A stretch of DNA of 64,000 nt from Tomocerus qinae (Eukaryota; Arthropoda; Collembola; Entomobryomorpha; Tomoceridae), in the NCBI GenBank assembly GCA_020055645.1, contig CM034546.1, forward strand, positions 82,026,001 to 82,090,000, given 5' to 3'. Made by a program: the position numbers and the translations under genes. A model generated the notes under the pieces. That model was not told the origin of the DNA. It worked only from the letters and a program-made list of their open reading frames with translations, and searched no databases. Shown here piece after piece: positions 1-64,000 of the stretch (positions are counted from its first letter, which is position 1; every line of letters starts with the position of its first letter).

Positions 1-290
1 TCGTAATTTTGAAAGGGAAGAAATGCGAATTTTTTACAAATTCAAAAAACAGCTGGAGATATGCTAATGGTCGACATGTGGTCAAAGTTTCATCTAAATC
101 GGTTCAGTAGTTTCGTTGCTATTTCATATTCCGATTTGAATGTGTTTTTCAACATATCCCCTGAACTGAAGTACAGAAAAATTAATTTTTTTTGACTAAA
201 TATGTTTGTTCACTTCCCTAAAGCGGACATAAAAAAGTACTTGGCAATGTTTTTTGAGTACCTCGGGTTTTTTATTTTCTTATATCAAAT
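1..290. other. No gene; repeat-like AT-rich DNA
   Basis: No supported coding region. The phrase about a sequence resembling 'CGGTTCAGTAGTTTCG' near 100 recurs in related form near 21000 (CGGTCGAGTAGTTTC), so this is probably the end of a dispersed repeat. Confidence 0.4.
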
Positions 291-760
291 AATTTCTGTC
301 AACTGTGAAAAAGCAAGAGACTGATAGACTAACTAAATTACCTGCTGAACAGAGCACAGTTACAAATTTGACTATACTTCACTACTATAGGCAGTCTGAA
401 CCTGAACAAACATATAATCATAACATTTTCAGTCCAGCAAGTAATTTTGTTAGTCTATACCAGTCTATTGCCTTTTCTCAGTTTCTAGTTCGCTGTTCAA
501 GTTAATCCAATATGATTTTAATTACATCATATAGTTGAGTACAGTGTGTTAGTTTGCGATGATGCTAAAAGTATTTTCCTATCACACCACTGTAGTTCAA
601 AGTTCACTGTTGAAATAACTAATTCTCCTGGGAATGATTTATGAAAATCATACAAAATTTTGCCATGGAATTCTGTGTTCTGATTGGCCAATTTTAAAAA
701 TGCATCCACCAATCAGAAGCGATTTTCACTGCGGTTATTATTTGAAAAAGGTCGCGAAGT
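290..760 (+). repeat. Dispersed repeat family R1, copy 1
   Basis: The stretch recurs, diverged, at about 20040-20325 (same strand), at 11615-12625 (opposite strand, interrupted by a transposon) and in part at 18195-19050. Shared landmarks are GTTTGCGATGATGCTAAAAG and GATTTTCACTGCGGTTATT. It contains no conserved coding frame; the short open frames here are broken in the other copies. The family is probably non-autonomous, class unknown. Confidence 0.7.
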
Positions 761-784
761 GATAATTCCTATAGTCATAGTATG

Positions 785-1045
785 TAATCGCAGCCGTATA
801 TATGTAGTCAAACGCAGCCGTATATGTACGTAGTCAATCGCAGTAATCGCAGTCGTATTTGTAAGTATTCAATCGCAGTCGTATTTGTAAGTAGTCAATC
901 GCAGTCGTATTTGTAAGTAGTCAATCGCAGTCGTATTTGTAAGTAGTCAATCGCAGTCGTATTTTGTAAGTAGTCAATCGCAGTCGTATTTGTAAGTAGT
1001 CAATCGCAGTCGTATTTGTAGTCAATAGCATTCGCATATTTAGTC
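785..1045 (+). repeat. Tandem repeat, about 26-bp unit
   Basis: About nine copies of a unit beginning CGCAGTCGTATTTGTAAG and ending in AGTCAAT. The first and last copies are degenerate. It directly follows the R1 repeat copy. Confidence 0.9.
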
Positions 1046-1309
1046 AATCACAGTAGTCGGGTTTCGGTTATGAGTTGTTCCCCAATAGACTCGTGGTGGA
1101 ATAGTGGAGTTAGACCTCCCACGTTCATTTGCTCGACTCGAAGTTTGAGCTGAAGTTGAGCCTTTTGTATTGCAACTTGCAACATATTATTCATTGTCTT
1201 TGTCTTTCGAATACAAAAAGCGAACTGTGGCAGCGAAATAATAATACCTGGAACTCGCCCAACACGTCCTCAAGTTTTGTGCTCATCATTTCTGTTTGAA
1301 ATTAAATCA

Positions 1310-1671
1310 CATTAGTAGTAATCAAAAGTAGAATCGAATCCAATTTGATCAAAACTGCGTCTGCTCATGCTCGAACAAGAAAATCGCATCGTTCTCATCG
1401 GAATTTTTTGAATCGTCTCCTGAGACGATTTAGATTCGCATTAGAAAGATTTTGGTTGGAAAACCACAGGTTGTTATGTTAAAGTTCGGAATCAGCCTAA
1501 CACTTTTAAGCTAAGCTGTAGAATATCATTACTTTTGTTATTGAATCGTCATGAGTCATGATAGTTGTCAAATTATTTTAATCAAAGCACTCAAAAGCTA
1601 TGTTGGATTTGATTCATTTTCTTCAATCTAAATCAAATCCGATTCGATTTTACTTTTGATTACCACTAATT
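1310..1671. mobile_element. TA-flanked MITE, copy 1
   Basis: Terminal inverted repeats: the left end reads TAGTAGTAATCAAAAGTAG and the right end is its near-perfect reverse complement (CTTTTGATTACCACTA). A second copy lies at 22086-22440. In the second copy the surrounding repeat can be compared with an uninterrupted relative near 19900, and the comparison fits a TA target duplication, as in Tc1/mariner-type MITEs. There is no coding capacity. Confidence 0.75.
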
Positions 1672-2810
1672 ATAACATTAATATGAATATGATATGTACG
1701 TAATATTAATGTTGCAAATCAAAACATCTTACGTACGGGTGTATTTGTCAAGTTCTGTCTTGAGGAGCAGATCCTCCTCAAAGTCAGAAGTGACGGAGAC
1801 TCTTTCTATTTCAAATGTGGCCTTGCCGTTTACAAATCGGACGGAAATTGTCGAAAAATCCCTAAAGTCAGTGCCACTTTTTATAACTGGAATCCCCTTA
1901 ATCTATTTAAATAATTGATTAATTGATTTAGTTTATATGGCGAAATAAAAATGAAGAACAACTGATTAAAGAGTTAACGAACGAAGAATTTTTAACAAAA
2001 GGATAACAATGGATGACAATAGGTATGAAAAGAACACAGGAGATTTAATCTATGTGAGTTTCGTGAAATTCCATGGATAAACGGGAATTAATATTACTAT
2101 CGTCACCCAAGGATAATAGAAGTATATAGGGATAAAGGTTCGGACAAAAGAGTATACTTTTACATGTATTTCAAAAATGACGGCAGCTGACGTCACTGTC
2201 AAAATGTAAATGTATCTAGTGGGACGGTGGGCCGGAACTCACGGTCCATGCAAATTTGTTGTCATTGATATTTTGACTTTGTTTTGAGGACACTGAAAAT
2301 GCCTATCAAAATACATGATAAAACCCCCGACCCCCTAACTTGTGACGTAAGCTGCCGTCAAAAAATTGACCCAAAATCCCACTTTTTCTTTTAGTTGACA
2401 TTGTCCGCAGGTAGATCGTCACCATGAGTCTGATAGTGATTCAAAAGACCTCGGTCTATGATTGGTTCAAATTTTTTGACATTAGTCAATGAAATTGCAG
2501 ATTTCCATGGCATAAAATATGATTTCCAAAATTCATTTTAAGGGAAGCGTGTGAATCTGAAAGTGGGAAAACTCGATAACTTTGTATGTAGTACAATAAC
2601 CATCGATATAATTTTAAATGAAGCAGAATAGACAATTTATTGCACAAAAGTAGTTTGCAAAGCTTTTTCTTGTTCTATCTCTTCTTGCTCCTCAATACTT
2701 ATCACCTTTGAATCTAAATATATCCGAACCGAATATTACTTATTGGGACTGTGTAGAGCAATTTGTTATAACCCCATAAGGAATTTTTAAGTCTTCTCTC
2801 GACTGGGTTG
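1672..2810. other. No gene seen
   Basis: Only short, unconserved open frames. I see no recognisable domain, repeat boundary or RNA gene. Confidence 0.4.
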
Positions 2811-2814
2811 AATT

Positions 2815-3235
2815 TAGGCAACGGTACATCGTTACCGTTGTTGATGATAAACATTGTTGCCAATTCATCTTTTACCACCGGCAACAAAGGAAACACTTTC
2901 ATTTGGTTATATAATAAACTTATCGTATATAACAAACCTAACCTAAATGAAATAAACAAATTCGACAGTTATCTATAAAAATTATTAGGTTAGGTTCATT
3001 ACATTCAAAATTGGTGGAATGTCATTTTTCCGCAGATCCCCCCTTATAATTTGTTTATTTCATTTAGGCTAGGTTTGTTATATCCGTAAAATATGGACCG
3101 GTAGGACTATATTAATTTATTATACGATAAGTGGTAAAGTTATTGATGAGGGTGTTGCCAGTGGTAAGTGGTAAAAGATGAATTGGCACCAATGTTTACC
3201 GTCAACAACGCCCTACCGGCAACGAGGTACCACTG
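2815..3235. repeat. Fold-back (inverted-repeat) element
   Basis: The left half (GCCAATTCATCTTTTACCAC near 2860, then CTTATCGTATATAACAAACC near 2920) recurs inverted in the right half (GGTTTGTTATATCC near 3072, GTGGTAAAAGATGAATTGGC near 3168). The arms are about 150 bp with a short spacer. It is probably a non-autonomous DNA transposon; no duplication is clear. Confidence 0.65.
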
Positions 3236-3649
3236 TATGTGAACAAACTATTTTTGATACTGTTTTGATGCTGTTTTCCACTGCGACACTTTGAAACACA
3301 TTCCAGCACATTGGAAACTCAATCTAACACAACTGTCATGTTTTCAAGTAGTTTTTTTGCATATTCAAACTTTGCTAGTTTGTTTAAGATTGAAATCGAT
3401 TTTTGAAAAATCAGTTTTACATAAATAAAGTAGGGAAGAGAGAGAAGTCATGCCTCATTCGCGGCCCCACTTTGACTGAGAGTTTGGCCCTACCTAAAGG
3501 ATTTTGGCTTAATCTATCGGGTCATCTAGACCTGTAGACACCGTAAAAACAAATACCAGGAGAATATCATAAAAATCTGATTATATTCTAAAGCTTCAGC
3601 TTATTTGACTGACTGACAAGGTGACAAGTACAGGCAGTTTATTCACTGA

Positions 3650-4840
3650 GCCCCAGTTACAGTTTTAGCTCGCCTGAATAAGGCAGCTTATAGAATCGCA
3701 CAGTCTGTCCGTCCGTCCGTACCCACGATAACTTTCGAACACAAAGACGGATATTGACCAAACTTGGCAAATACAATGCCTATGCACGACTGACGATCCC
3801 TATTGATTTTGGGGTTAATTGGTCCATTGGTTGCTGAGATATCGCGCGCTCACTTTGTCTTCATTTTGATAATCAAAGTAGAAAAATGGGCATTGAAAAT
3901 TGTAATACCGTTTCCTATAGATTGTTAGCAGGATAGTATAAACTATATCATACTGCTTCTACTAAAACTGAAATTATATAGTAAAATAACAAAAACGGAA
4001 AATTACCATCAAAAATATAATAATAATAACGAATCTGTTTCAAGTTTGTCTTGATTTTAACAGTCAATATTAATATATTTTCATTATGTATTGACTTTGA
4101 TAGTCAATATTAATATATTTTCTTATGCATTGATCTTGATAGTCGATATTAATATATTTTGATTTTGTATAGATTTTGATTGCCAATATTAATCAATTTT
4201 GATTTTCTATTGATTTTCATTGTCGACATTAATCAATTTTGATTTTCTGTTGATTTTCATAGTCAACATTAATCAATTTTGATTTTCTGTTGATTTTCAT
4301 AGTCAACATTTATCAATTTTGATTTTCTATTGATTTTCATTGTCAACATTAATGAATTTTGATTTTCTGTTGATTTTCATATTCAAAATTAATCAATTTT
4401 GATTTTCTGTTGATTTTCATAGTCAACATTAATCAATTTTGATTTTCTGTTAATTTTCATAGTCAACATTAATCAATTTTGATTTTCTGTTGATTTTCAT
4501 AGTCAACATTAATCAACTTTGATTTTCTGTTGATTTTCATAGTCAACATTAATCAATTTTGATTTTCTGTTGATTTTCATAGTCAACATTAATCAATTTT
4601 GATTTTTTATTGATTTTTCAAATAATATAGCTTCGTTTCCTTATAATATCAATGTTTGAATTTTTAATATGTCATAGCTACATATATAGAGACCCAATTC
4701 TGAAAGTTTGATCAAAATCCGTACGCTCGGTTTTGTGATACGTGCGAGTACTTTTCGTCTACCAAAATGTGTACACGTTAACCTTTAATCAGGCGAGCTT
4801 CTGTTACGGCTTGCTGTAGGTTTTTTAGATCATGAAGAAC
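3650..4840 (+). mobile_element. Non-autonomous element X, copy 1, with internal tandem array
   Basis: Both ends carry AGCTCGCCTGA or its reverse complement (near 3667 and 4790). The left third has CGTCCGTCCGTACC followed by a conserved 'GATAACTTTCGAAC' segment. The middle is a tandem array. An inverted copy lies at 13608-16012 with the same order of parts. It has no coding capacity. Short terminal repeats plus a central tandem array resemble some Helentron-associated or MITE-like elements, but the class is not settled. Confidence 0.65.
4040..4612 (+). repeat. Tandem repeat, about 60-bp period with 40-bp core
   Basis: About nine copies containing TTGATTTTCATAGTCAACAT and AATCAATTTTGATTTTCTGT. 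The same array occurs inverted at 15290-15490 inside element X copy 2. Confidence 0.9.
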
Positions 4841-6230
4841 AAATAACACAGATTACACCCGACTTCCTTTACAGCAACCGAATCAAATCAAAAACCAGTA
4901 GACCTACAAAAAAGTTTAAATAGGGAAACCGATACTCTACAATCCCCTGCATTCGGCTTCGAAAGAATATTACAAACATATTGGTCCAATCTGGAGATAT
5001 AAACGTTTTCGTGCGGAATTTGCAATTAATCGCAACTACAGAGAAAAATTTAAAATATTCTTTCGGAGCCGAATACTGTGGGTTATGGAGCATCTTTTTC
5101 CCAATTTAAACTTTGTTGTAGCTCTTTTGGTTTTTGAGTTGATTCTTTTGGTGCAAAAAAAGTTAAGAGGCAATATGATAGTCAGAATAATTTGCCGGTT
5201 GCCAACATACGCTTCCCTTAAGGGGTAGGATTTAATAAAGCAAATACCGTGAATAGCCAATATTATGCACTCATGATAAAGAAATGGATATTGGGATGAA
5301 TACTAAATCTAAATATTGCAACCTCATTCGCATGGACATGACATAGTTAGGTTATTGGAAATTACTTTTGGAATAAAACTTTAGAAATAAATCTTAATAT
5401 TTATTATACTTTGGCAGAAACTATTTGGAAGGAATTGGACCACGAATATGTATGTAAAAAATTATCTATAATTTGACGTTAATTATATTATTATATTATT
5501 AATTAAGCCATAAGTTATATTTAATCATAATTCAATTTTAAGCCCTGAATAAGAATTCGAAACCGGTTGGCTAAAGAAAGAAAATTAAATAACTTTATGT
5601 TTTCAAAATTAACTAAACTGGAGTTAGTGTTTTGCTTCATTCTTCTTTTGAGATTTGCATATCTTCATAAACAGTAATGAGTGTAGGTGTACATATATAG
5701 TATTATATTGTAATTGTATAATAATTGATATCGAGTATTAGCGAATTTATCTGTCTGGTAATGTGCTTTCTCATTCCATGAGTAGATTCTATCAAATAAA
5801 ATAGTGTCAATATGTATATATAAGACTGTCACAGGGCCTAGGCTCTATTATAAATAAAGCTAGTTAGTATACGGACCAAATTGTATGATGAGCAAAGGCA
5901 AATCGTCTAATTTTCGAATGGAACTGTTGGCCACTTAGCCACCCATCACTATTTTTGCCTCTTTTCTGCATGATCTTAACGCTGATATATAAAATAATGA
6001 TATTTATAAAAAGATAAATGATGCCGGTTGGATCATAGAAAGTCGATCTTGGTCATGGAGGGGGCATTTTCGGAGGCGACTTTTATTGAAAATTTTAAAA
6101 TGTGTTCGGAGGCACTTTCTCCCCAATTTTCTACTTGGAGTTGTAATGTCTGATGTGGAGGTAAAGGCTCACTTCCTTTTTTGAAATTGAATTTGATCCA
6201 TTACCCCTTCACCCTTCAAAATTCAACTTA
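4841..6230. other. No gene seen
   Basis: AT-rich sequence with short, overlapping open frames on both strands. None shows a recognisable domain or a partner elsewhere in the window. Confidence 0.35.
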
Positions 6231-6243
6231 TTGGTGAGTCGTT

Positions 6244-6440
6244 GTTGATAACCAAGCATGTATCCAGAGGGGGGCCCGGTCCCACCCCCCCCCTAAGTAT
6301 CCAAAAAAAGGTATTTTTTTTGTCCAAAAAGGTTAAAAATCCAAAAACAATTTCGCGCGAATATGCCTTAAATTTATCAATATATTTTGATGGGCCCCCC
6401 ATAGGTCAAATTCCTGGATACGTGCTTGTTGATAACAGTG
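6244..6440. repeat. Short MITE-like inverted repeat
   Basis: The left end CAAGCATGTATCCAGAGGGG recurs inverted at the right end (CCTGGATACGTGCTTG), about 195 bp in all, with G-runs and C-runs just inside the ends. No coding capacity. Confidence 0.55.
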
Positions 6441-6769
6441 ATGAAGTCAAAGAGTGATGGGTGCCAATACCAGTTGACAAAGAAGCAGTCTCAGTTTTCC
6501 CATTTACAATGTCATCAAGAAACAAAAGCGAATCAAAATATAAAAACATTAAAAGCCTGAAAGCACCTAAAAGAACAAAAACCTCACCAATCACATCTTA
6601 CAGCATTGAACAGACCACACATTTAGTTGTGATAAAGCGAGGAAGGAACTGCACACAGAACACATGCGTGTTAATGTTTTCAATAAACCATGTCCAAATG
6701 GATGTAAAAAAGTGGTGTGAAATTGCATAAAAAGTTTGAACTGATTATCTTACGTTACATGAAGTTTTT

Positions 6770-7320
6770 AGTGAATCTTTTCAATGACCTTTGACCTTTT
6801 GACACGTGTGACTTTTCGCACAAGCTATCTCATGACGTTCTACAACGTCATAAACTAAAGTTACACCAAGTTTTAACTTTTGGACCACGCCCACAGGGGG
6901 TGTGTCCGATTTATTTCATTTTCAATCTGTACCTCGCTTTTCATCCCTACGTCACGCATAGTAAATTTGAGTTATCTCAAACCGTTTTTGAGTTATCGAC
7001 GTTTTTACTGAATTTTTTAAATGACCTTTGACCTTTTGACAAGTGTGACTTAACCTTGACATGGCCAAACGAATAACCTTTTCGAACGAACTATCTCATG
7101 ACGTTCTACAATGTCGATATCTAAAATTACATCACATCAATTTTTAATTTTTGGACCACCCCCACAGGCAGGGGGTGCGTCCGATTTTGTCCGTTTTTGA
7201 ACTCGACCTTGCTTTTCATCCCTACATCACGTACAGTAAGTTTGAGTTCATTATCTCAAACCGATTTTGAGCTATCGTGCTAACAGACAGACGGACGGAC
7301 GGACGGACAGACAGATCAGG
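6770..7320 (+). repeat. Diverged direct duplication ending in a GACG tetranucleotide run
   Basis: Two diverged copies of about 235 bp start at about 6783 and 7020. Both contain ATGACCTTTGACCTTTTGAC, a CTCATGACGTTCTACAA segment and a 'CTTTTCATCCCTAC' segment. The second ends in a run of CGGACGGACGGACGGACAG at 7288-7310. Similar GACG runs close repeats at 3710 and 15940. Confidence 0.7.
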
Positions 7321-7783
7321 CATTCCTATAAAGCGGTGTTGCACACCACTTAATAACGTACCACAACGCATACTTTCATGTGTTATATTTAGTAAATGGG
7401 GGTATGCGTTGGGGTATATTAATGAAAACATTAATTTGATGCACGATAGTACATACCGACATACCAAAATTCACCGCGCAACTCGAACAAGACGATTATC
7501 TTTAGTAGTGATTATATATAGAGATTACTTGTAATGAGATCCAATTTTCACTGTTATAAATGTTGAAATATTCAGTAAAAGAAAACAGTTTATTGCCTAA
7601 TTAAAACGTACTCTTTGGTATCTCGGCAGTGTACAAAATTTGCCACTTTTTAGGATTGTTTACCATCATCATAGTGGTAAAAATGCACTTAATGGTAAAA
7701 ATGGTAAATTTTAGCGATTGATTAGTCAGATTAATACAGACACACAAGACTTAATAAAATATGGGTGCCAATTAATTTGTATG

Positions 7784-8708
7784 GGATAAATTTTTATGGG
7801 GCTTTCAAAGTAATTCTTTGGGCAGTAAAAATAATTCTTTTAGGCAGTTTTCTATCGGCAGTTTTTTAATTTTTCGGGGCAGTAAGAAACAAATGCGATA
7901 GGCAGTAGAAATAATATTATTGGCAGTAACACAAAAATGTTATTTATTTCTAATATTCAGTCAAAAGTAAATTCAAAAAGAAAATCAAGCATGATTATTT
8001 GTCAATAATATGTAATGGTAATAGATAGTAAATAATGGAAAAGATCATTTTAGTCAAAATTCATGGTTTCAATAGAGCTTTAGTTACACCTGCAGGTCGT
8101 CCTCGTTTTCGTTTTCCTGCAATGGGTACTTTCTTAGCAGAGGGAGGAACTGTTGGCTGTTTTCCAATGCCAATAATGTGCTTACATATATAATTCTTCT
8201 GGAATATGGGACATAAAGAATTTTTGTAATTGTTGGGTGAGAACATAACGTGCCGCATTGAGTTTTTTAGCGAAGTGAAAATGGGCTTGGTTAATATTTT
8301 TATACGAATTGACCAATCACTTTCAATTTCGGACAATGCGTCTTCTTCTGTATTATACGTTTTTAAAAGATTCCAGTCAATTTTCTTTTTATATAATAAG
8401 AAAATCTTATGTAAAGCAGGTACATTCCAATAAGTTCGTTACCTTTAGCTAAATTCATTATCGGAATACCCACTAACAATAATCTTAAGCTTCCAAGTTG
8501 TAAGATTTATGTAGACAAGTAAATCTATTCTACAAAAATACTAAGTAAATACAGTTTTTGTATTACTGCCATTTGCATGGGTTCTACTGCCTAATGCATT
8601 TGTTTCACAGCCCTCTAGCAATACCGGTTACTGCCAATTAAAAAAACTGCCCAAAACATATATTTACTGCCCAAAGAATTATTTTGAAAGCCCCGTAAAA
8701 AGGTATCC
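7784..8708 (-). mobile_element. MULE (Mutator-like) remnant, 925 bp
   Basis: Perfect 9-bp duplications ATTTGTATG (7775-7783 and 8709-8717) flank terminal inverted repeats of about 50 bp. These start GGATA and share GGGGCTTTCAAA and TTCTTTGGGCAGTAAA with one to a few mismatches. The interior holds the tail of a MULE transposase (next entry). A 9-bp TSD and long TIRs are hallmarks of Mutator-like elements. Most of the transposase is gone, so it is an internally deleted, non-autonomous copy. Confidence 0.88.
8061..8336 (-). pseudogene. C-terminal fragment of a MULE transposase (SWIM zinc finger)
   Basis: The 91-residue frame contains CPIFQKNYICKHIIGI followed by an AT-hook-like KRKRGRPAG. The CxnCxH arrangement after a short run matches the SWIM zinc finger found at the C-terminus of MULE transposases, and the basic tail is common there. 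The DDE catalytic part is absent. The first Cys of the CxC pair appears to be Ser-Leu-Cys here, so the finger may be damaged. It sits inside the MULE TIRs, which supports the assignment. Confidence 0.7.
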
Positions 8709-9116
8709 ATTTGTATGGCACACACATGACTTTTGTATGGAGGATTTTTTGACATTTAGTGTGACTTTGTATGGTATGTTATGACTTACCTAATGAATTT
8801 GTATGGAAATAATTACTATGTATGGTGATAGTTTTATATAAACATGCATAGTATACCGATGAACGATATATATCACCACGGGTTGGTAAATTTATTTAAG
8901 TCTAAGAATATATATATAGTAGAATGATAATACCCAGGTAGAAACTGCATATCCAAACATAAAACATGGATAGTTAGCTATGTGTATAAAGTGAAGGGAA
9001 GTCAATACTCTTAGCTCTGACGTTATCTCCCAATTAGCATCATGTTATCAGAATTTTTCCAATCAGTATATTTCTGCTCTGCTGCCTTCGTTGTCTGCAT
9101 CTGATCTTGCATCTGA

Positions 9117-9365
9117 GTGAACACAAGAAGTACAATGGTCGGGGGAAGAAAATTTGTAAGTTTGGAATACAAAACGGACAGTGACAGTGACACTGATGAT
9201 AGTGAATTTGAAAATAAAGAAAACGAAACAAAAAAGGCAAGGGTGCAGCAGACATGGACTGAAATTGACATTAACTCTGAAGATGTACTATCCTGGAAGT
9301 TCAAACAAACATGCTCTTATAGCTCTTCGTCAAGCCATAAATTAACTTACCATACAAAGTCATAA
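9117..9365 (+). pseudogene. Acidic coding-like fragment inside the 8-bp-TSD element
   Basis: An 82-residue frame has the segment SLEYKTDSDSDTDDSEFENK and then KKARVQQ. A diverged inverted counterpart exists in copy B near 11900-12010, where the frame is different but the same order of motifs remains (EYKTDSD, ENEEKK, ARVQQ). The sharing suggests that the parent element carried an exon here, perhaps the 5' part of a transposase gene or a captured host exon. No known domain is recognised. Confidence 0.4.
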
Positions 9366-9496
9366 AGTTCCATACAAAGTCATAAACCGCCATACAAAGT
9401 CATAAACTGCCATACAAAGTCACACTATCTATTTTTAGCTTTCCCATACAAAAGTCATGTGTGTGCCATACAAATTCCTATTTTCCCATAAAATAT

Positions 9497-10020
9497 AAGT
9501 TTTGAAACTGTATTGTCCATTAAATATTTCCAATTAGCCCCTTAATTAATCAAACTAATTTTATTTATTTCATAGGTTCGCCGAAAGTTATAAAAAAAGA
9601 GATTAATGTATTTGGTATCGCCAATTTATATACAATTGATATGAATGTGCTAATTTAATTGCAATTAATTTCTCTATCGGCAAATAAGGACGATTAGTGC
9701 CCCCATTGGTTGAATTCAACTCTGATTGATGAACATTTATTTAAATTGTGACAACATAACAATCATCAGCTGCTAAGCTATTTCATACTTTGGCACCGAA
9801 TTTTATTCAAAATTTAAACACGAAATTTAAATGAAACTATTTTTACCATTTATATACCATTTACCACTACTTACTTTGTAGGTAGCGGTATTTAACGTTA
9901 AATACCATTAAAAACCACTTACCACTGCACTATCTTTTCAATACACGTGACGTCAAAAACCCCAGTACTTTTCCACTAATATTGTATATACACCATTGTA
10001 TATATATAGTTTTACTTATT
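9497..10020. other. No gene seen
   Basis: AT-rich sequence without conserved frames or clear repeat structure. Confidence 0.35.
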
Positions 10021-10690
10021 CTGTCTGTTTGAAAATCCCGATAACTTTCGAGCGGTTTGAGCAGCTCAAACAGTTGAAAATTTACAGGTAAATATGTAGG
10101 CCAAGTTCGTAAATGGGCAGTGACACCCCCTGAGTGGGGGAAGAAATTAAAAATAACTAAAAATCGTCGTTTGACTATTTCGTAAAATTTGTTTTTATTC
10201 AGAGGAGTTTACTCCGATGTATGCGTTTACCCTTTCTGTCTGCCTGTCTGTCTGTCCGTCCTTATCCGTGATAACTTTAGAACGGTTACACCTACAATAC
10301 TCAAATTTTCAGGAAACAATCTTGAGGTAAAATGTAGGTCTGAGTTCGTATATGAGCAGGATCGGTCACATCCCCTGATTGGGGGAAAGGGTTGAATATT
10401 TCAATTGGCGATAACATTGGAACGGTTATACCTAAACTACTCAAATATTCAGGGCACAATATTGAGGCAAAATGTAGATCTGAGTTCGTATATGAGCACG
10501 ATCGGTCCCATCCCCTGATTGGGGGAAAGGGTTGAAAATTTCAATTGGCGATAACTTTGGAACGGTTATACCTAAGCTGCTCAAATTTTCAGAGCGCAAT
10601 ATTGAGGTAAAAATTAAGACCGAGTTCGTATGTGAGTAAGATTGGTCACACCCCTTGACCGGGGAGTGTCGAACTGTACGGTTATAATTT
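10020..10690 (+). repeat. Tandem repeat, about 124-bp unit
   Basis: A roughly 124-bp unit is repeated about three to four times, each with CGATAACTTTGGAACGGTTA, a 'TCAAATTTTCAGG' segment, a 'GAGTTCGTATATGAGCA' segment and CCCCTGATTGGGGGAAA. A diverged first copy starts near 10040. A run of CTGTCTGTCTGTCCGTCC lies at 10235-10260. Confidence 0.85.
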
Positions 10691-11430
10691 AAAAAAATTG
10701 GAAATATAACAATTTTAAGTCACCAGCTTATAAATTGAACTGAACCTTTCCGTGATCACAAGAGTTAATGATGAGGAGGAAGCGGGAATTTTTATTTTAC
10801 GTGAATTTAAGTTTTGATATCTTAGGATCAAAATAATAACTTAATGCAACCGGTATTAAAAATGTACTACCATTTATATAGATGACCATTAAAAATATTA
10901 TGTTCGTCGTATTCGCATGGTACGCAAACTCCTCTGCTGTTATACCCGTTTTGCAACGGTTTATTTATCCTTAAAACATCGTGTAAAAGCTTATTTTCAA
11001 TATAAGAGCCGTTATTAAAATTCCAGATTGCACTAATTGAAACTAAAACGTATTAAACAAGACGTTTAATACGTTTTAAAACAGCTATTAATATTGTAAT
11101 CGAGTTAGTACGAAGGTGCAGGGAATATCTGTGGATGAATTTCGAGACAATAAAATATGCAATCGCTAGTATATTTTAACCTTATTCTAGCACTTAGTGC
11201 TAGGTTTTCCGCTAGTAATATTATAATAATCGCTATTCATGGTATTTGCTTCATAAATCCTACCCTTAAAGTCCATTTTGGAAATCATTTAAATTTATGC
11301 CATGGAAATCTGCAATTTCATTGGCTAATGACAAAAAATTGGACCAATCAGAGAGGGGCTTGACCGAGGTAAAATGTTGAATCACTGTCAGAACTCATGG
11401 TAATTGCTAAATTGAAATAATTTTGTTTAC

Positions 11431-11553
11431 ATGAGAGATTAAGTAGATGTGATCGTGACCTCCGAGAATTATGTCGATTCCCTTGGCGTTTTCAGCTAGA
11501 CGAATGTCGTTAGGGTTTCGCATGTGCGTCAGAGCAACTATTAAATCACAGCC
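11431..11553 (-). CDS. Metallophosphatase/5'-nucleotidase-like gene, exon 5
   Basis: The 41-codon, phase-0 exon encodes a segment with VALTHMRNPNDIRLAE and ILGGHDHIY. In the calcineurin-like phosphoesterase/5'-nucleotidase family, THMR and GGHDH are the late metal-binding motifs (conserved His residues). The exon begins after a clear acceptor (TTTCTTAG) and ends at a probable donor (CAT|GTAAAC). It continues exactly where exon 4 stops in the family order. The intron between them, 11554-22596, is about 11 kb. Exons for the C-terminal domain are not recognised at lower coordinates and probably lie outside the window. Confidence 0.88.
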
Positions 11554-11614
11554 CTAAGAAAGTAACACATTTTTGGTCATCATTAAAAGTTTTTTTAAGT
11601 TTCAGGTTACTGTT

Positions 11615-12625
11615 AGAAAAATCAATTCGCGACCTTTTTCAAATAATAACCGCAGTGAAAATCGTTTTGATTGGTGGATGCATTTTAAAATTGACCAATC
11701 AGAACCCAGAATTCCTTTGCAAAATTTTATATGATTTCATAAATCATTCCCAGGGGAAATATTTATGGGAAAATAGGAATTTGTATGACATACACATGAC
11801 TTTTGTAAGGGAGAGCTAAAAATAGACAGTGTGACTTTGTATGGCAATATTAAGTTAATTTAACATTATAGGTACCATACGTACGTCTTCAATGTCAATG
11901 TCAATTTTCGTACATTTCTGTTGCACCCTTGCCTTCTTTTCTTCATTTTCTTTATTTGCAATGTTAGGTTCATCATTGTCACTGTCCGTTTTGTACTCCA
12001 AACTTACAAATTAACATGTCCTGACCATGGTACTTGTGTTAACTCTCATGCAATTTGTAAAAACATAAAGGAGGATAGAAAGTACACATATTGGAAAAAT
12101 ACTGCTAACATTTTAATTAGGAGACTTTTTAGATTTGAATTAATTTACCAGCCTATGGTGAAGGTGATATATATCGTGTATTGGTATGCTATATATGCAT
12201 GTTTATAAAAAACTATCACCATACATATAGTCATTATTTCCATACAAATTCATTAGGTAAGTCAAAACATACCATTCCAACAAAGTCACACTAATTGTCA
12301 AAAAATCCCCCATACAAAAGTCATGTGTGTGCCATACAAATTAATTGGCACCCAATATTTATTTCAACACTGAACTTTGAACTACAGACTTGTGATAGGA
12401 AAATACAGACTAACTTTTAGCAACATCGCAAACTAATACACTGTCAACTGTACTCAACTCTATGATGTAATTAAAATTATATTGGATTAACTTCAACAGT
12501 GAACTTGAAACTGAAAAGGTTACAATAGACTGTATAGACTAAATTACTTGCTGGACTCAAAATGTTATGATTATATGTTTGTTCAGGTTCAGACTGCTTA
12601 TAGTAGTGAAGTAGTAGTCAAAGGG
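11615..12625 (-). repeat. Dispersed repeat R1, copy 2 (interrupted)
   Basis: This is the reverse complement of R1 copy 1, in two blocks (11615-11765 and 12354-12625) separated by the 8-bp-TSD element. The uninterrupted copy at 20160 shows the empty site GGAAATATTTATTTC (reverse complement), which proves the nested insertion. Confidence 0.8.
11766..12353 (-). mobile_element. 8-bp-TSD DNA element, copy B (588 bp)
   Basis: Perfect 8-bp duplication AATATTTA (11758-11765 and 12354-12361). The ends are TGGGAAAATAGGAATTTG and ...CAAATTAATTGGCACCC, matching copy A in inverse orientation. The empty site is seen in R1 copy 4. No transposase. Confidence 0.9.
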
Positions 12626-12639
12626 GTGTACCGGGTATC

Positions 12640-13070
12640 GCTGGGCACATTGGCCTAGGTCAATTGAATTTTGAAAAAATTCCATGAAAATCAAATGGGA
12701 CATGGGTGGGCCTGAGAGTTTTGACGAAAATTGCTGAAATTGTCGTAGTAACTGTGTATTATGCAAAAAGAATTAATTGGCTAAGATCCTCCATAATCCA
12801 TTATGATACTCCTCCGCTAATAATTCCAAGGTGATTAGAGCAAATTAAGTTGATGGAGGGAGGATATGTGCCATGGGTAAAATAATCCAGGTGGACCGGA
12901 TTCAAAGTTTTACTCCGAACAGGTAGGCCCTTAAGAATGGGTGTCTCACAACCCTTGGGGGTCCATAGAAAAATGATGCTCTTAATGTTAATGTTACAAG
13001 AATCGAAAACTGGTGAACAACCTAAATCTGAACCTAAACCGTAATCTGCCACGCGCAAAGAAAACACTAA
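12640..13070. other. No gene seen
   Basis: Short open frames only; none matches a known domain. Confidence 0.35.
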
Positions 13071-13488
13071 AGTAGTCACTTTTCGGATATTTTCGAGTAT
13101 TTCCGAACCTTTTCGAGAATTTCCGAAACTTTTCGAGTATTTTCGAAACTTTTTGAGTATTTCCAAAACTTTTCGAGCATTTTCAAACCTTTTCGGGAAT
13201 TTCCGAAACTTTTCGGGAATTTCTGAAATTTTTCGAGAATTACCGAAACTTTTCGAGTATTTTCGAAACTTTTCGAGTATTTCCAAAACTTTTCGAGCAT
13301 TTCCAAACCTTTTCGAGAATTTCCAAAACTTTTCGAGTATTTCCGAGCATTTTCGAAACTTTCGAAGTATTTTCCCGTATTTCCGAGCATTTTCGATACT
13401 TTCGAAGTATTTTCGAGTATTTCCGAGCATTTTTGAAACTTTCGAAGTATTTTCGAATATTTTCGAGTTTTTCCGAAACCAGGCATAC
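13071..13488. repeat. Minisatellite, TTTTCGAGTATTTCCGAAAC family (array 1)
   Basis: About twenty diverged copies of a unit of about 20-21 bp built from TTTTCGAGTATTTC and CGAAAC. Units contain short dyads (TTTCGA..TCGAAA). Long frames on both strands exist only because the unit lacks stops. The inverse sequence forms the array at 16680-17075. Confidence 0.9.
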
Positions 13489-13607
13489 ATAAAATATAAT
13501 TTTACGAAAACCTCATTACCGGGCAGGCAAAAAAATCGATTGCCGGGAGGGCAGCACTTTGCGTTGCCTGTCCGGTAACCGATTTTTTCCAGGCCCTAAT
13601 TTTATAA

Positions 13608-16012
13608 AACCTACAGCAAGCCGTAACAGAAGCTCGCCTGAGTAAAGGTTACCCTGTACACATTTTGGTCGACGAAAAGTACTCGCACGTAACACAAAAC
13701 CGATTTTGACAAAACTTTCAGAATTGAGTCTTTATATATATATATATGGCTAAATCCTAGTATACCGACGCTCAACGGAATAGACCGATATATAGCTCAT
13801 TCGAAAGATCTCGTCGAGTACATCACGAATATGGTATTGGTTTTTGGGGCAACCCCCCAAATAAGAAAGTTATGGTCGGTTAAAGTTGAAAATATGACTA
13901 TTTCGATGCCTACGTTTTCAGAAAACGAAGAGTTACAAGTTCTTCAGGACATCGTTGTTTTGCTCTTCATGTTGAACTTACTTGTAACTATGGCAACATA
14001 GCTAATAAGATTATGAAGGTTTGGTTTTGTAAAATTCTTAATTGCACTTTAACTTCTATTTTGGGTTTCTTCATTGTTCTAACTTCAATTTCGTTATTTT
14101 TGATTTGGTTAGTTTTTAAAAAATGCTAAATGTGACCACGTCCCTTGTTCGATTTCTTTCAATTTTAATTAGGATAGGTTTAAAAAAAGGCTAATTGTGA
14201 CAAAGTGCGATGTTTAATTTTCATCAATTTTAATTAACATTTGTTTAAAAAATGCTAATTGTGACCACGTCCCATGTTCGATTTCCATTAGTATAAATTA
14301 GGTTAGGTTTTAAAAAATGCTAATTGTGACCACGTACCATGTTCAATTTCCATTAGTATAAATTAGGTTAGGTTTTAAAAAATGCTAATTGTGACCACGT
14401 CCCATGTTCGATTTCCATTAGTATAAATTAGGTTAGGTTTTAAAAAATGCTAATTGTGACCACGTCCCATGTTCGATTTCCATCAATTTTAATTAGGTTA
14501 GGTATAAAAAATGCTAACTGTGACACGTGCCATGTTAAATTTCAATTAATATTAATTAGTTTAGGTTTAAAAAAATGCTAATTGTGACCACGTCCATGTT
14601 GGATTTCTATCAATTTTAATTAGGCTAGGTTTTAAAAAATGCTAATTGTGACTATGTCCCATGTTCGATTTTAGTCAATTTTAATTAGGTAAGGTTTAAA
14701 AAAGCTAATTGTGACCACGTGCCATGTTTAATCTTCATCAATTTTAATTAGGTTAGTTTTTAAAAAATGCTAATTGTGACCACGTCCTATGTTCCATTTC
14801 CATCAATTTTAATTAGGTTAGGTTTAAAAAAAGCTAACTGTGACCACGTGCCATGTTCAATTTCCATTAGTATTAATTAGGTTAGGTTTAAAAAACGCAA
14901 ATTGTGATCGCGTGCCACTTACCAAATCAAAAATGACGAAAATTGAAGTTAGAACAATGAAGAAACCCAAAATAGAAGTTCAAGTGGAATTAAGAATTTT
15001 ACAAAAACAAACCTACATAATCTTATTAGCTACATTGCCATAGTTACAAGTAAATTCAACATGAAGAGCAAAACAACGATGTCTTGAAGAACTTGTAACT
15101 TTTCGTTTTCTGAAAACGTAGGCATCGAAATAGTCATATTTTCAAATTTAACCGACCATAACTTTCTTATTTGGGGGGTTGCCCCAAAAACCAATACCAT
15201 ATTCGTAATGTACTCGACGAGATCTTTCGAATGAGCTATATATCGGTCTATTCCGTTGAGCGTCGGTATACTAGGAATGTTCCCCGAAAATCAAAATTGA
15301 TTAATGTTGACTATGAAAAAAACCAGAAATAAAATTGATAATTATTGACTATGAAAATCAACAGAAAATCAAAATTGATTAATGTTGACTATGAAAATCA
15401 ACAGAAAATCAAAATTGATTAATGTTGACTATGAAAATCAACAGAAAATCAAAATTGATTAATGTTGACTATGAAAATCAACAGATATTTAATCTTGATT
15501 GATTATGAGTATTAAAATAAAATCTACAGAAAATTAAAATCGGTTAATAATAATTATTTAAATTTAAACGAAATCAAAAAAATGGAAATTCTACTATAAA
15601 ATTGAATAAAAATCCAAAATAGATTTTTTCCATAGTCTAATAGTTATTTTCCGGCTTAATTTGCTTTATTATAAAATCTCAAATTTCGTAGAAGCGGATT
15701 GAAATATTTTATACTATCCGCTAACAATTTAGAGGAAACGCCGTTGAACTTTTTAATGTCCATTTAATGCCAAATTTTTACTTTGACTATCAAAATGAAG
15801 ACAAAGTGAGCGCGCGTTATCTCAGTAACCAATGGACCGATTTACCCCCAATTCAATAGGGATCGTAAGTGGTCCATAGGCATTGTTTTTGCCAAGTTTG
15901 GTCAATATCCGTCATTGCTTTCGAAAGTTATCGTGGGGACGGACGGACGTACGGACGGACGTACGGACAGACTGTGTGGTTCTATAAGCTGCCTTATTCA
16001 GGCGAGCTAAAA
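13608..16012 (-). mobile_element. Element X, copy 2 (inverted), split by a fold-back element
   Basis: This is the reverse complement of 3650-4840. The CCTACAGCAAGCCGTAACAG end is at 13612, the inverted 40-bp-core array at 15290-15490, and the GATAACTTTCGAA/GACG-run end at 15900-15975, closing with TTCAGGCGAGCTAAAA. A long-armed fold-back element (13756-15275) sits inside it. Confidence 0.65.
13756..15275. mobile_element. Fold-back element with about 350-bp arms and tandem core
   Basis: The left arm starts CCTAGTATACCGACGCTCAA (13756) and the right arm ends with its reverse complement (15275). Matching runs on to about 14100 and from about 14930 with few mismatches. The core, about 14100-14910, is a tandem array of a unit of about 58 bp containing AATTAGGTTAGGTTT and GCTAATTGTGACCACGT. 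No coding capacity; non-autonomous. Confidence 0.85.
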
Positions 16013-16204
16013 AGACGCACAGGTAGCGCTAAGCGCTTCCCGGCTGAACACATTTTATATTAACAAATGTGGACTTGCGGACACAAGACCTAACGTAGTT
16101 GCCAGGCAGTCAACAATTTTTGGCTGCCCTAACATGATTACCGGGTAGGCAGCTTTTTGCCTCCCCGAAAAGGGAAGTCCGAAATATTTTGGTTACCGCA
16201 CAGG

Positions 16205-16535
16205 AAAAACATTTTCTGTATGCCTGTCCGAAGCTTTTTGAGTATTTCCGAGACTTTTCGATTCCATTAAAGTATTTCCGAAACTTTTCGATTCCATTCA
16301 AGTATTTCCAAAACTTTTCGATTCCATTCAAGTATTTCCAAAACTTTTCGATTCCATTCAAATATTTCCAAAACTTTTCGATTCCATTCAAGCATTTCCG
16401 AAACTTTTCGAATATTTCCGAGCATTTTCAAATTTTTTCTAGTATATTTAAAACTTTTCGCATATTTTCGAAACTTTTCCCGTATTTTCGTAACTTTTGG
16501 CGAAGCTTTAATCATTAAAACTTTACGAGTATTTA
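16205..16535. repeat. Minisatellite, CTTTTCGATTCCATTCAAGT family (array 2)
   Basis: About six copies of a 30-bp unit (AACTTTTCGATTCCATTCAA plus GTATTTCCAA), then diverged 17-21-bp units related to array 1. Upstream DNA (16097-16205) resembles the DNA next to array 1 (13490-13600: CCGGGCAGGC / CCTGTCCG motifs). Confidence 0.85.
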
Positions 16536-16679
16536 TGAAACTTTTGTAACAGTTTTAATTATTTAATACTTCTCGAGTATTTCTGTTTTAACTCATCGTA
16601 TCTGATGAATTTTAGTCTTACAAAGCATAACAAATATTGTCAAAACAGCCTAAAATATTCGGCAATAGTTTATAAAATT

Positions 16680-17075
16680 CTAAAATACTCGAAAAGTTCG
16701 AAAATACTCGAAAAGTTCGAAAATACTCGAAAAGTTCGAAAATACTCGAAAAGTTCGAAAATACTCGAAAAGTTTCAAAAATACTCGAAAAGTTTGAAAA
16801 TACTCGAAAAGTTCGAAAATACTCGAAAAGTTCGAAAATACTCGAAAAGTTCGAAAATACTCGAAAAGTTCGAAAATACTCGAAAAGTTCTTAAAATACT
16901 CGAAAAGTTCGAAAATACTCGAAAAGTTTGAAAATGCTCGAAAAGTTCGAAAATACTCAAAAAGTTCGAAAATACTCGCAAAGTTCAAAAATACTCGAAA
17001 AGTTCGTAAACTACTCGAAAAGTTTCTAAAATATTTGAAAATTCGAAAATATTCGAAAAGTTTCAAAAATACTCG
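16680..17075. repeat. Minisatellite, GTTCGAAAATACTCGAAAA family (array 3)
   Basis: About twenty copies of an 18-19-bp unit, the inverse of array 1. The unit carries TCGAAAATACTCGA, a short imperfect dyad. Open frames over it are a by-product of a unit without stops. Confidence 0.92.
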
Positions 17076-17428
17076 AGTGACGTCAATCGAAGTCAAAATC
17101 CCATATAAAGTTCCCACAAACTCCACCCATTTTTCTGTTGCATACGGGATGTCCACGGGTTGCTACCAGCGACCGCAAGTAATATTTTTGCTTGATATTG
17201 TTGTTGCCTCCTGGTGTGAGTGCCTCTGTTTTACAAGTAAAAAAATTACTACCATTCTGGGTTGGGTGCCGAGGAACTTGACCTCTTTAATGTCATGCAC
17301 AGAGCGGTAAGCACCAGTTTAAACACTAGAGGCATCTTGGGGTGGGACTTGTCCACTGAAACAGCCAACCTGATTACCAAGTACTCAAAAGTACAGCAAC
17401 CTTGGTTTGTGTTTGTTTCATGTGCATG

Positions 17429-17937
17429 TAATAAGTAATGCTATCAAAGCAAAAAAGTGCATATACTTAGCAACGCATAATACACTATGTATCAGTACTT
17501 TTTATGGCCAAATGCCTTTACTTATGGTGTCATCCACTAAAAATTATGACATTTTATTTTTAAAAATCAATATCTCATGAACAAAAAAAAACAACATTTT
17601 TGAGACTCATTTTATGTATTCAAAAACGGTTGTTCTAAATATCCTGAGATTTTGGGCTCTCTCGGTTTATGGGCCCATTGCGTAATAAGTAATGCTATCA
17701 AAGCAAAAAAGTGCATATACTTAGCAACGCATAATACACTATGTATCAGTACTTTTTATGGCCAAATGCCTTTACTTATGGTGTCATCCACTAAAAATTA
17801 TGACATTTTATTTTTAAAAATCAATATCTCATGAACAAAAAAAAACAACATTTTTGAGACTCATTTTATGTATTCAAAAACGGTTGTTCTAAATATCCTG
17901 AGATTTTGGGCTCTCTCGGTTTATGGGCCCATTGCGT
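17429..17937. repeat. Perfect 254-bp tandem duplication
   Basis: 17429-17682 and 17683-17936 appear identical by eye, starting TAATAAGTAATGCTATC and ending GGGCCCATTGCG. No gene is involved. It is either a very recent duplication or an assembly duplication. Confidence 0.85.
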
Positions 17938-18234
17938 TTTTTAAAGAAAACCATATGAAAGTTGATTTGAGTACTAAATTACATGCTATAAGAGATAGTG
18001 GTTTCAACCGAATATTTCATAAACGAAAAAAACAACATTTACCAGATTCAAATATGTTATTAACCATTAACTAAACTACGCGTCTTCAAAATTTGGATGC
18101 TCTAACTTCATGGGCCCAGTGTCAAATATCCAATTGTAATAATGTGCTCTTATACGGTTCACCCCTTTGTAATTCATGCAAGCAGCTGCTTAGGCAGCTG
18201 CTCTGTTCAGCAAGTAATTTAGTTGGTCTATAAC

Positions 18235-18985
18235 CAGGGTTGTGGGTCGGGTTTTTTATGGGTTGGGGTTTTTTGGCAAAAAACCCACCCCGCTTTACTT
18301 AAAAAACCCCGGGTTTATTGGGTTTTTTGGGTTTTTTACAAAACATACAAAAATGTGCACTACAGCTCCATCTAGATACGTAATACATACTAATTTCTAT
18401 TCAAAAATGTAAACAAATGCATAATCAGGTGGAAACAAATATAGCTTCTACACTTCTACGCGTAATTAATGTATCGCAATGTGAGGACTATAATAATATT
18501 AGTTTTATGTATACTTTAGTCATTGCATTGTAAAGATTATGTTTATAATATTGTTGTACTCATAATTTCAATTTATCACTTACATATTCATTACTGTAAT
18601 GCTTTGCAATTAAAGCTTCAAATTAACAAAGGAATAATATCATAAAGTCAATATAATCAGTAAAATATTATAATGCTTAATATTTCACTAGTTGTTATCA
18701 AACAGTAATAATAATATAGGTGTTCACAAAAATACTGCATTTGCTACGTTACAACATAAAATTAAACTATTTATGCTTTAATTTTTCTTTTCATTGACGT
18801 AAGTAATAGTAGTTGATATGGTTGTTGTTGTTGTCAGCTGTAGTTTTCATATATGGTATAGTATAGGCTTGTATTTATACCTATAGTTATATAAAAAACC
18901 CTTAAACCCAAAAAACCCTAAAAACCCTAAAAACCCCGGGGGTCGAGGGTTTTTTCCTAAAAAACCCGGGTTTTTCGATACCTTG
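18235..18985. mobile_element. hAT-type MITE, 751 bp
   Basis: Perfect 8-bp duplications TCTATAAC (18227-18234 and 18986-18993). The ends are CAGGGTTGTGGG and ...GATACCTTG, the C-A-G/A-G start typical of hAT TIRs. The termini are rich in GGGTTTTTT and AAAAAACCC. The insertion splits an R1 copy whose intact form is known (12520 region, inverse), which confirms the boundaries. No coding capacity. Confidence 0.88.
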
Positions 18986-19409
18986 TCTATAACAGTCTAT
19001 TGTAAATTGCAACCTTTTCAGTTTCAAGTTCACTGTTTAAGAGGGCTGTTCCTCTTTTATTTCGAAATTCGAAATTTTGAAATATTTCAAAATTCAAATA
19101 AAAATATGCTTCTAACGGTAGCCGAAACCCATAGCCCTACTAACCGAAAAACTAACTGGAGATAACCACACAATCGCAGTATTCGACGCTGGGCAGTATA
19201 ATAGTGCAATACTTCAAAATAACAAAATGGAAAGTTCCCAAGGAAGTTCCTTATTTTGAATGGTATGTAGCTATTTAACACAGGGAGCCAATGGCAACAA
19301 CAATCTGCACTGCAAAATTTTCATTCAATGTGCCCAAGAATTTGTTCATGCCATCATCTGGCTACATTTGGATGTAGAGGCACATTTGCATTTCCACACA
19401 TATTATTAT

Positions 19410-20045
19410 TATTTCGAGTATTACACTGCTATCCCTTGGGTGGGACATCAGTTACCATGGGATCGAATTACTACTGACTGTGATCAAACAATGACACTAT
19501 GAAAAGTATGACACCATCAGCGTTGGCATAGAGAAAAAGCTCTATGCTCTAGCTCATGTCAAGTTGATATCAGTCCATTGCTTCAATGTCGGATATTCTA
19601 TGACTTGCACATCCGGTCAAGTATGAGGCAGTTTACATTTCAACCTTTTTCATGAAACTCTCTTCGCTATTTTTGATATAACTTCCAGAGTTTTACTCCG
19701 ATTTTCTAATGATGTACATTTTCGAAAAGGCAAACGCATTGGCTAGGATTTAATTTGGGAAAATGTTCGAATATTGCCTCAGGTTTTATACATGTCACAC
19801 TTTAATGATGACATCTGGATAGAAATCCGCATATAATTTTGAACCATTGCTACTGCTAAATAATTTAAAAAATCGAAAATTTTCCCAAATTAAATCCTAG
19901 CCAATGTTTTTACCTTTCTGAAAATGTACTTCATTAGAAAATCGGAGTAAAACTCTGGAAGTTATATCAAGAATGGCAAAAAATTTTAACATGTGTTTTG
20001 ATAGCCACCAGAGATTTCCAAATCGTATACACAATCACCTTAAGT
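19410..20045 (+). repeat. Dispersed repeat R2, copy 1, with fold-back core
   Basis: This matches 21590-22580: CAGCGTTGGCATAGAGAAAA, TTACATTTCAAC and TTTTAACATGT landmarks in the same order. Within it, 19655-19990 is a fold-back with arms of about 130 bp around ATTGGCTAGGATTTAA. No gene. Confidence 0.75.
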
Positions 20046-20325
20046 TAATCCAATATAATTTTAACGACATCATAGAGTTGAGTACAGTGTATTAGTTTGC
20101 GATGATGCTAAAAGTGTTAGTCCGTATTTTCCTAGCACACGTCTGTAGTTCAAAGTTCAGTGTTGAAATAAATATTTCCCCTGGGAATGATTTATGAAAT
20201 CATATAAAATTTTGCCATGGAATTCTGTGTTGTGATTGGTCAACTTTAAAAATACATCCACCAATCAGAAGCGATTTTCACTGCGGTTATTATTTGAAAA
20301 AGGTCGCGAATTGATAATTCCAACA
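20040..20325 (+). repeat. Dispersed repeat R1, copy 4 (3' part)
   Basis: Matches R1 copy 1 from GTTGAGTACAGTGT to AAAAAGGTCGCGAA, and supplies the empty site for the element at 11766-12353. Confidence 0.8.
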
Positions 20326-20329
20326 GTAA

Positions 20330-21310
20330 GAAGGACTCATATGCGTAGCTATTACACAACAGGCCGTTTTTGGGCCTATCATATTCAAAGTAATTTTTCT
20401 TTTTAGCAAAGTCCCTAAGGAACTGAACTTACTGGACCTACGAATAAATGTAAATACCCAAAAAATTCACAGAAACTTTTTCAAGAGAAGTCCTGTCGAA
20501 AATTTGACATTTTCCATCTTTGTATTGGAGATATCCAGGTTTCAAAGTTATAAATATATAAATATGAGTTTTATGTCGCATGGTCGAAATTTGAAATGGT
20601 ACAAGCTCAAAGGTCATTTTTAAAAAAAGTTGTTAATATGAATTTGACTTTGCCCACCTTTGACCTTGTACCATTTCAAATTTTTGAACATATTACATCC
20701 TAATCGCTTTGCTTTAAGTATGTAGATGCTGATTGATATGTCACACAAGACACAAGGTGTATTGGAGCATTTTCAAAACGTTGACCTTTGACGTTTTTGG
20801 AGGTCAAATTGAAAAATCTACAAATGTGCGGTTTTTATAGCTATTAAAGAAAGCTTTGTCCTAAAAACGATAGACTTAAAACAAGGTTTTTTTGGAAATT
20901 TTGAAATTTGTTTTTCATGAAGGAGTTCGAATTTTGAAAAACACCGAAAATCCACCCAGCGAAATACTGTCTCCTTCAATTAAAAAAAATTCATCCATAT
21001 CGGTCGAGTAGTTTCAGAGTAGTTGGGACCTAGCTGTTCAACCCTCGAGGGGTGTGTCCTGAGTAAAGGGAGCGGTATACCGAAAATCGGAAAGAAGTTT
21101 TTCACAATCCTCTTTCTCATTAGGTTAACATTTGTTACAATCCGATTTGCAATTTCAAATTCAGTGGGGATCAGTGGCTGTATCCATGACCAAGGGCTTC
21201 TCCCAGCCCGTGGACTGAATGCACCCAGTTAGACTTCAATCAAACAGACTGCAGAAAAAGGCTGACTTGGCCATTGACAATACCTTGGTGCACATTTGCA
21301 CTCCCATAGT
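20330..21310. other. No gene seen
   Basis: The sequence contains short direct and inverted similarities (for example CAAATTTTTGAACATATTAC) but no supported gene. Confidence 0.35.
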
Positions 21311-21317
21311 CGCATGT

Positions 21318-21570
21318 ACTGTCAGCTGCTTTCAACTTTTTCATTTCTATCCCCAAGTTTTATAGCGATACGCATGACTTCGATGAATTTTGCAACAATT
21401 TCATAAATCTTGGAAATATGTTCCCATTTAGGTAACCTACAAAATCTTTGTCATAGAAATAACCAATCAGATTGCAGCGCAGCATTTCAAAAATTATCAA
21501 CCAATGAGAATGCGTATCGCTATGCAACTTGGGGATAGAAATGAAAAAGTTGAAAGCAATGGACAGTAGT
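21318..21570. repeat. Fold-back element, about 60-bp arms
   Basis: GCTTTCAACTTTTTCATTTC with CTATCCCCAAGTT near 21328 recurs inverted as AACTTGGGGATAG with GAAATGAAAAAGTTGAAAGC near 21528. No gene. Confidence 0.75.
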
Positions 21571-21589
21571 GTTATTTTGAGCATTGTCG

Positions 21590-22580
21590 TATTGCACTGC
21601 TAGATCTCTTGGGACAGTAATCCGTAACCATGGAATCGAATTACTGTACATAAGTAATTTTATTTTATTACACAATGGAAATTCGCAGGGCACTTTGAAT
21701 ACACCAGCGTTGGCATAGAGAAAAGCTCAATGCTCTGTCTCATGTTAGTCCATCGCTTCAATCTGTCGGATATTCATGACCTGCAAATCCGGTCAAAGAA
21801 TAAGGCAGTTTACATTTCAAACTTTTTCATGAAACTCTCTTTGCTATTTTTGATTCAACTTCCTGAGTTTTACTCCGATTTTCTAATGAAGTACATTTTC
21901 GGAAAGGCAAACGCATTGGCTAGGATTTAAGTTGGGAAAATTTTCGATTATTGCCTCATTTTATATACAGTTCACATCACACTTTAATGTTGACTTCTGG
22001 ATAGAAATTCAGGTAAAATTTTGAACCATTGCTACTCCTAAACGATCAAAAAAATCGAAAGTTTTTCCAATCCAAATCCTAGCCAATAGTAGTAATCAAA
22101 AGTAGAATCGAATCCGATTTGATTTACTTTTTTCGTTCTCATCGGAATTTTTCGAATCGTCTCCTGGGACGATTTAGATTCGGATTAGAAAGATTTTGGT
22201 TGGAAAATCCCAGGTTGTAGTGTTAAAGTGCGGAATCAGCCTAACACTTTTTAGCTAAGCTCAAGGTGAGTGAAATTGTTATGGGGACAATTACCATGAC
22301 AATTTCATTCACCTTGGCTAAGCTGTAGAATATCATTACTTTTGTTATTGAATCGTCATAGTTGTCAAATTATTTGATCCATTTTCTTCAATCTGAATCT
22401 AAATCAAATCCGATTCGATTCTACTTTTGATTACTACTAGTGTTTTTACCTTTCTATAAATGTACTTCATTAGTAAATCGGAGTAAAACTCCGAAGTTGA
22501 ACAAGAATGGCAAAAAATTTTAACATGTATTTTGATAGTTACCTGAGTTTCCCAAATCGTACACAAATTCACCTTAAAAT
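21590..22580 (+). repeat. Dispersed repeat R2, copy 2, split by a TA-MITE
   Basis: Same order of landmarks as R2 copy 1. The fold-back core is interrupted at CCAA/TA by the MITE at 22086-22440. The repeat ends about 17 bp before the exon 4 splice donor of the metallophosphatase gene. Confidence 0.75.
22086..22440. mobile_element. TA-flanked MITE, copy 2
   Basis: The ends TAGTAGTAATCAAAAGTAG and CTACTTTTGATTACTACTA are perfect inverted repeats. An inner palindrome (AAGGTGAGTGAAATTGT... inverted near 22300) is absent from copy 1. Non-autonomous. Confidence 0.85.
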
Positions 22581-22596
22581 AAATATTCATTATCAC

Positions 22597-22713
22597 CTGT
22601 TCTTTCAACTGCCCGGCCAAATCGTTACCCGCCTGGACGTAATCCGTGAAAGTGACAGCCTCTGGGTCAATAGTCGACAGAGTTTCTAGCCATTCCTTCT
22701 CCACCAATCCAAT
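22597..22713 (-). CDS. Metallophosphatase/5'-nucleotidase-like gene, exon 4
   Basis: A 39-codon, phase-0 exon encoding IGLVEKEWLETL and then TFTDYVQAGNDLAGQL. GLVEKEW is a characteristic segment of the eukaryotic/bacterial 5'-nucleotidase-like metallophosphatases. It has acceptor GGGTAG and donor CAG|GTGATA. It joins in frame to exon 3 (KKIGI|IGLVEKEW) and to exon 5. Confidence 0.9.
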
Positions 22714-22781
22714 CTACCCGAAAAATGGTAAATATTATTCTTCTTTCCATTAATTTGTGAGTACCTAATGATTTGAGTTAC

Positions 22782-22999
22782 AATTCCGATTTTTTTGCCA
22801 CTATTTTCAACAATGAATGAGACACGACCATCCCCCAAAGGCAACCCCGTTTCATTGTCAATAACATTGCTCATTAGCCAAGGGAAATCGGTCTTCTCAA
22901 CTAGGCCAGCGAGAATGTCAATTCCGAAGTCAAAATCGTGATTTCCGTATACGGCACAAGTCGTCCCAATTGCATTCAACACAGGAACCATTTGCTCTC
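22782..22999 (-). CDS. Metallophosphatase/5'-nucleotidase-like gene, exon 3
   Basis: A 218-nt exon holding the core catalytic motif CAVYGNHDFDFG, preceded by EQMVPVLNAIG and followed by FPWLMSNVID. In this superfamily GNHD supplies a metal ligand and the transition-state-stabilising His. The acceptor is TTTAACAG; the donor GGAATT|GTAACT is chosen because it alone keeps frame and gives the expected KIGI-IGLVEKEW junction. An unspliced reading runs on for about 22 more codons and should be ignored. Confidence 0.9.
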
Positions 23000-23267
23000 C
23001 TGTTAAACGTGCAATTAAATTATAAGAAAGTGAATAATTATATTTACTGACGGCTGAATTATATTAGGTTTATTTATATATGTGACTTTGGGTGAAGAGC
23101 AGTGGTAGCTTAACTGTTATTTAGTGATTTCAATTCGTGTAATTGAGGGGCTTATTTTATTTTGTCTCTTTAATTGTTAATAAAGTAAAACTTGAACTGT
23201 CTGTTCAACTTGATCTTGAGCCATATATATTTACTATTACTATATCATATATTATATTGCAAATTAC

Positions 23268-23445
23268 CTTTTGTGAAGGTAGAGAGAAGGGAAGGGGCAA
23301 AACAATCTCCAGAGAAAAGAACCACAGGGTTTCTCTCCGCGTATCTTTTGATAGCAGTGCAAAGACGGGCCGCTCCTCCGATTGGTTCTTTATTGCTTTG
23401 TGACTCCACATCGTAAATGTCATTCAGATGGATCAATAAAATCGT
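23268..23445 (-). CDS. Metallophosphatase/5'-nucleotidase-like gene, exon 2
   Basis: A 178-nt exon with the first metal-binding motif LLIHLNDIYDVE, then EPIGGAARLCTAIK, then VLFSGDCFAPSLLST. This order (HxND, GGxAR, GD) is the N-terminal half of the calcineurin-like phosphoesterase domain of 5'-nucleotidase-like enzymes, which hydrolyse phosphomonoesters such as nucleotides with a dinuclear metal centre. The acceptor is TATCTAG and the donor AAAAG|GTAATT. The five exons together give 218 in-frame codons with no stop. There is no signal peptide, so the product is probably cytosolic, unlike the GPI-linked or secreted 5'-nucleotidases. The exact substrate cannot be told from the sequence. Confidence 0.9.
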
Positions 23446-23552
23446 CTAGATAGAAAAGATAAGAATAGAAAAGATAATTATAAAAATAACTGATAATATT
23501 CAGCTCTATCTAACATCTAAAACTAAAGAAATGTCACAATTATTAATTGACC

Positions 23553-24067
23553 TTGACCCTTTCAGAGAATCTCGTTTGGGCGGAAAATTGTAATAATTTA
23601 CATTGAAAGAGTACGGATGTTTTAGAAAACTGCCTTTAACTTTTGATCTAAAATAGTAGTGGTGGCATATGTCAGCGAGTGGAAGTTGGCAAGTTTTATC
23701 AGTTTTGTATATCTGTAAAGCACAACTTCCTACGATGTCTATAACTCAAATTATGGTCATTTTACCTAAACACCTTTTTCGACATGGGGGAAAACAGCCA
23801 ATTTTGTATTATGGCTATATTCTCCTCCCCCATGTCGAAAAAGGTGCTTTGGTAAAATGACAATGATTTGAGTTATAGACATCAAGACATCGTAGAAAGT
23901 TGTGCTTTACAGATATGCAAACCTGATATCCCATTTTTCACTCCCTTTCCCTAACATATGCCACTTTACTCTTTTAGATCTAAAGTTACAGGCAATTTTA
24001 AATCCGTAATCTTTCAATGTAAATTCTTACAATTTTCCACCCAAACGAGTTTCTCTGAAAGGGTCAA
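23553..24067. mobile_element. Fold-back MITE in intron 1 of the metallophosphatase gene
   Basis: The ends are TTGACCCTTTCAGAGAATCT and the inverse (CTCTGAAAGGGTCAA). Arms of about 220 bp match closely, including TCCCCCATGTCGAAAAAGG near the centre. No coding capacity. Confidence 0.85.
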
Positions 24068-24359
24068 TTATTATTATGTATTACTAGTTGAATCCTAGCA
24101 CACAAAGTGTGCTAGAAAATGTTGCAATCAGTAAATTTCTAGCGACTGCGCATTGGCCCGAATTTCATAGACCGTTGATTGGAGTCAGTAGTCTAGGCTT
24201 TGCTCATTTACAAAATATTACCCTTGCTCATTAGTTACAAAATATTACGGACATAGATACAAACATTTATTCAAGAATAGTGAAAGAATCCCATGCGCAT
24301 GCCCCAGTTTATTTTTATGTAGAGTAAAGATTGAATGAGATAAATGGAGGGCAAATTAC

Positions 24360-24377
24360 CTCGTCGTCGGAGGTCAT
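24360..24377 (-). CDS. Metallophosphatase/5'-nucleotidase-like gene, exon 1 (start codon)
   Basis: A tiny first coding exon, ATG plus five codons (MTSDDE), with a good start context (CAACAATGA) and donor GACGAG|GTAATT. Its phase-0 end matches the phase-0 start of exon 2, giving MTSDDE|TILLIHLND. The acidic hydrophilic start argues against a signal peptide. The 5' UTR should extend toward about 24430. The assignment rests on phase, donor quality and position, so it is less certain than exons 2-5. Confidence 0.68.
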
Positions 24378-24624
24378 TGTTGACAGTAGGTTGTTAGACT
24401 AGAAAGGTGACAAATTGTCCTCAATAGTTAATAAGACTGAAGATTATTTTTAATTGTAATATATTGTATTATATTGTATTATGTATTATATTTGATTGAC
24501 TTGTGCTTCCGGACTGCCCACTGCAAATGTTCAACCCATCAGCCATTCACTCATCTGAAGAATTTACATTCAAATCACGACAGCGCGCAGCGGTTTTTGT
24601 TTTTCAAGGCATGTTTTAGTGTAG

Positions 24625-24898
24625 CAGCCGATAGCCACCAGCCACCAAGCCTTTGGCCACCAGCCACCAGCCACCACAGCCAATAGCCACCAGCAACCAG
24701 CCACCAAGCCTTTGGCCACCAGCCAGCAAGCCTTTGGCCACCAACCACCCGCCACCAGCCACCACAGCCAATGACCACCAGCCACCAAGCCTTTGGCCAC
24801 CAGCCACCAGCCACCAACCACCATGCCAATGGCCACCAACCACCAAGCCAATGGCCACCAGCCACCACAGCCAATGGCCACCAGCCACCAACAACCAC
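24625..24898. repeat. Foldback arm, outer minisatellite (left)
   Basis: GCCACCAGCCACCA and AAGCCTTTGGCCACCA units of variable length. Open frames in all readings of both strands are compositional and not genes. Confidence 0.9.
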
Positions 24899-24957
24899 AA
24901 ACTATGAAATGTAATGGTTCTCATTTCTTAGAATTTTCACGAGTACTTACATCTTCA

Positions 24958-25108
24958 AAAATAGTTTCCATAGATTTGGAAATCGTTTCCAAAGACTTGG
25001 AAAGAGTTTCCAAAGACTTGGAAAGAGTTTCCAAAGACTTGGAAAGAGTTTCCAAAGACTTGGAAAGAGTTTCCATAGACTTGGAAAGAGTTTTCAAAGA
25101 CTTGGAAT
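24958..25108. repeat. Foldback arm, inner minisatellite (left)
   Basis: About seven 21-bp units GGAAAGAGTTTCCAAAGACT(T). The unit is a dyad (GGAAA..TTTCC; CTTTGGAAA). It cuts into the gypsy integrase at about 25109. Confidence 0.9.
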
Positions 25109-28100
25109 GAGTAGTAGCCTGTAGTAGAATGAGGAGTAACCCTGTAATTAAGAAGAAAATCACACAAAGACAAATTAAGGTTATCTTTTGCACTGCACTG
25201 GATAGCCTTTTTGAATGTTGACACGAAACGTTCAGCTTCACCATTACTTCTAGGGTGATAAGCGCTACTGGTTGTGTGACGAATTCCATTCTTAACACAA
25301 AACTGTTCAAATTCCGTTGAAATGAACTGGGGACCATTGTCTGAGACTATAGTTTCCGGAATACCAAAACGGGAAAATGTTTCTCGAAGACAACAAATGA
25401 CTTTTGACGATGTGGAGTCTTTTCCAATGTCAAAAACTTCAGGCCACTTAGAATGTGCATCTGCGACGAGTAGCCACATTCTGTTTTGAAAAGGACCTGC
25501 CAAATCGATGTGCAGGCGCTGCCATGGCCTTTCTGGAAACGACCAAGGGTGTAACGGAGCTACACGAGGATTTGCACGATGAACTGCGCACTCGGCACAA
25601 CTTTTGACAGTTTTCTCAATTTCTCCATCGATACCAGGCCACCAGACGTACTGACGAGCCAATGATTTCATTCTGACGATACCAGGATGAGTGTCGTGGA
25701 GCTGCTTGAGAACGTCGGACTTAAGTGAGGCGGGAATGACGACACGAATTCCGCACATTACAATGCCTTGCTCAACAGAAAGTTCGTTACGATGAGGAAA
25801 ATACGGACGAATTTTCTCCTGAACTTGATCTGCTTTAGCTGGCCAACCATTCTGTATATGACGAATTACAGAAGACAAAACTGGATCCTTCGACGTGTGA
25901 AAGCGAACAAACTTTGACGTGACAGGATTTTCCTCCCTGATGGCTTTTACAGATATTTCTGTTTCGTTGTCAACAGGCGAAGAATCGGATACGGGTAGTC
26001 GAGACAACACGTCTGCATTCCCGTGACACAAAGTGTTTCTATAAATAATGTCAAACTGAAAACCACTAAGAAACACATTCCATCGGTGAAGCCTTGTTGC
26101 GACCAATGGAGGTAACTCACGATGAGAACCAAAAATAGCAAGTAACGGTTTATGATCTGTTACTAGTAAAAACTTACGTCCGCAGAGGTACTGGAAAAAC
26201 CGTTTTACACCGAATACAATTGAAAGAGCTTCTCGATCAATCTGTGAATAATTTCTTTCTGCAGAAGAAAGAGTCTTGGAAGCGTAGGCGATGGGGCGTT
26301 CACTTCCGTCGTCATACTTATGAAAAAGTACAACTCCCAAACCAACTGACGATGCATCACAGCTGATGCCAACGGGGACTGACTGCTGGTAGTGGGCTAA
26401 CACTGGTGTAGACGAGACGAGTTTTTTCACATGCTGGAAAGCATTACGGCATTCTTTGTTCCACTTCCACTCAACTCCATTCCTTGTGAGATTATTGAGA
26501 GGAGCACAATAGTGGGACAAATCTTTGACAAACTGAGAGTAGAAGTTGATGAGACCCAGGAATGACTTGACTTCAGAGACGTTCTGAGGTTCCCTCATGG
26601 TCATCATGGCTTCCACTTTCAACGGATCTGTACGGAGACCTTCCGAACTGACCAGACGACCCAAGAATTTTACAGACGGTTGTAAAAATTGACACTTGGA
26701 GCGAGAGAGTCTGTAGTTGCACTCCCTCATGTTTTGAAAAGCTTGTCGTAAATTTTGAATGTGCTCTTCATCGTTGCGACCTGAACAGATGACATCATCG
26801 ATGAAAGAACTGCACATAGAGACATTTTGCAACATGTTATCCATTAATTCTTGAAATATGGCTGGTGATGAGGCAATTCCCTGTGGTAACACATTATACT
26901 GAAATAATCCGCGTGGAGTATTTACGACCAAAAACTTCTTACAAGAGTCCTCCACCTCTACTTGATGAAATGCATCCGGGCCATCCAATTTAGAAAATCG
27001 ATTGCCGCCGGAGATGGACTCAAAAATGACTTCATCCCTAGCCAAGGGATACTGGGTGACACAAAGTTGACTGTTAATAGTCCTTTTGAAATCTCCCGTA
27101 ATACGCACTCTCCCATCGGGCTTTGGAACAACAACTAACGGAGATGCCCAATCGGAGTGGTCAACTCGTGTGATGACACCGGCTGCTTCCATTTTCTGGA
27201 GCTCTGCATCGACTTTTTCTCGCAATGCAAACGGAACTGGACGAGCTTTAAAAAAACGGGGCACCGCATCGTCACGAAGCACTAACTTAGCTTTAAAGTT
27301 ATTTATGGTACCAACAGGTTTATCGAAAATGTCTTTAAATTCATGTAACAATGATTTTAATTTTTGATGTTGTTGTACCTGATTAACTTGAGAGCACTGA
27401 GACTTAATATTATTCCAGTCCATTTGTAACTTGTGAAGTAAGTCACGACCGAATAACGACGAGCCTTCAGCAACGTGAATGAAATGTTGTACACACTGAT
27501 CGTTGTATTTAATTTCACACTTGAACTTCCCTTTGGAGGAAAACTTCTGTCCAGTATAGATTTGGAAAACGACATCGGACTTTGACAATTTTGGTGAACC
27601 GATTTTCTGCCAAAAACACTCTGGAACAAAACTAGTTCCCGAAGCTGTATCGAGTTCCATAACATGACTAAAACCGTTTATACATAATGAAATGTTGATT
27701 GTATTAGTCTGTTGTGATACCTGGTGGACAGTTTTTACGTTAGACGACGACGTAGATTTGTTCTTTTTAGGAGAACTGGAACCAGACCTGCAGTACTTCG
27801 AAAAGTGACCAGTTTTCGAACACTTAAAGCATACGACGGCCTTGTGTGGACAATCCGACTTGGAATGATCTTTTCCACAGTTGGGACACTTACAATTACT
27901 TGACTTCTTCTCCTTGCTGGTGGTTTGTTGACGACGAACAGTTTGACCAGGAGAAACTTTATTCACAGGCGGAGTGGGTGAACTGCCATTCCGAACAACT
28001 TGCGTACTGACTTCCGCTGACTCTTGACTGAGTGCAATTTGGACCGCTTTTTGAAGAGTGAGACTGTCATCTTCCAAAAAGAGTCGCTTTTGGGCTGCTT

Positions 28101-28518
28101 CCGAAGTGAGCCCGAACACAAACTGATCTCGAAGAGAGATATCAAGGCCACCGAACTTGCACGTAACTGCTAACTTACGTAGTTCGGCCAAAAACAACGT
28201 GACACTTTCCCCAGGCTGCTGCTTTCGACAGTGGAACCGGAAACGTTCAGCGATAGCCTTAGGAGCTGGCTTAAAATGTTCCTGCAACTTTTTAATTAAC
28301 ACATCCAAATCTTGAGATTCGGGTTTGTCCGGAAAAACAAGATCGTGGAGAATTGTGTATGTGGAGATGCCTATAGACGACAGGAAGATAGAACGACATT
28401 TATCCTTCGCCTTGGCGACGTCGATGTCGTTAGCGATGAGATAATTCTGCAAAATACCCACCCACGATTCGAAATCGTCACTTGTTGGGTTAAACGAATT
28501 TAACTTCCCAACCGGCAT
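25109..28518 (-). CDS. Ty3/gypsy Gag-Pol polyprotein, C-terminally truncated
   Basis: One uninterrupted frame from ATG at 28518 (MPVGKLNSF). In order: Gag capsid; two zinc knuckles (CPNCGKDHSKSDC and CFKCSKTGHFSKYC); protease (ELDTASGTSF); RT with FIDD in place of YxDD (SSFIDDVICSG, about 26795) and QGIASSPAIFQ; RNase H (ISCDASSVGLG); integrase zinc domain (HDTHPGIV..CAEC); and DDE core (HIDLAGPF, SDNGPQF, NGEAERF). The frame then leaves homology after VTPHSTTGYYS and reads on through the Foldback inner minisatellite (SFQVFGN repeats) to a stop near 24955. The integrase C-terminus and 3' LTR are missing, so the copy cannot be autonomous. The intact frame indicates recent capture or insertion. 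Confidence 0.92.
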
Positions 28519-28566
28519 GTTGAGTTAATCTGGCGACACAGTAAACTCACGAAAAAAATAACAAAA

Positions 28567-28586
28567 CAGTTTAGCAGGCTGCGCCA
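28567..28586 (-). promoter_or_regulatory. Primer binding site of the captured gypsy element
   Basis: On the minus strand TGGCGCAGCCTGCTAAAC follows two bases after the LTR end (..CATACATAACA-TT). A TGGCGC start is the usual complement of a tRNA 3' CCA end. The tRNA species is not assigned. Confidence 0.6.
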
Positions 28587-28588
28587 AA

Positions 28589-28850
28589 TGTTATGTATGC
28601 AACCCTAGTATGCTGTGGAATGAGCAGAAAGGGTTTATACAAACTTTACAGTATTTATTTAATGACAATTAAATAAATATAACTTTACAGAAATTACAGG
28701 CAACCGACGTGGTTGAGCATTCGGCCAAGTGTGTTGAATCTCGTACCAAAACTCAAGGACACTACACAAGACTAACACATTGACACAACTACATATACGT
28801 ATAACTTGAGACATGTAGAAACAACATATAGACAGACTCTATACATAACA
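28589..28850 (-). repeat. 5' LTR of the captured gypsy element (262 bp)
   Basis: On the minus strand it begins TGTTATGTATAGAG and ends GCATACATAACA (TG..CA). Its outer end abuts the Foldback inner minisatellite directly. No matching 3' LTR exists in the window. Confidence 0.8.
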
Positions 28851-29090
28851 CTTTCCAAGTCTTTGGGAACTCTTTCCAAGTCTTTGGAAACTCTTTCCAA
28901 GTCTTTGGAAACTCTTTCCAAGTCTTTGGAAACTCTTTCCAAGTCTTTGGAAACTCTTTCCAAGTCTTTGGAAACTCTTTCCAAGTCTTTGGAAATTCTT
29001 TCCAAGTCTTTGGAAACTCTTTCCAAGTCTTTGGAAACTCTTTCCAAGTCTTTGGAAACTCTTTCCAAGTCTTTGGAAACGATTTCCAAA
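28851..29090. repeat. Foldback arm, inner minisatellite (right)
   Basis: About eleven 21-bp units CTTTCCAAGTCTTTGGAAAC, the inverse of the left inner array. Confidence 0.92.
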
Positions 29091-29164
29091 TTTATGGAAA
29101 CTATTTTTGAAGATGTAAGTACTCGTGAAAATTCTAAGAAATGAGAACCATTACATTTCATAGT

Positions 29165-29578
29165 TTGTGGTTGTTGGTGGCTGGTGGCCATTGGCTGTGG
29201 TGGCTGGTGGCTGGTGGCCATTGGCTTGGTGGTTGGTGGCCATTGGCCTGGTGGTTGGTGGCTGGTGGCTGGTGGCCAAAGGCTTGGTGGCTGGTGGCCA
29301 TTGGCTGTGGTGGCTGGTGGCGGGTGGTTGGTGGCTGGTGGCCAAAGGCTTGGTGGCTGGTGGCCATTGGCTGTGGTGGCTGGTGGCGGGTGGTTGGTGG
29401 CTGGTGGCCAAAGGCTTGGTGGCTGGTGGCTATCGGCTGTGGTGGCTGGTGGCCAAAGGCTTGGTGGCTGGTGGCCAAAGGCTTGGTGGCTGGTGGCCAA
29501 AGGCTTGGTGGCTGGTGGCTATTGGCTGTGGTGGTTGGTGGCCAAAGGCTTGGTGGCTGGTGGCTATCGGCTGCTACA
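29165..29578. repeat. Foldback arm, outer minisatellite (right)
   Basis: GGTGGCTGGTGGCC and AAAGGCTTGGTGGCTGGTGG units, the inverse of the left outer array and longer than it. Open frames here are compositional. Confidence 0.92.
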
Positions 29579-29616
29579 CCATGTTTTATCCTCTTGCTTC
29601 CGGAGGAGGCATAAAT

Positions 29617-29811
29617 TACTTTAATTACATCTAAATTAAAAAAATTACTTCTTTTAAAGAAATTACATCTAAATTAACAAAATTACTTCTTTTAAAGAAA
29701 TTACATCTAAACTAACAAAATTACTTCTAAATTGTAAAAAATTACATCTAAATTAAAAAAATTACTTCTAAATTTAAAGAAATTACATCTAAATTAAAAA
29801 ATTACATCTAA
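29617..29811. repeat. AT-rich minisatellite, left part
   Basis: Units of about 20 bp (AAATTACATCTAAATTAAA), continuing to the right of the giant LTR element at 48572-49437. The retroelement inserted into one array. Confidence 0.88.
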
Positions 29812-30536
29812 TGTAACGCATATAATTATACGGAGTACTATAGAGAGAGAGTGTGTTTATAAATGTAAGTAGTGACACTAGGGATATGTATTATACTACT
29901 GTGTGGTAAGACACGAACTCAGGTTTTCATGACCGGCCAGTCATTTTAATGTACTTTAATGAAATTCTATGAACATGTTGCCGGACACTGTATGTTATAT
30001 AATATTACTTTATATGATGAATCTGACTCTACCATGTATTATACTGACTCTACAATGTATTAAGTGTATTGTAATTTTGAGTGTTTCCTTAACCATTGTG
30101 GATCCCTACTCTGACCCTTTGTACGACGAAGCGAGCGAGAGTGAGCCGAGTACTACGAGCAGAGACGACAGAAGTTTACAAAAGCCAGCCCCGGAGCCCA
30201 CAACCGTTGGAGTCTACCGAATCCAACTTCTCGCTCACTACTCAACCTCTCTGCCCTTTCCTCTCTCTATTATATTGTCTCCCAACTTTATATCATACAT
30301 CCTTATATCCCATTCAACATCTTCCTACTCTGTGAACTAGACAGCTTAAATAAAAGGACACTTCAATTTGTCCATAAAACCCAAATCGTTTCCCATTGTA
30401 TCTCACTTTATTTATTTTAATAACTATTTCAAAGTAGACCGACTTGAGGTAGAACCCGACCGTAATTCGCAAGCATCCTCTTTAGTTTGTCCCTAAATAA
30501 CCATTTATTTTACACCACACACACCTAAGGATGACA
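29812..30536 (+). repeat. 5' LTR of the giant element (725 bp)
   Basis: Starts TGTAACGCATATAATTATAC and ends CACCTAAGGATGACA. A poly(A) signal AATAAA is at 30349-30354. Differences from the 3' LTR are one each in the GA run near 29846, near 30339 (C/T) and near 30420 (A/C). Confidence 0.95.
29969..30340 (+). other. 123-codon open frame inside the LTR (both copies)
   Basis: An ATG-started frame with a hydrophobic first half (IILLYMMNLTLPCIILTL) and an acidic middle (DPYSDPLYDEASESEP). It is intact in both LTRs (29969 and 48004), but the LTRs are nearly identical, so this adds little. It could be an LTR-encoded accessory gene, as in some retroviruses, or chance. It recurs as a 79-codon frame in another register. 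Confidence 0.25.
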
Positions 30537-30537
30537 T

Positions 30538-30555
30538 TGGTGGCTCCGTGAGTGG
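30538..30555 (+). promoter_or_regulatory. Primer binding site of the giant element
   Basis: TGGTGGCTCCGTGAGTGG starts one base after the LTR. The TGG start fits complementarity to a tRNA 3' CCA. It overlaps a good splice-donor match, GTGAGT (30548-30553), which could serve the spliced env message. The tRNA is not assigned. Confidence 0.65.
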
Positions 30556-30705
30556 TTCTACTACTTGAAATAATACTTCCTTTACTTCTTTTCTAAAAAT
30601 CCTATCTTACCCCAGTGTCAAAATTACTAAGACTCCAGTAAAAGTTACAAAGAAACTTAGTTGGTTTTCGTGCCTAAATGCACTTAGACCCCATTTCGGA
30701 TTAGA

Positions 30706-30873
30706 ATGATGTGTGTCCCCGTAAATCTAACGTGTATTTTAGTCTTAGCCATTACCATATTCTTAGTTGCAGCTAGCGTATATTTATTTCAAGAGAGCGA
30801 CAATATACTAAAGATAGTTAAGGGTCAAATTGAGCGTTTCTCGGAGTTAGCTAAACAGCAAAGAGAGGATTAG
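30706..30873 (+). CDS. Small single-pass membrane protein ORF in the leader (55 aa)
   Basis: The frame starts MMCVPVNLTC and runs through one strongly hydrophobic segment (ILVLAITIFLVAASVYLF) into a charged tail ending KQQRED, then stops. It lies between the PBS and gag, where LTR elements usually have no gene. N-out/C-in topology with an NLT glycosylation site is possible. It may instead be a leader peptide or uORF regulating gag. No homologue is recognised; shortness limits confidence. Confidence 0.45.
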   Translation: MMCVPVNLTCILVLAITIFLVAASVYLFQESDNILKIVKGQIERFSELAKQQRED

Positions 30874-31498
30874 GTAGACTCCCCGTCCGAGAAATTATTC
30901 CACCAAAAATACAATAGATAGAGAAAAGCAGAAAGAGAAAAGAACTTCTAAGATTTTCAGGGCATTTGATCTATAAGTATTACCTGGATGGCTTGCGCGG
31001 ACAGGTACTAAATGCTATGTATAAACATACATTGTTAGATCAGGCAGGTACAAGAGGTTTTACAGGTCATAGTCTGAAAATAAGAAGTCGAAGATAATCA
31101 AAAAGTAAAATTGAAAGAAAATGAATTAACATAAATAAATGAAACCGCAATAGTGCGAAATAATTGAATCCGCAATAAGTCAGAAAATTGGGCGCCGCAT
31201 AAGCCGCCATATCCACATATCTGAATACATATCTGAATACGTATAAATAAGACAATGAATTAACATAACAATATCTGCACAGTTGCAAAAAATAAAAGTG
31301 GAAAACAATGATTTAACATAAAATATCGGCACACAAGTTGCAAAGATTGACACTACAATAAGACGGAAAAATAAGAAAATAATACGTGGAAAATGTAAGA
31401 CAATCATAAACTAAAAGACACATTACACACACAAACATATCACTACATATTCCTTAATTTAAAAAGTTTCCTTGGTACCTTCCTTAATCACAATAAAC
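30874..31498 (+). other. Leader between the small ORF and gag
   Basis: About 620 bp without a plausible gene. It contains donor-like sites ACAG|GTACT (near 31003) and GGCAG|GTACAAG (GT at 31048-31049) that could pair with the env acceptor, and presumably carries the packaging signal. Confidence 0.4.
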
Positions 31499-33031
31499 AT
31501 GGATTCCTCGGACGAAATTTTAGATGATAGTTCTTTAGAATTACAGATAAATAGAATGGAGAGTGTACTAATGGTAAGAACTCCAATCCCTACATCAACC
31601 CCAATACATACAAGGCAGGATAGACAGTCAGATCGGCAGCAAGCGGATGATGAAATTTCAGACATTGAACAAGAAGAAGAATTACCTACATATAGCAAAT
31701 ACCAAGATGATTTTTCATCTCCAGAAAATAATAGAAATCACAGATCACAAATACCCAAGAATAAACCTTGGAAACCAAGAGAAAGAATACAGAGATCGGT
31801 GCAAAACGCATTATATGCATTGAAACCTACTAGAGCTGTAGTACAGCCACAAAAATTTTCCGGAACTAATGAGTTAGATGCTGACGACTGGATGTTAAAA
31901 TATGAGAGTGCGGCCGCTGCAAATGGCTGGACAAACGAAATGATATTATTACAATTTCCTGCATATTTAATAGGGGAAGCGCTAAACTGGTATAATTGCT
32001 TTAGAGCCGAACGTGCAAGAGAACAACAAGGACATGTCTTGTTGGGATTAACACTATTCACATGGAGTGAATTGAGAGAACAATTTCTACAAATGTTTAG
32101 CGAGACAAAAGCATGTCCACTCGCAATTGAGTCTAGAATAAGACATATGAGACAAAGACAAGGAGAATCTTGTATGAAATATATGATAAAAATAGAACGT
32201 TTAAATAACCTACTAGATCCATGGATGACCGATGATCAAAGAATTAGAAATATATGTATGGGACTGAATAAAGAAAATATGCAGACATTAAAATTAAAAC
32301 ACCCGACTTCCATTGCGGATTTGAAAGAGTTATTCAAAGGAGCAGATGACGTCGATGCGATGTACAATCAAATAAATACTACTGAAACAAAGGCAATCAC
32401 ACTAATCGGAGTAGAAGAACGAGTACCAAAGAAAGTTTCTTTCAAAAATGACCGACAATCACGGGTAAATGAGAAAAGTCCAGACTTTTCTTATATGGAA
32501 AGGAGACTTGAAGAAGTAGAAAATACATTAAGAATGATGAGAAAGCCAAAAAGAGATTTGAGAAAAATTGATCAACCAGAAAATAATCAAGACTCGAATT
32601 GGCGAACTCAAAATACACAACAGCGAAACGATATTCAAGGAAATTCGCAAAGGCAGAATAATGCAACCCAACAACAATGGGCTGAGAACACGCTAAATAA
32701 TGCATACACAACTCCACCACGGTTCTCTAATCAAAGAAGATTTCCACCAAGAAATAATTTTCAACAAATAAGGAATGTTTTTCCGCAAAATAGATCAAAT
32801 TTCTTACCAGCAAGAAACAATTACAACCGAGATAACCAAAGGGTTCGGAGAGAGTTTGTTGACAGAAATTATGCTTATTATAATCAGAATAGAGACCAGG
32901 ATGGAGAAGGCAGAGCAAATCAAGACAAAAGGCCTTTAAACTTAGAGGATCCAGCTTTAAGGGGCCCATTGCTGGAGACTCCGATTATGCCCCAAAGAAA
33001 CGAGACATTTTCACAGAAACAGTACCAATAA
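31499..33031 (+). CDS. gag: Gag of the giant LTR element (510 aa)
   Basis: Starts MDSSDEILDDSS at 31499; an in-frame TTG 27 nt upstream is not a likely start. The centre matches a Ty3/gypsy capsid domain: KYESAAAANGWTNEMILLQF, YLIGEALNWYN, FTWSELREQFLQMF and a later MRQRQGESCMKYM (residues about 115-260). The last 170 residues are rich in Arg, Asn and Gln and contain no CCHC zinc knuckle, so nucleic acid binding is presumably by the basic tail, as in some errantivirus-type Gags. The 3' end contains the frameshift heptamer TTTAAAC in phase with gag. The product should assemble the particle. Confidence 0.9.
   Translation: MDSSDEILDDSSLELQINRMESVLMVRTPIPTSTPIHTRQDRQSDRQQADDEISDIEQEEELPTYSKYQDDFSSPENNRNHRSQIPKNKPWKPRERIQRSVQNALYALKPTRAVVQPQKFSGTNELDADDWMLKYESAAAANGWTNEMILLQFPAYLIGEALNWYNCFRAERAREQQGHVLLGLTLFTWSELREQFLQMFSETKACPLAIESRIRHMRQRQGESCMKYMIKIERLNNLLDPWMTDDQRIRNICMGLNKENMQTLKLKHPTSIADLKELFKGADDVDAMYNQINTTETKAITLIGVEERVPKKVSFKNDRQSRVNEKSPDFSYMERRLEEVENTLRMMRKPKRDLRKIDQPENNQDSNWRTQNTQQRNDIQGNSQRQNNATQQQWAENTLNNAYTTPPRFSNQRRFPPRNNFQQIRNVFPQNRSNFLPARNNYNRDNQRVRREFVDRNYAYYNQNRDQDGEGRANQDKRPLNLEDPALRGPLLETPIMPQRNETFSQKQYQ
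32935..32941 (+). promoter_or_regulatory. -1 ribosomal frameshift heptamer TTTAAAC
   Basis: T|TTA|AAC is in the gag reading phase, and a -1 slip enters exactly the pol frame. That frame is then open to 33063, with the gag stop at 33031 in between. UUUAAAC is one of the most efficient known X-XXY-YYZ slippery heptamers. A downstream pseudoknot was not worked out. Confidence 0.75.
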
Positions 33032-33066
33032 GGGTATTTCATGTAGACTTCTTATTAGAAAAATGA

Positions 33067-36000
33067 ATTAGATTACCATGTACACTAAATGGAAAAAGTT
33101 CATTCATACTGTTAGACACTGGTTCAGACATAAATTTAGTGGATAAAGATTTGCTAGACAAAGAAGTAATAAGACAGACAGATCATATAGCCAAAATTAA
33201 AGGAATTCACCCAGAACCAATAGAAACAAAATTAGAAGCAGACCTAGCAATAGACCTGGGTCCAATTAAATTTAGATGCACAGCTTACGTCATTCCTACC
33301 TTAAACTTACCATGTTTAATAGGAAACCATACTATGAGAATGTGTAAGTTACAAATTGACTTCGAGACAAATAGAGTAATTTTCCCAGGTCCTCATCCTA
33401 TACCTATCCCTTATGGAGTACATAAAACGGAGGAGTTTAAATTACTTTTGGAGTCATATCAGCGTAGTAAAATTAGAAATGCCCAGACAGCAGACAGAGT
33501 TGGAGATGATAGACAAATTCCATTAGCAATAAATTCTGATACGATGATACAATGTCAAATTAACGAGTCAGACAATGTGACTACTGAAATTGAAAGTAAA
33601 GTGGAAGACAAGAGTCAACCGACCACAAGTAACCCTAAAGATGACCAAGGGGAAAGCAGAGCTAATAGTACTCAAATAGTACACGAGACAAAGGAGGAGA
33701 GAACTATAGGAGAATGTTATTGTTACGTAGAACATAAATTAAGACCAAATTGTCAGGCACTTATTCCCTTCTACTACTCTTTCAATGTACAGCCGGGTTA
33801 CTACATGTTTCTTCAAAATAATGAACTACAAGCAAAGTATGGATTGCAATTAACATTTATTGCAAGTGAATCTAAAGGAGGAACCCTTTGGGCCTACTCA
33901 GAAACAATGAAAGACATAGTCTTACCAGCCAATTTGCCATTAGGAAAAGTAATTCGATTACAAGACCCAGACGACATAACAGTTGAAGAGACTTGTCTAG
34001 CAATCACTCAAGAACAATTGTCAGCATCTATAAATCCAAACTTAACCGAAGAACAGAAGCAAGAGTTAATTGGATTTTTAAAGGAACATGAAGATGTATT
34101 TTATGAGAAAGGCTCGATTCTTAAACCATCTAAATTGAAATGTGACCAAATTAAATTAAAACCATTCGCTCAACCTAAAAGAATGCTTCCTTATAGAACT
34201 TCTGAATTAGAAAGAAAAGAAATTAGACGACATGTAGACGAGTTACTCAGGCAAGGTGTATTAAAGAAAACGAGCTCTCCCTACGCGTATCCCGTAATAT
34301 TAGTAAACGACGGTCATAAGACAGGAGGTAATACAAAAGCTGGAAATGTCACTACGACTAGACTATGTTGTGACGTACGGAGACTAAATCAGTTATGTAT
34401 TGCAGACGTTTTTCCTCTGACAAGCCAAGAGGCTATGACTCAAGCAATGAGAGATGCACCCTTTAAAACTCCGTTGGACTTAAAGAAGGGTTACCATCAA
34501 GTCACATTAGACGAGCACTCCCAACAATTGTGCACTATTATTACTGAAGATGGAACTTACGCGCATACTAGGCTTCCGTTTGGCTTACAAACTGCCCCGG
34601 CTATTTTCCAAAGATTATTAATAACAACATTTGGAGATCGTGTCAACAATTATGTACAAATCTATTTGGACGACATAATTATCTATTCAAAATCCTTTAA
34701 GGAACATATGACACATTTACGGGACGTGTTTGCACTAATTAGAGAAAAAGAACTGACTCTCAATGGAGACAAATGTGGCTTCGCTCACGACAGAATAAAA
34801 TTATTAGGCTTTTACGTAAGTACTAAAGGCATAGAATCAGATCCTAAGAAAACGGATGTTATTCGATCATTACCTCCACCTAAGGATTGTAATGAACTGA
34901 GAAGATTCATGGGAATGGTAAACTATCATAAATCATTTATAAAGGACTTTTCGAATATTTCGGCTCCTTTAAACAAACTAACGACTAAAGACTCTGAATT
35001 AAAATGGACAGATGAAGCACAAAAGGCTTTTGAAGAATTAAAAAGATGTCTTACAAACCCACCTATCTTGGGATACTTTAAATATGGATATGAAACAATG
35101 CTAGCAGTAGGTGCTGTCCTATCTCAAATACAAGAAGGAAAAGAGCGAGTAATAGCTTATACAAGTAGAGGGTTAAATAAAGCCGAGAGAAGGTATTCAA
35201 CTACGGAGAGAGAATTCTTAGGCATTTTACATGCTCTATCTCAGTTCCGACCTTATCTCTACGGTATTAGATTCACAATTCATTGTGACCATCAGCCAAT
35301 TAGTGGATTTAACTTTGGAAGAACAAAGAAAAATGTTAGATTGCAGAAATGGGCAGTTGAAATTAGCGATTTTAACTTTAAAATAAAATTTACACCAGGT
35401 AAATTAAATTTAGAATCGGACTTTCTTTCCAGAATACTTTCGACAGGAGAACAATTTACAGTAGAGCAATATGAGGCTGATAATAGCATCTTTACAAAGA
35501 ACATCATCTCAGAAAACATAGAAACTGAAGTAGATGATTGTGACCAGAAAACAGCTCTAGTTACAACGGTTATACCGGAATCATTTGGAGATGATATTAG
35601 TATTTTGCAAACAAAGGATAATTTCTGTAGAGAAGTAAGCAGAAAACTAAAATTAAGAGATGAAAAAACAGCCAAAAGATTTATAGATGAAAATCAACGA
35701 CTGTATTTTATTAGTGGAAATACACGAAAGTTAGTTCTTCCAAGAACGTTACTGAGAACAGTATACGAAAATTTTCATGAATCACCATTTGGAGGACACA
35801 GAGGCATTGACACAACGTTGGAAAAAATTCAAAACTTTTATTATGTACCAAGATTAAAAAGATTCGTAACTAATCATGTTAAATCGTGTATTACATGTAT
35901 GAGAACAAAAAGACCAATACGGAAAAGGCAAGGCACTTTAGGATCAGTAGAAGTACCTACATATCCATTCCAATGTATACAGATTGACTTTACTGGACCA

Positions 36001-37896
36001 CTACCAGAGACAGCTCAAGGGAATAAGTATATATTAGAAGCAATTGATATATTCTCTAAATTCGTTATACTAAAAGCAACAAAAGATCAAACAGCTGAAT
36101 ACACCGCAAAATTAGAAGACATAATATCCAAGTTTGGTTGCGTGGAAATAATATACAGCGACAATGGACCAGCTTTTCACTCACAAGTATTGCAAGAGAC
36201 AGAGAAATTAATACGAACAAAGCATAAGTACTCTGGACCTTACCACCCTCAGTTTTCTGGGAATGTTGAAAGGACGATGGGATTAATTAAGTCAGTATTA
36301 ATAACAGTATTGAATACACAACACCATGAATTGTGGGATAAAAATATATGGAGTGTAGTGTATGTTATAAACACAAGTAAATCGAGCACTACAAATTTCT
36401 CCCCTTTCGAAATAGTGTACGGAAGGAAAAATCTATTTCCTATTGACCTTCAACTATTACCAGAGATTGATAGCGATAGAGAACAAGAGTGGAAGAAAAT
36501 GAGGCAAATTAGACATATAGTACGAATGAATATAGAGAAAGCGAAACTGGAAAGGAAAACACGACATGACGAAGATCATATAAATACATCATACGATTTA
36601 GGACAACAAGTGTGGTTGTACAGTCATTTAACTCCTCGAGGGGATAATAGAAAATTGGTGAAACGATGGGAAGGTCCCTATATTGTTATCAAACGATTGT
36701 CTGATAGACGATATGAGCTGAAACAAGAAGCAACAGGAAAGAAGAAAGAATCTCACATTTCATTCATGAAACCAAACTACGAACTAGACAAGGAAGAAGA
36801 GTGGGGAGATTGTATAGTAAATCAATGGATAGACGAAACAGCTGAATTACTAACCTCTTTACTAGACGAAAAGTCTCTGCTTGACTTGATGCAAGCATGG
36901 GAAATAAGTCCGAATATTCTTTCTTCGAATCCAAAAACACCGTATAATAAGGCCGAATACATGACAATTGGAAATTTTAAAGAATTATATGAGTTATTAA
37001 TGCACATTTTAAGAAAAAATATAACAGTTATTATCCGAGTAAATCAAGTTTTACCAGATTTTACAACTTCAATGTTAAATCAGATCCGTACAGAAAATTA
37101 TTGGGAAAGAAGCGAAATCAAAGTAAAGGGTAAATTAATTTTACAAGATGAAAAATTGCAAATATACAAATTAAATATTACAGAACCATTTTGTACAAGA
37201 GATGTACTATGGGTAATCTCTGATAAAAATGTTCTAGTCGAAGACAACAGTATAATAAAAGAACAAACATTACCATCGGTAATTACAATATTAAAATACA
37301 TGGATACGGAACATCGAAACTATATAATGTTGATAGCGGAGAATACAATCACAGATGAATATTATATTGGTAAAGGGATTCTTATATTACTAAAACTGAA
37401 TGATTACAAAGATATTTGGCCAACATTGAAAGATATTTGTGTGAGATTCCATCAAGAAGATAAAAATTTCTTCACAGAAGCGAAAGCGTTTAAAATTCTA
37501 GCACAGCTAATATTTCACTACGCAAAATTTGTCTATAATATGAATAAAGAGATTACTACAAACAAAGAACAAGACTTAACAGGAATGGAATTTACAGAAA
37601 ATTATGAATCAGACAGCTCGGACGAGGAAATGTATACACCAACAGTATCTCTAAGCCCAATAAGAGATCTTCAACTTGATATCAATTCCCCTATTCCTGA
37701 CAATACCCAAGGACATTCATCTGAAGAACGCAGTTCAGTGATCCCCTCAGAGATAATTCCTTCCACTTTACCAGAACCAATTGATCCTACTAGCCGTCCC
37801 CCTAACCGTAATGAAACACTTATACAAACTCAAATTAGGAGAGGAACAAGAGAAAGAAGGAGACCTAAATATCTGGATGACTATGTACTTAATTGA
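33067..37896 (+). CDS. pol: Pol of the giant LTR element: PR, dUTPase-like, RT, RNase H, IN, long C-terminal extension
   Basis: The frame is open from 33067 to the stop at 37896. It has a protease (FILLDTGSDINLVD, 33103-33144) and a linker with a dUTPase-like stretch (about 33739-33965). RT has LDLKKGYHQV, LPFGLQTAPAIFQ and the catalytic IYLDDIIIYS (about 34660). RNase H has ERVIAYTSRGL and HCDHQPI but lacks the first catalytic TDxS segment. Integrase has the HHCC domain (HESPFGGHRGI..CITC), DFTGPL, SDNGPAF (about 36160) and GNVERTM (about 36260). A region after the GPY-type module then runs about 370 residues with no recognised domain and ends in an Arg-rich tail (RRGTRERRRPKYL). An in-frame TGA at 33064 separates it from the frameshift site. 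Confidence 0.92.
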   Translation: MRLPCTLNGKSSFILLDTGSDINLVDKDLLDKEVIRQTDHIAKIKGIHPEPIETKLEADLAIDLGPIKFRCTAYVIPTLNLPCLIGNHTMRMCKLQIDFETNRVIFPGPHPIPIPYGVHKTEEFKLLLESYQRSKIRNAQTADRVGDDRQIPLAINSDTMIQCQINESDNVTTEIESKVEDKSQPTTSNPKDDQGESRANSTQIVHETKEERTIGECYCYVEHKLRPNCQALIPFYYSFNVQPGYYMFLQNNELQAKYGLQLTFIASESKGGTLWAYSETMKDIVLPANLPLGKVIRLQDPDDITVEETCLAITQEQLSASINPNLTEEQKQELIGFLKEHEDVFYEKGSILKPSKLKCDQIKLKPFAQPKRMLPYRTSELERKEIRRHVDELLRQGVLKKTSSPYAYPVILVNDGHKTGGNTKAGNVTTTRLCCDVRRLNQLCIADVFPLTSQEAMTQAMRDAPFKTPLDLKKGYHQVTLDEHSQQLCTIITEDGTYAHTRLPFGLQTAPAIFQRLLITTFGDRVNNYVQIYLDDIIIYSKSFKEHMTHLRDVFALIREKELTLNGDKCGFAHDRIKLLGFYVSTKGIESDPKKTDVIRSLPPPKDCNELRRFMGMVNYHKSFIKDFSNISAPLNKLTTKDSELKWTDEAQKAFEELKRCLTNPPILGYFKYGYETMLAVGAVLSQIQEGKERVIAYTSRGLNKAERRYSTTEREFLGILHALSQFRPYLYGIRFTIHCDHQPISGFNFGRTKKNVRLQKWAVEISDFNFKIKFTPGKLNLESDFLSRILSTGEQFTVEQYEADNSIFTKNIISENIETEVDDCDQKTALVTTVIPESFGDDISILQTKDNFCREVSRKLKLRDEKTAKRFIDENQRLYFISGNTRKLVLPRTLLRTVYENFHESPFGGHRGIDTTLEKIQNFYYVPRLKRFVTNHVKSCITCMRTKRPIRKRQGTLGSVEVPTYPFQCIQIDFTGPLPETAQGNKYILEAIDIFSKFVILKATKDQTAEYTAKLEDIISKFGCVEIIYSDNGPAFHSQVLQETEKLIRTKHKYSGPYHPQFSGNVERTMGLIKSVLITVLNTQHHELWDKNIWSVVYVINTSKSSTTNFSPFEIVYGRKNLFPIDLQLLPEIDSDREQEWKKMRQIRHIVRMNIEKAKLERKTRHDEDHINTSYDLGQQVWLYSHLTPRGDNRKLVKRWEGPYIVIKRLSDRRYELKQEATGKKKESHISFMKPNYELDKEEEWGDCIVNQWIDETAELLTSLLDEKSLLDLMQAWEISPNILSSNPKTPYNKAEYMTIGNFKELYELLMHILRKNITVIIRVNQVLPDFTTSMLNQIRTENYWERSEIKVKGKLILQDEKLQIYKLNITEPFCTRDVLWVISDKNVLVEDNSIIKEQTLPSVITILKYMDTEHRNYIMLIAENTITDEYYIGKGILILLKLNDYKDIWPTLKDICVRFHQEDKNFFTEAKAFKILAQLIFHYAKFVYNMNKEITTNKEQDLTGMEFTENYESDSSDEEMYTPTVSLSPIRDLQLDINSPIPDNTQGHSSEERSSVIPSEIIPSTLPEPIDPTSRPPNRNETLIQTQIRRGTRERRRPKYLDDYVLN

Positions 37897-37910
37897 AACA
37901 AGATATTTAC

Positions 37911-37930
37911 GATCATTTTATTACTTTCAG
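37911..37930 (+). promoter_or_regulatory. 3' splice site directly upstream of env
   Basis: GATCATTTTATTACTTTCAG is a pyrimidine-rich tract ending in AG at 37930, immediately followed by the env ATG at 37931. This is the arrangement expected for a spliced env message. It lies 15 bp past the pol stop. Confidence 0.75.
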
Positions 37931-38230
37931 ATGCAGAGATTATTGATTCTACTAGCAACTTGCGTTTGCTTCGGCAAAAGTCAAAATTCTACAATTATGA
38001 TTACTATTTCACCCGGATTTTATTCATTGGAACTTGAGAATACGATAATTTATGAAGGATCGGCTATTTTACATTTCAACATACCTATGTTACACCTTCC
38101 AAGGAAATCAGGTTTTCTTAATTACTCAAAGAAATACAAATGTGCAGGAAAGGATCTTCATTATTTTACGAGTACGTATTTGCAGTCGATACTTATACGA
38201 ATGCATTATATAGACAACGAAATGCACTAG
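37931..38230 (+). CDS. env: Env-like gene, N-terminal part (signal peptide)
   Basis: ATG at the splice acceptor gives MQRLLILLATCVCFGKSQNS, a good signal peptide, followed by an ectodomain-like region to KKYKC. After about 38145 this frame loses sense and stops at 38230, while the next frame carries the rest of env. An earlier non-ATG start at 37781 overlaps pol and is not credible. Either a single-base indel or another expression device separates the two parts. Confidence 0.7.
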   Translation: MQRLLILLATCVCFGKSQNSTIMITISPGFYSLELENTIIYEGSAILHFNIPMLHLPRKSGFLNYSKKYKCAGKDLHYFTSTYLQSILIRMHYIDNEMH

Positions 38231-40437
38231 TCAACCAAGATAACTCAAGGATGAGGATTGATGACCTAAAGTTAAAACACATGATGGAATTTGACTTCTG
38301 GAGTAATTTTAGTATGAGTCCAGCCCATGATGAAATTTATGGAGCATTCGAAAGAAGAAAAAGACAAATTTATACTTCTTTGGGTATAATAGATCAAAAC
38401 TCATGGAATTCAGCTACACTGGATCAATTGGACAAGTTACAGGATGAAGAGTTAAATATCGACAACTATTTGAAATTCCTGAAGAAATCCGTAAGTAAGG
38501 ACCATCAATTACTTATACGAAAAGGACATTTCATGTCTTCTTCACTTTTCGAACTATATCGAACAGGCCAACGAATCGTATTGCTTATGAATGATTTATA
38601 TCAAGCTTATACAAAAGGAAGAAATGCTGATATTGAACTACTAAATCTGGTATCACAGAACTTATACTTCATTCATTATAACAAGTTGTTGGAAACATAT
38701 TCTCTTATGGAAGAAGCTTGTATGAACAATAGACTACCTATAAACATCATCTCACCATCAGTATTAAGACATGAGTTACGACAGTTTGAAACGAATCTCA
38801 CTCAACTCAATCTTCAGTTGGCGATTCCAATACTAAAAATCTCAAAGTATTACAAATTGAAACTAGTCACATGTATTCACTCGGTTACAGGGATTCATCT
38901 AATAATTAAAATACCATTTAAATCCATCAATTCAGATTGGAAACTGTTTAAACTGATTCCGATACCAATGAAGTTTGAAAAGATTACCTATTTACCTAAG
39001 GAGAGTACTACCATCATAGCTAAAAATGGGAGCCAACTCATATCACTATCTGAAGTAGACAAAGGAAATTGCGATTTCGTCTATCAATCATTTTGCCTAG
39101 TCCAAAGTTATTCCTCAAACATATCAACAGGAAATCCATGTTATAAAGCTATATTCGAAGAAGAGTCGGTAGAACAATTACAAATATGTCAACTAGAGCC
39201 AAGTTTATCGATTAAACCAAGAATTACAGCGATAGATAGAAATGTAATGATAATCACCAATCCATCACCAGATGCCACAATAGTATGTGAAGCACGTCAA
39301 AGGATGGAATTTGGAAATCAAAATCCGATGGGAGCGTTTTTGATCAAATTGGCATGCAATTGTATAATACAGATGTCCGGAAGTATACCTATCCAACCTA
39401 TTATTCCGTGTGAAAACGAGTTTTTTGAGTCAACAGTAATTCAACTGATACCAGCACAATGGTTTGATTCAGAAAGACTACGAGAATTAAAAATTAATCT
39501 TTCAAATTCTACAATCCTATTTGATGATGTGGCTAATATTCTAAATTATAATTGGAATAAAGAAAACGAATCGGAAATAATTAACAATAAATCCGCACCA
39601 ATAATTCCACCGATTATTATGAAATTAAGTAGCGATAAGAATGTCTTAATTTTAGTATGGAACGGTATTTTAACGGCAGTTATTATATATTTAGTATACA
39701 AAATTTATAACCTTTTTAACTTACTTCCTCTTATAACATTAGTCTTGAGTCAAGAAGAAAATCAAGATTTGGAACGTTTATTTGACCATTTTCGTTTTCC
39801 ATTGTACTTGGAAACATTAATTATTTTGCAGTTTATTATCCTATTAATGGTTGTCATAGTACTCTGTAACATAAAGTATGGGCGAGATTTGAATTTCTGG
39901 GGACAGAATGTTAGACATCAGTTACCGATCACTCGTAGACGAGAAAACTCACCTAACATGAGTTCACTTATTATAAACCCAAATGAAAGATTGGAAGTAC
40001 CACCACCAGCACTGACGAATGTAACATGGGAATCACCAATACATACAAGAGGATTTATCTCACCGGAACTTTTACATCCACTGAATGCAGAATTAGCTAA
40101 GAGAGCAAATGAGTCTACAAGCAAGAAAGTTTCTCATTATGACGAACCAAAGATCAGATATGTACAGCTAAGAGAAGAAGATAGTCAAGTACAGATTATA
40201 GATAATAGTAAGACAGGTTCTTTACCTAGAACCGCACCCAACTATGAGAATTTGGTTGCAGCAAGGGATCCAAAAGGAAAGCAAAATTCTATGGAAACCC
40301 TTCACCTAAAACAACGAGATCTGGAAGAAGAGGTACCTAATTATGCTCACTCTTCTAACTATAATCGAAACTGGGATAGAGACAGAATTCCTACTCCTAA
40401 ATTCCCTCCTAAAACAAAACCTAAACATGCATATTAA
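38140..40437 (+). CDS. env: Env-like glycoprotein, main part (furin site, two C-terminal TM segments)
   Basis: The frame holds a furin-type site, ERRKRQIYTSLG (about 38350-38385), which would divide a small SU from a large TM subunit. Next come helical heptad-like stretches, a Cys-rich distal region (about 39070-39420), and two strong membrane segments: VLILVWNGILTAVIIYLVYK (about 39645) and LIILQFIILLMVVIVLC (about 39818). A long cytoplasmic tail of about 180 residues rich in Pro and Arg follows. The layout matches errantivirus/baculovirus F-type fusion proteins in general terms, but the second membrane segment and long tail are unusual. The ATG at 38140 is probably not a natural start; the signal peptide is in the preceding frame. 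Confidence 0.75.
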   Translation: MCRKGSSLFYEYVFAVDTYTNALYRQRNALVNQDNSRMRIDDLKLKHMMEFDFWSNFSMSPAHDEIYGAFERRKRQIYTSLGIIDQNSWNSATLDQLDKLQDEELNIDNYLKFLKKSVSKDHQLLIRKGHFMSSSLFELYRTGQRIVLLMNDLYQAYTKGRNADIELLNLVSQNLYFIHYNKLLETYSLMEEACMNNRLPINIISPSVLRHELRQFETNLTQLNLQLAIPILKISKYYKLKLVTCIHSVTGIHLIIKIPFKSINSDWKLFKLIPIPMKFEKITYLPKESTTIIAKNGSQLISLSEVDKGNCDFVYQSFCLVQSYSSNISTGNPCYKAIFEEESVEQLQICQLEPSLSIKPRITAIDRNVMIITNPSPDATIVCEARQRMEFGNQNPMGAFLIKLACNCIIQMSGSIPIQPIIPCENEFFESTVIQLIPAQWFDSERLRELKINLSNSTILFDDVANILNYNWNKENESEIINNKSAPIIPPIIMKLSSDKNVLILVWNGILTAVIIYLVYKIYNLFNLLPLITLVLSQEENQDLERLFDHFRFPLYLETLIILQFIILLMVVIVLCNIKYGRDLNFWGQNVRHQLPITRRRENSPNMSSLIINPNERLEVPPPALTNVTWESPIHTRGFISPELLHPLNAELAKRANESTSKKVSHYDEPKIRYVQLREEDSQVQIIDNSKTGSLPRTAPNYENLVAARDPKGKQNSMETLHLKQRDLEEEVPNYAHSSNYNRNWDRDRIPTPKFPPKTKPKHAY

Positions 40438-40672
40438 ACAAAATTAACACAAAATTTACATATTCTGCTTAGTAACAATTTGAGTTGTTGTCTCGTGATG
40501 TAATTGTCTAGAAGTAATTGTAACTGTATGGTGAGCTCTTGTCGTACACTAAAAGATGAATCATATTAATAAATACCTATAACTACTTGCAGTGACATAC
40601 GCACATACTTTTATCACCGACCAGTTTAAAAATTTGGAAGAATTAATAATTTCAAAATTCAAGAGCATCTCT
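40438..40672 (+). other. Env-accessory intergenic region with possible splice acceptor
   Basis: Contains CTATAACTACTTGCAG|TG at 40590. The downstream frame is open from this AG, so a spliced message ending in A could create an ATG at the junction. No gene of its own. Confidence 0.3.
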
Positions 40673-40873
40673 ATGTTATCACCAAAAGATCTAGATGTCA
40701 ATTCATTTTTATGTGGACAATTTTCTTGTATTGTGCTAATTACATTAATTATAATCTTATCCTGTATTTGGAACATTTTTGAACGTGTATTAAGTATAAA
40801 AGAAGTAAAAGTTACACCTGAATCAGTATATCCACCTCCACCACCGGAATTTAATGAAGAGAGTCCTATTTAA
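40673..40873 (+). CDS. Accessory ORF A: small membrane protein with Pro-rich tail (66 aa, or 93 if spliced)
   Basis: From the ATG at 40673: MLSPKDLDVNS, a hydrophobic segment (CIVLITLIIILSCIWNIF), then a cytosolic-type tail VTPESVYPPPPPEFNEESPI. The frame is open back to the AG at 40591, which would add 27 residues. The YPPPPPEF run recalls proline-rich late-domain or SH3/WW ligands but is not an exact PPxY. Function unknown; type III or tail-anchored small viral membrane proteins are the closest analogy. Confidence 0.6.
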   Translation: MLSPKDLDVNSFLCGQFSCIVLITLIIILSCIWNIFERVLSIKEVKVTPESVYPPPPPEFNEESPI

Positions 40874-40888
40874 ACGAGGTTCAACACA

Positions 40889-41224
40889 ATGAGTAATAAA
40901 ACAATTACGTGTAATCTTGACCTTAATCAACAAGGAGACGTAAGCTGGATCGAAGAATTCTATCAAGCAGCTTTGGCTAATAATTGTTCAAAACCTTACA
41001 CTACATCGACTCCTGAAATTAATATTCCCATTATGCAGACACCTTTAGAATTGAAAATCTTAGTTATTTTATTAATTGTGTCAATTTCATTAATGATGCT
41101 AGGACTAATTTTCCAAGTCTACCGAGCTAGACGAGCAACTTCAATTTTCTCAATATCACCAATACAGTCTGTTCCTATTCCTAGAGCAATGAATCACCGT
41201 CATATAATTGAAAGGAGAGTATAA
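40889..41224 (+). CDS. Accessory ORF B: single-pass membrane protein (111 aa)
   Basis: ATG 15 nt after ORF A. The N-terminal part has two N-glycosylation sequons (NKT, NCS) and no signal peptide. A long hydrophobic segment (LKILVILLIVSISLMMLGLIF) is followed by a basic cytosolic region (YRARRAT). The N-out/C-in layout resembles type III small viral membrane proteins. It ends TAA at 41222 and the next ATG follows after one base. No homologue is recognised. Confidence 0.65.
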   Translation: MSNKTITCNLDLNQQGDVSWIEEFYQAALANNCSKPYTTSTPEINIPIMQTPLELKILVILLIVSISLMMLGLIFQVYRARRATSIFSISPIQSVPIPRAMNHRHIIERRV

Positions 41225-41225
41225 T

Positions 41226-41687
41226 ATGTTGTCAACTACACTATTCTATAACTACCAAATACGTTTATACTTGAAGTTTACGGGACAGCTCTCGAGTTAT
41301 AAAATAAACTATATAACTAGAACCAAATTACTTATTATCAGTCATATGAAACCTGCTATACCAGCTGGGGAAAACCCATTAAGCGTGATTTATACTTATG
41401 CGTGGGTGAGGTATTTGACAAAAGGACTTCTACAATTTGAAAGAACTTTCAATTGGACGGATGATTCGTGTAGTAACCTTATACGTCAAAATTTCCACTT
41501 GAATGAAAAAATTGAAAAAGACATTTCAATTCAGTTTAATATATTAGGGACTCCACAAAGACCGATTTACGCCTGTTATTTACAAAAGGGACAGTTGTAT
41601 ATTGTTCAAATTACAAAACTATTAATGTTTGCCATTCCGAAGAGACTATTGCCAGACCCTCCAAATAGACTTCAAATACAATACTAA
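41226..41687 (+). CDS. Accessory ORF C: unknown protein (153 aa)
   Basis: Starts MLSTTLFYNYQIRLYLKFTG at 41226, one base after the ORF B stop (TAATATG). It is a mixed, basic protein with motifs YAWVRYLTKGLLQFERTFNW and PIYACYLQKGQLYIVQI, possibly a small beta-rich fold. There is no membrane segment or signal peptide. Not recognised. Its tight linkage to ORF B suggests coupled translation. Confidence 0.65.
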   Translation: MLSTTLFYNYQIRLYLKFTGQLSSYKINYITRTKLLIISHMKPAIPAGENPLSVIYTYAWVRYLTKGLLQFERTFNWTDDSCSNLIRQNFHLNEKIEKDISIQFNILGTPQRPIYACYLQKGQLYIVQITKLLMFAIPKRLLPDPPNRLQIQY

Positions 41688-41738
41688 GTGAACTTTAAAA
41701 TTTGTAACATCAGAAACTGAAAAGCAGTCCTATTCAAA

Positions 41739-42743
41739 ATGCGGTTGCGACCACGTCACGCACACCTTCAGGAATTGAAAAGAAGATTCCCAGGAAGTGA
41801 GTCGTGTTGTATCGACGATAGTGTCTTGGAAGCAGAAGATTTATATCTAGTTGCCAAACAATTACAGAAAACAGTTCGAGTTGGTAGTACACTACCTAGA
41901 GTGAATTGGATTAACGCAATTAATATCGTGAACCAACATATTCATGCCGTGTTCCCAATTTTTAATGCACTCTATAAGATAACGATCAGTGGACAATATC
42001 AAAAACAATTGTTATCATCTTGGAATTTCGAGTTTACTCCAGTAGCGGATATATGCTACTACGTAGCATCATTTTTCAACCATCCATTGTCTTTTGACAA
42101 AGAGTGTGTCATTTTAACTGCAAGTCAGTTTGGAGAAGTATTCTACAAAGGTTTAGAAAAACTTCAGATTGCCGTCTCAAGAGTCAATACAGAGTGGTTT
42201 TCTTTGTTATATAAACTTTATTGCATTTATGCTCTAGGCAATAGGCACATACTTCCTTCTTCAACGATCAGTTCAAGTTCACAAGTGCTCTCTATTTTAC
42301 ACTTATTATTGGAATTGTCATTCCCACCTATTCCTACAACTGAACTTACACTAACTTCGATTGATATTATCAGATTTTTATTAAGAAATTATACAACCAC
42401 AAAAGCAAGAAAAGTGAACCAGTTGCTTATTGACGCAGTTACAGGTTATGGAGTAGAGGACAATCCTCTCTACTTCCATCGTTTAAATCTAATTGCTGGA
42501 CTTTATATGCAAGAAATTAAACAGCAAGGAAATATAACTCCCGCCGGAACGAGCCTGGGAAGACTCTTAATTATAACCAAAGTAGAATACCTAAATGAAA
42601 TTCAATTAATACCCGGAGGGACCCCAAGAGACGTGCACACTCGTCTGTCATCAATTAATGAATTTGATGCACTTCTAAAGTTTTACGAGCCAGGTCCACC
42701 CTTTAACACTAATGAGTTGCTAACAATTACAATTGATCACTAA
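41739..42743 (+). CDS. Accessory ORF D: member 1 of a three-gene paralogous family (334 aa)
   Basis: ATG at 41739 (MRLRPRHAHLQ). Predicted mostly helical, with no signal peptide or membrane segment. Shared features with ORFs E and F: a V-x-W motif (VNW, residues 55-57), a hydrophobic block about 70 residues later (ILTASQFGEVFYKGL), and a Y-x-I-Y segment (YKLYCIYALGN, about 158-168). The ORF ends TAA one base before the ORF E ATG. No known domain is recognised. A soluble, possibly structural or RNA-binding role is only a guess. Confidence 0.75.
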   Translation: MRLRPRHAHLQELKRRFPGSESCCIDDSVLEAEDLYLVAKQLQKTVRVGSTLPRVNWINAINIVNQHIHAVFPIFNALYKITISGQYQKQLLSSWNFEFTPVADICYYVASFFNHPLSFDKECVILTASQFGEVFYKGLEKLQIAVSRVNTEWFSLLYKLYCIYALGNRHILPSSTISSSSQVLSILHLLLELSFPPIPTTELTLTSIDIIRFLLRNYTTTKARKVNQLLIDAVTGYGVEDNPLYFHRLNLIAGLYMQEIKQQGNITPAGTSLGRLLIITKVEYLNEIQLIPGGTPRDVHTRLSSINEFDALLKFYEPGPPFNTNELLTITIDH

Positions 42744-42744
42744 G

Positions 42745-43731
42745 ATGCAGCGGACTCAGAGATTAACCTTTAGTTGTTCTATTAGAGACATTAAAAAGAT
42801 TTATTGTAATAAAACTACTTATGTGTCAAGCAAATATCAATTAAATACTAAAGTCGCGTTTTGTGATGTGGACTGGGATACTTTGGAAGCATGGATAAAA
42901 AATCATATCCGACATAACCATCAACTGCTGCACGACCTCGTTTACAGCACACTTCGAGGGTCTTCAATTTTGATACAGTGCATAAGTGACTCAGTGTTGA
43001 CAGACAAAAAAGATCAAAGGCTATTACCCTATTACTTTACAGACTATTATAAGGAGAATGTTTCATCGCAATTTTACCTGCCATATAGGGTTTTTACAAG
43101 ATTTGTAAAGCCCTGGATTCAAAGTTTAAACCATTCATTTACTCAACTTCCAGAAGTGGTCAACACTTATAAAATTTATTGTGCTTATCTAACAGGCTCA
43201 AACCAACAAAAGGGCTACATTAAGACTATACTCACCTTTGCTTCAAAACGTACACCAAGGCTATTGTTATTTAACTCTAACGGTTTACAATTATTTCGTT
43301 TTATTCGGTTTATGGTTCAAAAGTCCGTTTGTGAATGGCAACTGGAAATTCTGTACACCATTCTAGTGAAAGTGTGTCAGCAAAATAGGGAATGGCGCCC
43401 TATATTTCAACAAGAAGCGTTCGAGCTGATCTATCAGGTGGAGCTATGCACGCCCTATAGAAATTTGAAAAACACCGATATATTGACCTTATGTCCAGTA
43501 CTACACGATTTGTTAAACACACCAGCACCTACAAAAAGGGAACACTCTGTCTTTCCGACTGACACTATTAACAACACACATGTACTGGAGTTGATTATTC
43601 AAGCGGCGAAACGTCAGTTCTTGTTTAAAACTTTGTCTGCAGCAGAAAAACGGGCCATTAGACAAAAAGTGAGAAAGAATTGTGCGTTTACTGTATCCAC
43701 TACTATGGATAGTGGAACTGATAGCAATTAA
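42745..43731 (+). CDS. Accessory ORF E: member 2 of the paralogous family (328 aa)
   Basis: ATG at 42745 in the junction TAAGATG with ORF D; a TTG in frame 12 nt earlier is less likely. Shared motifs: DVDWDTLEAW (residues 41-50), LLHDLV (61-66), FYLPYRVFTRFVKPW (110-124) and TYKIYCAYLTGSN (141-153). The spacing W44 to LP112 is 68 residues, identical to ORF F. The C-terminal part is basic (RAIRQKVRKN). Helical, soluble, unrecognised. Confidence 0.75.
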   Translation: MQRTQRLTFSCSIRDIKKIYCNKTTYVSSKYQLNTKVAFCDVDWDTLEAWIKNHIRHNHQLLHDLVYSTLRGSSILIQCISDSVLTDKKDQRLLPYYFTDYYKENVSSQFYLPYRVFTRFVKPWIQSLNHSFTQLPEVVNTYKIYCAYLTGSNQQKGYIKTILTFASKRTPRLLLFNSNGLQLFRFIRFMVQKSVCEWQLEILYTILVKVCQQNREWRPIFQQEAFELIYQVELCTPYRNLKNTDILTLCPVLHDLLNTPAPTKREHSVFPTDTINNTHVLELIIQAAKRQFLFKTLSAAEKRAIRQKVRKNCAFTVSTTMDSGTDSN

Positions 43732-43760
43732 ACAGTGTTTAATTTTAAAAGAAGTACACG

Positions 43761-44870
43761 ATGGAGGGGTTAAATAACATCCTAACCACCCATGAACTCA
43801 GTGAACTGTATTGTAAGATTGATACTATAACGAAGAAAAAAATTGTTCATAGTCGTTATCATCCACAACGAGTGAATTTAGTAGAACATCCACTAGTTGC
43901 TGACGCAGTAGACTGGAACATCTTAAGACTTGATTGTCTAGGACATCTAGGAAAGTATCAGGACTTACTACAAGATCTAGTAAAATTAGTGTCAATTAAG
44001 AACTGTTTTCCATTATTGGAATTAGTGCAGCAAGTGCTACAAAAACCAAATGTTTGGGATTACTATGAACCCCAACATTATCTTAAAACTGGATTAAGAA
44101 CATCGTCCATCTTCCTTCCAACTCGTAGGATTGTGCCACGAAAATTGTTTAATAAATTAATACATCTTCTAAGGAAAACCGAAGACATCATGGACTGGAA
44201 GACTGAAGAACTAATACACGACGTGTATTTAATTGTAGTGACAGGGGCTGATAACCCTCAGTTTTCAACGTCCATCAGTAACTTCATCAGTCGATGCATC
44301 TATATGGAACTTAGTTGGACAAACCAAATAAACAGGTCTAAGGTATCAATTGGTCAATATTTAATCTATTTGGATAATCTGACCACTAGTGATGATTATA
44401 AAAAACTGTTAAGAATGTTGATTATAGATATGCTTAGGAAAGATAAAGAAAATAATTATGTAACTAGAGAAGATATATTCAAGAGTCTATATATTCAATC
44501 TAAAATTTATCTAGAACCACAGTCATTAAGTGAAAAAAGAGTGGATTTGGGGATTTTCTTATCATCTCTAACAGATCAAAAACTCATTTTAGATCCTGTA
44601 AGTAGACAGGTAGTGTCTAAAGAAAAAGATTTTCTAAAACCGAAAAACTTAAAAGATCTGCCACTAATAGAAAAAATGAAACAAGTGAGTAAGTTGATTG
44701 TAAAAGTAAATAACATAAACCAAGACGACACCCAAAACGAAAACTTAAGCCTTCCATCTATCTTCCTTCAACGATGTTCTACCGGGACGAAGGATTTATT
44801 TAAAAGAAGGAGCGAGTTAAATCGCACACCAAAGAAGGTTTCCAGGATAGATATACTCGAAGCCTTCTGA
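43761..44870 (+). CDS. Accessory ORF F: member 3 of the paralogous family (369 aa)
   Basis: ATG at 43761, 29 bp after ORF E. Shared motifs: AVDWNILRLD (residues 49-58), LLQDLV (69-74), IFLPTRRIVPRKLFNKLI (117-134) and HDVYLIVVTGADN (153-165). W52 to LP120 is 68 residues and W52 to LLxDLV is 17, as in ORF E. It has an extra C-terminal region of about 100 residues that is basic and Ser/Thr-rich (FKRRSELNRTPKKVSR). Unrecognised and soluble. Confidence 0.75.
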   Translation: MEGLNNILTTHELSELYCKIDTITKKKIVHSRYHPQRVNLVEHPLVADAVDWNILRLDCLGHLGKYQDLLQDLVKLVSIKNCFPLLELVQQVLQKPNVWDYYEPQHYLKTGLRTSSIFLPTRRIVPRKLFNKLIHLLRKTEDIMDWKTEELIHDVYLIVVTGADNPQFSTSISNFISRCIYMELSWTNQINRSKVSIGQYLIYLDNLTTSDDYKKLLRMLIIDMLRKDKENNYVTREDIFKSLYIQSKIYLEPQSLSEKRVDLGIFLSSLTDQKLILDPVSRQVVSKEKDFLKPKNLKDLPLIEKMKQVSKLIVKVNNINQDDTQNENLSLPSIFLQRCSTGTKDLFKRRSELNRTPKKVSRIDILEAF

Positions 44871-45116
44871 GTGAATACCACCAAGAGAGAATATCAATGT
44901 AAAATAAGTTACGAGTGAAGTGTAAATAAATAGTTTAAGCTATGAAAGGAAAAGAAGAAAACCTACTAGTCAACTAATATGGAAGACTGAATCGACCCAT
45001 ATCATGCTGTAAATAGTGGTAAAAATTTAATTCAATATATCTAAATACTGTAATTCAAATATAAAATTTCATTCATGTCATTACTTATAATTAGAATAAG
45101 CATGTGTAAATTAAGG
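44871..45116 (+). other. 3' untranslated part of the giant element before the LINE
   Basis: AT-rich, no frames. It continues after the LINE at 47449-47830. Confidence 0.5.
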
Positions 45117-45130
45117 CCCTTAAGCTTGTA

Positions 45131-47434
45131 GTAGTAGTAGTGTTTTTTATTTCAGATGAGTTTGGCCAAGGCCTTTACATCACATTCAAGATATTTACAT
45201 ATGAATTTTCATTTGTCTGAGATTATATTAGTTATGCTAAAGTTTATCAGTTTCTTTTTTTCTCTGCATTTATCCAAAATGTATAAAGTGTATTTAGCTG
45301 TTGTTTTGACAAATTTCCATAAATATCATTAAAACATAATATATTGTTATTTAATAATTTTTCTCTTAGATTGATATAGCACGGGCAAATGAACATAATA
45401 TGCTCTAGTGTCTCTCTTTCTTCAAGGTTACACAGCTCACATAGCTCACTTATTTCACTGTTGTAGAAATTTTTAAGAACATTTAATTTTACAGTTTTGT
45501 TATGCATTGAGATTTGATTAGCATTAATTTTTAATTGAAAGTAATTTCTAGTTAGGTTCCATGATTGATTCCAATTCAAGTATTCTTGATTGAGAACATG
45601 TGTCTTATGCATAGAGTATCTTATAAAAGTGTTTGATTTTCGCATGGTTGATATATCTACAGTTTGTATATCACTATTGATTCTACAGAGTAATTTGTTT
45701 ATCATAAAATTATATTGTTTTCTCTCCCATAACTCAACATCAATATTAATATACTCATTAATTTTATACTTATCAACTATGTTTTTAAACTGAGTGAACC
45801 AATTATAGTTCTCATATTTCCTAGTGGACTTTTGCTTCAAGGTAATGTAACATTGATAGATTAGACTATCTTTAGACCGATTTACAATTTTTTGCCAGAA
45901 ATTTAGTACAGTTTTTATTAGAAACAATTGGATAGGACGTACTAGAGTTTCTATTCTAAATATCCATCGAGGTGTCCATATAGGTACATTAAATAGCCTT
46001 CTTAGGAAATTCATTTGAAATACCTCAAACTTCTCAAAAAATCTGAGACCCCAGATTGACACACAGTATGTCATTACAGAGCGTATTAACGAATCAAATA
46101 GTTTGTAATGACTAGAGAAGGTTGACATTTTAGATCTATGGAATAGTATGAACAAAGCAGATAATGCACTGTTAGCTCTATCTTTAAAATACTCAAACAT
46201 TTTTTCTTGGTTATAGTGTCCATGAAACGGAATTCCTAGGTATACATAAGAGTTCAATACTTCAATTACCTCATTTTCCCAGTATAGTTTAGGCACAACT
46301 TTCAATAATTTTTCTTTTCTGTATACAACAATTTTAGTTTTACTTAAGTTTACTTTTAAACCATTATCTTTAAGGTACTTAGCTAAAATATAAATTTTTT
46401 CTTGCAGGTATACTGCATTTGTTGCAAATAGAACAATATCATCACTATATAGCAGAGCATGTATATTTAATTTACCTAATTTAATTCCTGATATACCTGA
46501 CTTTTCAAAAGTTTCTATAATATCATTTATATACAGTGTGAATAACTTACTTGAGAGCGTTTCACCTTGCGAAAGTCCAGTCCGTATAGGGAAGAATGAG
46601 CTCTCTCCTAGATGGGTTCTAATTTTCGCTTTAGCACTAGAATAAATATTTTTAATAACTGAGATGAATTTATCACTTAAACCAATCACTCTTAGCTTGC
46701 TCCATAACCTACTTCTTGAGACTGTATCGAATGCAGAAGAAAGGTCGACATAGAGTGCAAATAGCTTCCCTTTTTTAGCAGTTATAGTATTTTGAATTAT
46801 AGAATTCAGATTGAAGACTTGCGTTTCACATCCGAGGCCAGGTCTGTATGCAGCTTGGTATTCTGAGATTTTCTTATTTATTTCACACCATCCGCTTAGC
46901 CTATCGTTCATTATTGATGTAAAGAGTTTTAGAATTGTGTTAGCCAGAGAGATTGGGCGATAATTTTTTGGATCGAGCTTTTCTGCTTTCTTAAAAATTG
47001 GTGAAATTACTATTTCAGACCAGGATGTGGGTGTTTTTTCTTGTCTCCAGTAGCTATTAAAGCAGTCCAGTATACAAAGTCTTAATTTCAGAGATGAAGA
47101 TTTCCAAATCTCATTAGGTAGTGCGTCTTCTCCGGGTGCTTTTCTTGTCGATAGCCTCTTGATGGCATAATTGAACTCGGATAGATTGATTTCTTTATCT
47201 AGCTCTGAAAGGTATATTTTATCGCTTCCTGTCTCATCCTCTTCGTCCTTTTCTTCAGAATAGTATATCTTTTCAAAATGGTCTTTGAATGTGTTGGGAG
47301 TTGGCTGTGTGTTGTAGTTATAATTAGATTTTCTTCGATAATGTGACAGTGCAGCCCAGAAAGCAGGTTTTCTACAATTAGCTAAGTCATTAGTTATTTT
47401 CTCGTAGTATTCCTTCTTGCACTTGTTGCTCATT
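45131..47434 (-). mobile_element. 5'-truncated LINE inserted antisense into the giant element
   Basis: Perfect 14-bp duplications CCCTTAAGCTTGTA (45117-45130 and 47435-47448). On the minus strand it ends with a short CTA microsatellite tail, like some non-LTR elements without poly(A). The 5' end is truncated and the endonuclease is missing, typical of target-primed reverse transcription. Confidence 0.92.
45247..47434 (-). CDS. LINE reverse transcriptase, N-terminally truncated
   Basis: The open frame has RT motifs RKAPGEDALPNEIW, NYRPISLANTILKL, YVDLSSAFDTV, GLSQGETLSSKLFTLYIND and LLYSDDIVLFA (YSDD instead of YADD), then a thumb region and a C-terminal Cys/His motif (CELCNLEERETLEHIMFICP). 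The frame happens to read 26 nt into flanking DNA to an ATG at 47460 that does not belong to the LINE. No internal stop, so the insertion is recent. It resembles Jockey/CR1-type non-LTR RTs; the clade was not resolved. Confidence 0.9.
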
Positions 47435-47830
47435 CCCTTAAGCTTGTATGAACTATCCAAGATAACCTTGCAGGCTTAACATTCTATGCCAACATCTACA
47501 CTTCGGAGTTCATGGCAGGACATTGGATCCGGATTCTGTAATGAATTCCGCGGTTCATAATATTCATGAAATGAGAATCTCATAGAGAACTCACGCAGTG
47601 AAATTATTGTGAGATGGTAGTTAACGGAAGGTTCTTGTAAGTATGGATAATTAATTCAAGTCAGGAATCTATAAGATCAACAAATGTAAAACTGGGTCAT
47701 AGGATAAATAGTTGTAAGAGCAATAAAAATACAAAAAGATTCAAGTAGATTGTGAAAATGTGTTAGATCGCTTTGACCTTAAATTATATGCTAGACTTAT
47801 ACCTATAAAGTTCTCAGAGTTCACTTTAGT

Positions 47831-47846
47831 GGAAAGGAGGGAGTGA
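47831..47846 (+). promoter_or_regulatory. Polypurine tract of the giant element
   Basis: GGAAAGGAGGGAGTGA directly precedes the 3' LTR, as required to prime plus-strand synthesis. Confidence 0.85.
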
Positions 47847-48571
47847 TGTAACGCATATAATTATACGGAGTACTATAGAGAGAGAGAGTGTTTATAAATG
47901 TAAGTAGTGACACTAGGGATATGTATTATACTACTGTGTGGTAAGACACGAACTCAGGTTTTCATGACCGGCCAGTCATTTTAATGTACTTTAATGAAAT
48001 TCTATGAACATGTTGCCGGACACTGTATGTTATATAATATTACTTTATATGATGAATCTGACTCTACCATGTATTATACTGACTCTACAATGTATTAAGT
48101 GTATTGTAATTTTGAGTGTTTCCTTAACCATTGTGGATCCCTACTCTGACCCTTTGTACGACGAAGCGAGCGAGAGTGAGCCGAGTACTACGAGCAGAGA
48201 CGACAGAAGTTTACAAAAGCCAGCCCCGGAGCCCACAACCGTTGGAGTCTACCGAATCCAACTTCTCGCTCACTACTCAACCTCTCTGCCCTTTCCTCTC
48301 TCTATTATATTGTCTCCCAACTTTATATCATACATCCTTATATCCCATTCAACATCTTCCTACTCTGTGAATTAGACAGCTTAAATAAAAGGACACTTCA
48401 ATTTGTCCATAAAACCCAAATCGTTTCCCATTGTATCTCACTTTATTTATTTTCATAACTATTTCAAAGTAGACCGACTTGAGGTAGAACCCGACCGTAA
48501 TTCGCAAGCATCCTCTTTAGTTTGTCCCTAAATAACCATTTATTTTACACCACACACACCTAAGGATGACA
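47847..48571 (+). repeat. 3' LTR of the giant element (725 bp)
   Basis: Nearly identical to 29812-30536, with AATAAA at 48384-48389. It ends GATGACA and is followed by the CTAA duplication. Confidence 0.95.
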
Positions 48572-49437
48572 CTAAATTTAAAAAAATTACAACTACATTT
48601 TAAAAAATTACATCTAAATTTTGAAAAATTACATCTAAATTTTAAAAAATTACATTTAAATTTTGAAAAATTACATCTAAATTAAATAAATTACATGTAA
48701 ATTAAATAAATTACATGTAAATTAAATAAATTACATGTAAATTAAATAAATTACATCTAAATTAAATAAATTACATGTAAATTAAATAAATTACATGTAA
48801 ATTAAATAAATTACATCTAAATTAAATAAATTACATGTAAATTAAATAAATTACATCTAAATTAAATAAATTACATGTAAATTAAATAAATTACATCTAA
48901 ATTAAATAAATTACATGTAAATTAAATAAATTACATGTAAATTAAATAAATTACATCTAAATTAAATAAATTACATGTAAATTAAATAAATTACATCTAA
49001 ATTATATAAATTACATCTAAATTAAATAAATTACATCTAAATTAAATAAATTACATGTAAATTAAATAAATTACATCTAAATTAAATAAATTACATCTAA
49101 ATTAAATAAATTACATCTAAATTAAATAAATTACATCTAAATTAAATAAATTACATCTAAATTAAATAAATTACATCTAAATTAAATAAATTACATCTAA
49201 ATTAAATAAATTACATGTAAATTAAATAAATTACATCTAAATTAAATAAATTACATCTAAATTAAATAAATTACATCTAAATTAAATAAATTACATCTAA
49301 ATTAAATAAATGACATCTAAATTAAATAAATGACATCTAAATTAAATAAATTACATCTAAATTAAATAAATTACATCTAAATTAAATAAATTACATCTAA
49401 ATTAAATAAATTACATCTAAATTAAATAAATGACATC
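48572..49437. repeat. AT-rich minisatellite, right part
   Basis: About forty 20-bp units AAATTACATSTAAATTAAAT, very homogeneous. Units differ mainly by C/G at one position (ACATCTAA or ACATGTAA). The first four units are diverged and resemble the left part. Confidence 0.95.
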
Positions 49438-49439
49438 TT

Positions 49440-51180
49440 GACATACATTATGACTTTACATTGATATATTGTATAAACGGAAATTATAAATACTCTGACG
49501 CCATGATAACTCCGCCTAATGTTATAATATACTATTGTGAAGTGAAGTATAGTAACGCAGGCAACTCGTAAAAGTAACCCTCAAAAATTTGCGCGAAATT
49601 CATAATCAGTCTCTATATTTTCCGAGTGAATAATATTTATTTTTTGCTATTTGGTATTTTTGTCCTCTATTGGAAATCATGTAACAATGAATCTGTGTAG
49701 TGTTTGACAATAAAGCTATTACAATTACAAGTTTTTGGGGGGAGGAGATACCCAAAAGGGTTGCAGTTAGCACTTGTGTTACAGATGTGACATGGGGGGA
49801 AAAGGTTTTGCGGTACGTAATAATACAGGTTTCCTAGCCTCTCCTACCAGACATACATACAGGCTGTTTGATAAACCCTTAAAAGGAGTCTAAGCATTAC
49901 GGCTTAGTCTAATTGGCTTGACTGAAAGCATTACTGCAGACAATTTAATAATTCTAAAACTTAGTAAACGTGTATGAGCGGAAAACAATATTTCTATTTA
50001 GATTGTAGTTAGTAGTTGTTTCACTGTATGCATTGCATGGCCACCTATTATTAACATGTTCTAGCTTTAGAAAATTTAGTTGTACCTAAACGTAAGCATG
50101 TAATAGGTTAGTCATATCAAAATGAACCAATAGCAGTTAAGTTGTAGCCGTTAGATATTGAATGTCAGCGTCTTTTCCAAGTGTGTAAAAATCCTTCTTC
50201 GATCTTAAGTCTAGTTCCGTGCCTGCTCCTGTCAGCATCTCAATTTGTGTGTTCCTCTACTTTTGTCTGTCTAACGGTAATTTTCGGTCATTTTGGACCA
50301 TCTTTAATTGAATTAACTGTGTGATTGTGATTAGTTAGTAAATAAGTAGTATTTTAGACAAAATACTAAGTTTACATTACATATTTAATTGCATTAATCA
50401 CAACACGACACACATCACACGCACTTGATCATTAGCTAGACTCTTGTCATTCATCGACCTGCACCCTCAATCTACCTATTGTCACCTTCCATTGCCCCGA
50501 GTGCAAAAATTTTTGAAAATCTGGAGAGATGACAATTTTTGTGGATATTGTGTACAATGGAAATAAATATATTTTTACTATCATTTTCTTTGCACGTTTT
50601 CACTGTTTCAACATTAAAATATAATGCATAAAAATTCGTGTATTTGACAGTTGTTTAAAAGATCTCTACAGGCCTTTAAAACCTCTTTTTTCTATAGCAT
50701 AAAATCAGGGAATTTATTTTGGCCAGCAGGGAATTTTTTCAGGATACCAAGGAGAAAAAGTTTTTTCCACCTCTGCTCTCTGCTGTCAATGTGCTCTCTG
50801 CTGTCAATTTGCTGTCTGCTGTCAACCTGCTTTCTGCTGTCAAGGGCGTTAATTTTAAGCTTTTTTTGCCGATAATAAGCAAAAGTTCCTAAAATCTTGC
50901 GAAGCAAGTTAAGTTCTCTTGGCCACAATGGTGTAATCATAATCGCTCGATTAGCGTTGATTTTATGGTCCACTTCCGTTAAATGGCCTGTTCCCAAACA
51001 ATTGTGTTACCCATGAAAATGAAAATGTTAGTGTAACGCCTATAATTATAGGCATTGATATATTGAGTGGATCATGAGTGGTGAATTGCAAAAATAGTTC
51101 AAATTTATGTAACTTCGGTTCTATTCATCGTAATAGGTCGTGTAATACCTAAATGGAACGCTGACATGTCTTGAGAAACT
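49440..51180. other. No gene seen; a small 16-bp tandem repeat at 50765-50845
   Basis: The only structure I see is about five copies of CTCTCTGCTGTCAATTTG-like units at 50765-50845. Frames over it on both strands are short. Confidence 0.4.
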
Positions 51181-51185
51181 CCAAG

Positions 51186-52069
51186 TTGGATTGGACCTAA
51201 ATTGGCAATTGTCTAAGTCCCACAGCACCACTTTATCTCGGAATATTTAGACGTGACCCCCCAATTTTTCATCGGATCTTTGCTGGACTAGACCTGGAGG
51301 GTACGTTCCCACCCTCAGCAACCGCCAGGGGAGGTCTGGGGCACATTGAGATTTCACCTGATTTTGATTGATATCGACCCTTTGAGCAAATATCCAAACC
51401 ACCCCGACGCCACTTGACCCCTCTTAAGGGGGTACTTTGAAAAAAGATGCAAATTATGAAACAGCACCACTATTTCTTGGAATATTTAGACGTGACCCCC
51501 AATGTTTCATTATGGGAATTGTTAGGTTGGTTTTTTGAGTTTTTATGCGAATTATTAGGTAAGGTTTTGACAGTTTTTATGAGAATTATTAGGTTAGGTT
51601 TTTGACAATTTTTATGAGAATTATTAGGTTAGGTATTTGACAGTTTTTATGAGAACTATTAGGTTAGGTTTTTGATAGTTTTTATGAGAATTATTAGGCT
51701 AGATTTTATTGCCCCAGATCCCTCCTCCTGAGGGTTGGGTGTAGGAAGGTCTCCTTAACCGTTTCTGGTAGTTACTGTATGGCAAATATGCATAATTTGC
51801 ATTTTTTTTCTAATTCCCCCTTAGGGTGGTCGGATGGATGGGTGTGATTGGATGGGTGGGGTTTTATTCAAACGGTGGATATCTATCAAAATCCGGTGGA
51901 ATCTCACTTTGCCCCAGACACCCCTTTTGGGGGCGCTGAGGGTGGGAATGTACTCTTCAGGTCATGTCCGGCAAAGATCCGATGAAACATTTGGGGGTCA
52001 CGTCTAAATATTCCGAGATATAATGGTGCTGTGGGACAGTCTTTTACGGCCCGTTTGGTCCAATCCAAC
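51186..52069. mobile_element. Fold-back element
   Basis: The left arm (TTGGATTGGACC, then GTCCCACAGCACCA, GGAATATTTAGACGTGACCC and CATCGGATCTTTGC) recurs inverted on the right (GCAAAGATCCGATG, GGGTCACGTCTAAATATTCC, TGGTGCTGTGGGAC, GGTCCAATCCAA). The core has a 33-bp tandem repeat (GAGAATTATTAGGTTAGG) at 51530-51705 and a partial duplication near 51465. No coding capacity. Confidence 0.8.
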
Positions 52070-52092
52070 CCAACTACAGTTCTATACCTCCT

Positions 52093-52935
52093 AAAATTAT
52101 GGAAAAGTGTGTTTATGGTCAGCTAATGGACTATCTCAATACTAATAATGTACTATGTAATCAACAATTTGGTTTTAGAGCTGGACATTCTACTGTACAT
52201 GCCCAAGTAGCCCTTACAGACTATTTGTACACTAATATAGATAAAGGTCATGTCTGCTTACTGCTATCACTAGACTTAAGTAAGGCGTATGACAAAATCT
52301 CAAGGGAATTACTGCTTGAGAAACTCTTATGGTATGGTGTAGATCCTTTCTGGTTTGATTCTTATCTCCATAATAGGAGACAATATGTAATTGTAGATGA
52401 TAGTAATGTATCTAATGAAAAAAATACTTACTTAGGAGTCCCTCAAGGAAGTGTATTAGGTCCTATATTATTTTCTATATATATTAACGACTTGCCTTTA
52501 GCTATTAAAAATAGTATAAGTATTTTATTTGCCGATGACACCACCATATCTATTACTGGTCCTCCAGATAGCATTGCCATCCTACTTAAACTTTGTGAAC
52601 AGGATATGTTAAGTATACATGAATGGATGATTAGTAATAGAATGGAGCTAAATGTAAATAAGACCCAATTTATGATAGTAGGAAGACCGCACATTGTAAA
52701 GGCTCTAGGTCCTGTGTGTTTCAATGTTGAAACCCACACTATTAAAGCGGTTGATAAAATTAAAATGTTTAGGTTTAATTATTGACTCTAAATTAGATTG
52801 GACTCATCATATATGTGATGTTAGAAATAGATGTAACTCAATTTTATGGTCTTTATATCCCCTTCAACCCTATATGTCAACTCTACATCGTAAAGCTGCA
52901 ATGAATTCTTTTATACTGCCTATTGTACAATATAT
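52093..52935 (+). pseudogene. LINE RT domain, frameshifted
   Basis: Frame 52099-52785 has FGFRAGHSTVH, LLSLDLSKAYDK, YLGVPQGSVLGPILF and SILFADDTT, typical of Jockey/CR1-like RTs with an intact FADD. At about 52765 the frame shifts (VDKIKMF to LGLIIDSKLDWTHH) and continues to ILPIVQY, where the TIR element cuts in. The 5' end is truncated. A dead copy. Confidence 0.85.
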
Positions 52936-54087
52936 GACTCATTCCCTAGTAAAAGGGGCTTATATGATTTTGCAAACGAAATACCGTAGTAACCCAGTAG
53001 TAACCATAATTTTAAAGTCACTAAAGCCCGCCCAACTCAGTTTTTTAAAATTTACTCTCAAGTTTCATTCATTTCTTTCAAATTGAGCTCGAAGTTTTAC
53101 TCTAGGGTGAACTGAATTTGCGGTGCTTGTGTTTTCTGAGTTGCATTTTCCAAAATGAGTAAAAAGGTGGCAAAGGTTACTCGTAAGCTGCTGGAAAACT
53201 TTAATTCTGGAAAGAGGAGAAAATTGAATATTCTAAGCTGAAAGATCAGGTTGCACAGTCCAGCAGAAATGAAGGAGAGCCATATCAAGGAAGAAATGTG
53301 ATGCTAAACCCTTCAAGAATACCTCCCCAACAAGACGTATTTTTTGAATAATCACCATGAAATTGACATTCTTTGTATTATTTAACATATTAAAAGTAAC
53401 TAAAGGAAACGTTTCTTGGCCCAGATCTGCTCTCAAGGGTGTCAAAAGGAAGGTTGTAATTCTATCAATGTAGAGAGAAAAGTAGAACTATTCCAACAAT
53501 TTTGGAGTACATGAAATTATGATATGCTGACAAGTATCCTATCTCGGTACATTCGAAAAATGTCCAAAGCAGATGAAAATAATGTTTACGTCAATTTTAC
53601 TGTTATTTCCTCTCGGATACTTTTGGATTTCAGATGCCGGTATGCAAAAAAACGTTTTTGGGAGTTTTCGGAATAGGCAAAAAGCGAGTAGAAGTTTAAC
53701 AGAAAAAGATTTCGTTTGGAATCCTAAATTTCACAGATAAAAGGGGCAAGGAACAAAAAAGCAATGCATTTTTTACTTAAAAGGTAAAAAGGTACCTATT
53801 TTACCTTTTTTGCTTTTTTACAAATGCATAAAGACGTAGTCAGTCTAAAACTACTACGCAAACCGATCAAATATAAAACATTTGTAGTGTGAAATAGTGT
53901 TTTAAATCAATAGAACACTAATCTAGAAATATCGGACAACAAAATAACACATTTTATTTATTTTTATTTCAACTTTTAAGAACGTAAAAAAGCAAAAAGG
54001 TAGCCTTTTTTTTTTTTCAATTTTGCACTTACCTTTTTTACAAAAAAGCAAAAAAAGGAAAAAGCAAAAAAGGTTTCTTTTTGTTCC

Positions 54088-54348
54088 TTGAAAAGAGGCA
54101 GCCATGAAAACTACAGACGGTTTCCGGAAAATGGTTGGAATCTAATACATGCACATATTCAAAGTTATATGAGACTTCCTGTAGCCACTATTCCAGAAGC
54201 AGTGGTGACTGGTGACCCTACTCGGCAATACCTAGCGAGGGACTTCTCCATTACACGAATGTTCCGCGACTTTGTCGAATTGTATGATAAAGCTGCAGAC
54301 TGGGAGTGGGCCTACCGGACATGCTTCAAGGAATTAGGGCTCAAGTAG
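54088..54348 (+). other. Unrecognised 80-codon open stretch
   Basis: The frame without an early ATG contains NGWNLIHAHIQSYM, TGDPTRQYLARDF and WEWAYRTCFKELGLK, with protein-like composition. It lies inside the TIR element just after a CAAAAAAGG-rich low-complexity stretch. It could be an exon of the element's lost gene or captured host sequence. No function is proposed. Confidence 0.35.
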
Positions 54349-54440
54349 CTTATTAAGGCTCATTTTTGGGAAACTTATAATCAACAGGCTTGAAATATCC
54401 TATTTAAATAAAACCTTCGTCTTCAGTTCCCATGTTAATA

Positions 54441-54865
54441 CCCAGCCACGTTGGCTTGGTGGAGTACTCAGTCGTCTGACTAATCAATGTGTGCTTCCAC
54501 TGCCAGTTCGATTCTTTGGCTGGGTGAAATGGCCGAGGGCTGTTTAAAGGCGAGTGTTTGAGTTGTCAATGTGGAATTAAGACAAAGGTTAAGCACGAAC
54601 CCGCAATTTCAAGGGCCGTCCTATTGATACCACGTATGTGCTCCTGTGTACGTAGAGTAGCTTTGGATAACCTGTCTTTGTTGGGCTAGTAGACTTCCGA
54701 TAACAGTCCCACGACAGTGACTCGTAAATGACAGCCTTAGGCTTCTCGGGTATTAATTAACAACAATACCAGTGTTGAGGGAGTTGGCAATAGGCCCGTA
54801 ATGAGGCCTGCGCCCAGTACTATCACTTTGTAGTGAGGCAGTACACCCCATATAACATACATACA
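54441..54865 (+). mobile_element. tRNA-derived SINE (425 bp)
   Basis: Perfect 13-bp duplications TCCCATGTTAATA (54428-54440 and 54866-54878). The head has an A-box-like TGGCTTGGTGG (54452) and a B-box-like AGTTCGATTCT (54505-54515), as expected of an internal Pol III promoter. The tail is ATAACATACATACAT. It lies inside the TIR element, so there is a three-level nest. Confidence 0.85.
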
Positions 54866-55027
54866 TCCCATGTTAATATTGCATTGTATGGTATTATCTA
54901 AGGTTCATTCGTCATTATTGTTTTGTTTAACAGATTGATTCGTTTCCATAAGCTTACCCCGTCTGGTCACTATAAAATAAATTATTTGTTTACAAATATC
55001 TAAGCCCCTTTTACTAGGGAATGAGTC

Positions 55028-55535
55028 ATATGTCATTGGTTTGGGGTAGTGCACCTCATTTTAATATTGATTTAATTAACAAACTTCTGAGAACTATGGG
55101 ACGCTTTGTTTTAGGAAAAAATAAGTATGACTCAGTAGCTAATGACAATTCTGTTGATCTAAAATGGTTGTTTCCTACTTATATGTATAAATATGAAGCT
55201 ATTAAACTGTCTTATACTATTGTTAATAACATTTGCCCTCCATATTTTAAAAATTATCTAGATATTAACAAAGTAAACATTATATCAATACTTATAACAC
55301 CCCACACTATCAGGGTATATCAGACCCAAATGTATAAACGGTCTTTTATTTATTCAGGCACAGCCTTATGGCTTAGTTTACCTAATGATATCACATGTCT
55401 TGATAATTATGATAAGTTTAAGACTCAATTAAAATTGTTCTTGCTAAATCAACAAATATTAGATTACTTACCTATAACTGATAATGAATTAAATTACTCC
55501 TGTATTGAGGAAGTAGCTGCAGGGATTCGATAATA
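55028..55535 (+). pseudogene. LINE C-terminal part
   Basis: Continues the LINE after the insertion: MSLVWGSAPHFN, LLRTMGRFVLGKNKY, IVNNICPPYF and FIYSGTALWLSLPNDI, as in Jockey/CR1-type C-termini. Stop at 55531-55533, then a 3' UTR and (AATA)n tail. Confidence 0.85.
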
Positions 55536-55646
55536 TACTCTCTATTTTAGTAATACTATGTTATATTGTTAAAGATTGTAAGTATTCTGATATTTTAATA
55601 ACCTCAATGGAGGCGATATCTGTGCAATAAATAAATAAATAAATAC

Positions 55647-55936
55647 TAGGTCGTCCAATAGCTCGATTGAAAGCTGACATGTCCCCGGACACTACTAAAC
55701 ATTAAATACATTACAGCCATCCCATGACAGGGAATGAACTTCTCTGCCGTTATATTTCCGTTTTGGAATGATTTATTATAATTTATACCAACTAAAAACT
55801 AGTAATTCATAAGGATAGTACGCAACAAAATGCATTCTGATGCTACACCCACATGAATGATCTATCAAAAACAGATGTATATTTTCACACCTGTGCCAAC
55901 ATATTTAGTCACGTCATATTTTTAAACAGACACTTT
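55647..55936. other. 3' flank of the metalloprotease gene
   Basis: No gene. AATAAA on the minus strand at 55772-55777 is a candidate poly(A) signal for the metalloprotease. Confidence 0.45.
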
Positions 55937-57427
55937 CTACAATTGACGTTGGTTAATGTTAACTCCAGTTAACGGAGTACAAATAAGATCGTCGGATTTA
56001 TAATCATGAGGATGGGATTTGTGATTCTCGAAGAGTTTATTTGACTCTCCTTCAATGTTGTGGTTTTCTCTCAGACAATGGCCTCTGCTGGATGTAATAT
56101 ACTCCTTCATGTATTTGATACTGCAGTCCGAAAATATTGATCGGGTTTCACGAAGCAACGGGTCGATCATAGCATTAATTCCCACATTCGTTTTACAATT
56201 CACTTCTTCGTCATCGTCGTGGGGTGCCCCCAAATTATGGGCTAATAAATGAGCTACGGTCTTTGCACCTCTAAAGTATGTTTTAATATCTTTTGCTACG
56301 GAAACCGCAAAAGATTGCTTCCTGAAGCCATCACTGAAACAAGCTGACTTTAAGTAAGCCAATCCTGACACACTAGCACTTGTTGCTTCCATATCAAGCA
56401 TTAATCTAAGGGTTGAATCCATGCCAGTAAGGTAGACAGCCACATCATGCTGTGGCAAAATATTTTTGTGTGTATTTTGATAAACCCATTTGGAAAAGTT
56501 TTCTAGAATATTTTTGATATTGAAACCTCCCAAATAGTTATCGTGTATTAACCCGTTTTCAAATACAATATACTTTTCCGCGTCAATTGATGACATCGCA
56601 GCTATCCCAACTACTTTAAACTTGACTTTGAAATCCTCCCTCCCTAACCAAATTGAGTTTACGATATGGAAAAATACCCCGATGTAATCCAAGATTTCTC
56701 TTACGGCGCCATTAAATTGTTTGTATTTTATGTGATCTAAAATAACGAGTATTTCGGGTGTGATATTAATAACTCCTTCAGCTGAGCCTGGAGTTACCGA
56801 TTGATCAGCGTCAACATAGTCTTTATCCTTGTTCAGTGGCATCCTTTGAAACTCTCGTTGAAATTTTATTCTGCCTTCATCATTCTTCTTTGACTTAAGC
56901 GTTCTGATCTGATCAATTAATTCATGCACGTTTTGTAATGCACTTTTTAATTTACCTTTGTTTGATTTTGCCTCAGAGTCTAAAGATACATCCCCAATTC
57001 TCCCATGAAAATTTCTTCTGCTGCCTTCTTCGCTTAACGATATCACAGCAGATTTCTCAGTGTTAATTAAGAATCGTTCTTCAATTTCATGGAGCTCATT
57101 GAAAGTTGGTGTTGCATCCCTCATGAATAATTTTTTTTTAGTTTCATTATCAAAAATTGAAAATTTAAAATTCGAGGAGAATATTAATTCCCTTGGCTTC
57201 ACAAATTTTACATCGTAGACCTTGTCAAATGCTTTGAACTGTATTTGGTAATGGTTCATTGCATTGAGTTTCACTCGGTTTAAAGTAAAATCCACTTCCT
57301 GTGTAAGAAAGTCACCATTTTGAATTTGGCTTGTGTTCGGTGTTATAATACTGGCGTAACACATTGATACATACGTGTCAAAAATAAATGATACGATAGT
57401 TAACACTGAAACATTTAAATTATACAT
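55937..57427 (-). CDS. M12B (reprolysin/venom-type) metalloprotease-like protein, catalytic Glu missing
   Basis: From the ATG at 57427 the protein begins MYNLNVSVLTIVSFIFDTYV, a signal peptide; an upstream in-frame ATG at 57475 would bury it. A propeptide-like region follows (HYQIQFKAFDKVYDVKF..), with a charged linker ending near residue 210. The metalloprotease-like domain starts at INITPEILVILDHI. The zinc site reads VAHLLAHNLGAPHDDDEEVNC, where the family has HExGHxxGxxHD: all three His are kept but Glu is Leu. Such a change should abolish hydrolysis, so this may be a pseudoenzyme or inhibitor-like paralogue. The coding region is a single exon of 496 codons without lesions, so either an intronless gene or a retrocopy. 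M12B proteins of this kind are common in arthropod venoms and saliva. No disintegrin domain is visible. Confidence 0.82.
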   Translation of the reverse strand: MYNLNVSVLTIVSFIFDTYVSMCYASIITPNTSQIQNGDFLTQEVDFTLNRVKLNAMNHYQIQFKAFDKVYDVKFVKPRELIFSSNFKFSIFDNETKKKLFMRDATPTFNELHEIEERFLINTEKSAVISLSEEGSRRNFHGRIGDVSLDSEAKSNKGKLKSALQNVHELIDQIRTLKSKKNDEGRIKFQREFQRMPLNKDKDYVDADQSVTPGSAEGVINITPEILVILDHIKYKQFNGAVREILDYIGVFFHIVNSIWLGREDFKVKFKVVGIAAMSSIDAEKYIVFENGLIHDNYLGGFNIKNILENFSKWVYQNTHKNILPQHDVAVYLTGMDSTLRLMLDMEATSASVSGLAYLKSACFSDGFRKQSFAVSVAKDIKTYFRGAKTVAHLLAHNLGAPHDDDEEVNCKTNVGINAMIDPLLRETRSIFSDCSIKYMKEYITSSRGHCLRENHNIEGESNKLFENHKSHPHDYKSDDLICTPLTGVNINQRQL

Positions 57428-57601
57428 TTTGATGGAGTATTTTTTGATATTGTTATGATACTGTTTACTAAGCAAATTTCTTCATATCTCTACATGAATT
57501 AAATGAAATTTGAATTAGTTTCATAGTTGCAAAGGTATTGAGTAATATTATACTTAATAATAGTCAATTAGCTCTTTTCCGTATTGCAACCTATTCATTA
57601 T

Positions 57602-58621
57602 ATGTTTAATCATAGGAAATGTGTAATCAGGTCAATTTCATACGCTAAAGACACCCAGGTAATTCGATCTTGTAGTAGTAACCAAGATTCAATTATTATA
57701 GTATACTTCAATTATTATTCAACTTGTAGATTTAATGAAAAGATTTTAGCTCAGAATGAACCTACAATTGGTAAACTGTTACTTATACACAGAGAAAAGC
57801 TATTAAGACGTAAAAAGTACCTACTTATTAATAATCTGTCTTTACACAATCCCAAAATTTTATTTTATTTGGAATACAACAATGTCCACCTAGATTTAAA
57901 CGCCAGAATCAAACTACTTCCAACGTATTGGAAACCATTTCCAAACTATTGGAAATCATTTAAATACATATTGGAAACCATTTCCAAACTATTGGAAACC
58001 ATTTCCAAACTATTGGAAACCATTTCCAAACTATTGGAAACCATTTCCAAACTATTGGAAACCATTTCCAAACTATTGGAAACCATTTCCAAACTATTGG
58101 AAACCATTTCCAAACTATTGGAAACCATTTCCAAACTATTGGAAACCATTTCCAAACTATTGGAAACCATTTCCAAACTATTGGAAACCATTTCCAAACT
58201 ATTGGAAACCATTTCCAAACTATTGGAAACCATTTCCAAACTATTGGAAACCATTTCCAAACTATTGGAAACCATTTCCAAACTATTGGAAACCATTTCC
58301 AAACTATTGGAAACCATTTCCAAACTATTGGAAACCATTTCCAAACTATTGGAAACCATTTCCAAACTATTAGAAACCATTTCCAAACTATTGGAAACCA
58401 TTTCCAAACTATTGGAAACCATTTCCAAACTATTGGAATCCATTTCCAAACTATTGGAAACCATTTCCAAACTATTGGAAACCATTTCCAAACTATTGGA
58501 AACCATTTCCAAACTATTGGAAACCATTTCCAAACTATTGGAAACCATTTCTAAATTATTGGAAAACATTTCCAATGTATTAGATTCAACACGCTCAAAA
58601 TGGGGATTTAACATGTTCTAA
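57602..58621 (+). other. Open frame ending in a minisatellite-encoded heptad repeat
   Basis: A frame with an ATG at 57602 (MFNHRKCVIRSI) runs about 110 unique residues and then about 27 copies of the heptad LETISKL from the 21-bp array. Leu at spacing 3-4-7 would form a coiled coil if translated. The unit is also open on the other strand (NSLEMVS), so openness by itself means little. It starts about 175 bp from the divergent metalloprotease gene. No homologue is recognised; probably not a gene. Confidence 0.2.
57935..58590. repeat. Minisatellite, 21-bp unit TTGGAAACCATTTCCAAACT(A)
   Basis: About thirty near-identical units. Each is a dyad (TTGGAAAccaTTTCCAA). Similar in design, not sequence, to the Foldback inner array. 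Confidence 0.96.
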
Positions 58622-58639
58622 AAGTAGCAATCTGTTTTC

Positions 58640-59118
58640 AAAAGTTCTACAGTACCAATCTGTATGCAACAGTGCTACAGTAGCAATCTGTATGCAGCAG
58701 TGCTACAGTACCAATCTGTATGCAACAGTGCTACAGTAGCAATCTGTATGCAACAGTGCTACAGTAGCAATCTATATGCAACAGTGCTACAGTACCAATC
58801 GGTATGCAACAGTGCTACAGTAGCAATCTGTATGCAACAGTGTTACAGTAGCAATCTGTATGCAACAGTGCTACAGTACCAATCTGTATGCAACAGTCCT
58901 ACAGTAGCAATCTGTATGCAACAGTGCTACAGTACCAATCTGTATGCAACAGTGCTACAGTACCAATCTGTATGCAACAGTTCTTCAGTAGCAATCTGTA
59001 TGCAACAGTGCTACAGTAGCAATCTGTATGCAACAGTGCTACAGTAGCAATCTGTATGCAACAGTGCTACAGTAGCAATCTGTATGCAACAGTTCTTCAG
59101 TAGCAATCTGTATGCACC
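58640..59118. repeat. Minisatellite, 28-bp unit
   Basis: About seventeen copies of a unit with GCAACAGTGCTACAGTA and CAATCTGTAT. An alternation of GTAGCAATC and GTACCAATC variants gives partly higher-order order. Confidence 0.95.
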
Positions 59119-59126
59119 TGTGTGAA

Positions 59127-59890
59127 TATTTACGAGTTAATTCGAATATTTTCGAGTAAATTCGAATATTTTCGAGTAAATTCGAATATTTTCGAGTAAA
59201 TTCGAATATTTTCGAGTAAATTCGAATATTTTCGAGTAAATTCGAATATTTTCGAGTAAATTCGAATATTTTCGAGTAAATTCGAATATTTTCGAGTAAA
59301 TTCGAATATTTTCGAGTAAATTCGAATATTTTCGAGTAAATTCGAATATTTTCGAGTAAATTCGAATATTTTCGAGTAAATTCGAATATTTTCGAGTAAA
59401 TTCGAATATTTTCGAGTAAATTCGAATATTTTCGAGTAAATTCGAATATTTTCGAGTAAATTCGAATATTTTCGAGTAAATTCGAATATTTTCGAGTAAA
59501 TTCGAATATTTTCGAGTAAATTCGAATATTTTCGAGTAAATTCGAATATTTTCGAGTAAATTCGAATATTTTCGAGTAAATTCGAATATTTTCGAGTAAA
59601 TTCGAATATTTTCGAGTAAATTCGAATATTTTCGAGTAAATTCGAATATTTTCGAGTAAATTCGAATATTTTCGAGTAAATTCGAATATTTTCGAGTAAA
59701 TTCGAATATTTTCGAGTAAATTCGAATATTTTCGAGTAAATTCGAATATTTTCGAGTAAATTCGAATATTTTCGAGTAAATTCGAATATTTTCGAGTAAA
59801 TTCGAATATTTTCGAGTAAATTCAAATATTTTCGAGTCATTTCGAATAGTTTCGAGTAAATACGAATATTTTCGAGTAAATGCGATTAGT
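59127..59890. repeat. Minisatellite, 20-bp unit TTCGAATATTTTCGAGTAAA
   Basis: About thirty-seven units, nearly perfect except at both ends. The unit holds TTCGAA and TCGAATATTTTCGA dyads. The 236-codon minus-strand frame is a by-product. The array ends 10 bp before the BEL LTR. Confidence 0.97.
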
Positions 59891-59899
59891 TACGACTAC

Positions 59900-60033
59900 T
59901 GTTTGAGCCCTACTGTCAACTACCCGTCGTCAGCGGACACTCAGAATGTGTCTGGATGATCGTGTATGGAATTGATGTTAAAAATGATACTTTGCAATAA
60001 TTATGCTTGGTAATATTACTAAAATCAAAGCGT
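59900..60033 (-). repeat. BEL/Pao 3' LTR, portion matched to the 5' LTR
   Basis: Only the part alignable to 63867-64000 can be proven; the LTR extends further, to somewhere before 60560. It begins TGTTTGAGCC after the minisatellite. Confidence 0.85.
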
Positions 60034-60564
60034 GTCGAAACTCAGTAACTTTATATGACTAAAAATGCTTTTTATTACCACAAAAACACTTAAAACAATT
60101 ACTGGACGAAAAGATTTGTTAATTGACCCAGCTTAAATATGTGTGTCCGTTGCAAAGTCTGAACAAGAACTTACTCGCTTCCTTCTAGAACAACGCTATA
60201 ATAACGCCCTGGCACAAAAAAAGAGTAAACGTGTAAGGCGCGGTAAAATAATCCAGCAAGGAAACTAAATATTATAAAACTCCACTAGGTGGGACGATAT
60301 GCATAAAACAGAACAATAAAATAAATTATGCAAATCTCAAATAAAATAGGTATATAATAATACCAACAAAATAATAACTCAGTTCACTTTGAACATCCTC
60401 TCACCTTCTTTTGTGAGATTTAAGAACAAAAGAACAATAAAATCATAAATTCAAACTCCTAAAACTTAAGCCTATCTGGTATTTTCACTTTTCGTCCAAA
60501 TCGGGTGATTCCTCCGTCTTCTTCTCTGAGACGATGAGATCCTTCAGTTATTCAGGTATTTCCA

Positions 60565-61852
60565 TCAAATCTTAGGGTCCTTTACTTCCAGAGGATATAC
60601 TCGCTGAATAACCCGAAGAAAGCTTCCAGTCGATGTACGTATACGTGCAAGTCTAACGTGATCATCAGTCCCGGGTAATAATTCCTCAATCTTGATCTCC
60701 TCAAGCCAAAGGCCACTCATGACGTTTCTTATTGTCACTCCCGACGAGTACAATTTCTCCAACCTGGAAATCTCTTGGCGTCTGAGATTTAGCTCGATGA
60801 ACTAGTTGTGCCAAGTATTCAGTTCTAAATCGGGATCGGAGTTCTTCCTTCATCTTGGATAGGCGCCAAAAATTCAGCAGTCCTCCAGCATCTAGGCATT
60901 TTTCTTCGGGAAAATCAGAAGTCTTGATGTCTTGAAAAGACATCGCAGGGGTTAACGGCTGAAGATCCTCCGTATCTTCCGTAATATAGGTCAGGGGCCG
61001 TCCATTAATTATTGATTCTACTTCGCAAAGGCAAGTCTGTAACTGTTCTTCGTTCAGCTTGCTTGTTCCAAGGGACTTTCGAAGTAAATCCTTAATAGAT
61101 CGTATCAAGCGCTTCCACCAGGGGGCAGCAGGAGTATTAAATCTCCAATGGATTCTTTGGATCCTGGTATCCCTTTCAATTCTCTTCCAGTCGAGTTGTT
61201 TAAATAAATTATTGGCACCGACAAAATTCGTGCCGTTATCACTATATATAGTGGTAGGACGTCCTCTCCGGCTAATAAATCGCTATAGTGCGTAGAGGAA
61301 CGCTTCAGTGCTCAGAGAAGTCACCATCTCCAAATGGACTGCTCTATAGACAGCACACGTGAATAGCACAATCCAGGCTTTCGTACTATTGCATAAAAAT
61401 AAAGGGCCGGCCAAGTCCACTCCAGTTATTTGAAAGGTTTTCGCCTCTCGTACTCTATCTTCTGGCAGTGGCGCTTCAGACACTACAGGGGCCTTAACTT
61501 GATGACGACGACAGGGGACACATTTTGCTACTACTTCCTTCACTGCCCGACGTCCTTGCAGAATCCAGCATCGCTCTCGCAACTTTCCTAGTAAAAATTG
61601 AGCACCGGCATGTCTGTTCATCAGATGCTCTTCATAAATAAGTTCCTCCACAAGAGGATGTGATCTTCGCAGTAATATAGGTTTCTTGAAAGCAGGAGTA
61701 TCAGTACGATTGAGAAGTTTCGTCTGCACCTTGATGAGTCCATCCTCTATTTCAGTTTTAATTCCCGATGCAGCACTTCCTTTCTTAGTTGGAAATGCTT
61801 CAGATTGCACCAACTTAAACAAAGTCTTCTCCGCACGATCTATTTCCAACAT
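60565..61852 (-). pseudogene. BEL/Pao integrase, broken
   Basis: Starts with the zinc-binding domain (HPLVEELIYEEHLMNRHAG..CVPCRRHQ), then ITGVDLAGPL (first Asp) to FLYAL and an in-frame stop near 61283. The frame resumes with RGRPTTIYSDNGTNF (second Asp, about 61230). At about 61120 the sequence AAPWWKRLIRS lacks the few residues that normally carry the catalytic Glu in this family. The C-terminal BEL/Pao module follows (INGRPLTYITED, LLNFWRL, VQVGEIVLV-like) with another break near 60720. The integrase is dead. Confidence 0.85.
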
Positions 61853-61919
61853 TTCACAGCTCTCCTCTTCCAGTAGATTTATCCTTTAATTTATATATAA
61901 ATAGGAGAACCCACGCCAT

Positions 61920-62856
61920 TCAAATGACATTGGAAGAGTAGGAAGAATATCTAGAACCATACCATGGTGTCTCTGCAGTAGTGGAGGTCATAACTGACAC
62001 ATGAATTTTCTCTCCTAAGACTGTTTCTTCGTCCACGTGCTCCTCTTCAACTGGCCATTGCGGTCGTGGTCTCTTGAGCCAGTCGGGACCCTCCCACCAT
62101 TTAGATTGTAGTAATTCTTCAGTCGTGCATCCTCTAGAGGGAAGATCGGCGGAGTTGGACACTCCCGGAATATGTCTCCAGTTCTGAACATTAGTGAGGG
62201 TTAGAATTTCTTTTACTCTATTACCGACGAAAGTCCCCCACTCATCGTTTCGTCGGATCCAAGCCAACGCTGTCGTGGAATCTGTCCACAAGAAAACAGG
62301 CACGTTGGTTAAATCAATGGCGTCACAAATTGCAGTTTTTAATCTTGCAGTAATTGTACATGCAAGTAGCTCGAGTCTACAAATAGACATCCTCTTCAAG
62401 GGAGCAACTCTGGCCTTCGCTTGAATCAACTGCAGTGACACTCCATTGTAACTTTCCACTCTGAGAAATGCACAGGTAGCATACGCGTTCTTGCTGGCAT
62501 CCCCAAAAATGTGGAGCTCTTCATTTATGAAGTTTCTATTCAAATGTCTAGGAACATTAATAGATTTTAAAATAGGTGATTTTATCCACCACTCACGAAA
62601 TTGCTCCTGCAGAGAGATAGACAATTCTGAGTCCCAAATTTCCTCCTTGGAGTTCTTACCTTTAATTAAATTCTTTCCAGGCTTCTTGTAAAATAATTTT
62701 CGGGGGCAGAAGCGCAGGACACAGGAATCCAAGAGGATCAAAAACTTGTTGCACTTTCGATAAGATGATTCTTTTCGTTATCTTGTCCGGAAGTGTGCTG
62801 TCTCCCAGATATTCACATCTTATCGTATCTTGAATTTTGTCCCACTTGTAGCCCAA
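61920..62856 (-). pseudogene. BEL/Pao RT thumb and RNase H
   Basis: The frame 62856-62662 (KRIILSKVQQVFDPLGFLCP) shifts to 62741-61920, which carries the RNase H: HIFGDASKNAYAT, RLELLACTITARL, FLWTDSTTALAWI and WRHIPGVSNSADLPSRG. These phrases are diagnostic of BEL/Pao. The catalytic Asp residues appear present in RNase H. Confidence 0.88.
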
Positions 62857-63365
62857 AACACTAGTCAGCTCTTGACGGAAACTTACATTGCCAGACTACA
62901 ATCCACATTCACTACTCGTGAGTGAACCGACTCTGGAATCCTCCACATTTGTAGATTCCCACTGACGTAAATCCATCTTAGCTTTGGCTAACAATTCAGT
63001 GGACACTCTCTTAAACTCTTCATACTCCTGTACGGTGGACACAGAGGTGACACGGTTATCAACATAAAGTGACGAGAAGTTTCCTGCCTGCCATCTGTAA
63101 CTGCAGATAAGTGGTAGTCAATCACTGCTCCAAGAAGAAAGGGGCTACAGTTGACTCCAAAAACCACACGACAGTGTCGGAAAATCTTAATTTTTCTATT
63201 TTCTAAATTCTCCCACCATATGAAGCGGAGATAATTCCGATCATCTTCATGGAGAGAAATCATCTGAAATGCTTTTCTGATGTCTGCCACGACACCTATT
63301 TTATTTTCCCGAAATCTATGAAGAATTGACGGGATCAGTTCCAGTAAATTCGGTACAGTCGTCAT
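62857..63365 (-). pseudogene. BEL/Pao RT palm, frameshifted, YVDN
   Basis: Frame 63365-62988 has KIGVVADIRKAFQMISL and HCRVVFGVNCSPFLLGAVI. The frame then shifts, and the catalytic box reads LYVDNRVTS (about 63055), where BEL/Pao RTs have YVDD. A stop lies near 62896. The RT is inactive on two counts. Confidence 0.85.
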
Positions 63366-63549
63366 CTAACATGGCCTCCTTCACCTGGTCGTTGAAGGCT
63401 GTCAATTTATTAAAAATTGATTCGAGCATTTTTACTTAAGCTTCTATGGCAGTTCTGTCTGGTTCATCATTTTGCAGCTCGGCGATGCTATTAGCCAGTT
63501 TCGTAAACGAAGTCCGAACCAGAGTCCTTGCTTTAATTAATCGATCCAT
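63366..63549 (-). pseudogene. BEL/Pao Gag N-terminus fused to RT by deletion
   Basis: From the ATG at 63549: MDRLIKARTLVRTSFTKLA, then a stop after RTAIEA, then MLESIFNKLTAFNDQVKEAM. This matches the N-terminal DUF1759-like Gag start of BEL/Pao elements. It runs straight into RT at about 63350, so most of gag, the protease and the RT fingers are deleted. Confidence 0.7.
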
Positions 63550-63837
63550 AACTCAAAATTCAACAGACTAAGACCAACAAATACTGAATTAGTAAATATC
63601 ACGACAATTGACGTTGGTCCAAGAAATGTAATAATACAACGCAATGTCAAATTCAATTGATCAGTCTATTAACCTCCAATTAATATAAACGATTCAAAGG
63701 TAAATTGGAATAGACTGACCGACAAATGCTGTGCTTAGGGCTACAGCAAACCTATGCTATGTACAATTGATCCAAAGAGCAGCCTCAAAAAACGAAAGGT
63801 CCCTTGATCTTCTTCAAAATTCGCAATTCAAAAACGA

Positions 63838-63866
63838 ACAGCCGGATCACGTCGGGGTCACCTAAA
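63838..63866 (-). promoter_or_regulatory. Candidate primer binding site of the BEL element
   Basis: On the minus strand AGGTGACCCCGACGTGATC follows the LTR end (..CAAACA-TTT). A GTGACCCCGACG-type sequence is a plausible tRNA complement, but the usual TGG start is not exact. Confidence 0.4.
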
Positions 63867-64000
63867 TGTTTGAGCCCTACTGTCAACTACCCGTCGTCAG
63901 CGGTCACTCAGAATGTGTCTGGATGATCGTGTATGGAATTGATGTTAAAAATGATACTTTGCAATAATTATGCTTGGTAATATTACTAAAATCAAAGCGT
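63867..64000 (-). repeat. BEL/Pao 5' LTR, partial
   Basis: Starts (plus strand) TGTTTGAGCCCTACTG and is cut by the window end. One difference from 59900-60033 (GGTCAC against GGACAC). Confidence 0.88.

Follow-up and report, generated by a model that had tools for sequence, protein, structure and literature searches.

A Ty3/gypsy-type lineage of the collembolan Tomocerus qinae with env and six further genes before the 3' LTR

Env-carrying gypsy elements of the errantivirus type (Metaviridae) express env from a spliced RNA, and complex retroviruses (Retroviridae) have multiple accessory genes positioned around env or downstream of it, also expressed from spliced RNAs. Such accessory gene sets are usually regarded as typical of retroviruses that have vertebrate defences to contend with in their vertebrate hosts. 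Here we describe an endogenous lineage of Tomocerus qinae represented in the window (the whole 64,000-nucleotide stretch of DNA analysed) by an 18,760-bp Ty3/gypsy-type element at 29812-48571, in which gag, pol, env and six ORFs, A to F (40673-44870), lie on the same, forward strand. With a probability of roughly 0.8, we consider this to be an env-bearing Ty3/gypsy (Metaviridae) lineage with a fixed six-gene cassette, placed after env and before the 3' LTR in the order A-B-C-D-E-F; it would function in the manner of complex retroviruses but is not one of them.

The window element shares with errantivirus-type elements a Ty3-type Pol, an env placed downstream and a 4-bp target site duplication (TSD); unlike them, its lineage has bounded copies of 16.7-20 kb. 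Two other env elements of the genome whose 3' flanks were read show no cassette, and pol identity between the lineage and two ordinary env elements is 28-35%. Complex retroviruses resemble it in having accessory genes, which here too may be expressed by splicing, but its Pol is Ty3-like rather than retroviral, and none of its accessory proteins reached the cut-off for a known family. Env-bearing gypsy elements are described as widespread in metazoans (PMC13172572), and LTR elements of bdelloid rotifers as carrying an ORF3 (env, GDSL, DEDDy and others) after pol (PMC5408684), comparable as extra downstream ORFs, whereas the present lineage has six genes past a separate env. Troyka, also an unusual animal gypsy-related lineage, has CG...CG termini and 3-bp TSDs (PMC12440569) where ours has TG...CA and 4-bp TSDs; Retand, a long plant gypsy (PMC11963269), has a similarly long internal region but belongs to a plant lineage. 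The titles and abstract openings of the literature searched contain no description of such a cassette.

A gypsy lineage that keeps six extra genes under purifying selection invites the questions of how such genes might serve in cell-to-cell transfer or in countering piRNA silencing, and of whether genomes of the complex retroviral kind have more than one origin. Tentatively, and at slightly less than even odds, the lineage may belong to an undescribed animal retrovirus-like branch with an accessory programme that arose independently of vertebrate complex retroviruses. That programme would comprise six to seven genes from new protein families, namely two for membrane proteins, one for a small soluble protein and the rest for proteins of 310-390 aa; in some members the start codon of the accessory mRNA would form across a splice junction, and catalytically dead env-less satellites would move in trans.

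Anatomy of the window element

The initial annotation had proposed a young 18.76-kb element with firm boundaries, and our measurements agree. The two 725-bp LTRs (29812-30536 and 47847-48571) run from TG to CA, differ at 3 of 725 positions and are flanked by the TSD CTAA at 29808-29811 and 48572-48575; the TSDs of three elements read CTAA, CTAA and ATAA. A PBS-like stretch, TTGGTGGCTCCG (30537-30560), adjoins the 5' LTR, and the similar TTGGTGGCCCG lies a few bases past the LTR in two other elements. Immediately 5' of the 3' LTR stands the PPT-like GGAAAGGAGGGAGTGA, at the end of a 3' untranslated stretch (47643-47846) with 79% identity to two env-less relatives. A LINE ORF of 737 aa with an RVT_1 match, on the reverse strand at 45247-47460, is an insertion and does not belong to the element proper.

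The gag ORF (31472-33031, first ATG at 31499; Retrotrans_gag 5.2e-9) is followed by a pol ORF (33067-37896) encoding protease (LLDTGS), RT, RNase H, integrase and a long C-terminal tail, in the PR-RT-RH-IN order of Metaviridae (Ty3/gypsy). Pol gave domain matches to RVT_1, RNase H, H2C2 and rve, with RVP below cut-off and the protease recognised by its DTG motif; its best PDB match is Ty3 Gag-Pol at 1.8e-98, against 6.1e-26 for the top retroviral chain. In the window copy env (37931-40437) is spread over two overlapping frames, 37757-38230 and 38122-40437, while related elements have open env frames of 826 and 804 aa. The protein has an R-x-K/R-R site, a hydrophobic anchor and, by eye, a signal peptide. 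Env had no direct match in Pfam; the env of the element on contig C46 is distantly related (26% identity, E=1.5e-23) to another env of the same genome, which matches Pfam Baculo_F at 4.8e-9, and a second such env (C1:37.09 Mb) has no Baculo_F match.

Neither pol nor env is intact in the window copy. Besides the split env frame, it has a pol-frame stop at 33064-33066, just before the protease, and an RNase H TDAS site lacking seven residues, all absent from the initial annotation.

The A-F block and its copies in the genome

Six further same-strand ORFs had been proposed after env, and all six were located, spaced 1-51 nt apart: A (40673-40873, 66 aa from its ATG), B (40889-41224, 111 aa), C (41226-41687, 153 aa), D (41739-42743, 334 aa), E (42745-43731, 328 aa) and F (43761-44870, 369 aa). 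A and B each have one membrane-spanning-like segment, in keeping with the membrane proteins expected of the module, and C, D, E and F have none. The stop-free runs of F, D and E (373, 340 and 335 codons) exceed the longest run, 165 codons, obtained when the stretch was simulated 1000 times under a first-order Markov model. By the same simulations the lengths of C (a run of 159 codons), B and A are within chance, so that these three ORFs rest on conservation.

All copies come from a single genome of 334 Mb, in which 80 matches to D, E and F fell into 18 clusters (11 D-E-F, four E-F, one mixed, one with D only and one with a weak E only). Genomic context was read for eight clusters, and ORF C was sought within the fetched loci. 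Seven elements (window, C46, C7, C1:67.78, C10, C1:20.82 and C1:86.67) carry the block downstream of env in one order; a 16.65-kb copy on contig C46 and one of about 20 kb at C1:67.77-67.79 Mb are bounded by TSDs. We give almost no credence to the idea that A-F are genes of the host, or fragments of them, lying next to an ordinary env-gypsy element: the block directly follows env in all seven elements read, and the TSD-bounded elements hold it inside their LTRs, which refutes the idea for bounded copies. In its favour, the eight clusters read in context, of 18, include an E-F pair at C1:139.51 Mb for which the preceding 4 kb contain no match to env, pol, A, B, C or D.

Two lineages retain all six ORFs, with proteins 25-63% identical to those of the window. 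In the second lineage (three elements) B was identified from its position and size rather than by BLAST, with 25-26% identity in the two aligned; E is duplicated there, with both E copies open in two elements and no long ORF in the 430-nt gap between them. Between lineages dS is mostly saturated. NG86 omega, calculated for gag and A-F between close copies, came to 0.03-0.10 for D, 0.21-0.24 for E, 0.22 for the second E, 0.19-0.26 for F, 0.30 for A, 0.15 for B, 0.14 for C and 0.37-0.53 for gag, values which reflect few changes (two synonymous and two nonsynonymous in A; one differing site in each of A, B and C between C1:67.78 and C10).

The conserved order across copies, the TSD-bounded copies and omegas of 0.03-0.30 show that the block is part of the element and under purifying selection; the initial annotation had named as support the finding of several copies that share one accessory gene order, with low dN/dS in the ORFs. 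The C46 LTRs, with 2 differences over 569 aligned positions, and those of the window element point to recent movement of the lineage. A passenger block, captured once from a host or a DNA virus and without function for the element, appears very improbable. Its source would be obscure, A-F having no recognisable family in our searches, and block-less copies have also spread recently (see below), but the retention of six diverged ORFs in two lineages, the low omegas and the duplication of E with both copies open argue against it.

Relatives lacking env and the block

Copies lacking the block, which the initial annotation had named as counter-evidence, do exist: two elements that share the LTR, at C2:5.2 Mb and C1:47.46 Mb, have neither env nor A-F. 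Their DNA identity to the window element is 80% in the LTR, 75% in gag and 68% in pol. Both are young, with LTRs that are identical or differ at 2 of 720 positions, and they have lost catalytic residues of RT, RNase H or integrase. In pol trees of elements from the host genome only, they group with the window element inside the block-bearing set (support 99/99 and 100/98) and apart from two ordinary env elements, on a long branch that makes their placement less sure. Their nesting with the window element, the long branch and the lost catalytic residues suggest that they are probably derived losses of env and the block, and with those residues gone they presumably moved in trans; the objection thus holds in form, whereas the tree and the lost residues speak against its substance.

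The reverse history, a cassette-free ancestor of which these two elements are normal representatives and the window element a recombinant with a foreign block, would fit their youth and an identity in LTR and gag above that in pol. We regard it as highly improbable, since in the pol tree they and the window element form a group that leaves out the other block-bearing elements, albeit on that long branch, and since they have lost catalytic residues. The idea that they are mosaics formed by LTR exchange was dropped in the light of the pol tree.

Kinship, proposed roles and expression of A-F

Profile comparison shows E to be a homologue of F (hhalign E=6.6e-7; 0 of 300 shuffles), a kinship that plain BLASTP among D, E and F did not detect. 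D gave weak values, 0.003 with F (probability 10.5%) and 0.041 with E (probability 1.3%); the D-F value was not counted as proof of kinship. The expanded family of the initial annotation therefore stands for E and F, while the membership of D is uncertain. Searches of Pfam, PHROG, PDB and IMG/VR gave no convincing relative, and the six ORFs, none of which the initial annotation had recognised, could not be placed in a known family by any profile match above cut-off. In IMG/VR, scans that each used only a few peptide patterns found no relatives, whether the query was pol, D or the family alignments of D, E and F. Below-cut-off matches to AAA_lid_11, Ski7, DUF1687 and, for B, Claudin_2 were judged to be chance; DUF1687 matched three of five D members, with a best E of 0.0042, below cut-off. 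Single-sequence AlphaFold models had pLDDT values of 38 for E and 31 for C. The F proteins of C46 and of the second lineage end in a charged C-terminal tail with K-[EQ]-E motifs, which we take to be suggestive of a regulatory protein.

Under the preferred reading of a functional cassette, A and B would be small single-pass membrane proteins with a probable membrane role in assembly, release or receptor handling, and C, D, E and F would probably regulate expression or counter host silencing. That D, E and F are instead extra structural or tegument-like particle proteins is rather unlikely: their size of about 310-390 aa and their retention with the membrane proteins A and B, packed as a module, would suit such a role, but neither solved structures nor profiles linked them to a structural protein, which is weak evidence, and the charged tail of F with its motifs looks more regulatory-like.

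The cassette is perhaps expressed from spliced RNA. Full-length RNA would yield Gag and Gag-Pol, and a donor 104-114 nt 5' of the gag ATG, joined to an acceptor at the env ATG, would yield Env; the same donor joined to a second acceptor just 5' of ORF A would give a polycistronic accessory mRNA, whose later ORFs, being so closely spaced, would probably depend on reinitiation, leaky scanning or further splicing for their translation. The putative donor GT of the window element (31395-31396), proposed from consensus and position, precedes the first gag ATG by 104 nt, and its counterparts in two related elements do so by 107 and 114 nt; the proposed donor ranks second-best in the window stretch scanned, best in C46 and third-best in C1:67.78. 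The putative acceptor at 37913-37930 ends directly at the env ATG and ranks first of 1010 AG sites in 30537-44870. AG/ATG stands at the env start in all three elements examined, and in C1:67.78 this AG is not among the two best sites.

The putative second acceptor, CAG/TGAC at 40591-40592, has a modest score; second acceptors score in the top 3%, 11% and 2% against the AG sites of the window. From this site the frame of ORF A is open, and it is open back to an AG/TG acceptor in four of four elements examined, similar in three. Joining the proposed donor to the second acceptor would create no ATG across the junction in the window element but would do so in two relatives.

An env-bearing element with a six-gene accessory cassette

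The LTR element spanning 29812-48571 is classified as an env-bearing member of the Metaviridae with a six-gene accessory cassette. The LTR pair and target site duplication proposed in the initial annotation were confirmed (725 bp each, 3 mismatches, TG...CA ends, CTAA on both flanks). A domain scan found the expected domains in Gag and Pol, Ty3 Gag-Pol was the top solved match to Pol, and env sits after pol. The six post-env ORFs claimed in that annotation, here A to F, are present on the same strand at 40673-44870, with inter-ORF gaps of 15, 1, 51, 1 and 29 nt, and downstream of the block is a LINE on the minus strand that contains an RT ORF. ORFs A to F are all open in this copy despite damage to pol and env, which comprises a stop in the pol frame immediately 5′ of the protease, a seven-residue gap around the TDAS site of RNase H, and an env broken across two frames. 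Pol itself (33067-37896) extends ∼370 residues past the integrase region as a tail that has no Pfam match above cut-off and is matched by related elements.

Stop-free runs of 373, 340, 335 and 159 codons were observed within 40673-44870, and the maximum in 1000 first-order simulations of this stretch was 165 codons; D, E and F thus exceed chance on length alone. The lengths of A, B and C are within chance, and the case for these ORFs is their conservation. A and B each contain one hydrophobic segment of the membrane-spanning type, in agreement with the earlier suggestion of membrane proteins in the module, and no such segment was found in C, D, E or F. The proposed expanded family holds for E and F, which are homologous (none of 300 shuffles scores as high), but the resemblance of D to either is weak. 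No Pfam match above cut-off was found for B, C or members of the D, E and F families, or for A, of which only the relative in element C1:67.78 (named by contig and Mb) was scanned. Searches of PHROGs returned nothing below E 0.14, those of the PDB no convincing relative (best E 0.01, for F) and those of IMG/VR no relatives.

Conservation of the block across the host genome

Searching the 334-Mb host assembly of 115 contigs with the LTR, D, E, F and the env of the element on contig C46 gave 18 matches to D, 37 to E and 25 to F. Merging D, E and F matches less than 5 kb apart produced 18 clusters, in which broken pieces are frequent: 11 are D-E-F, four E-F, one mixed (C1:22.05 Mb), one D only and one a weak E only. 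Genomic context was examined for the window element, for six further elements (piecewise), and for the 4 kb upstream of the E-F pair at C1:139508319-139510215, whose F has a long open frame; this upstream stretch matched none of env, pol and A to D.

Elements C46, C7 and C1:86.67 match all six ORFs, and those of a second lineage (C1:67.78, C10 and C1:20.82) match every ORF but B, E being matched twice, with an ORF of 111 aa in two and 77 aa in the third occupying the position of B. Env lies upstream of the block in all seven elements, pol was detected in all seven (at C1:86.67 as a single 64-residue match) and gag in five. Intact frames of each gene are present among the copies examined, alongside broken ones. 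The same accessory gene order therefore recurs in several copies, both in the seven elements and in the D-E-F clusters. The block is an integral part of the element and predates the split of the two block-bearing lineages.

The C46 element (14678-31331) spans 16.65 kb as judged from its flanks, with a CTAA duplication and LTRs that have 2 differences across 569 aligned bp, and C1:67.78 spans ∼20.4 kb, with LTRs of ∼480 bp and an ATAA duplication. C10 has matching LTR pieces at either end, C1:20.82 an LTR match on one side only, and C7 and C1:86.67 no LTR pair within the stretches examined. The two E genes of C1:67.78 and C10 lie ∼430 nt apart with no long ORF between them, and the ∼4 kb from F to the 3′ LTR in C1:67.78 is without long same-strand ORFs. 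In C46 and the second lineage, F carries a similar charged C-terminal tail with K-[EQ]-E motifs, which is absent from the window F.

The A to F proteins of the relatives are 25-63% identical to those of the window element, and both in comparisons with the window and between other lineages dS is mostly saturated, with pN/pS of 0.30-0.75. NG86 omega was read from close copies, for A to F, the second E and gag. Values ranged from 0.03 to 0.10 in D, from 0.21 to 0.24 in E and from 0.19 to 0.26 in F, and the second E had 0.22; C46 versus C7 gave 0.30 for A (from just two synonymous and two nonsynonymous changes), 0.15 for B and 0.14 for C. The comparison of C1:67.78 with C10 is uninformative for selection on A, B and C because each gene has one change (nonsynonymous in A and B, synonymous in C). 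Omega in the accessory ORFs is thus low (0.03-0.30), that of gag among close copies is 0.37-0.53, and the block is under purifying selection.

Relatives without env or block

Copies lacking the block, which the initial annotation had set against an integral cassette, do exist: C2:5205173-5218695 and C1:47459603-47470072 share the LTR (80%) and gag (75%) with the window element and lack both env and block. Yet in an RNase H-integrase tree this pair and the window element form a group (99/99) separate from C46 and the C1:67.78 lineage; two ordinary env elements fall outside, and a second tree that also included two one-stop fragments recovered the same group (100/98); the pair sits on a long branch, which makes its placement less sure. 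Both copies have a substitution at the second integrase Asp. In the C1:47.46 copy, for which the RT, RNase H and protease sites were also examined, substitutions affect the motif A Asp, both Asp residues of YLDD and the Asp of RNase H, and the DTG of the protease is intact. Since their own LTRs are near-identical (identical in one, 2/720 differences in the other), the copies moved recently. In our reading they were mobilised in trans, and they are possibly satellites moved in this way. Between the two, pN/pS of the long Pol ORF is 0.26 towards its C terminus and 0.71 towards its N terminus, and the dead Pol is perhaps still under selection.

Env affinity, putative splicing and neighbouring features

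Env of this element type has no direct Pfam match. The C46 env produced 49 genome matches, comprising block-bearing elements, a few closer fragments and many more divergent ORFs (20-33% identity), of which one matches Baculo_F at 4.8e-9 and a second that was scanned (C1:37.09 Mb) does not. The 3′ flanks of two other env elements contain no block comparable to A-F.

Sequence signals suggest a putative splicing scheme with one candidate donor and two candidate acceptors. The AG abutting the env ATG is the top acceptor-like site among 1010 in the window element; AG|ATG also occurs at the env start of two relatives, and in C1:67.78 it lies outside the two best-scoring sites. Three elements have a donor-like site 104, 107 or 114 nt upstream of gag, which across the three ranks second-best, best and third-best in the stretch scanned. 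A second acceptor-like site, AG|TG, lies upstream of ORF A in four elements, and in each of them the A frame stays open from there on; the window element, C46 and C7 resemble one another in the resulting extension, which in these three lies ahead of the first ATG. Joining an upstream exon ending in A (C46, C1:67.78) to AG|TG would create an ATG by splicing, and the candidate donor of the window copy would give none at this acceptor.

Elsewhere in the window, a minus-strand gypsy-type pol ORF (24955-28518) is adjoined by 21-bp tandem repeats (28.8-29.2 kb), and a long 20-bp tandem array (∼48.6-49.6 kb) lies just past the 3′ LTR. Further downstream are a minus-strand Reprolysin (M12B) metalloprotease ORF, possibly a host gene (55940-57475), long tandem arrays with repetitive ORFs in several frames (57960-58620 and 59039-59885), and a Pao-type retrotransposon peptidase fragment (61923-62777).
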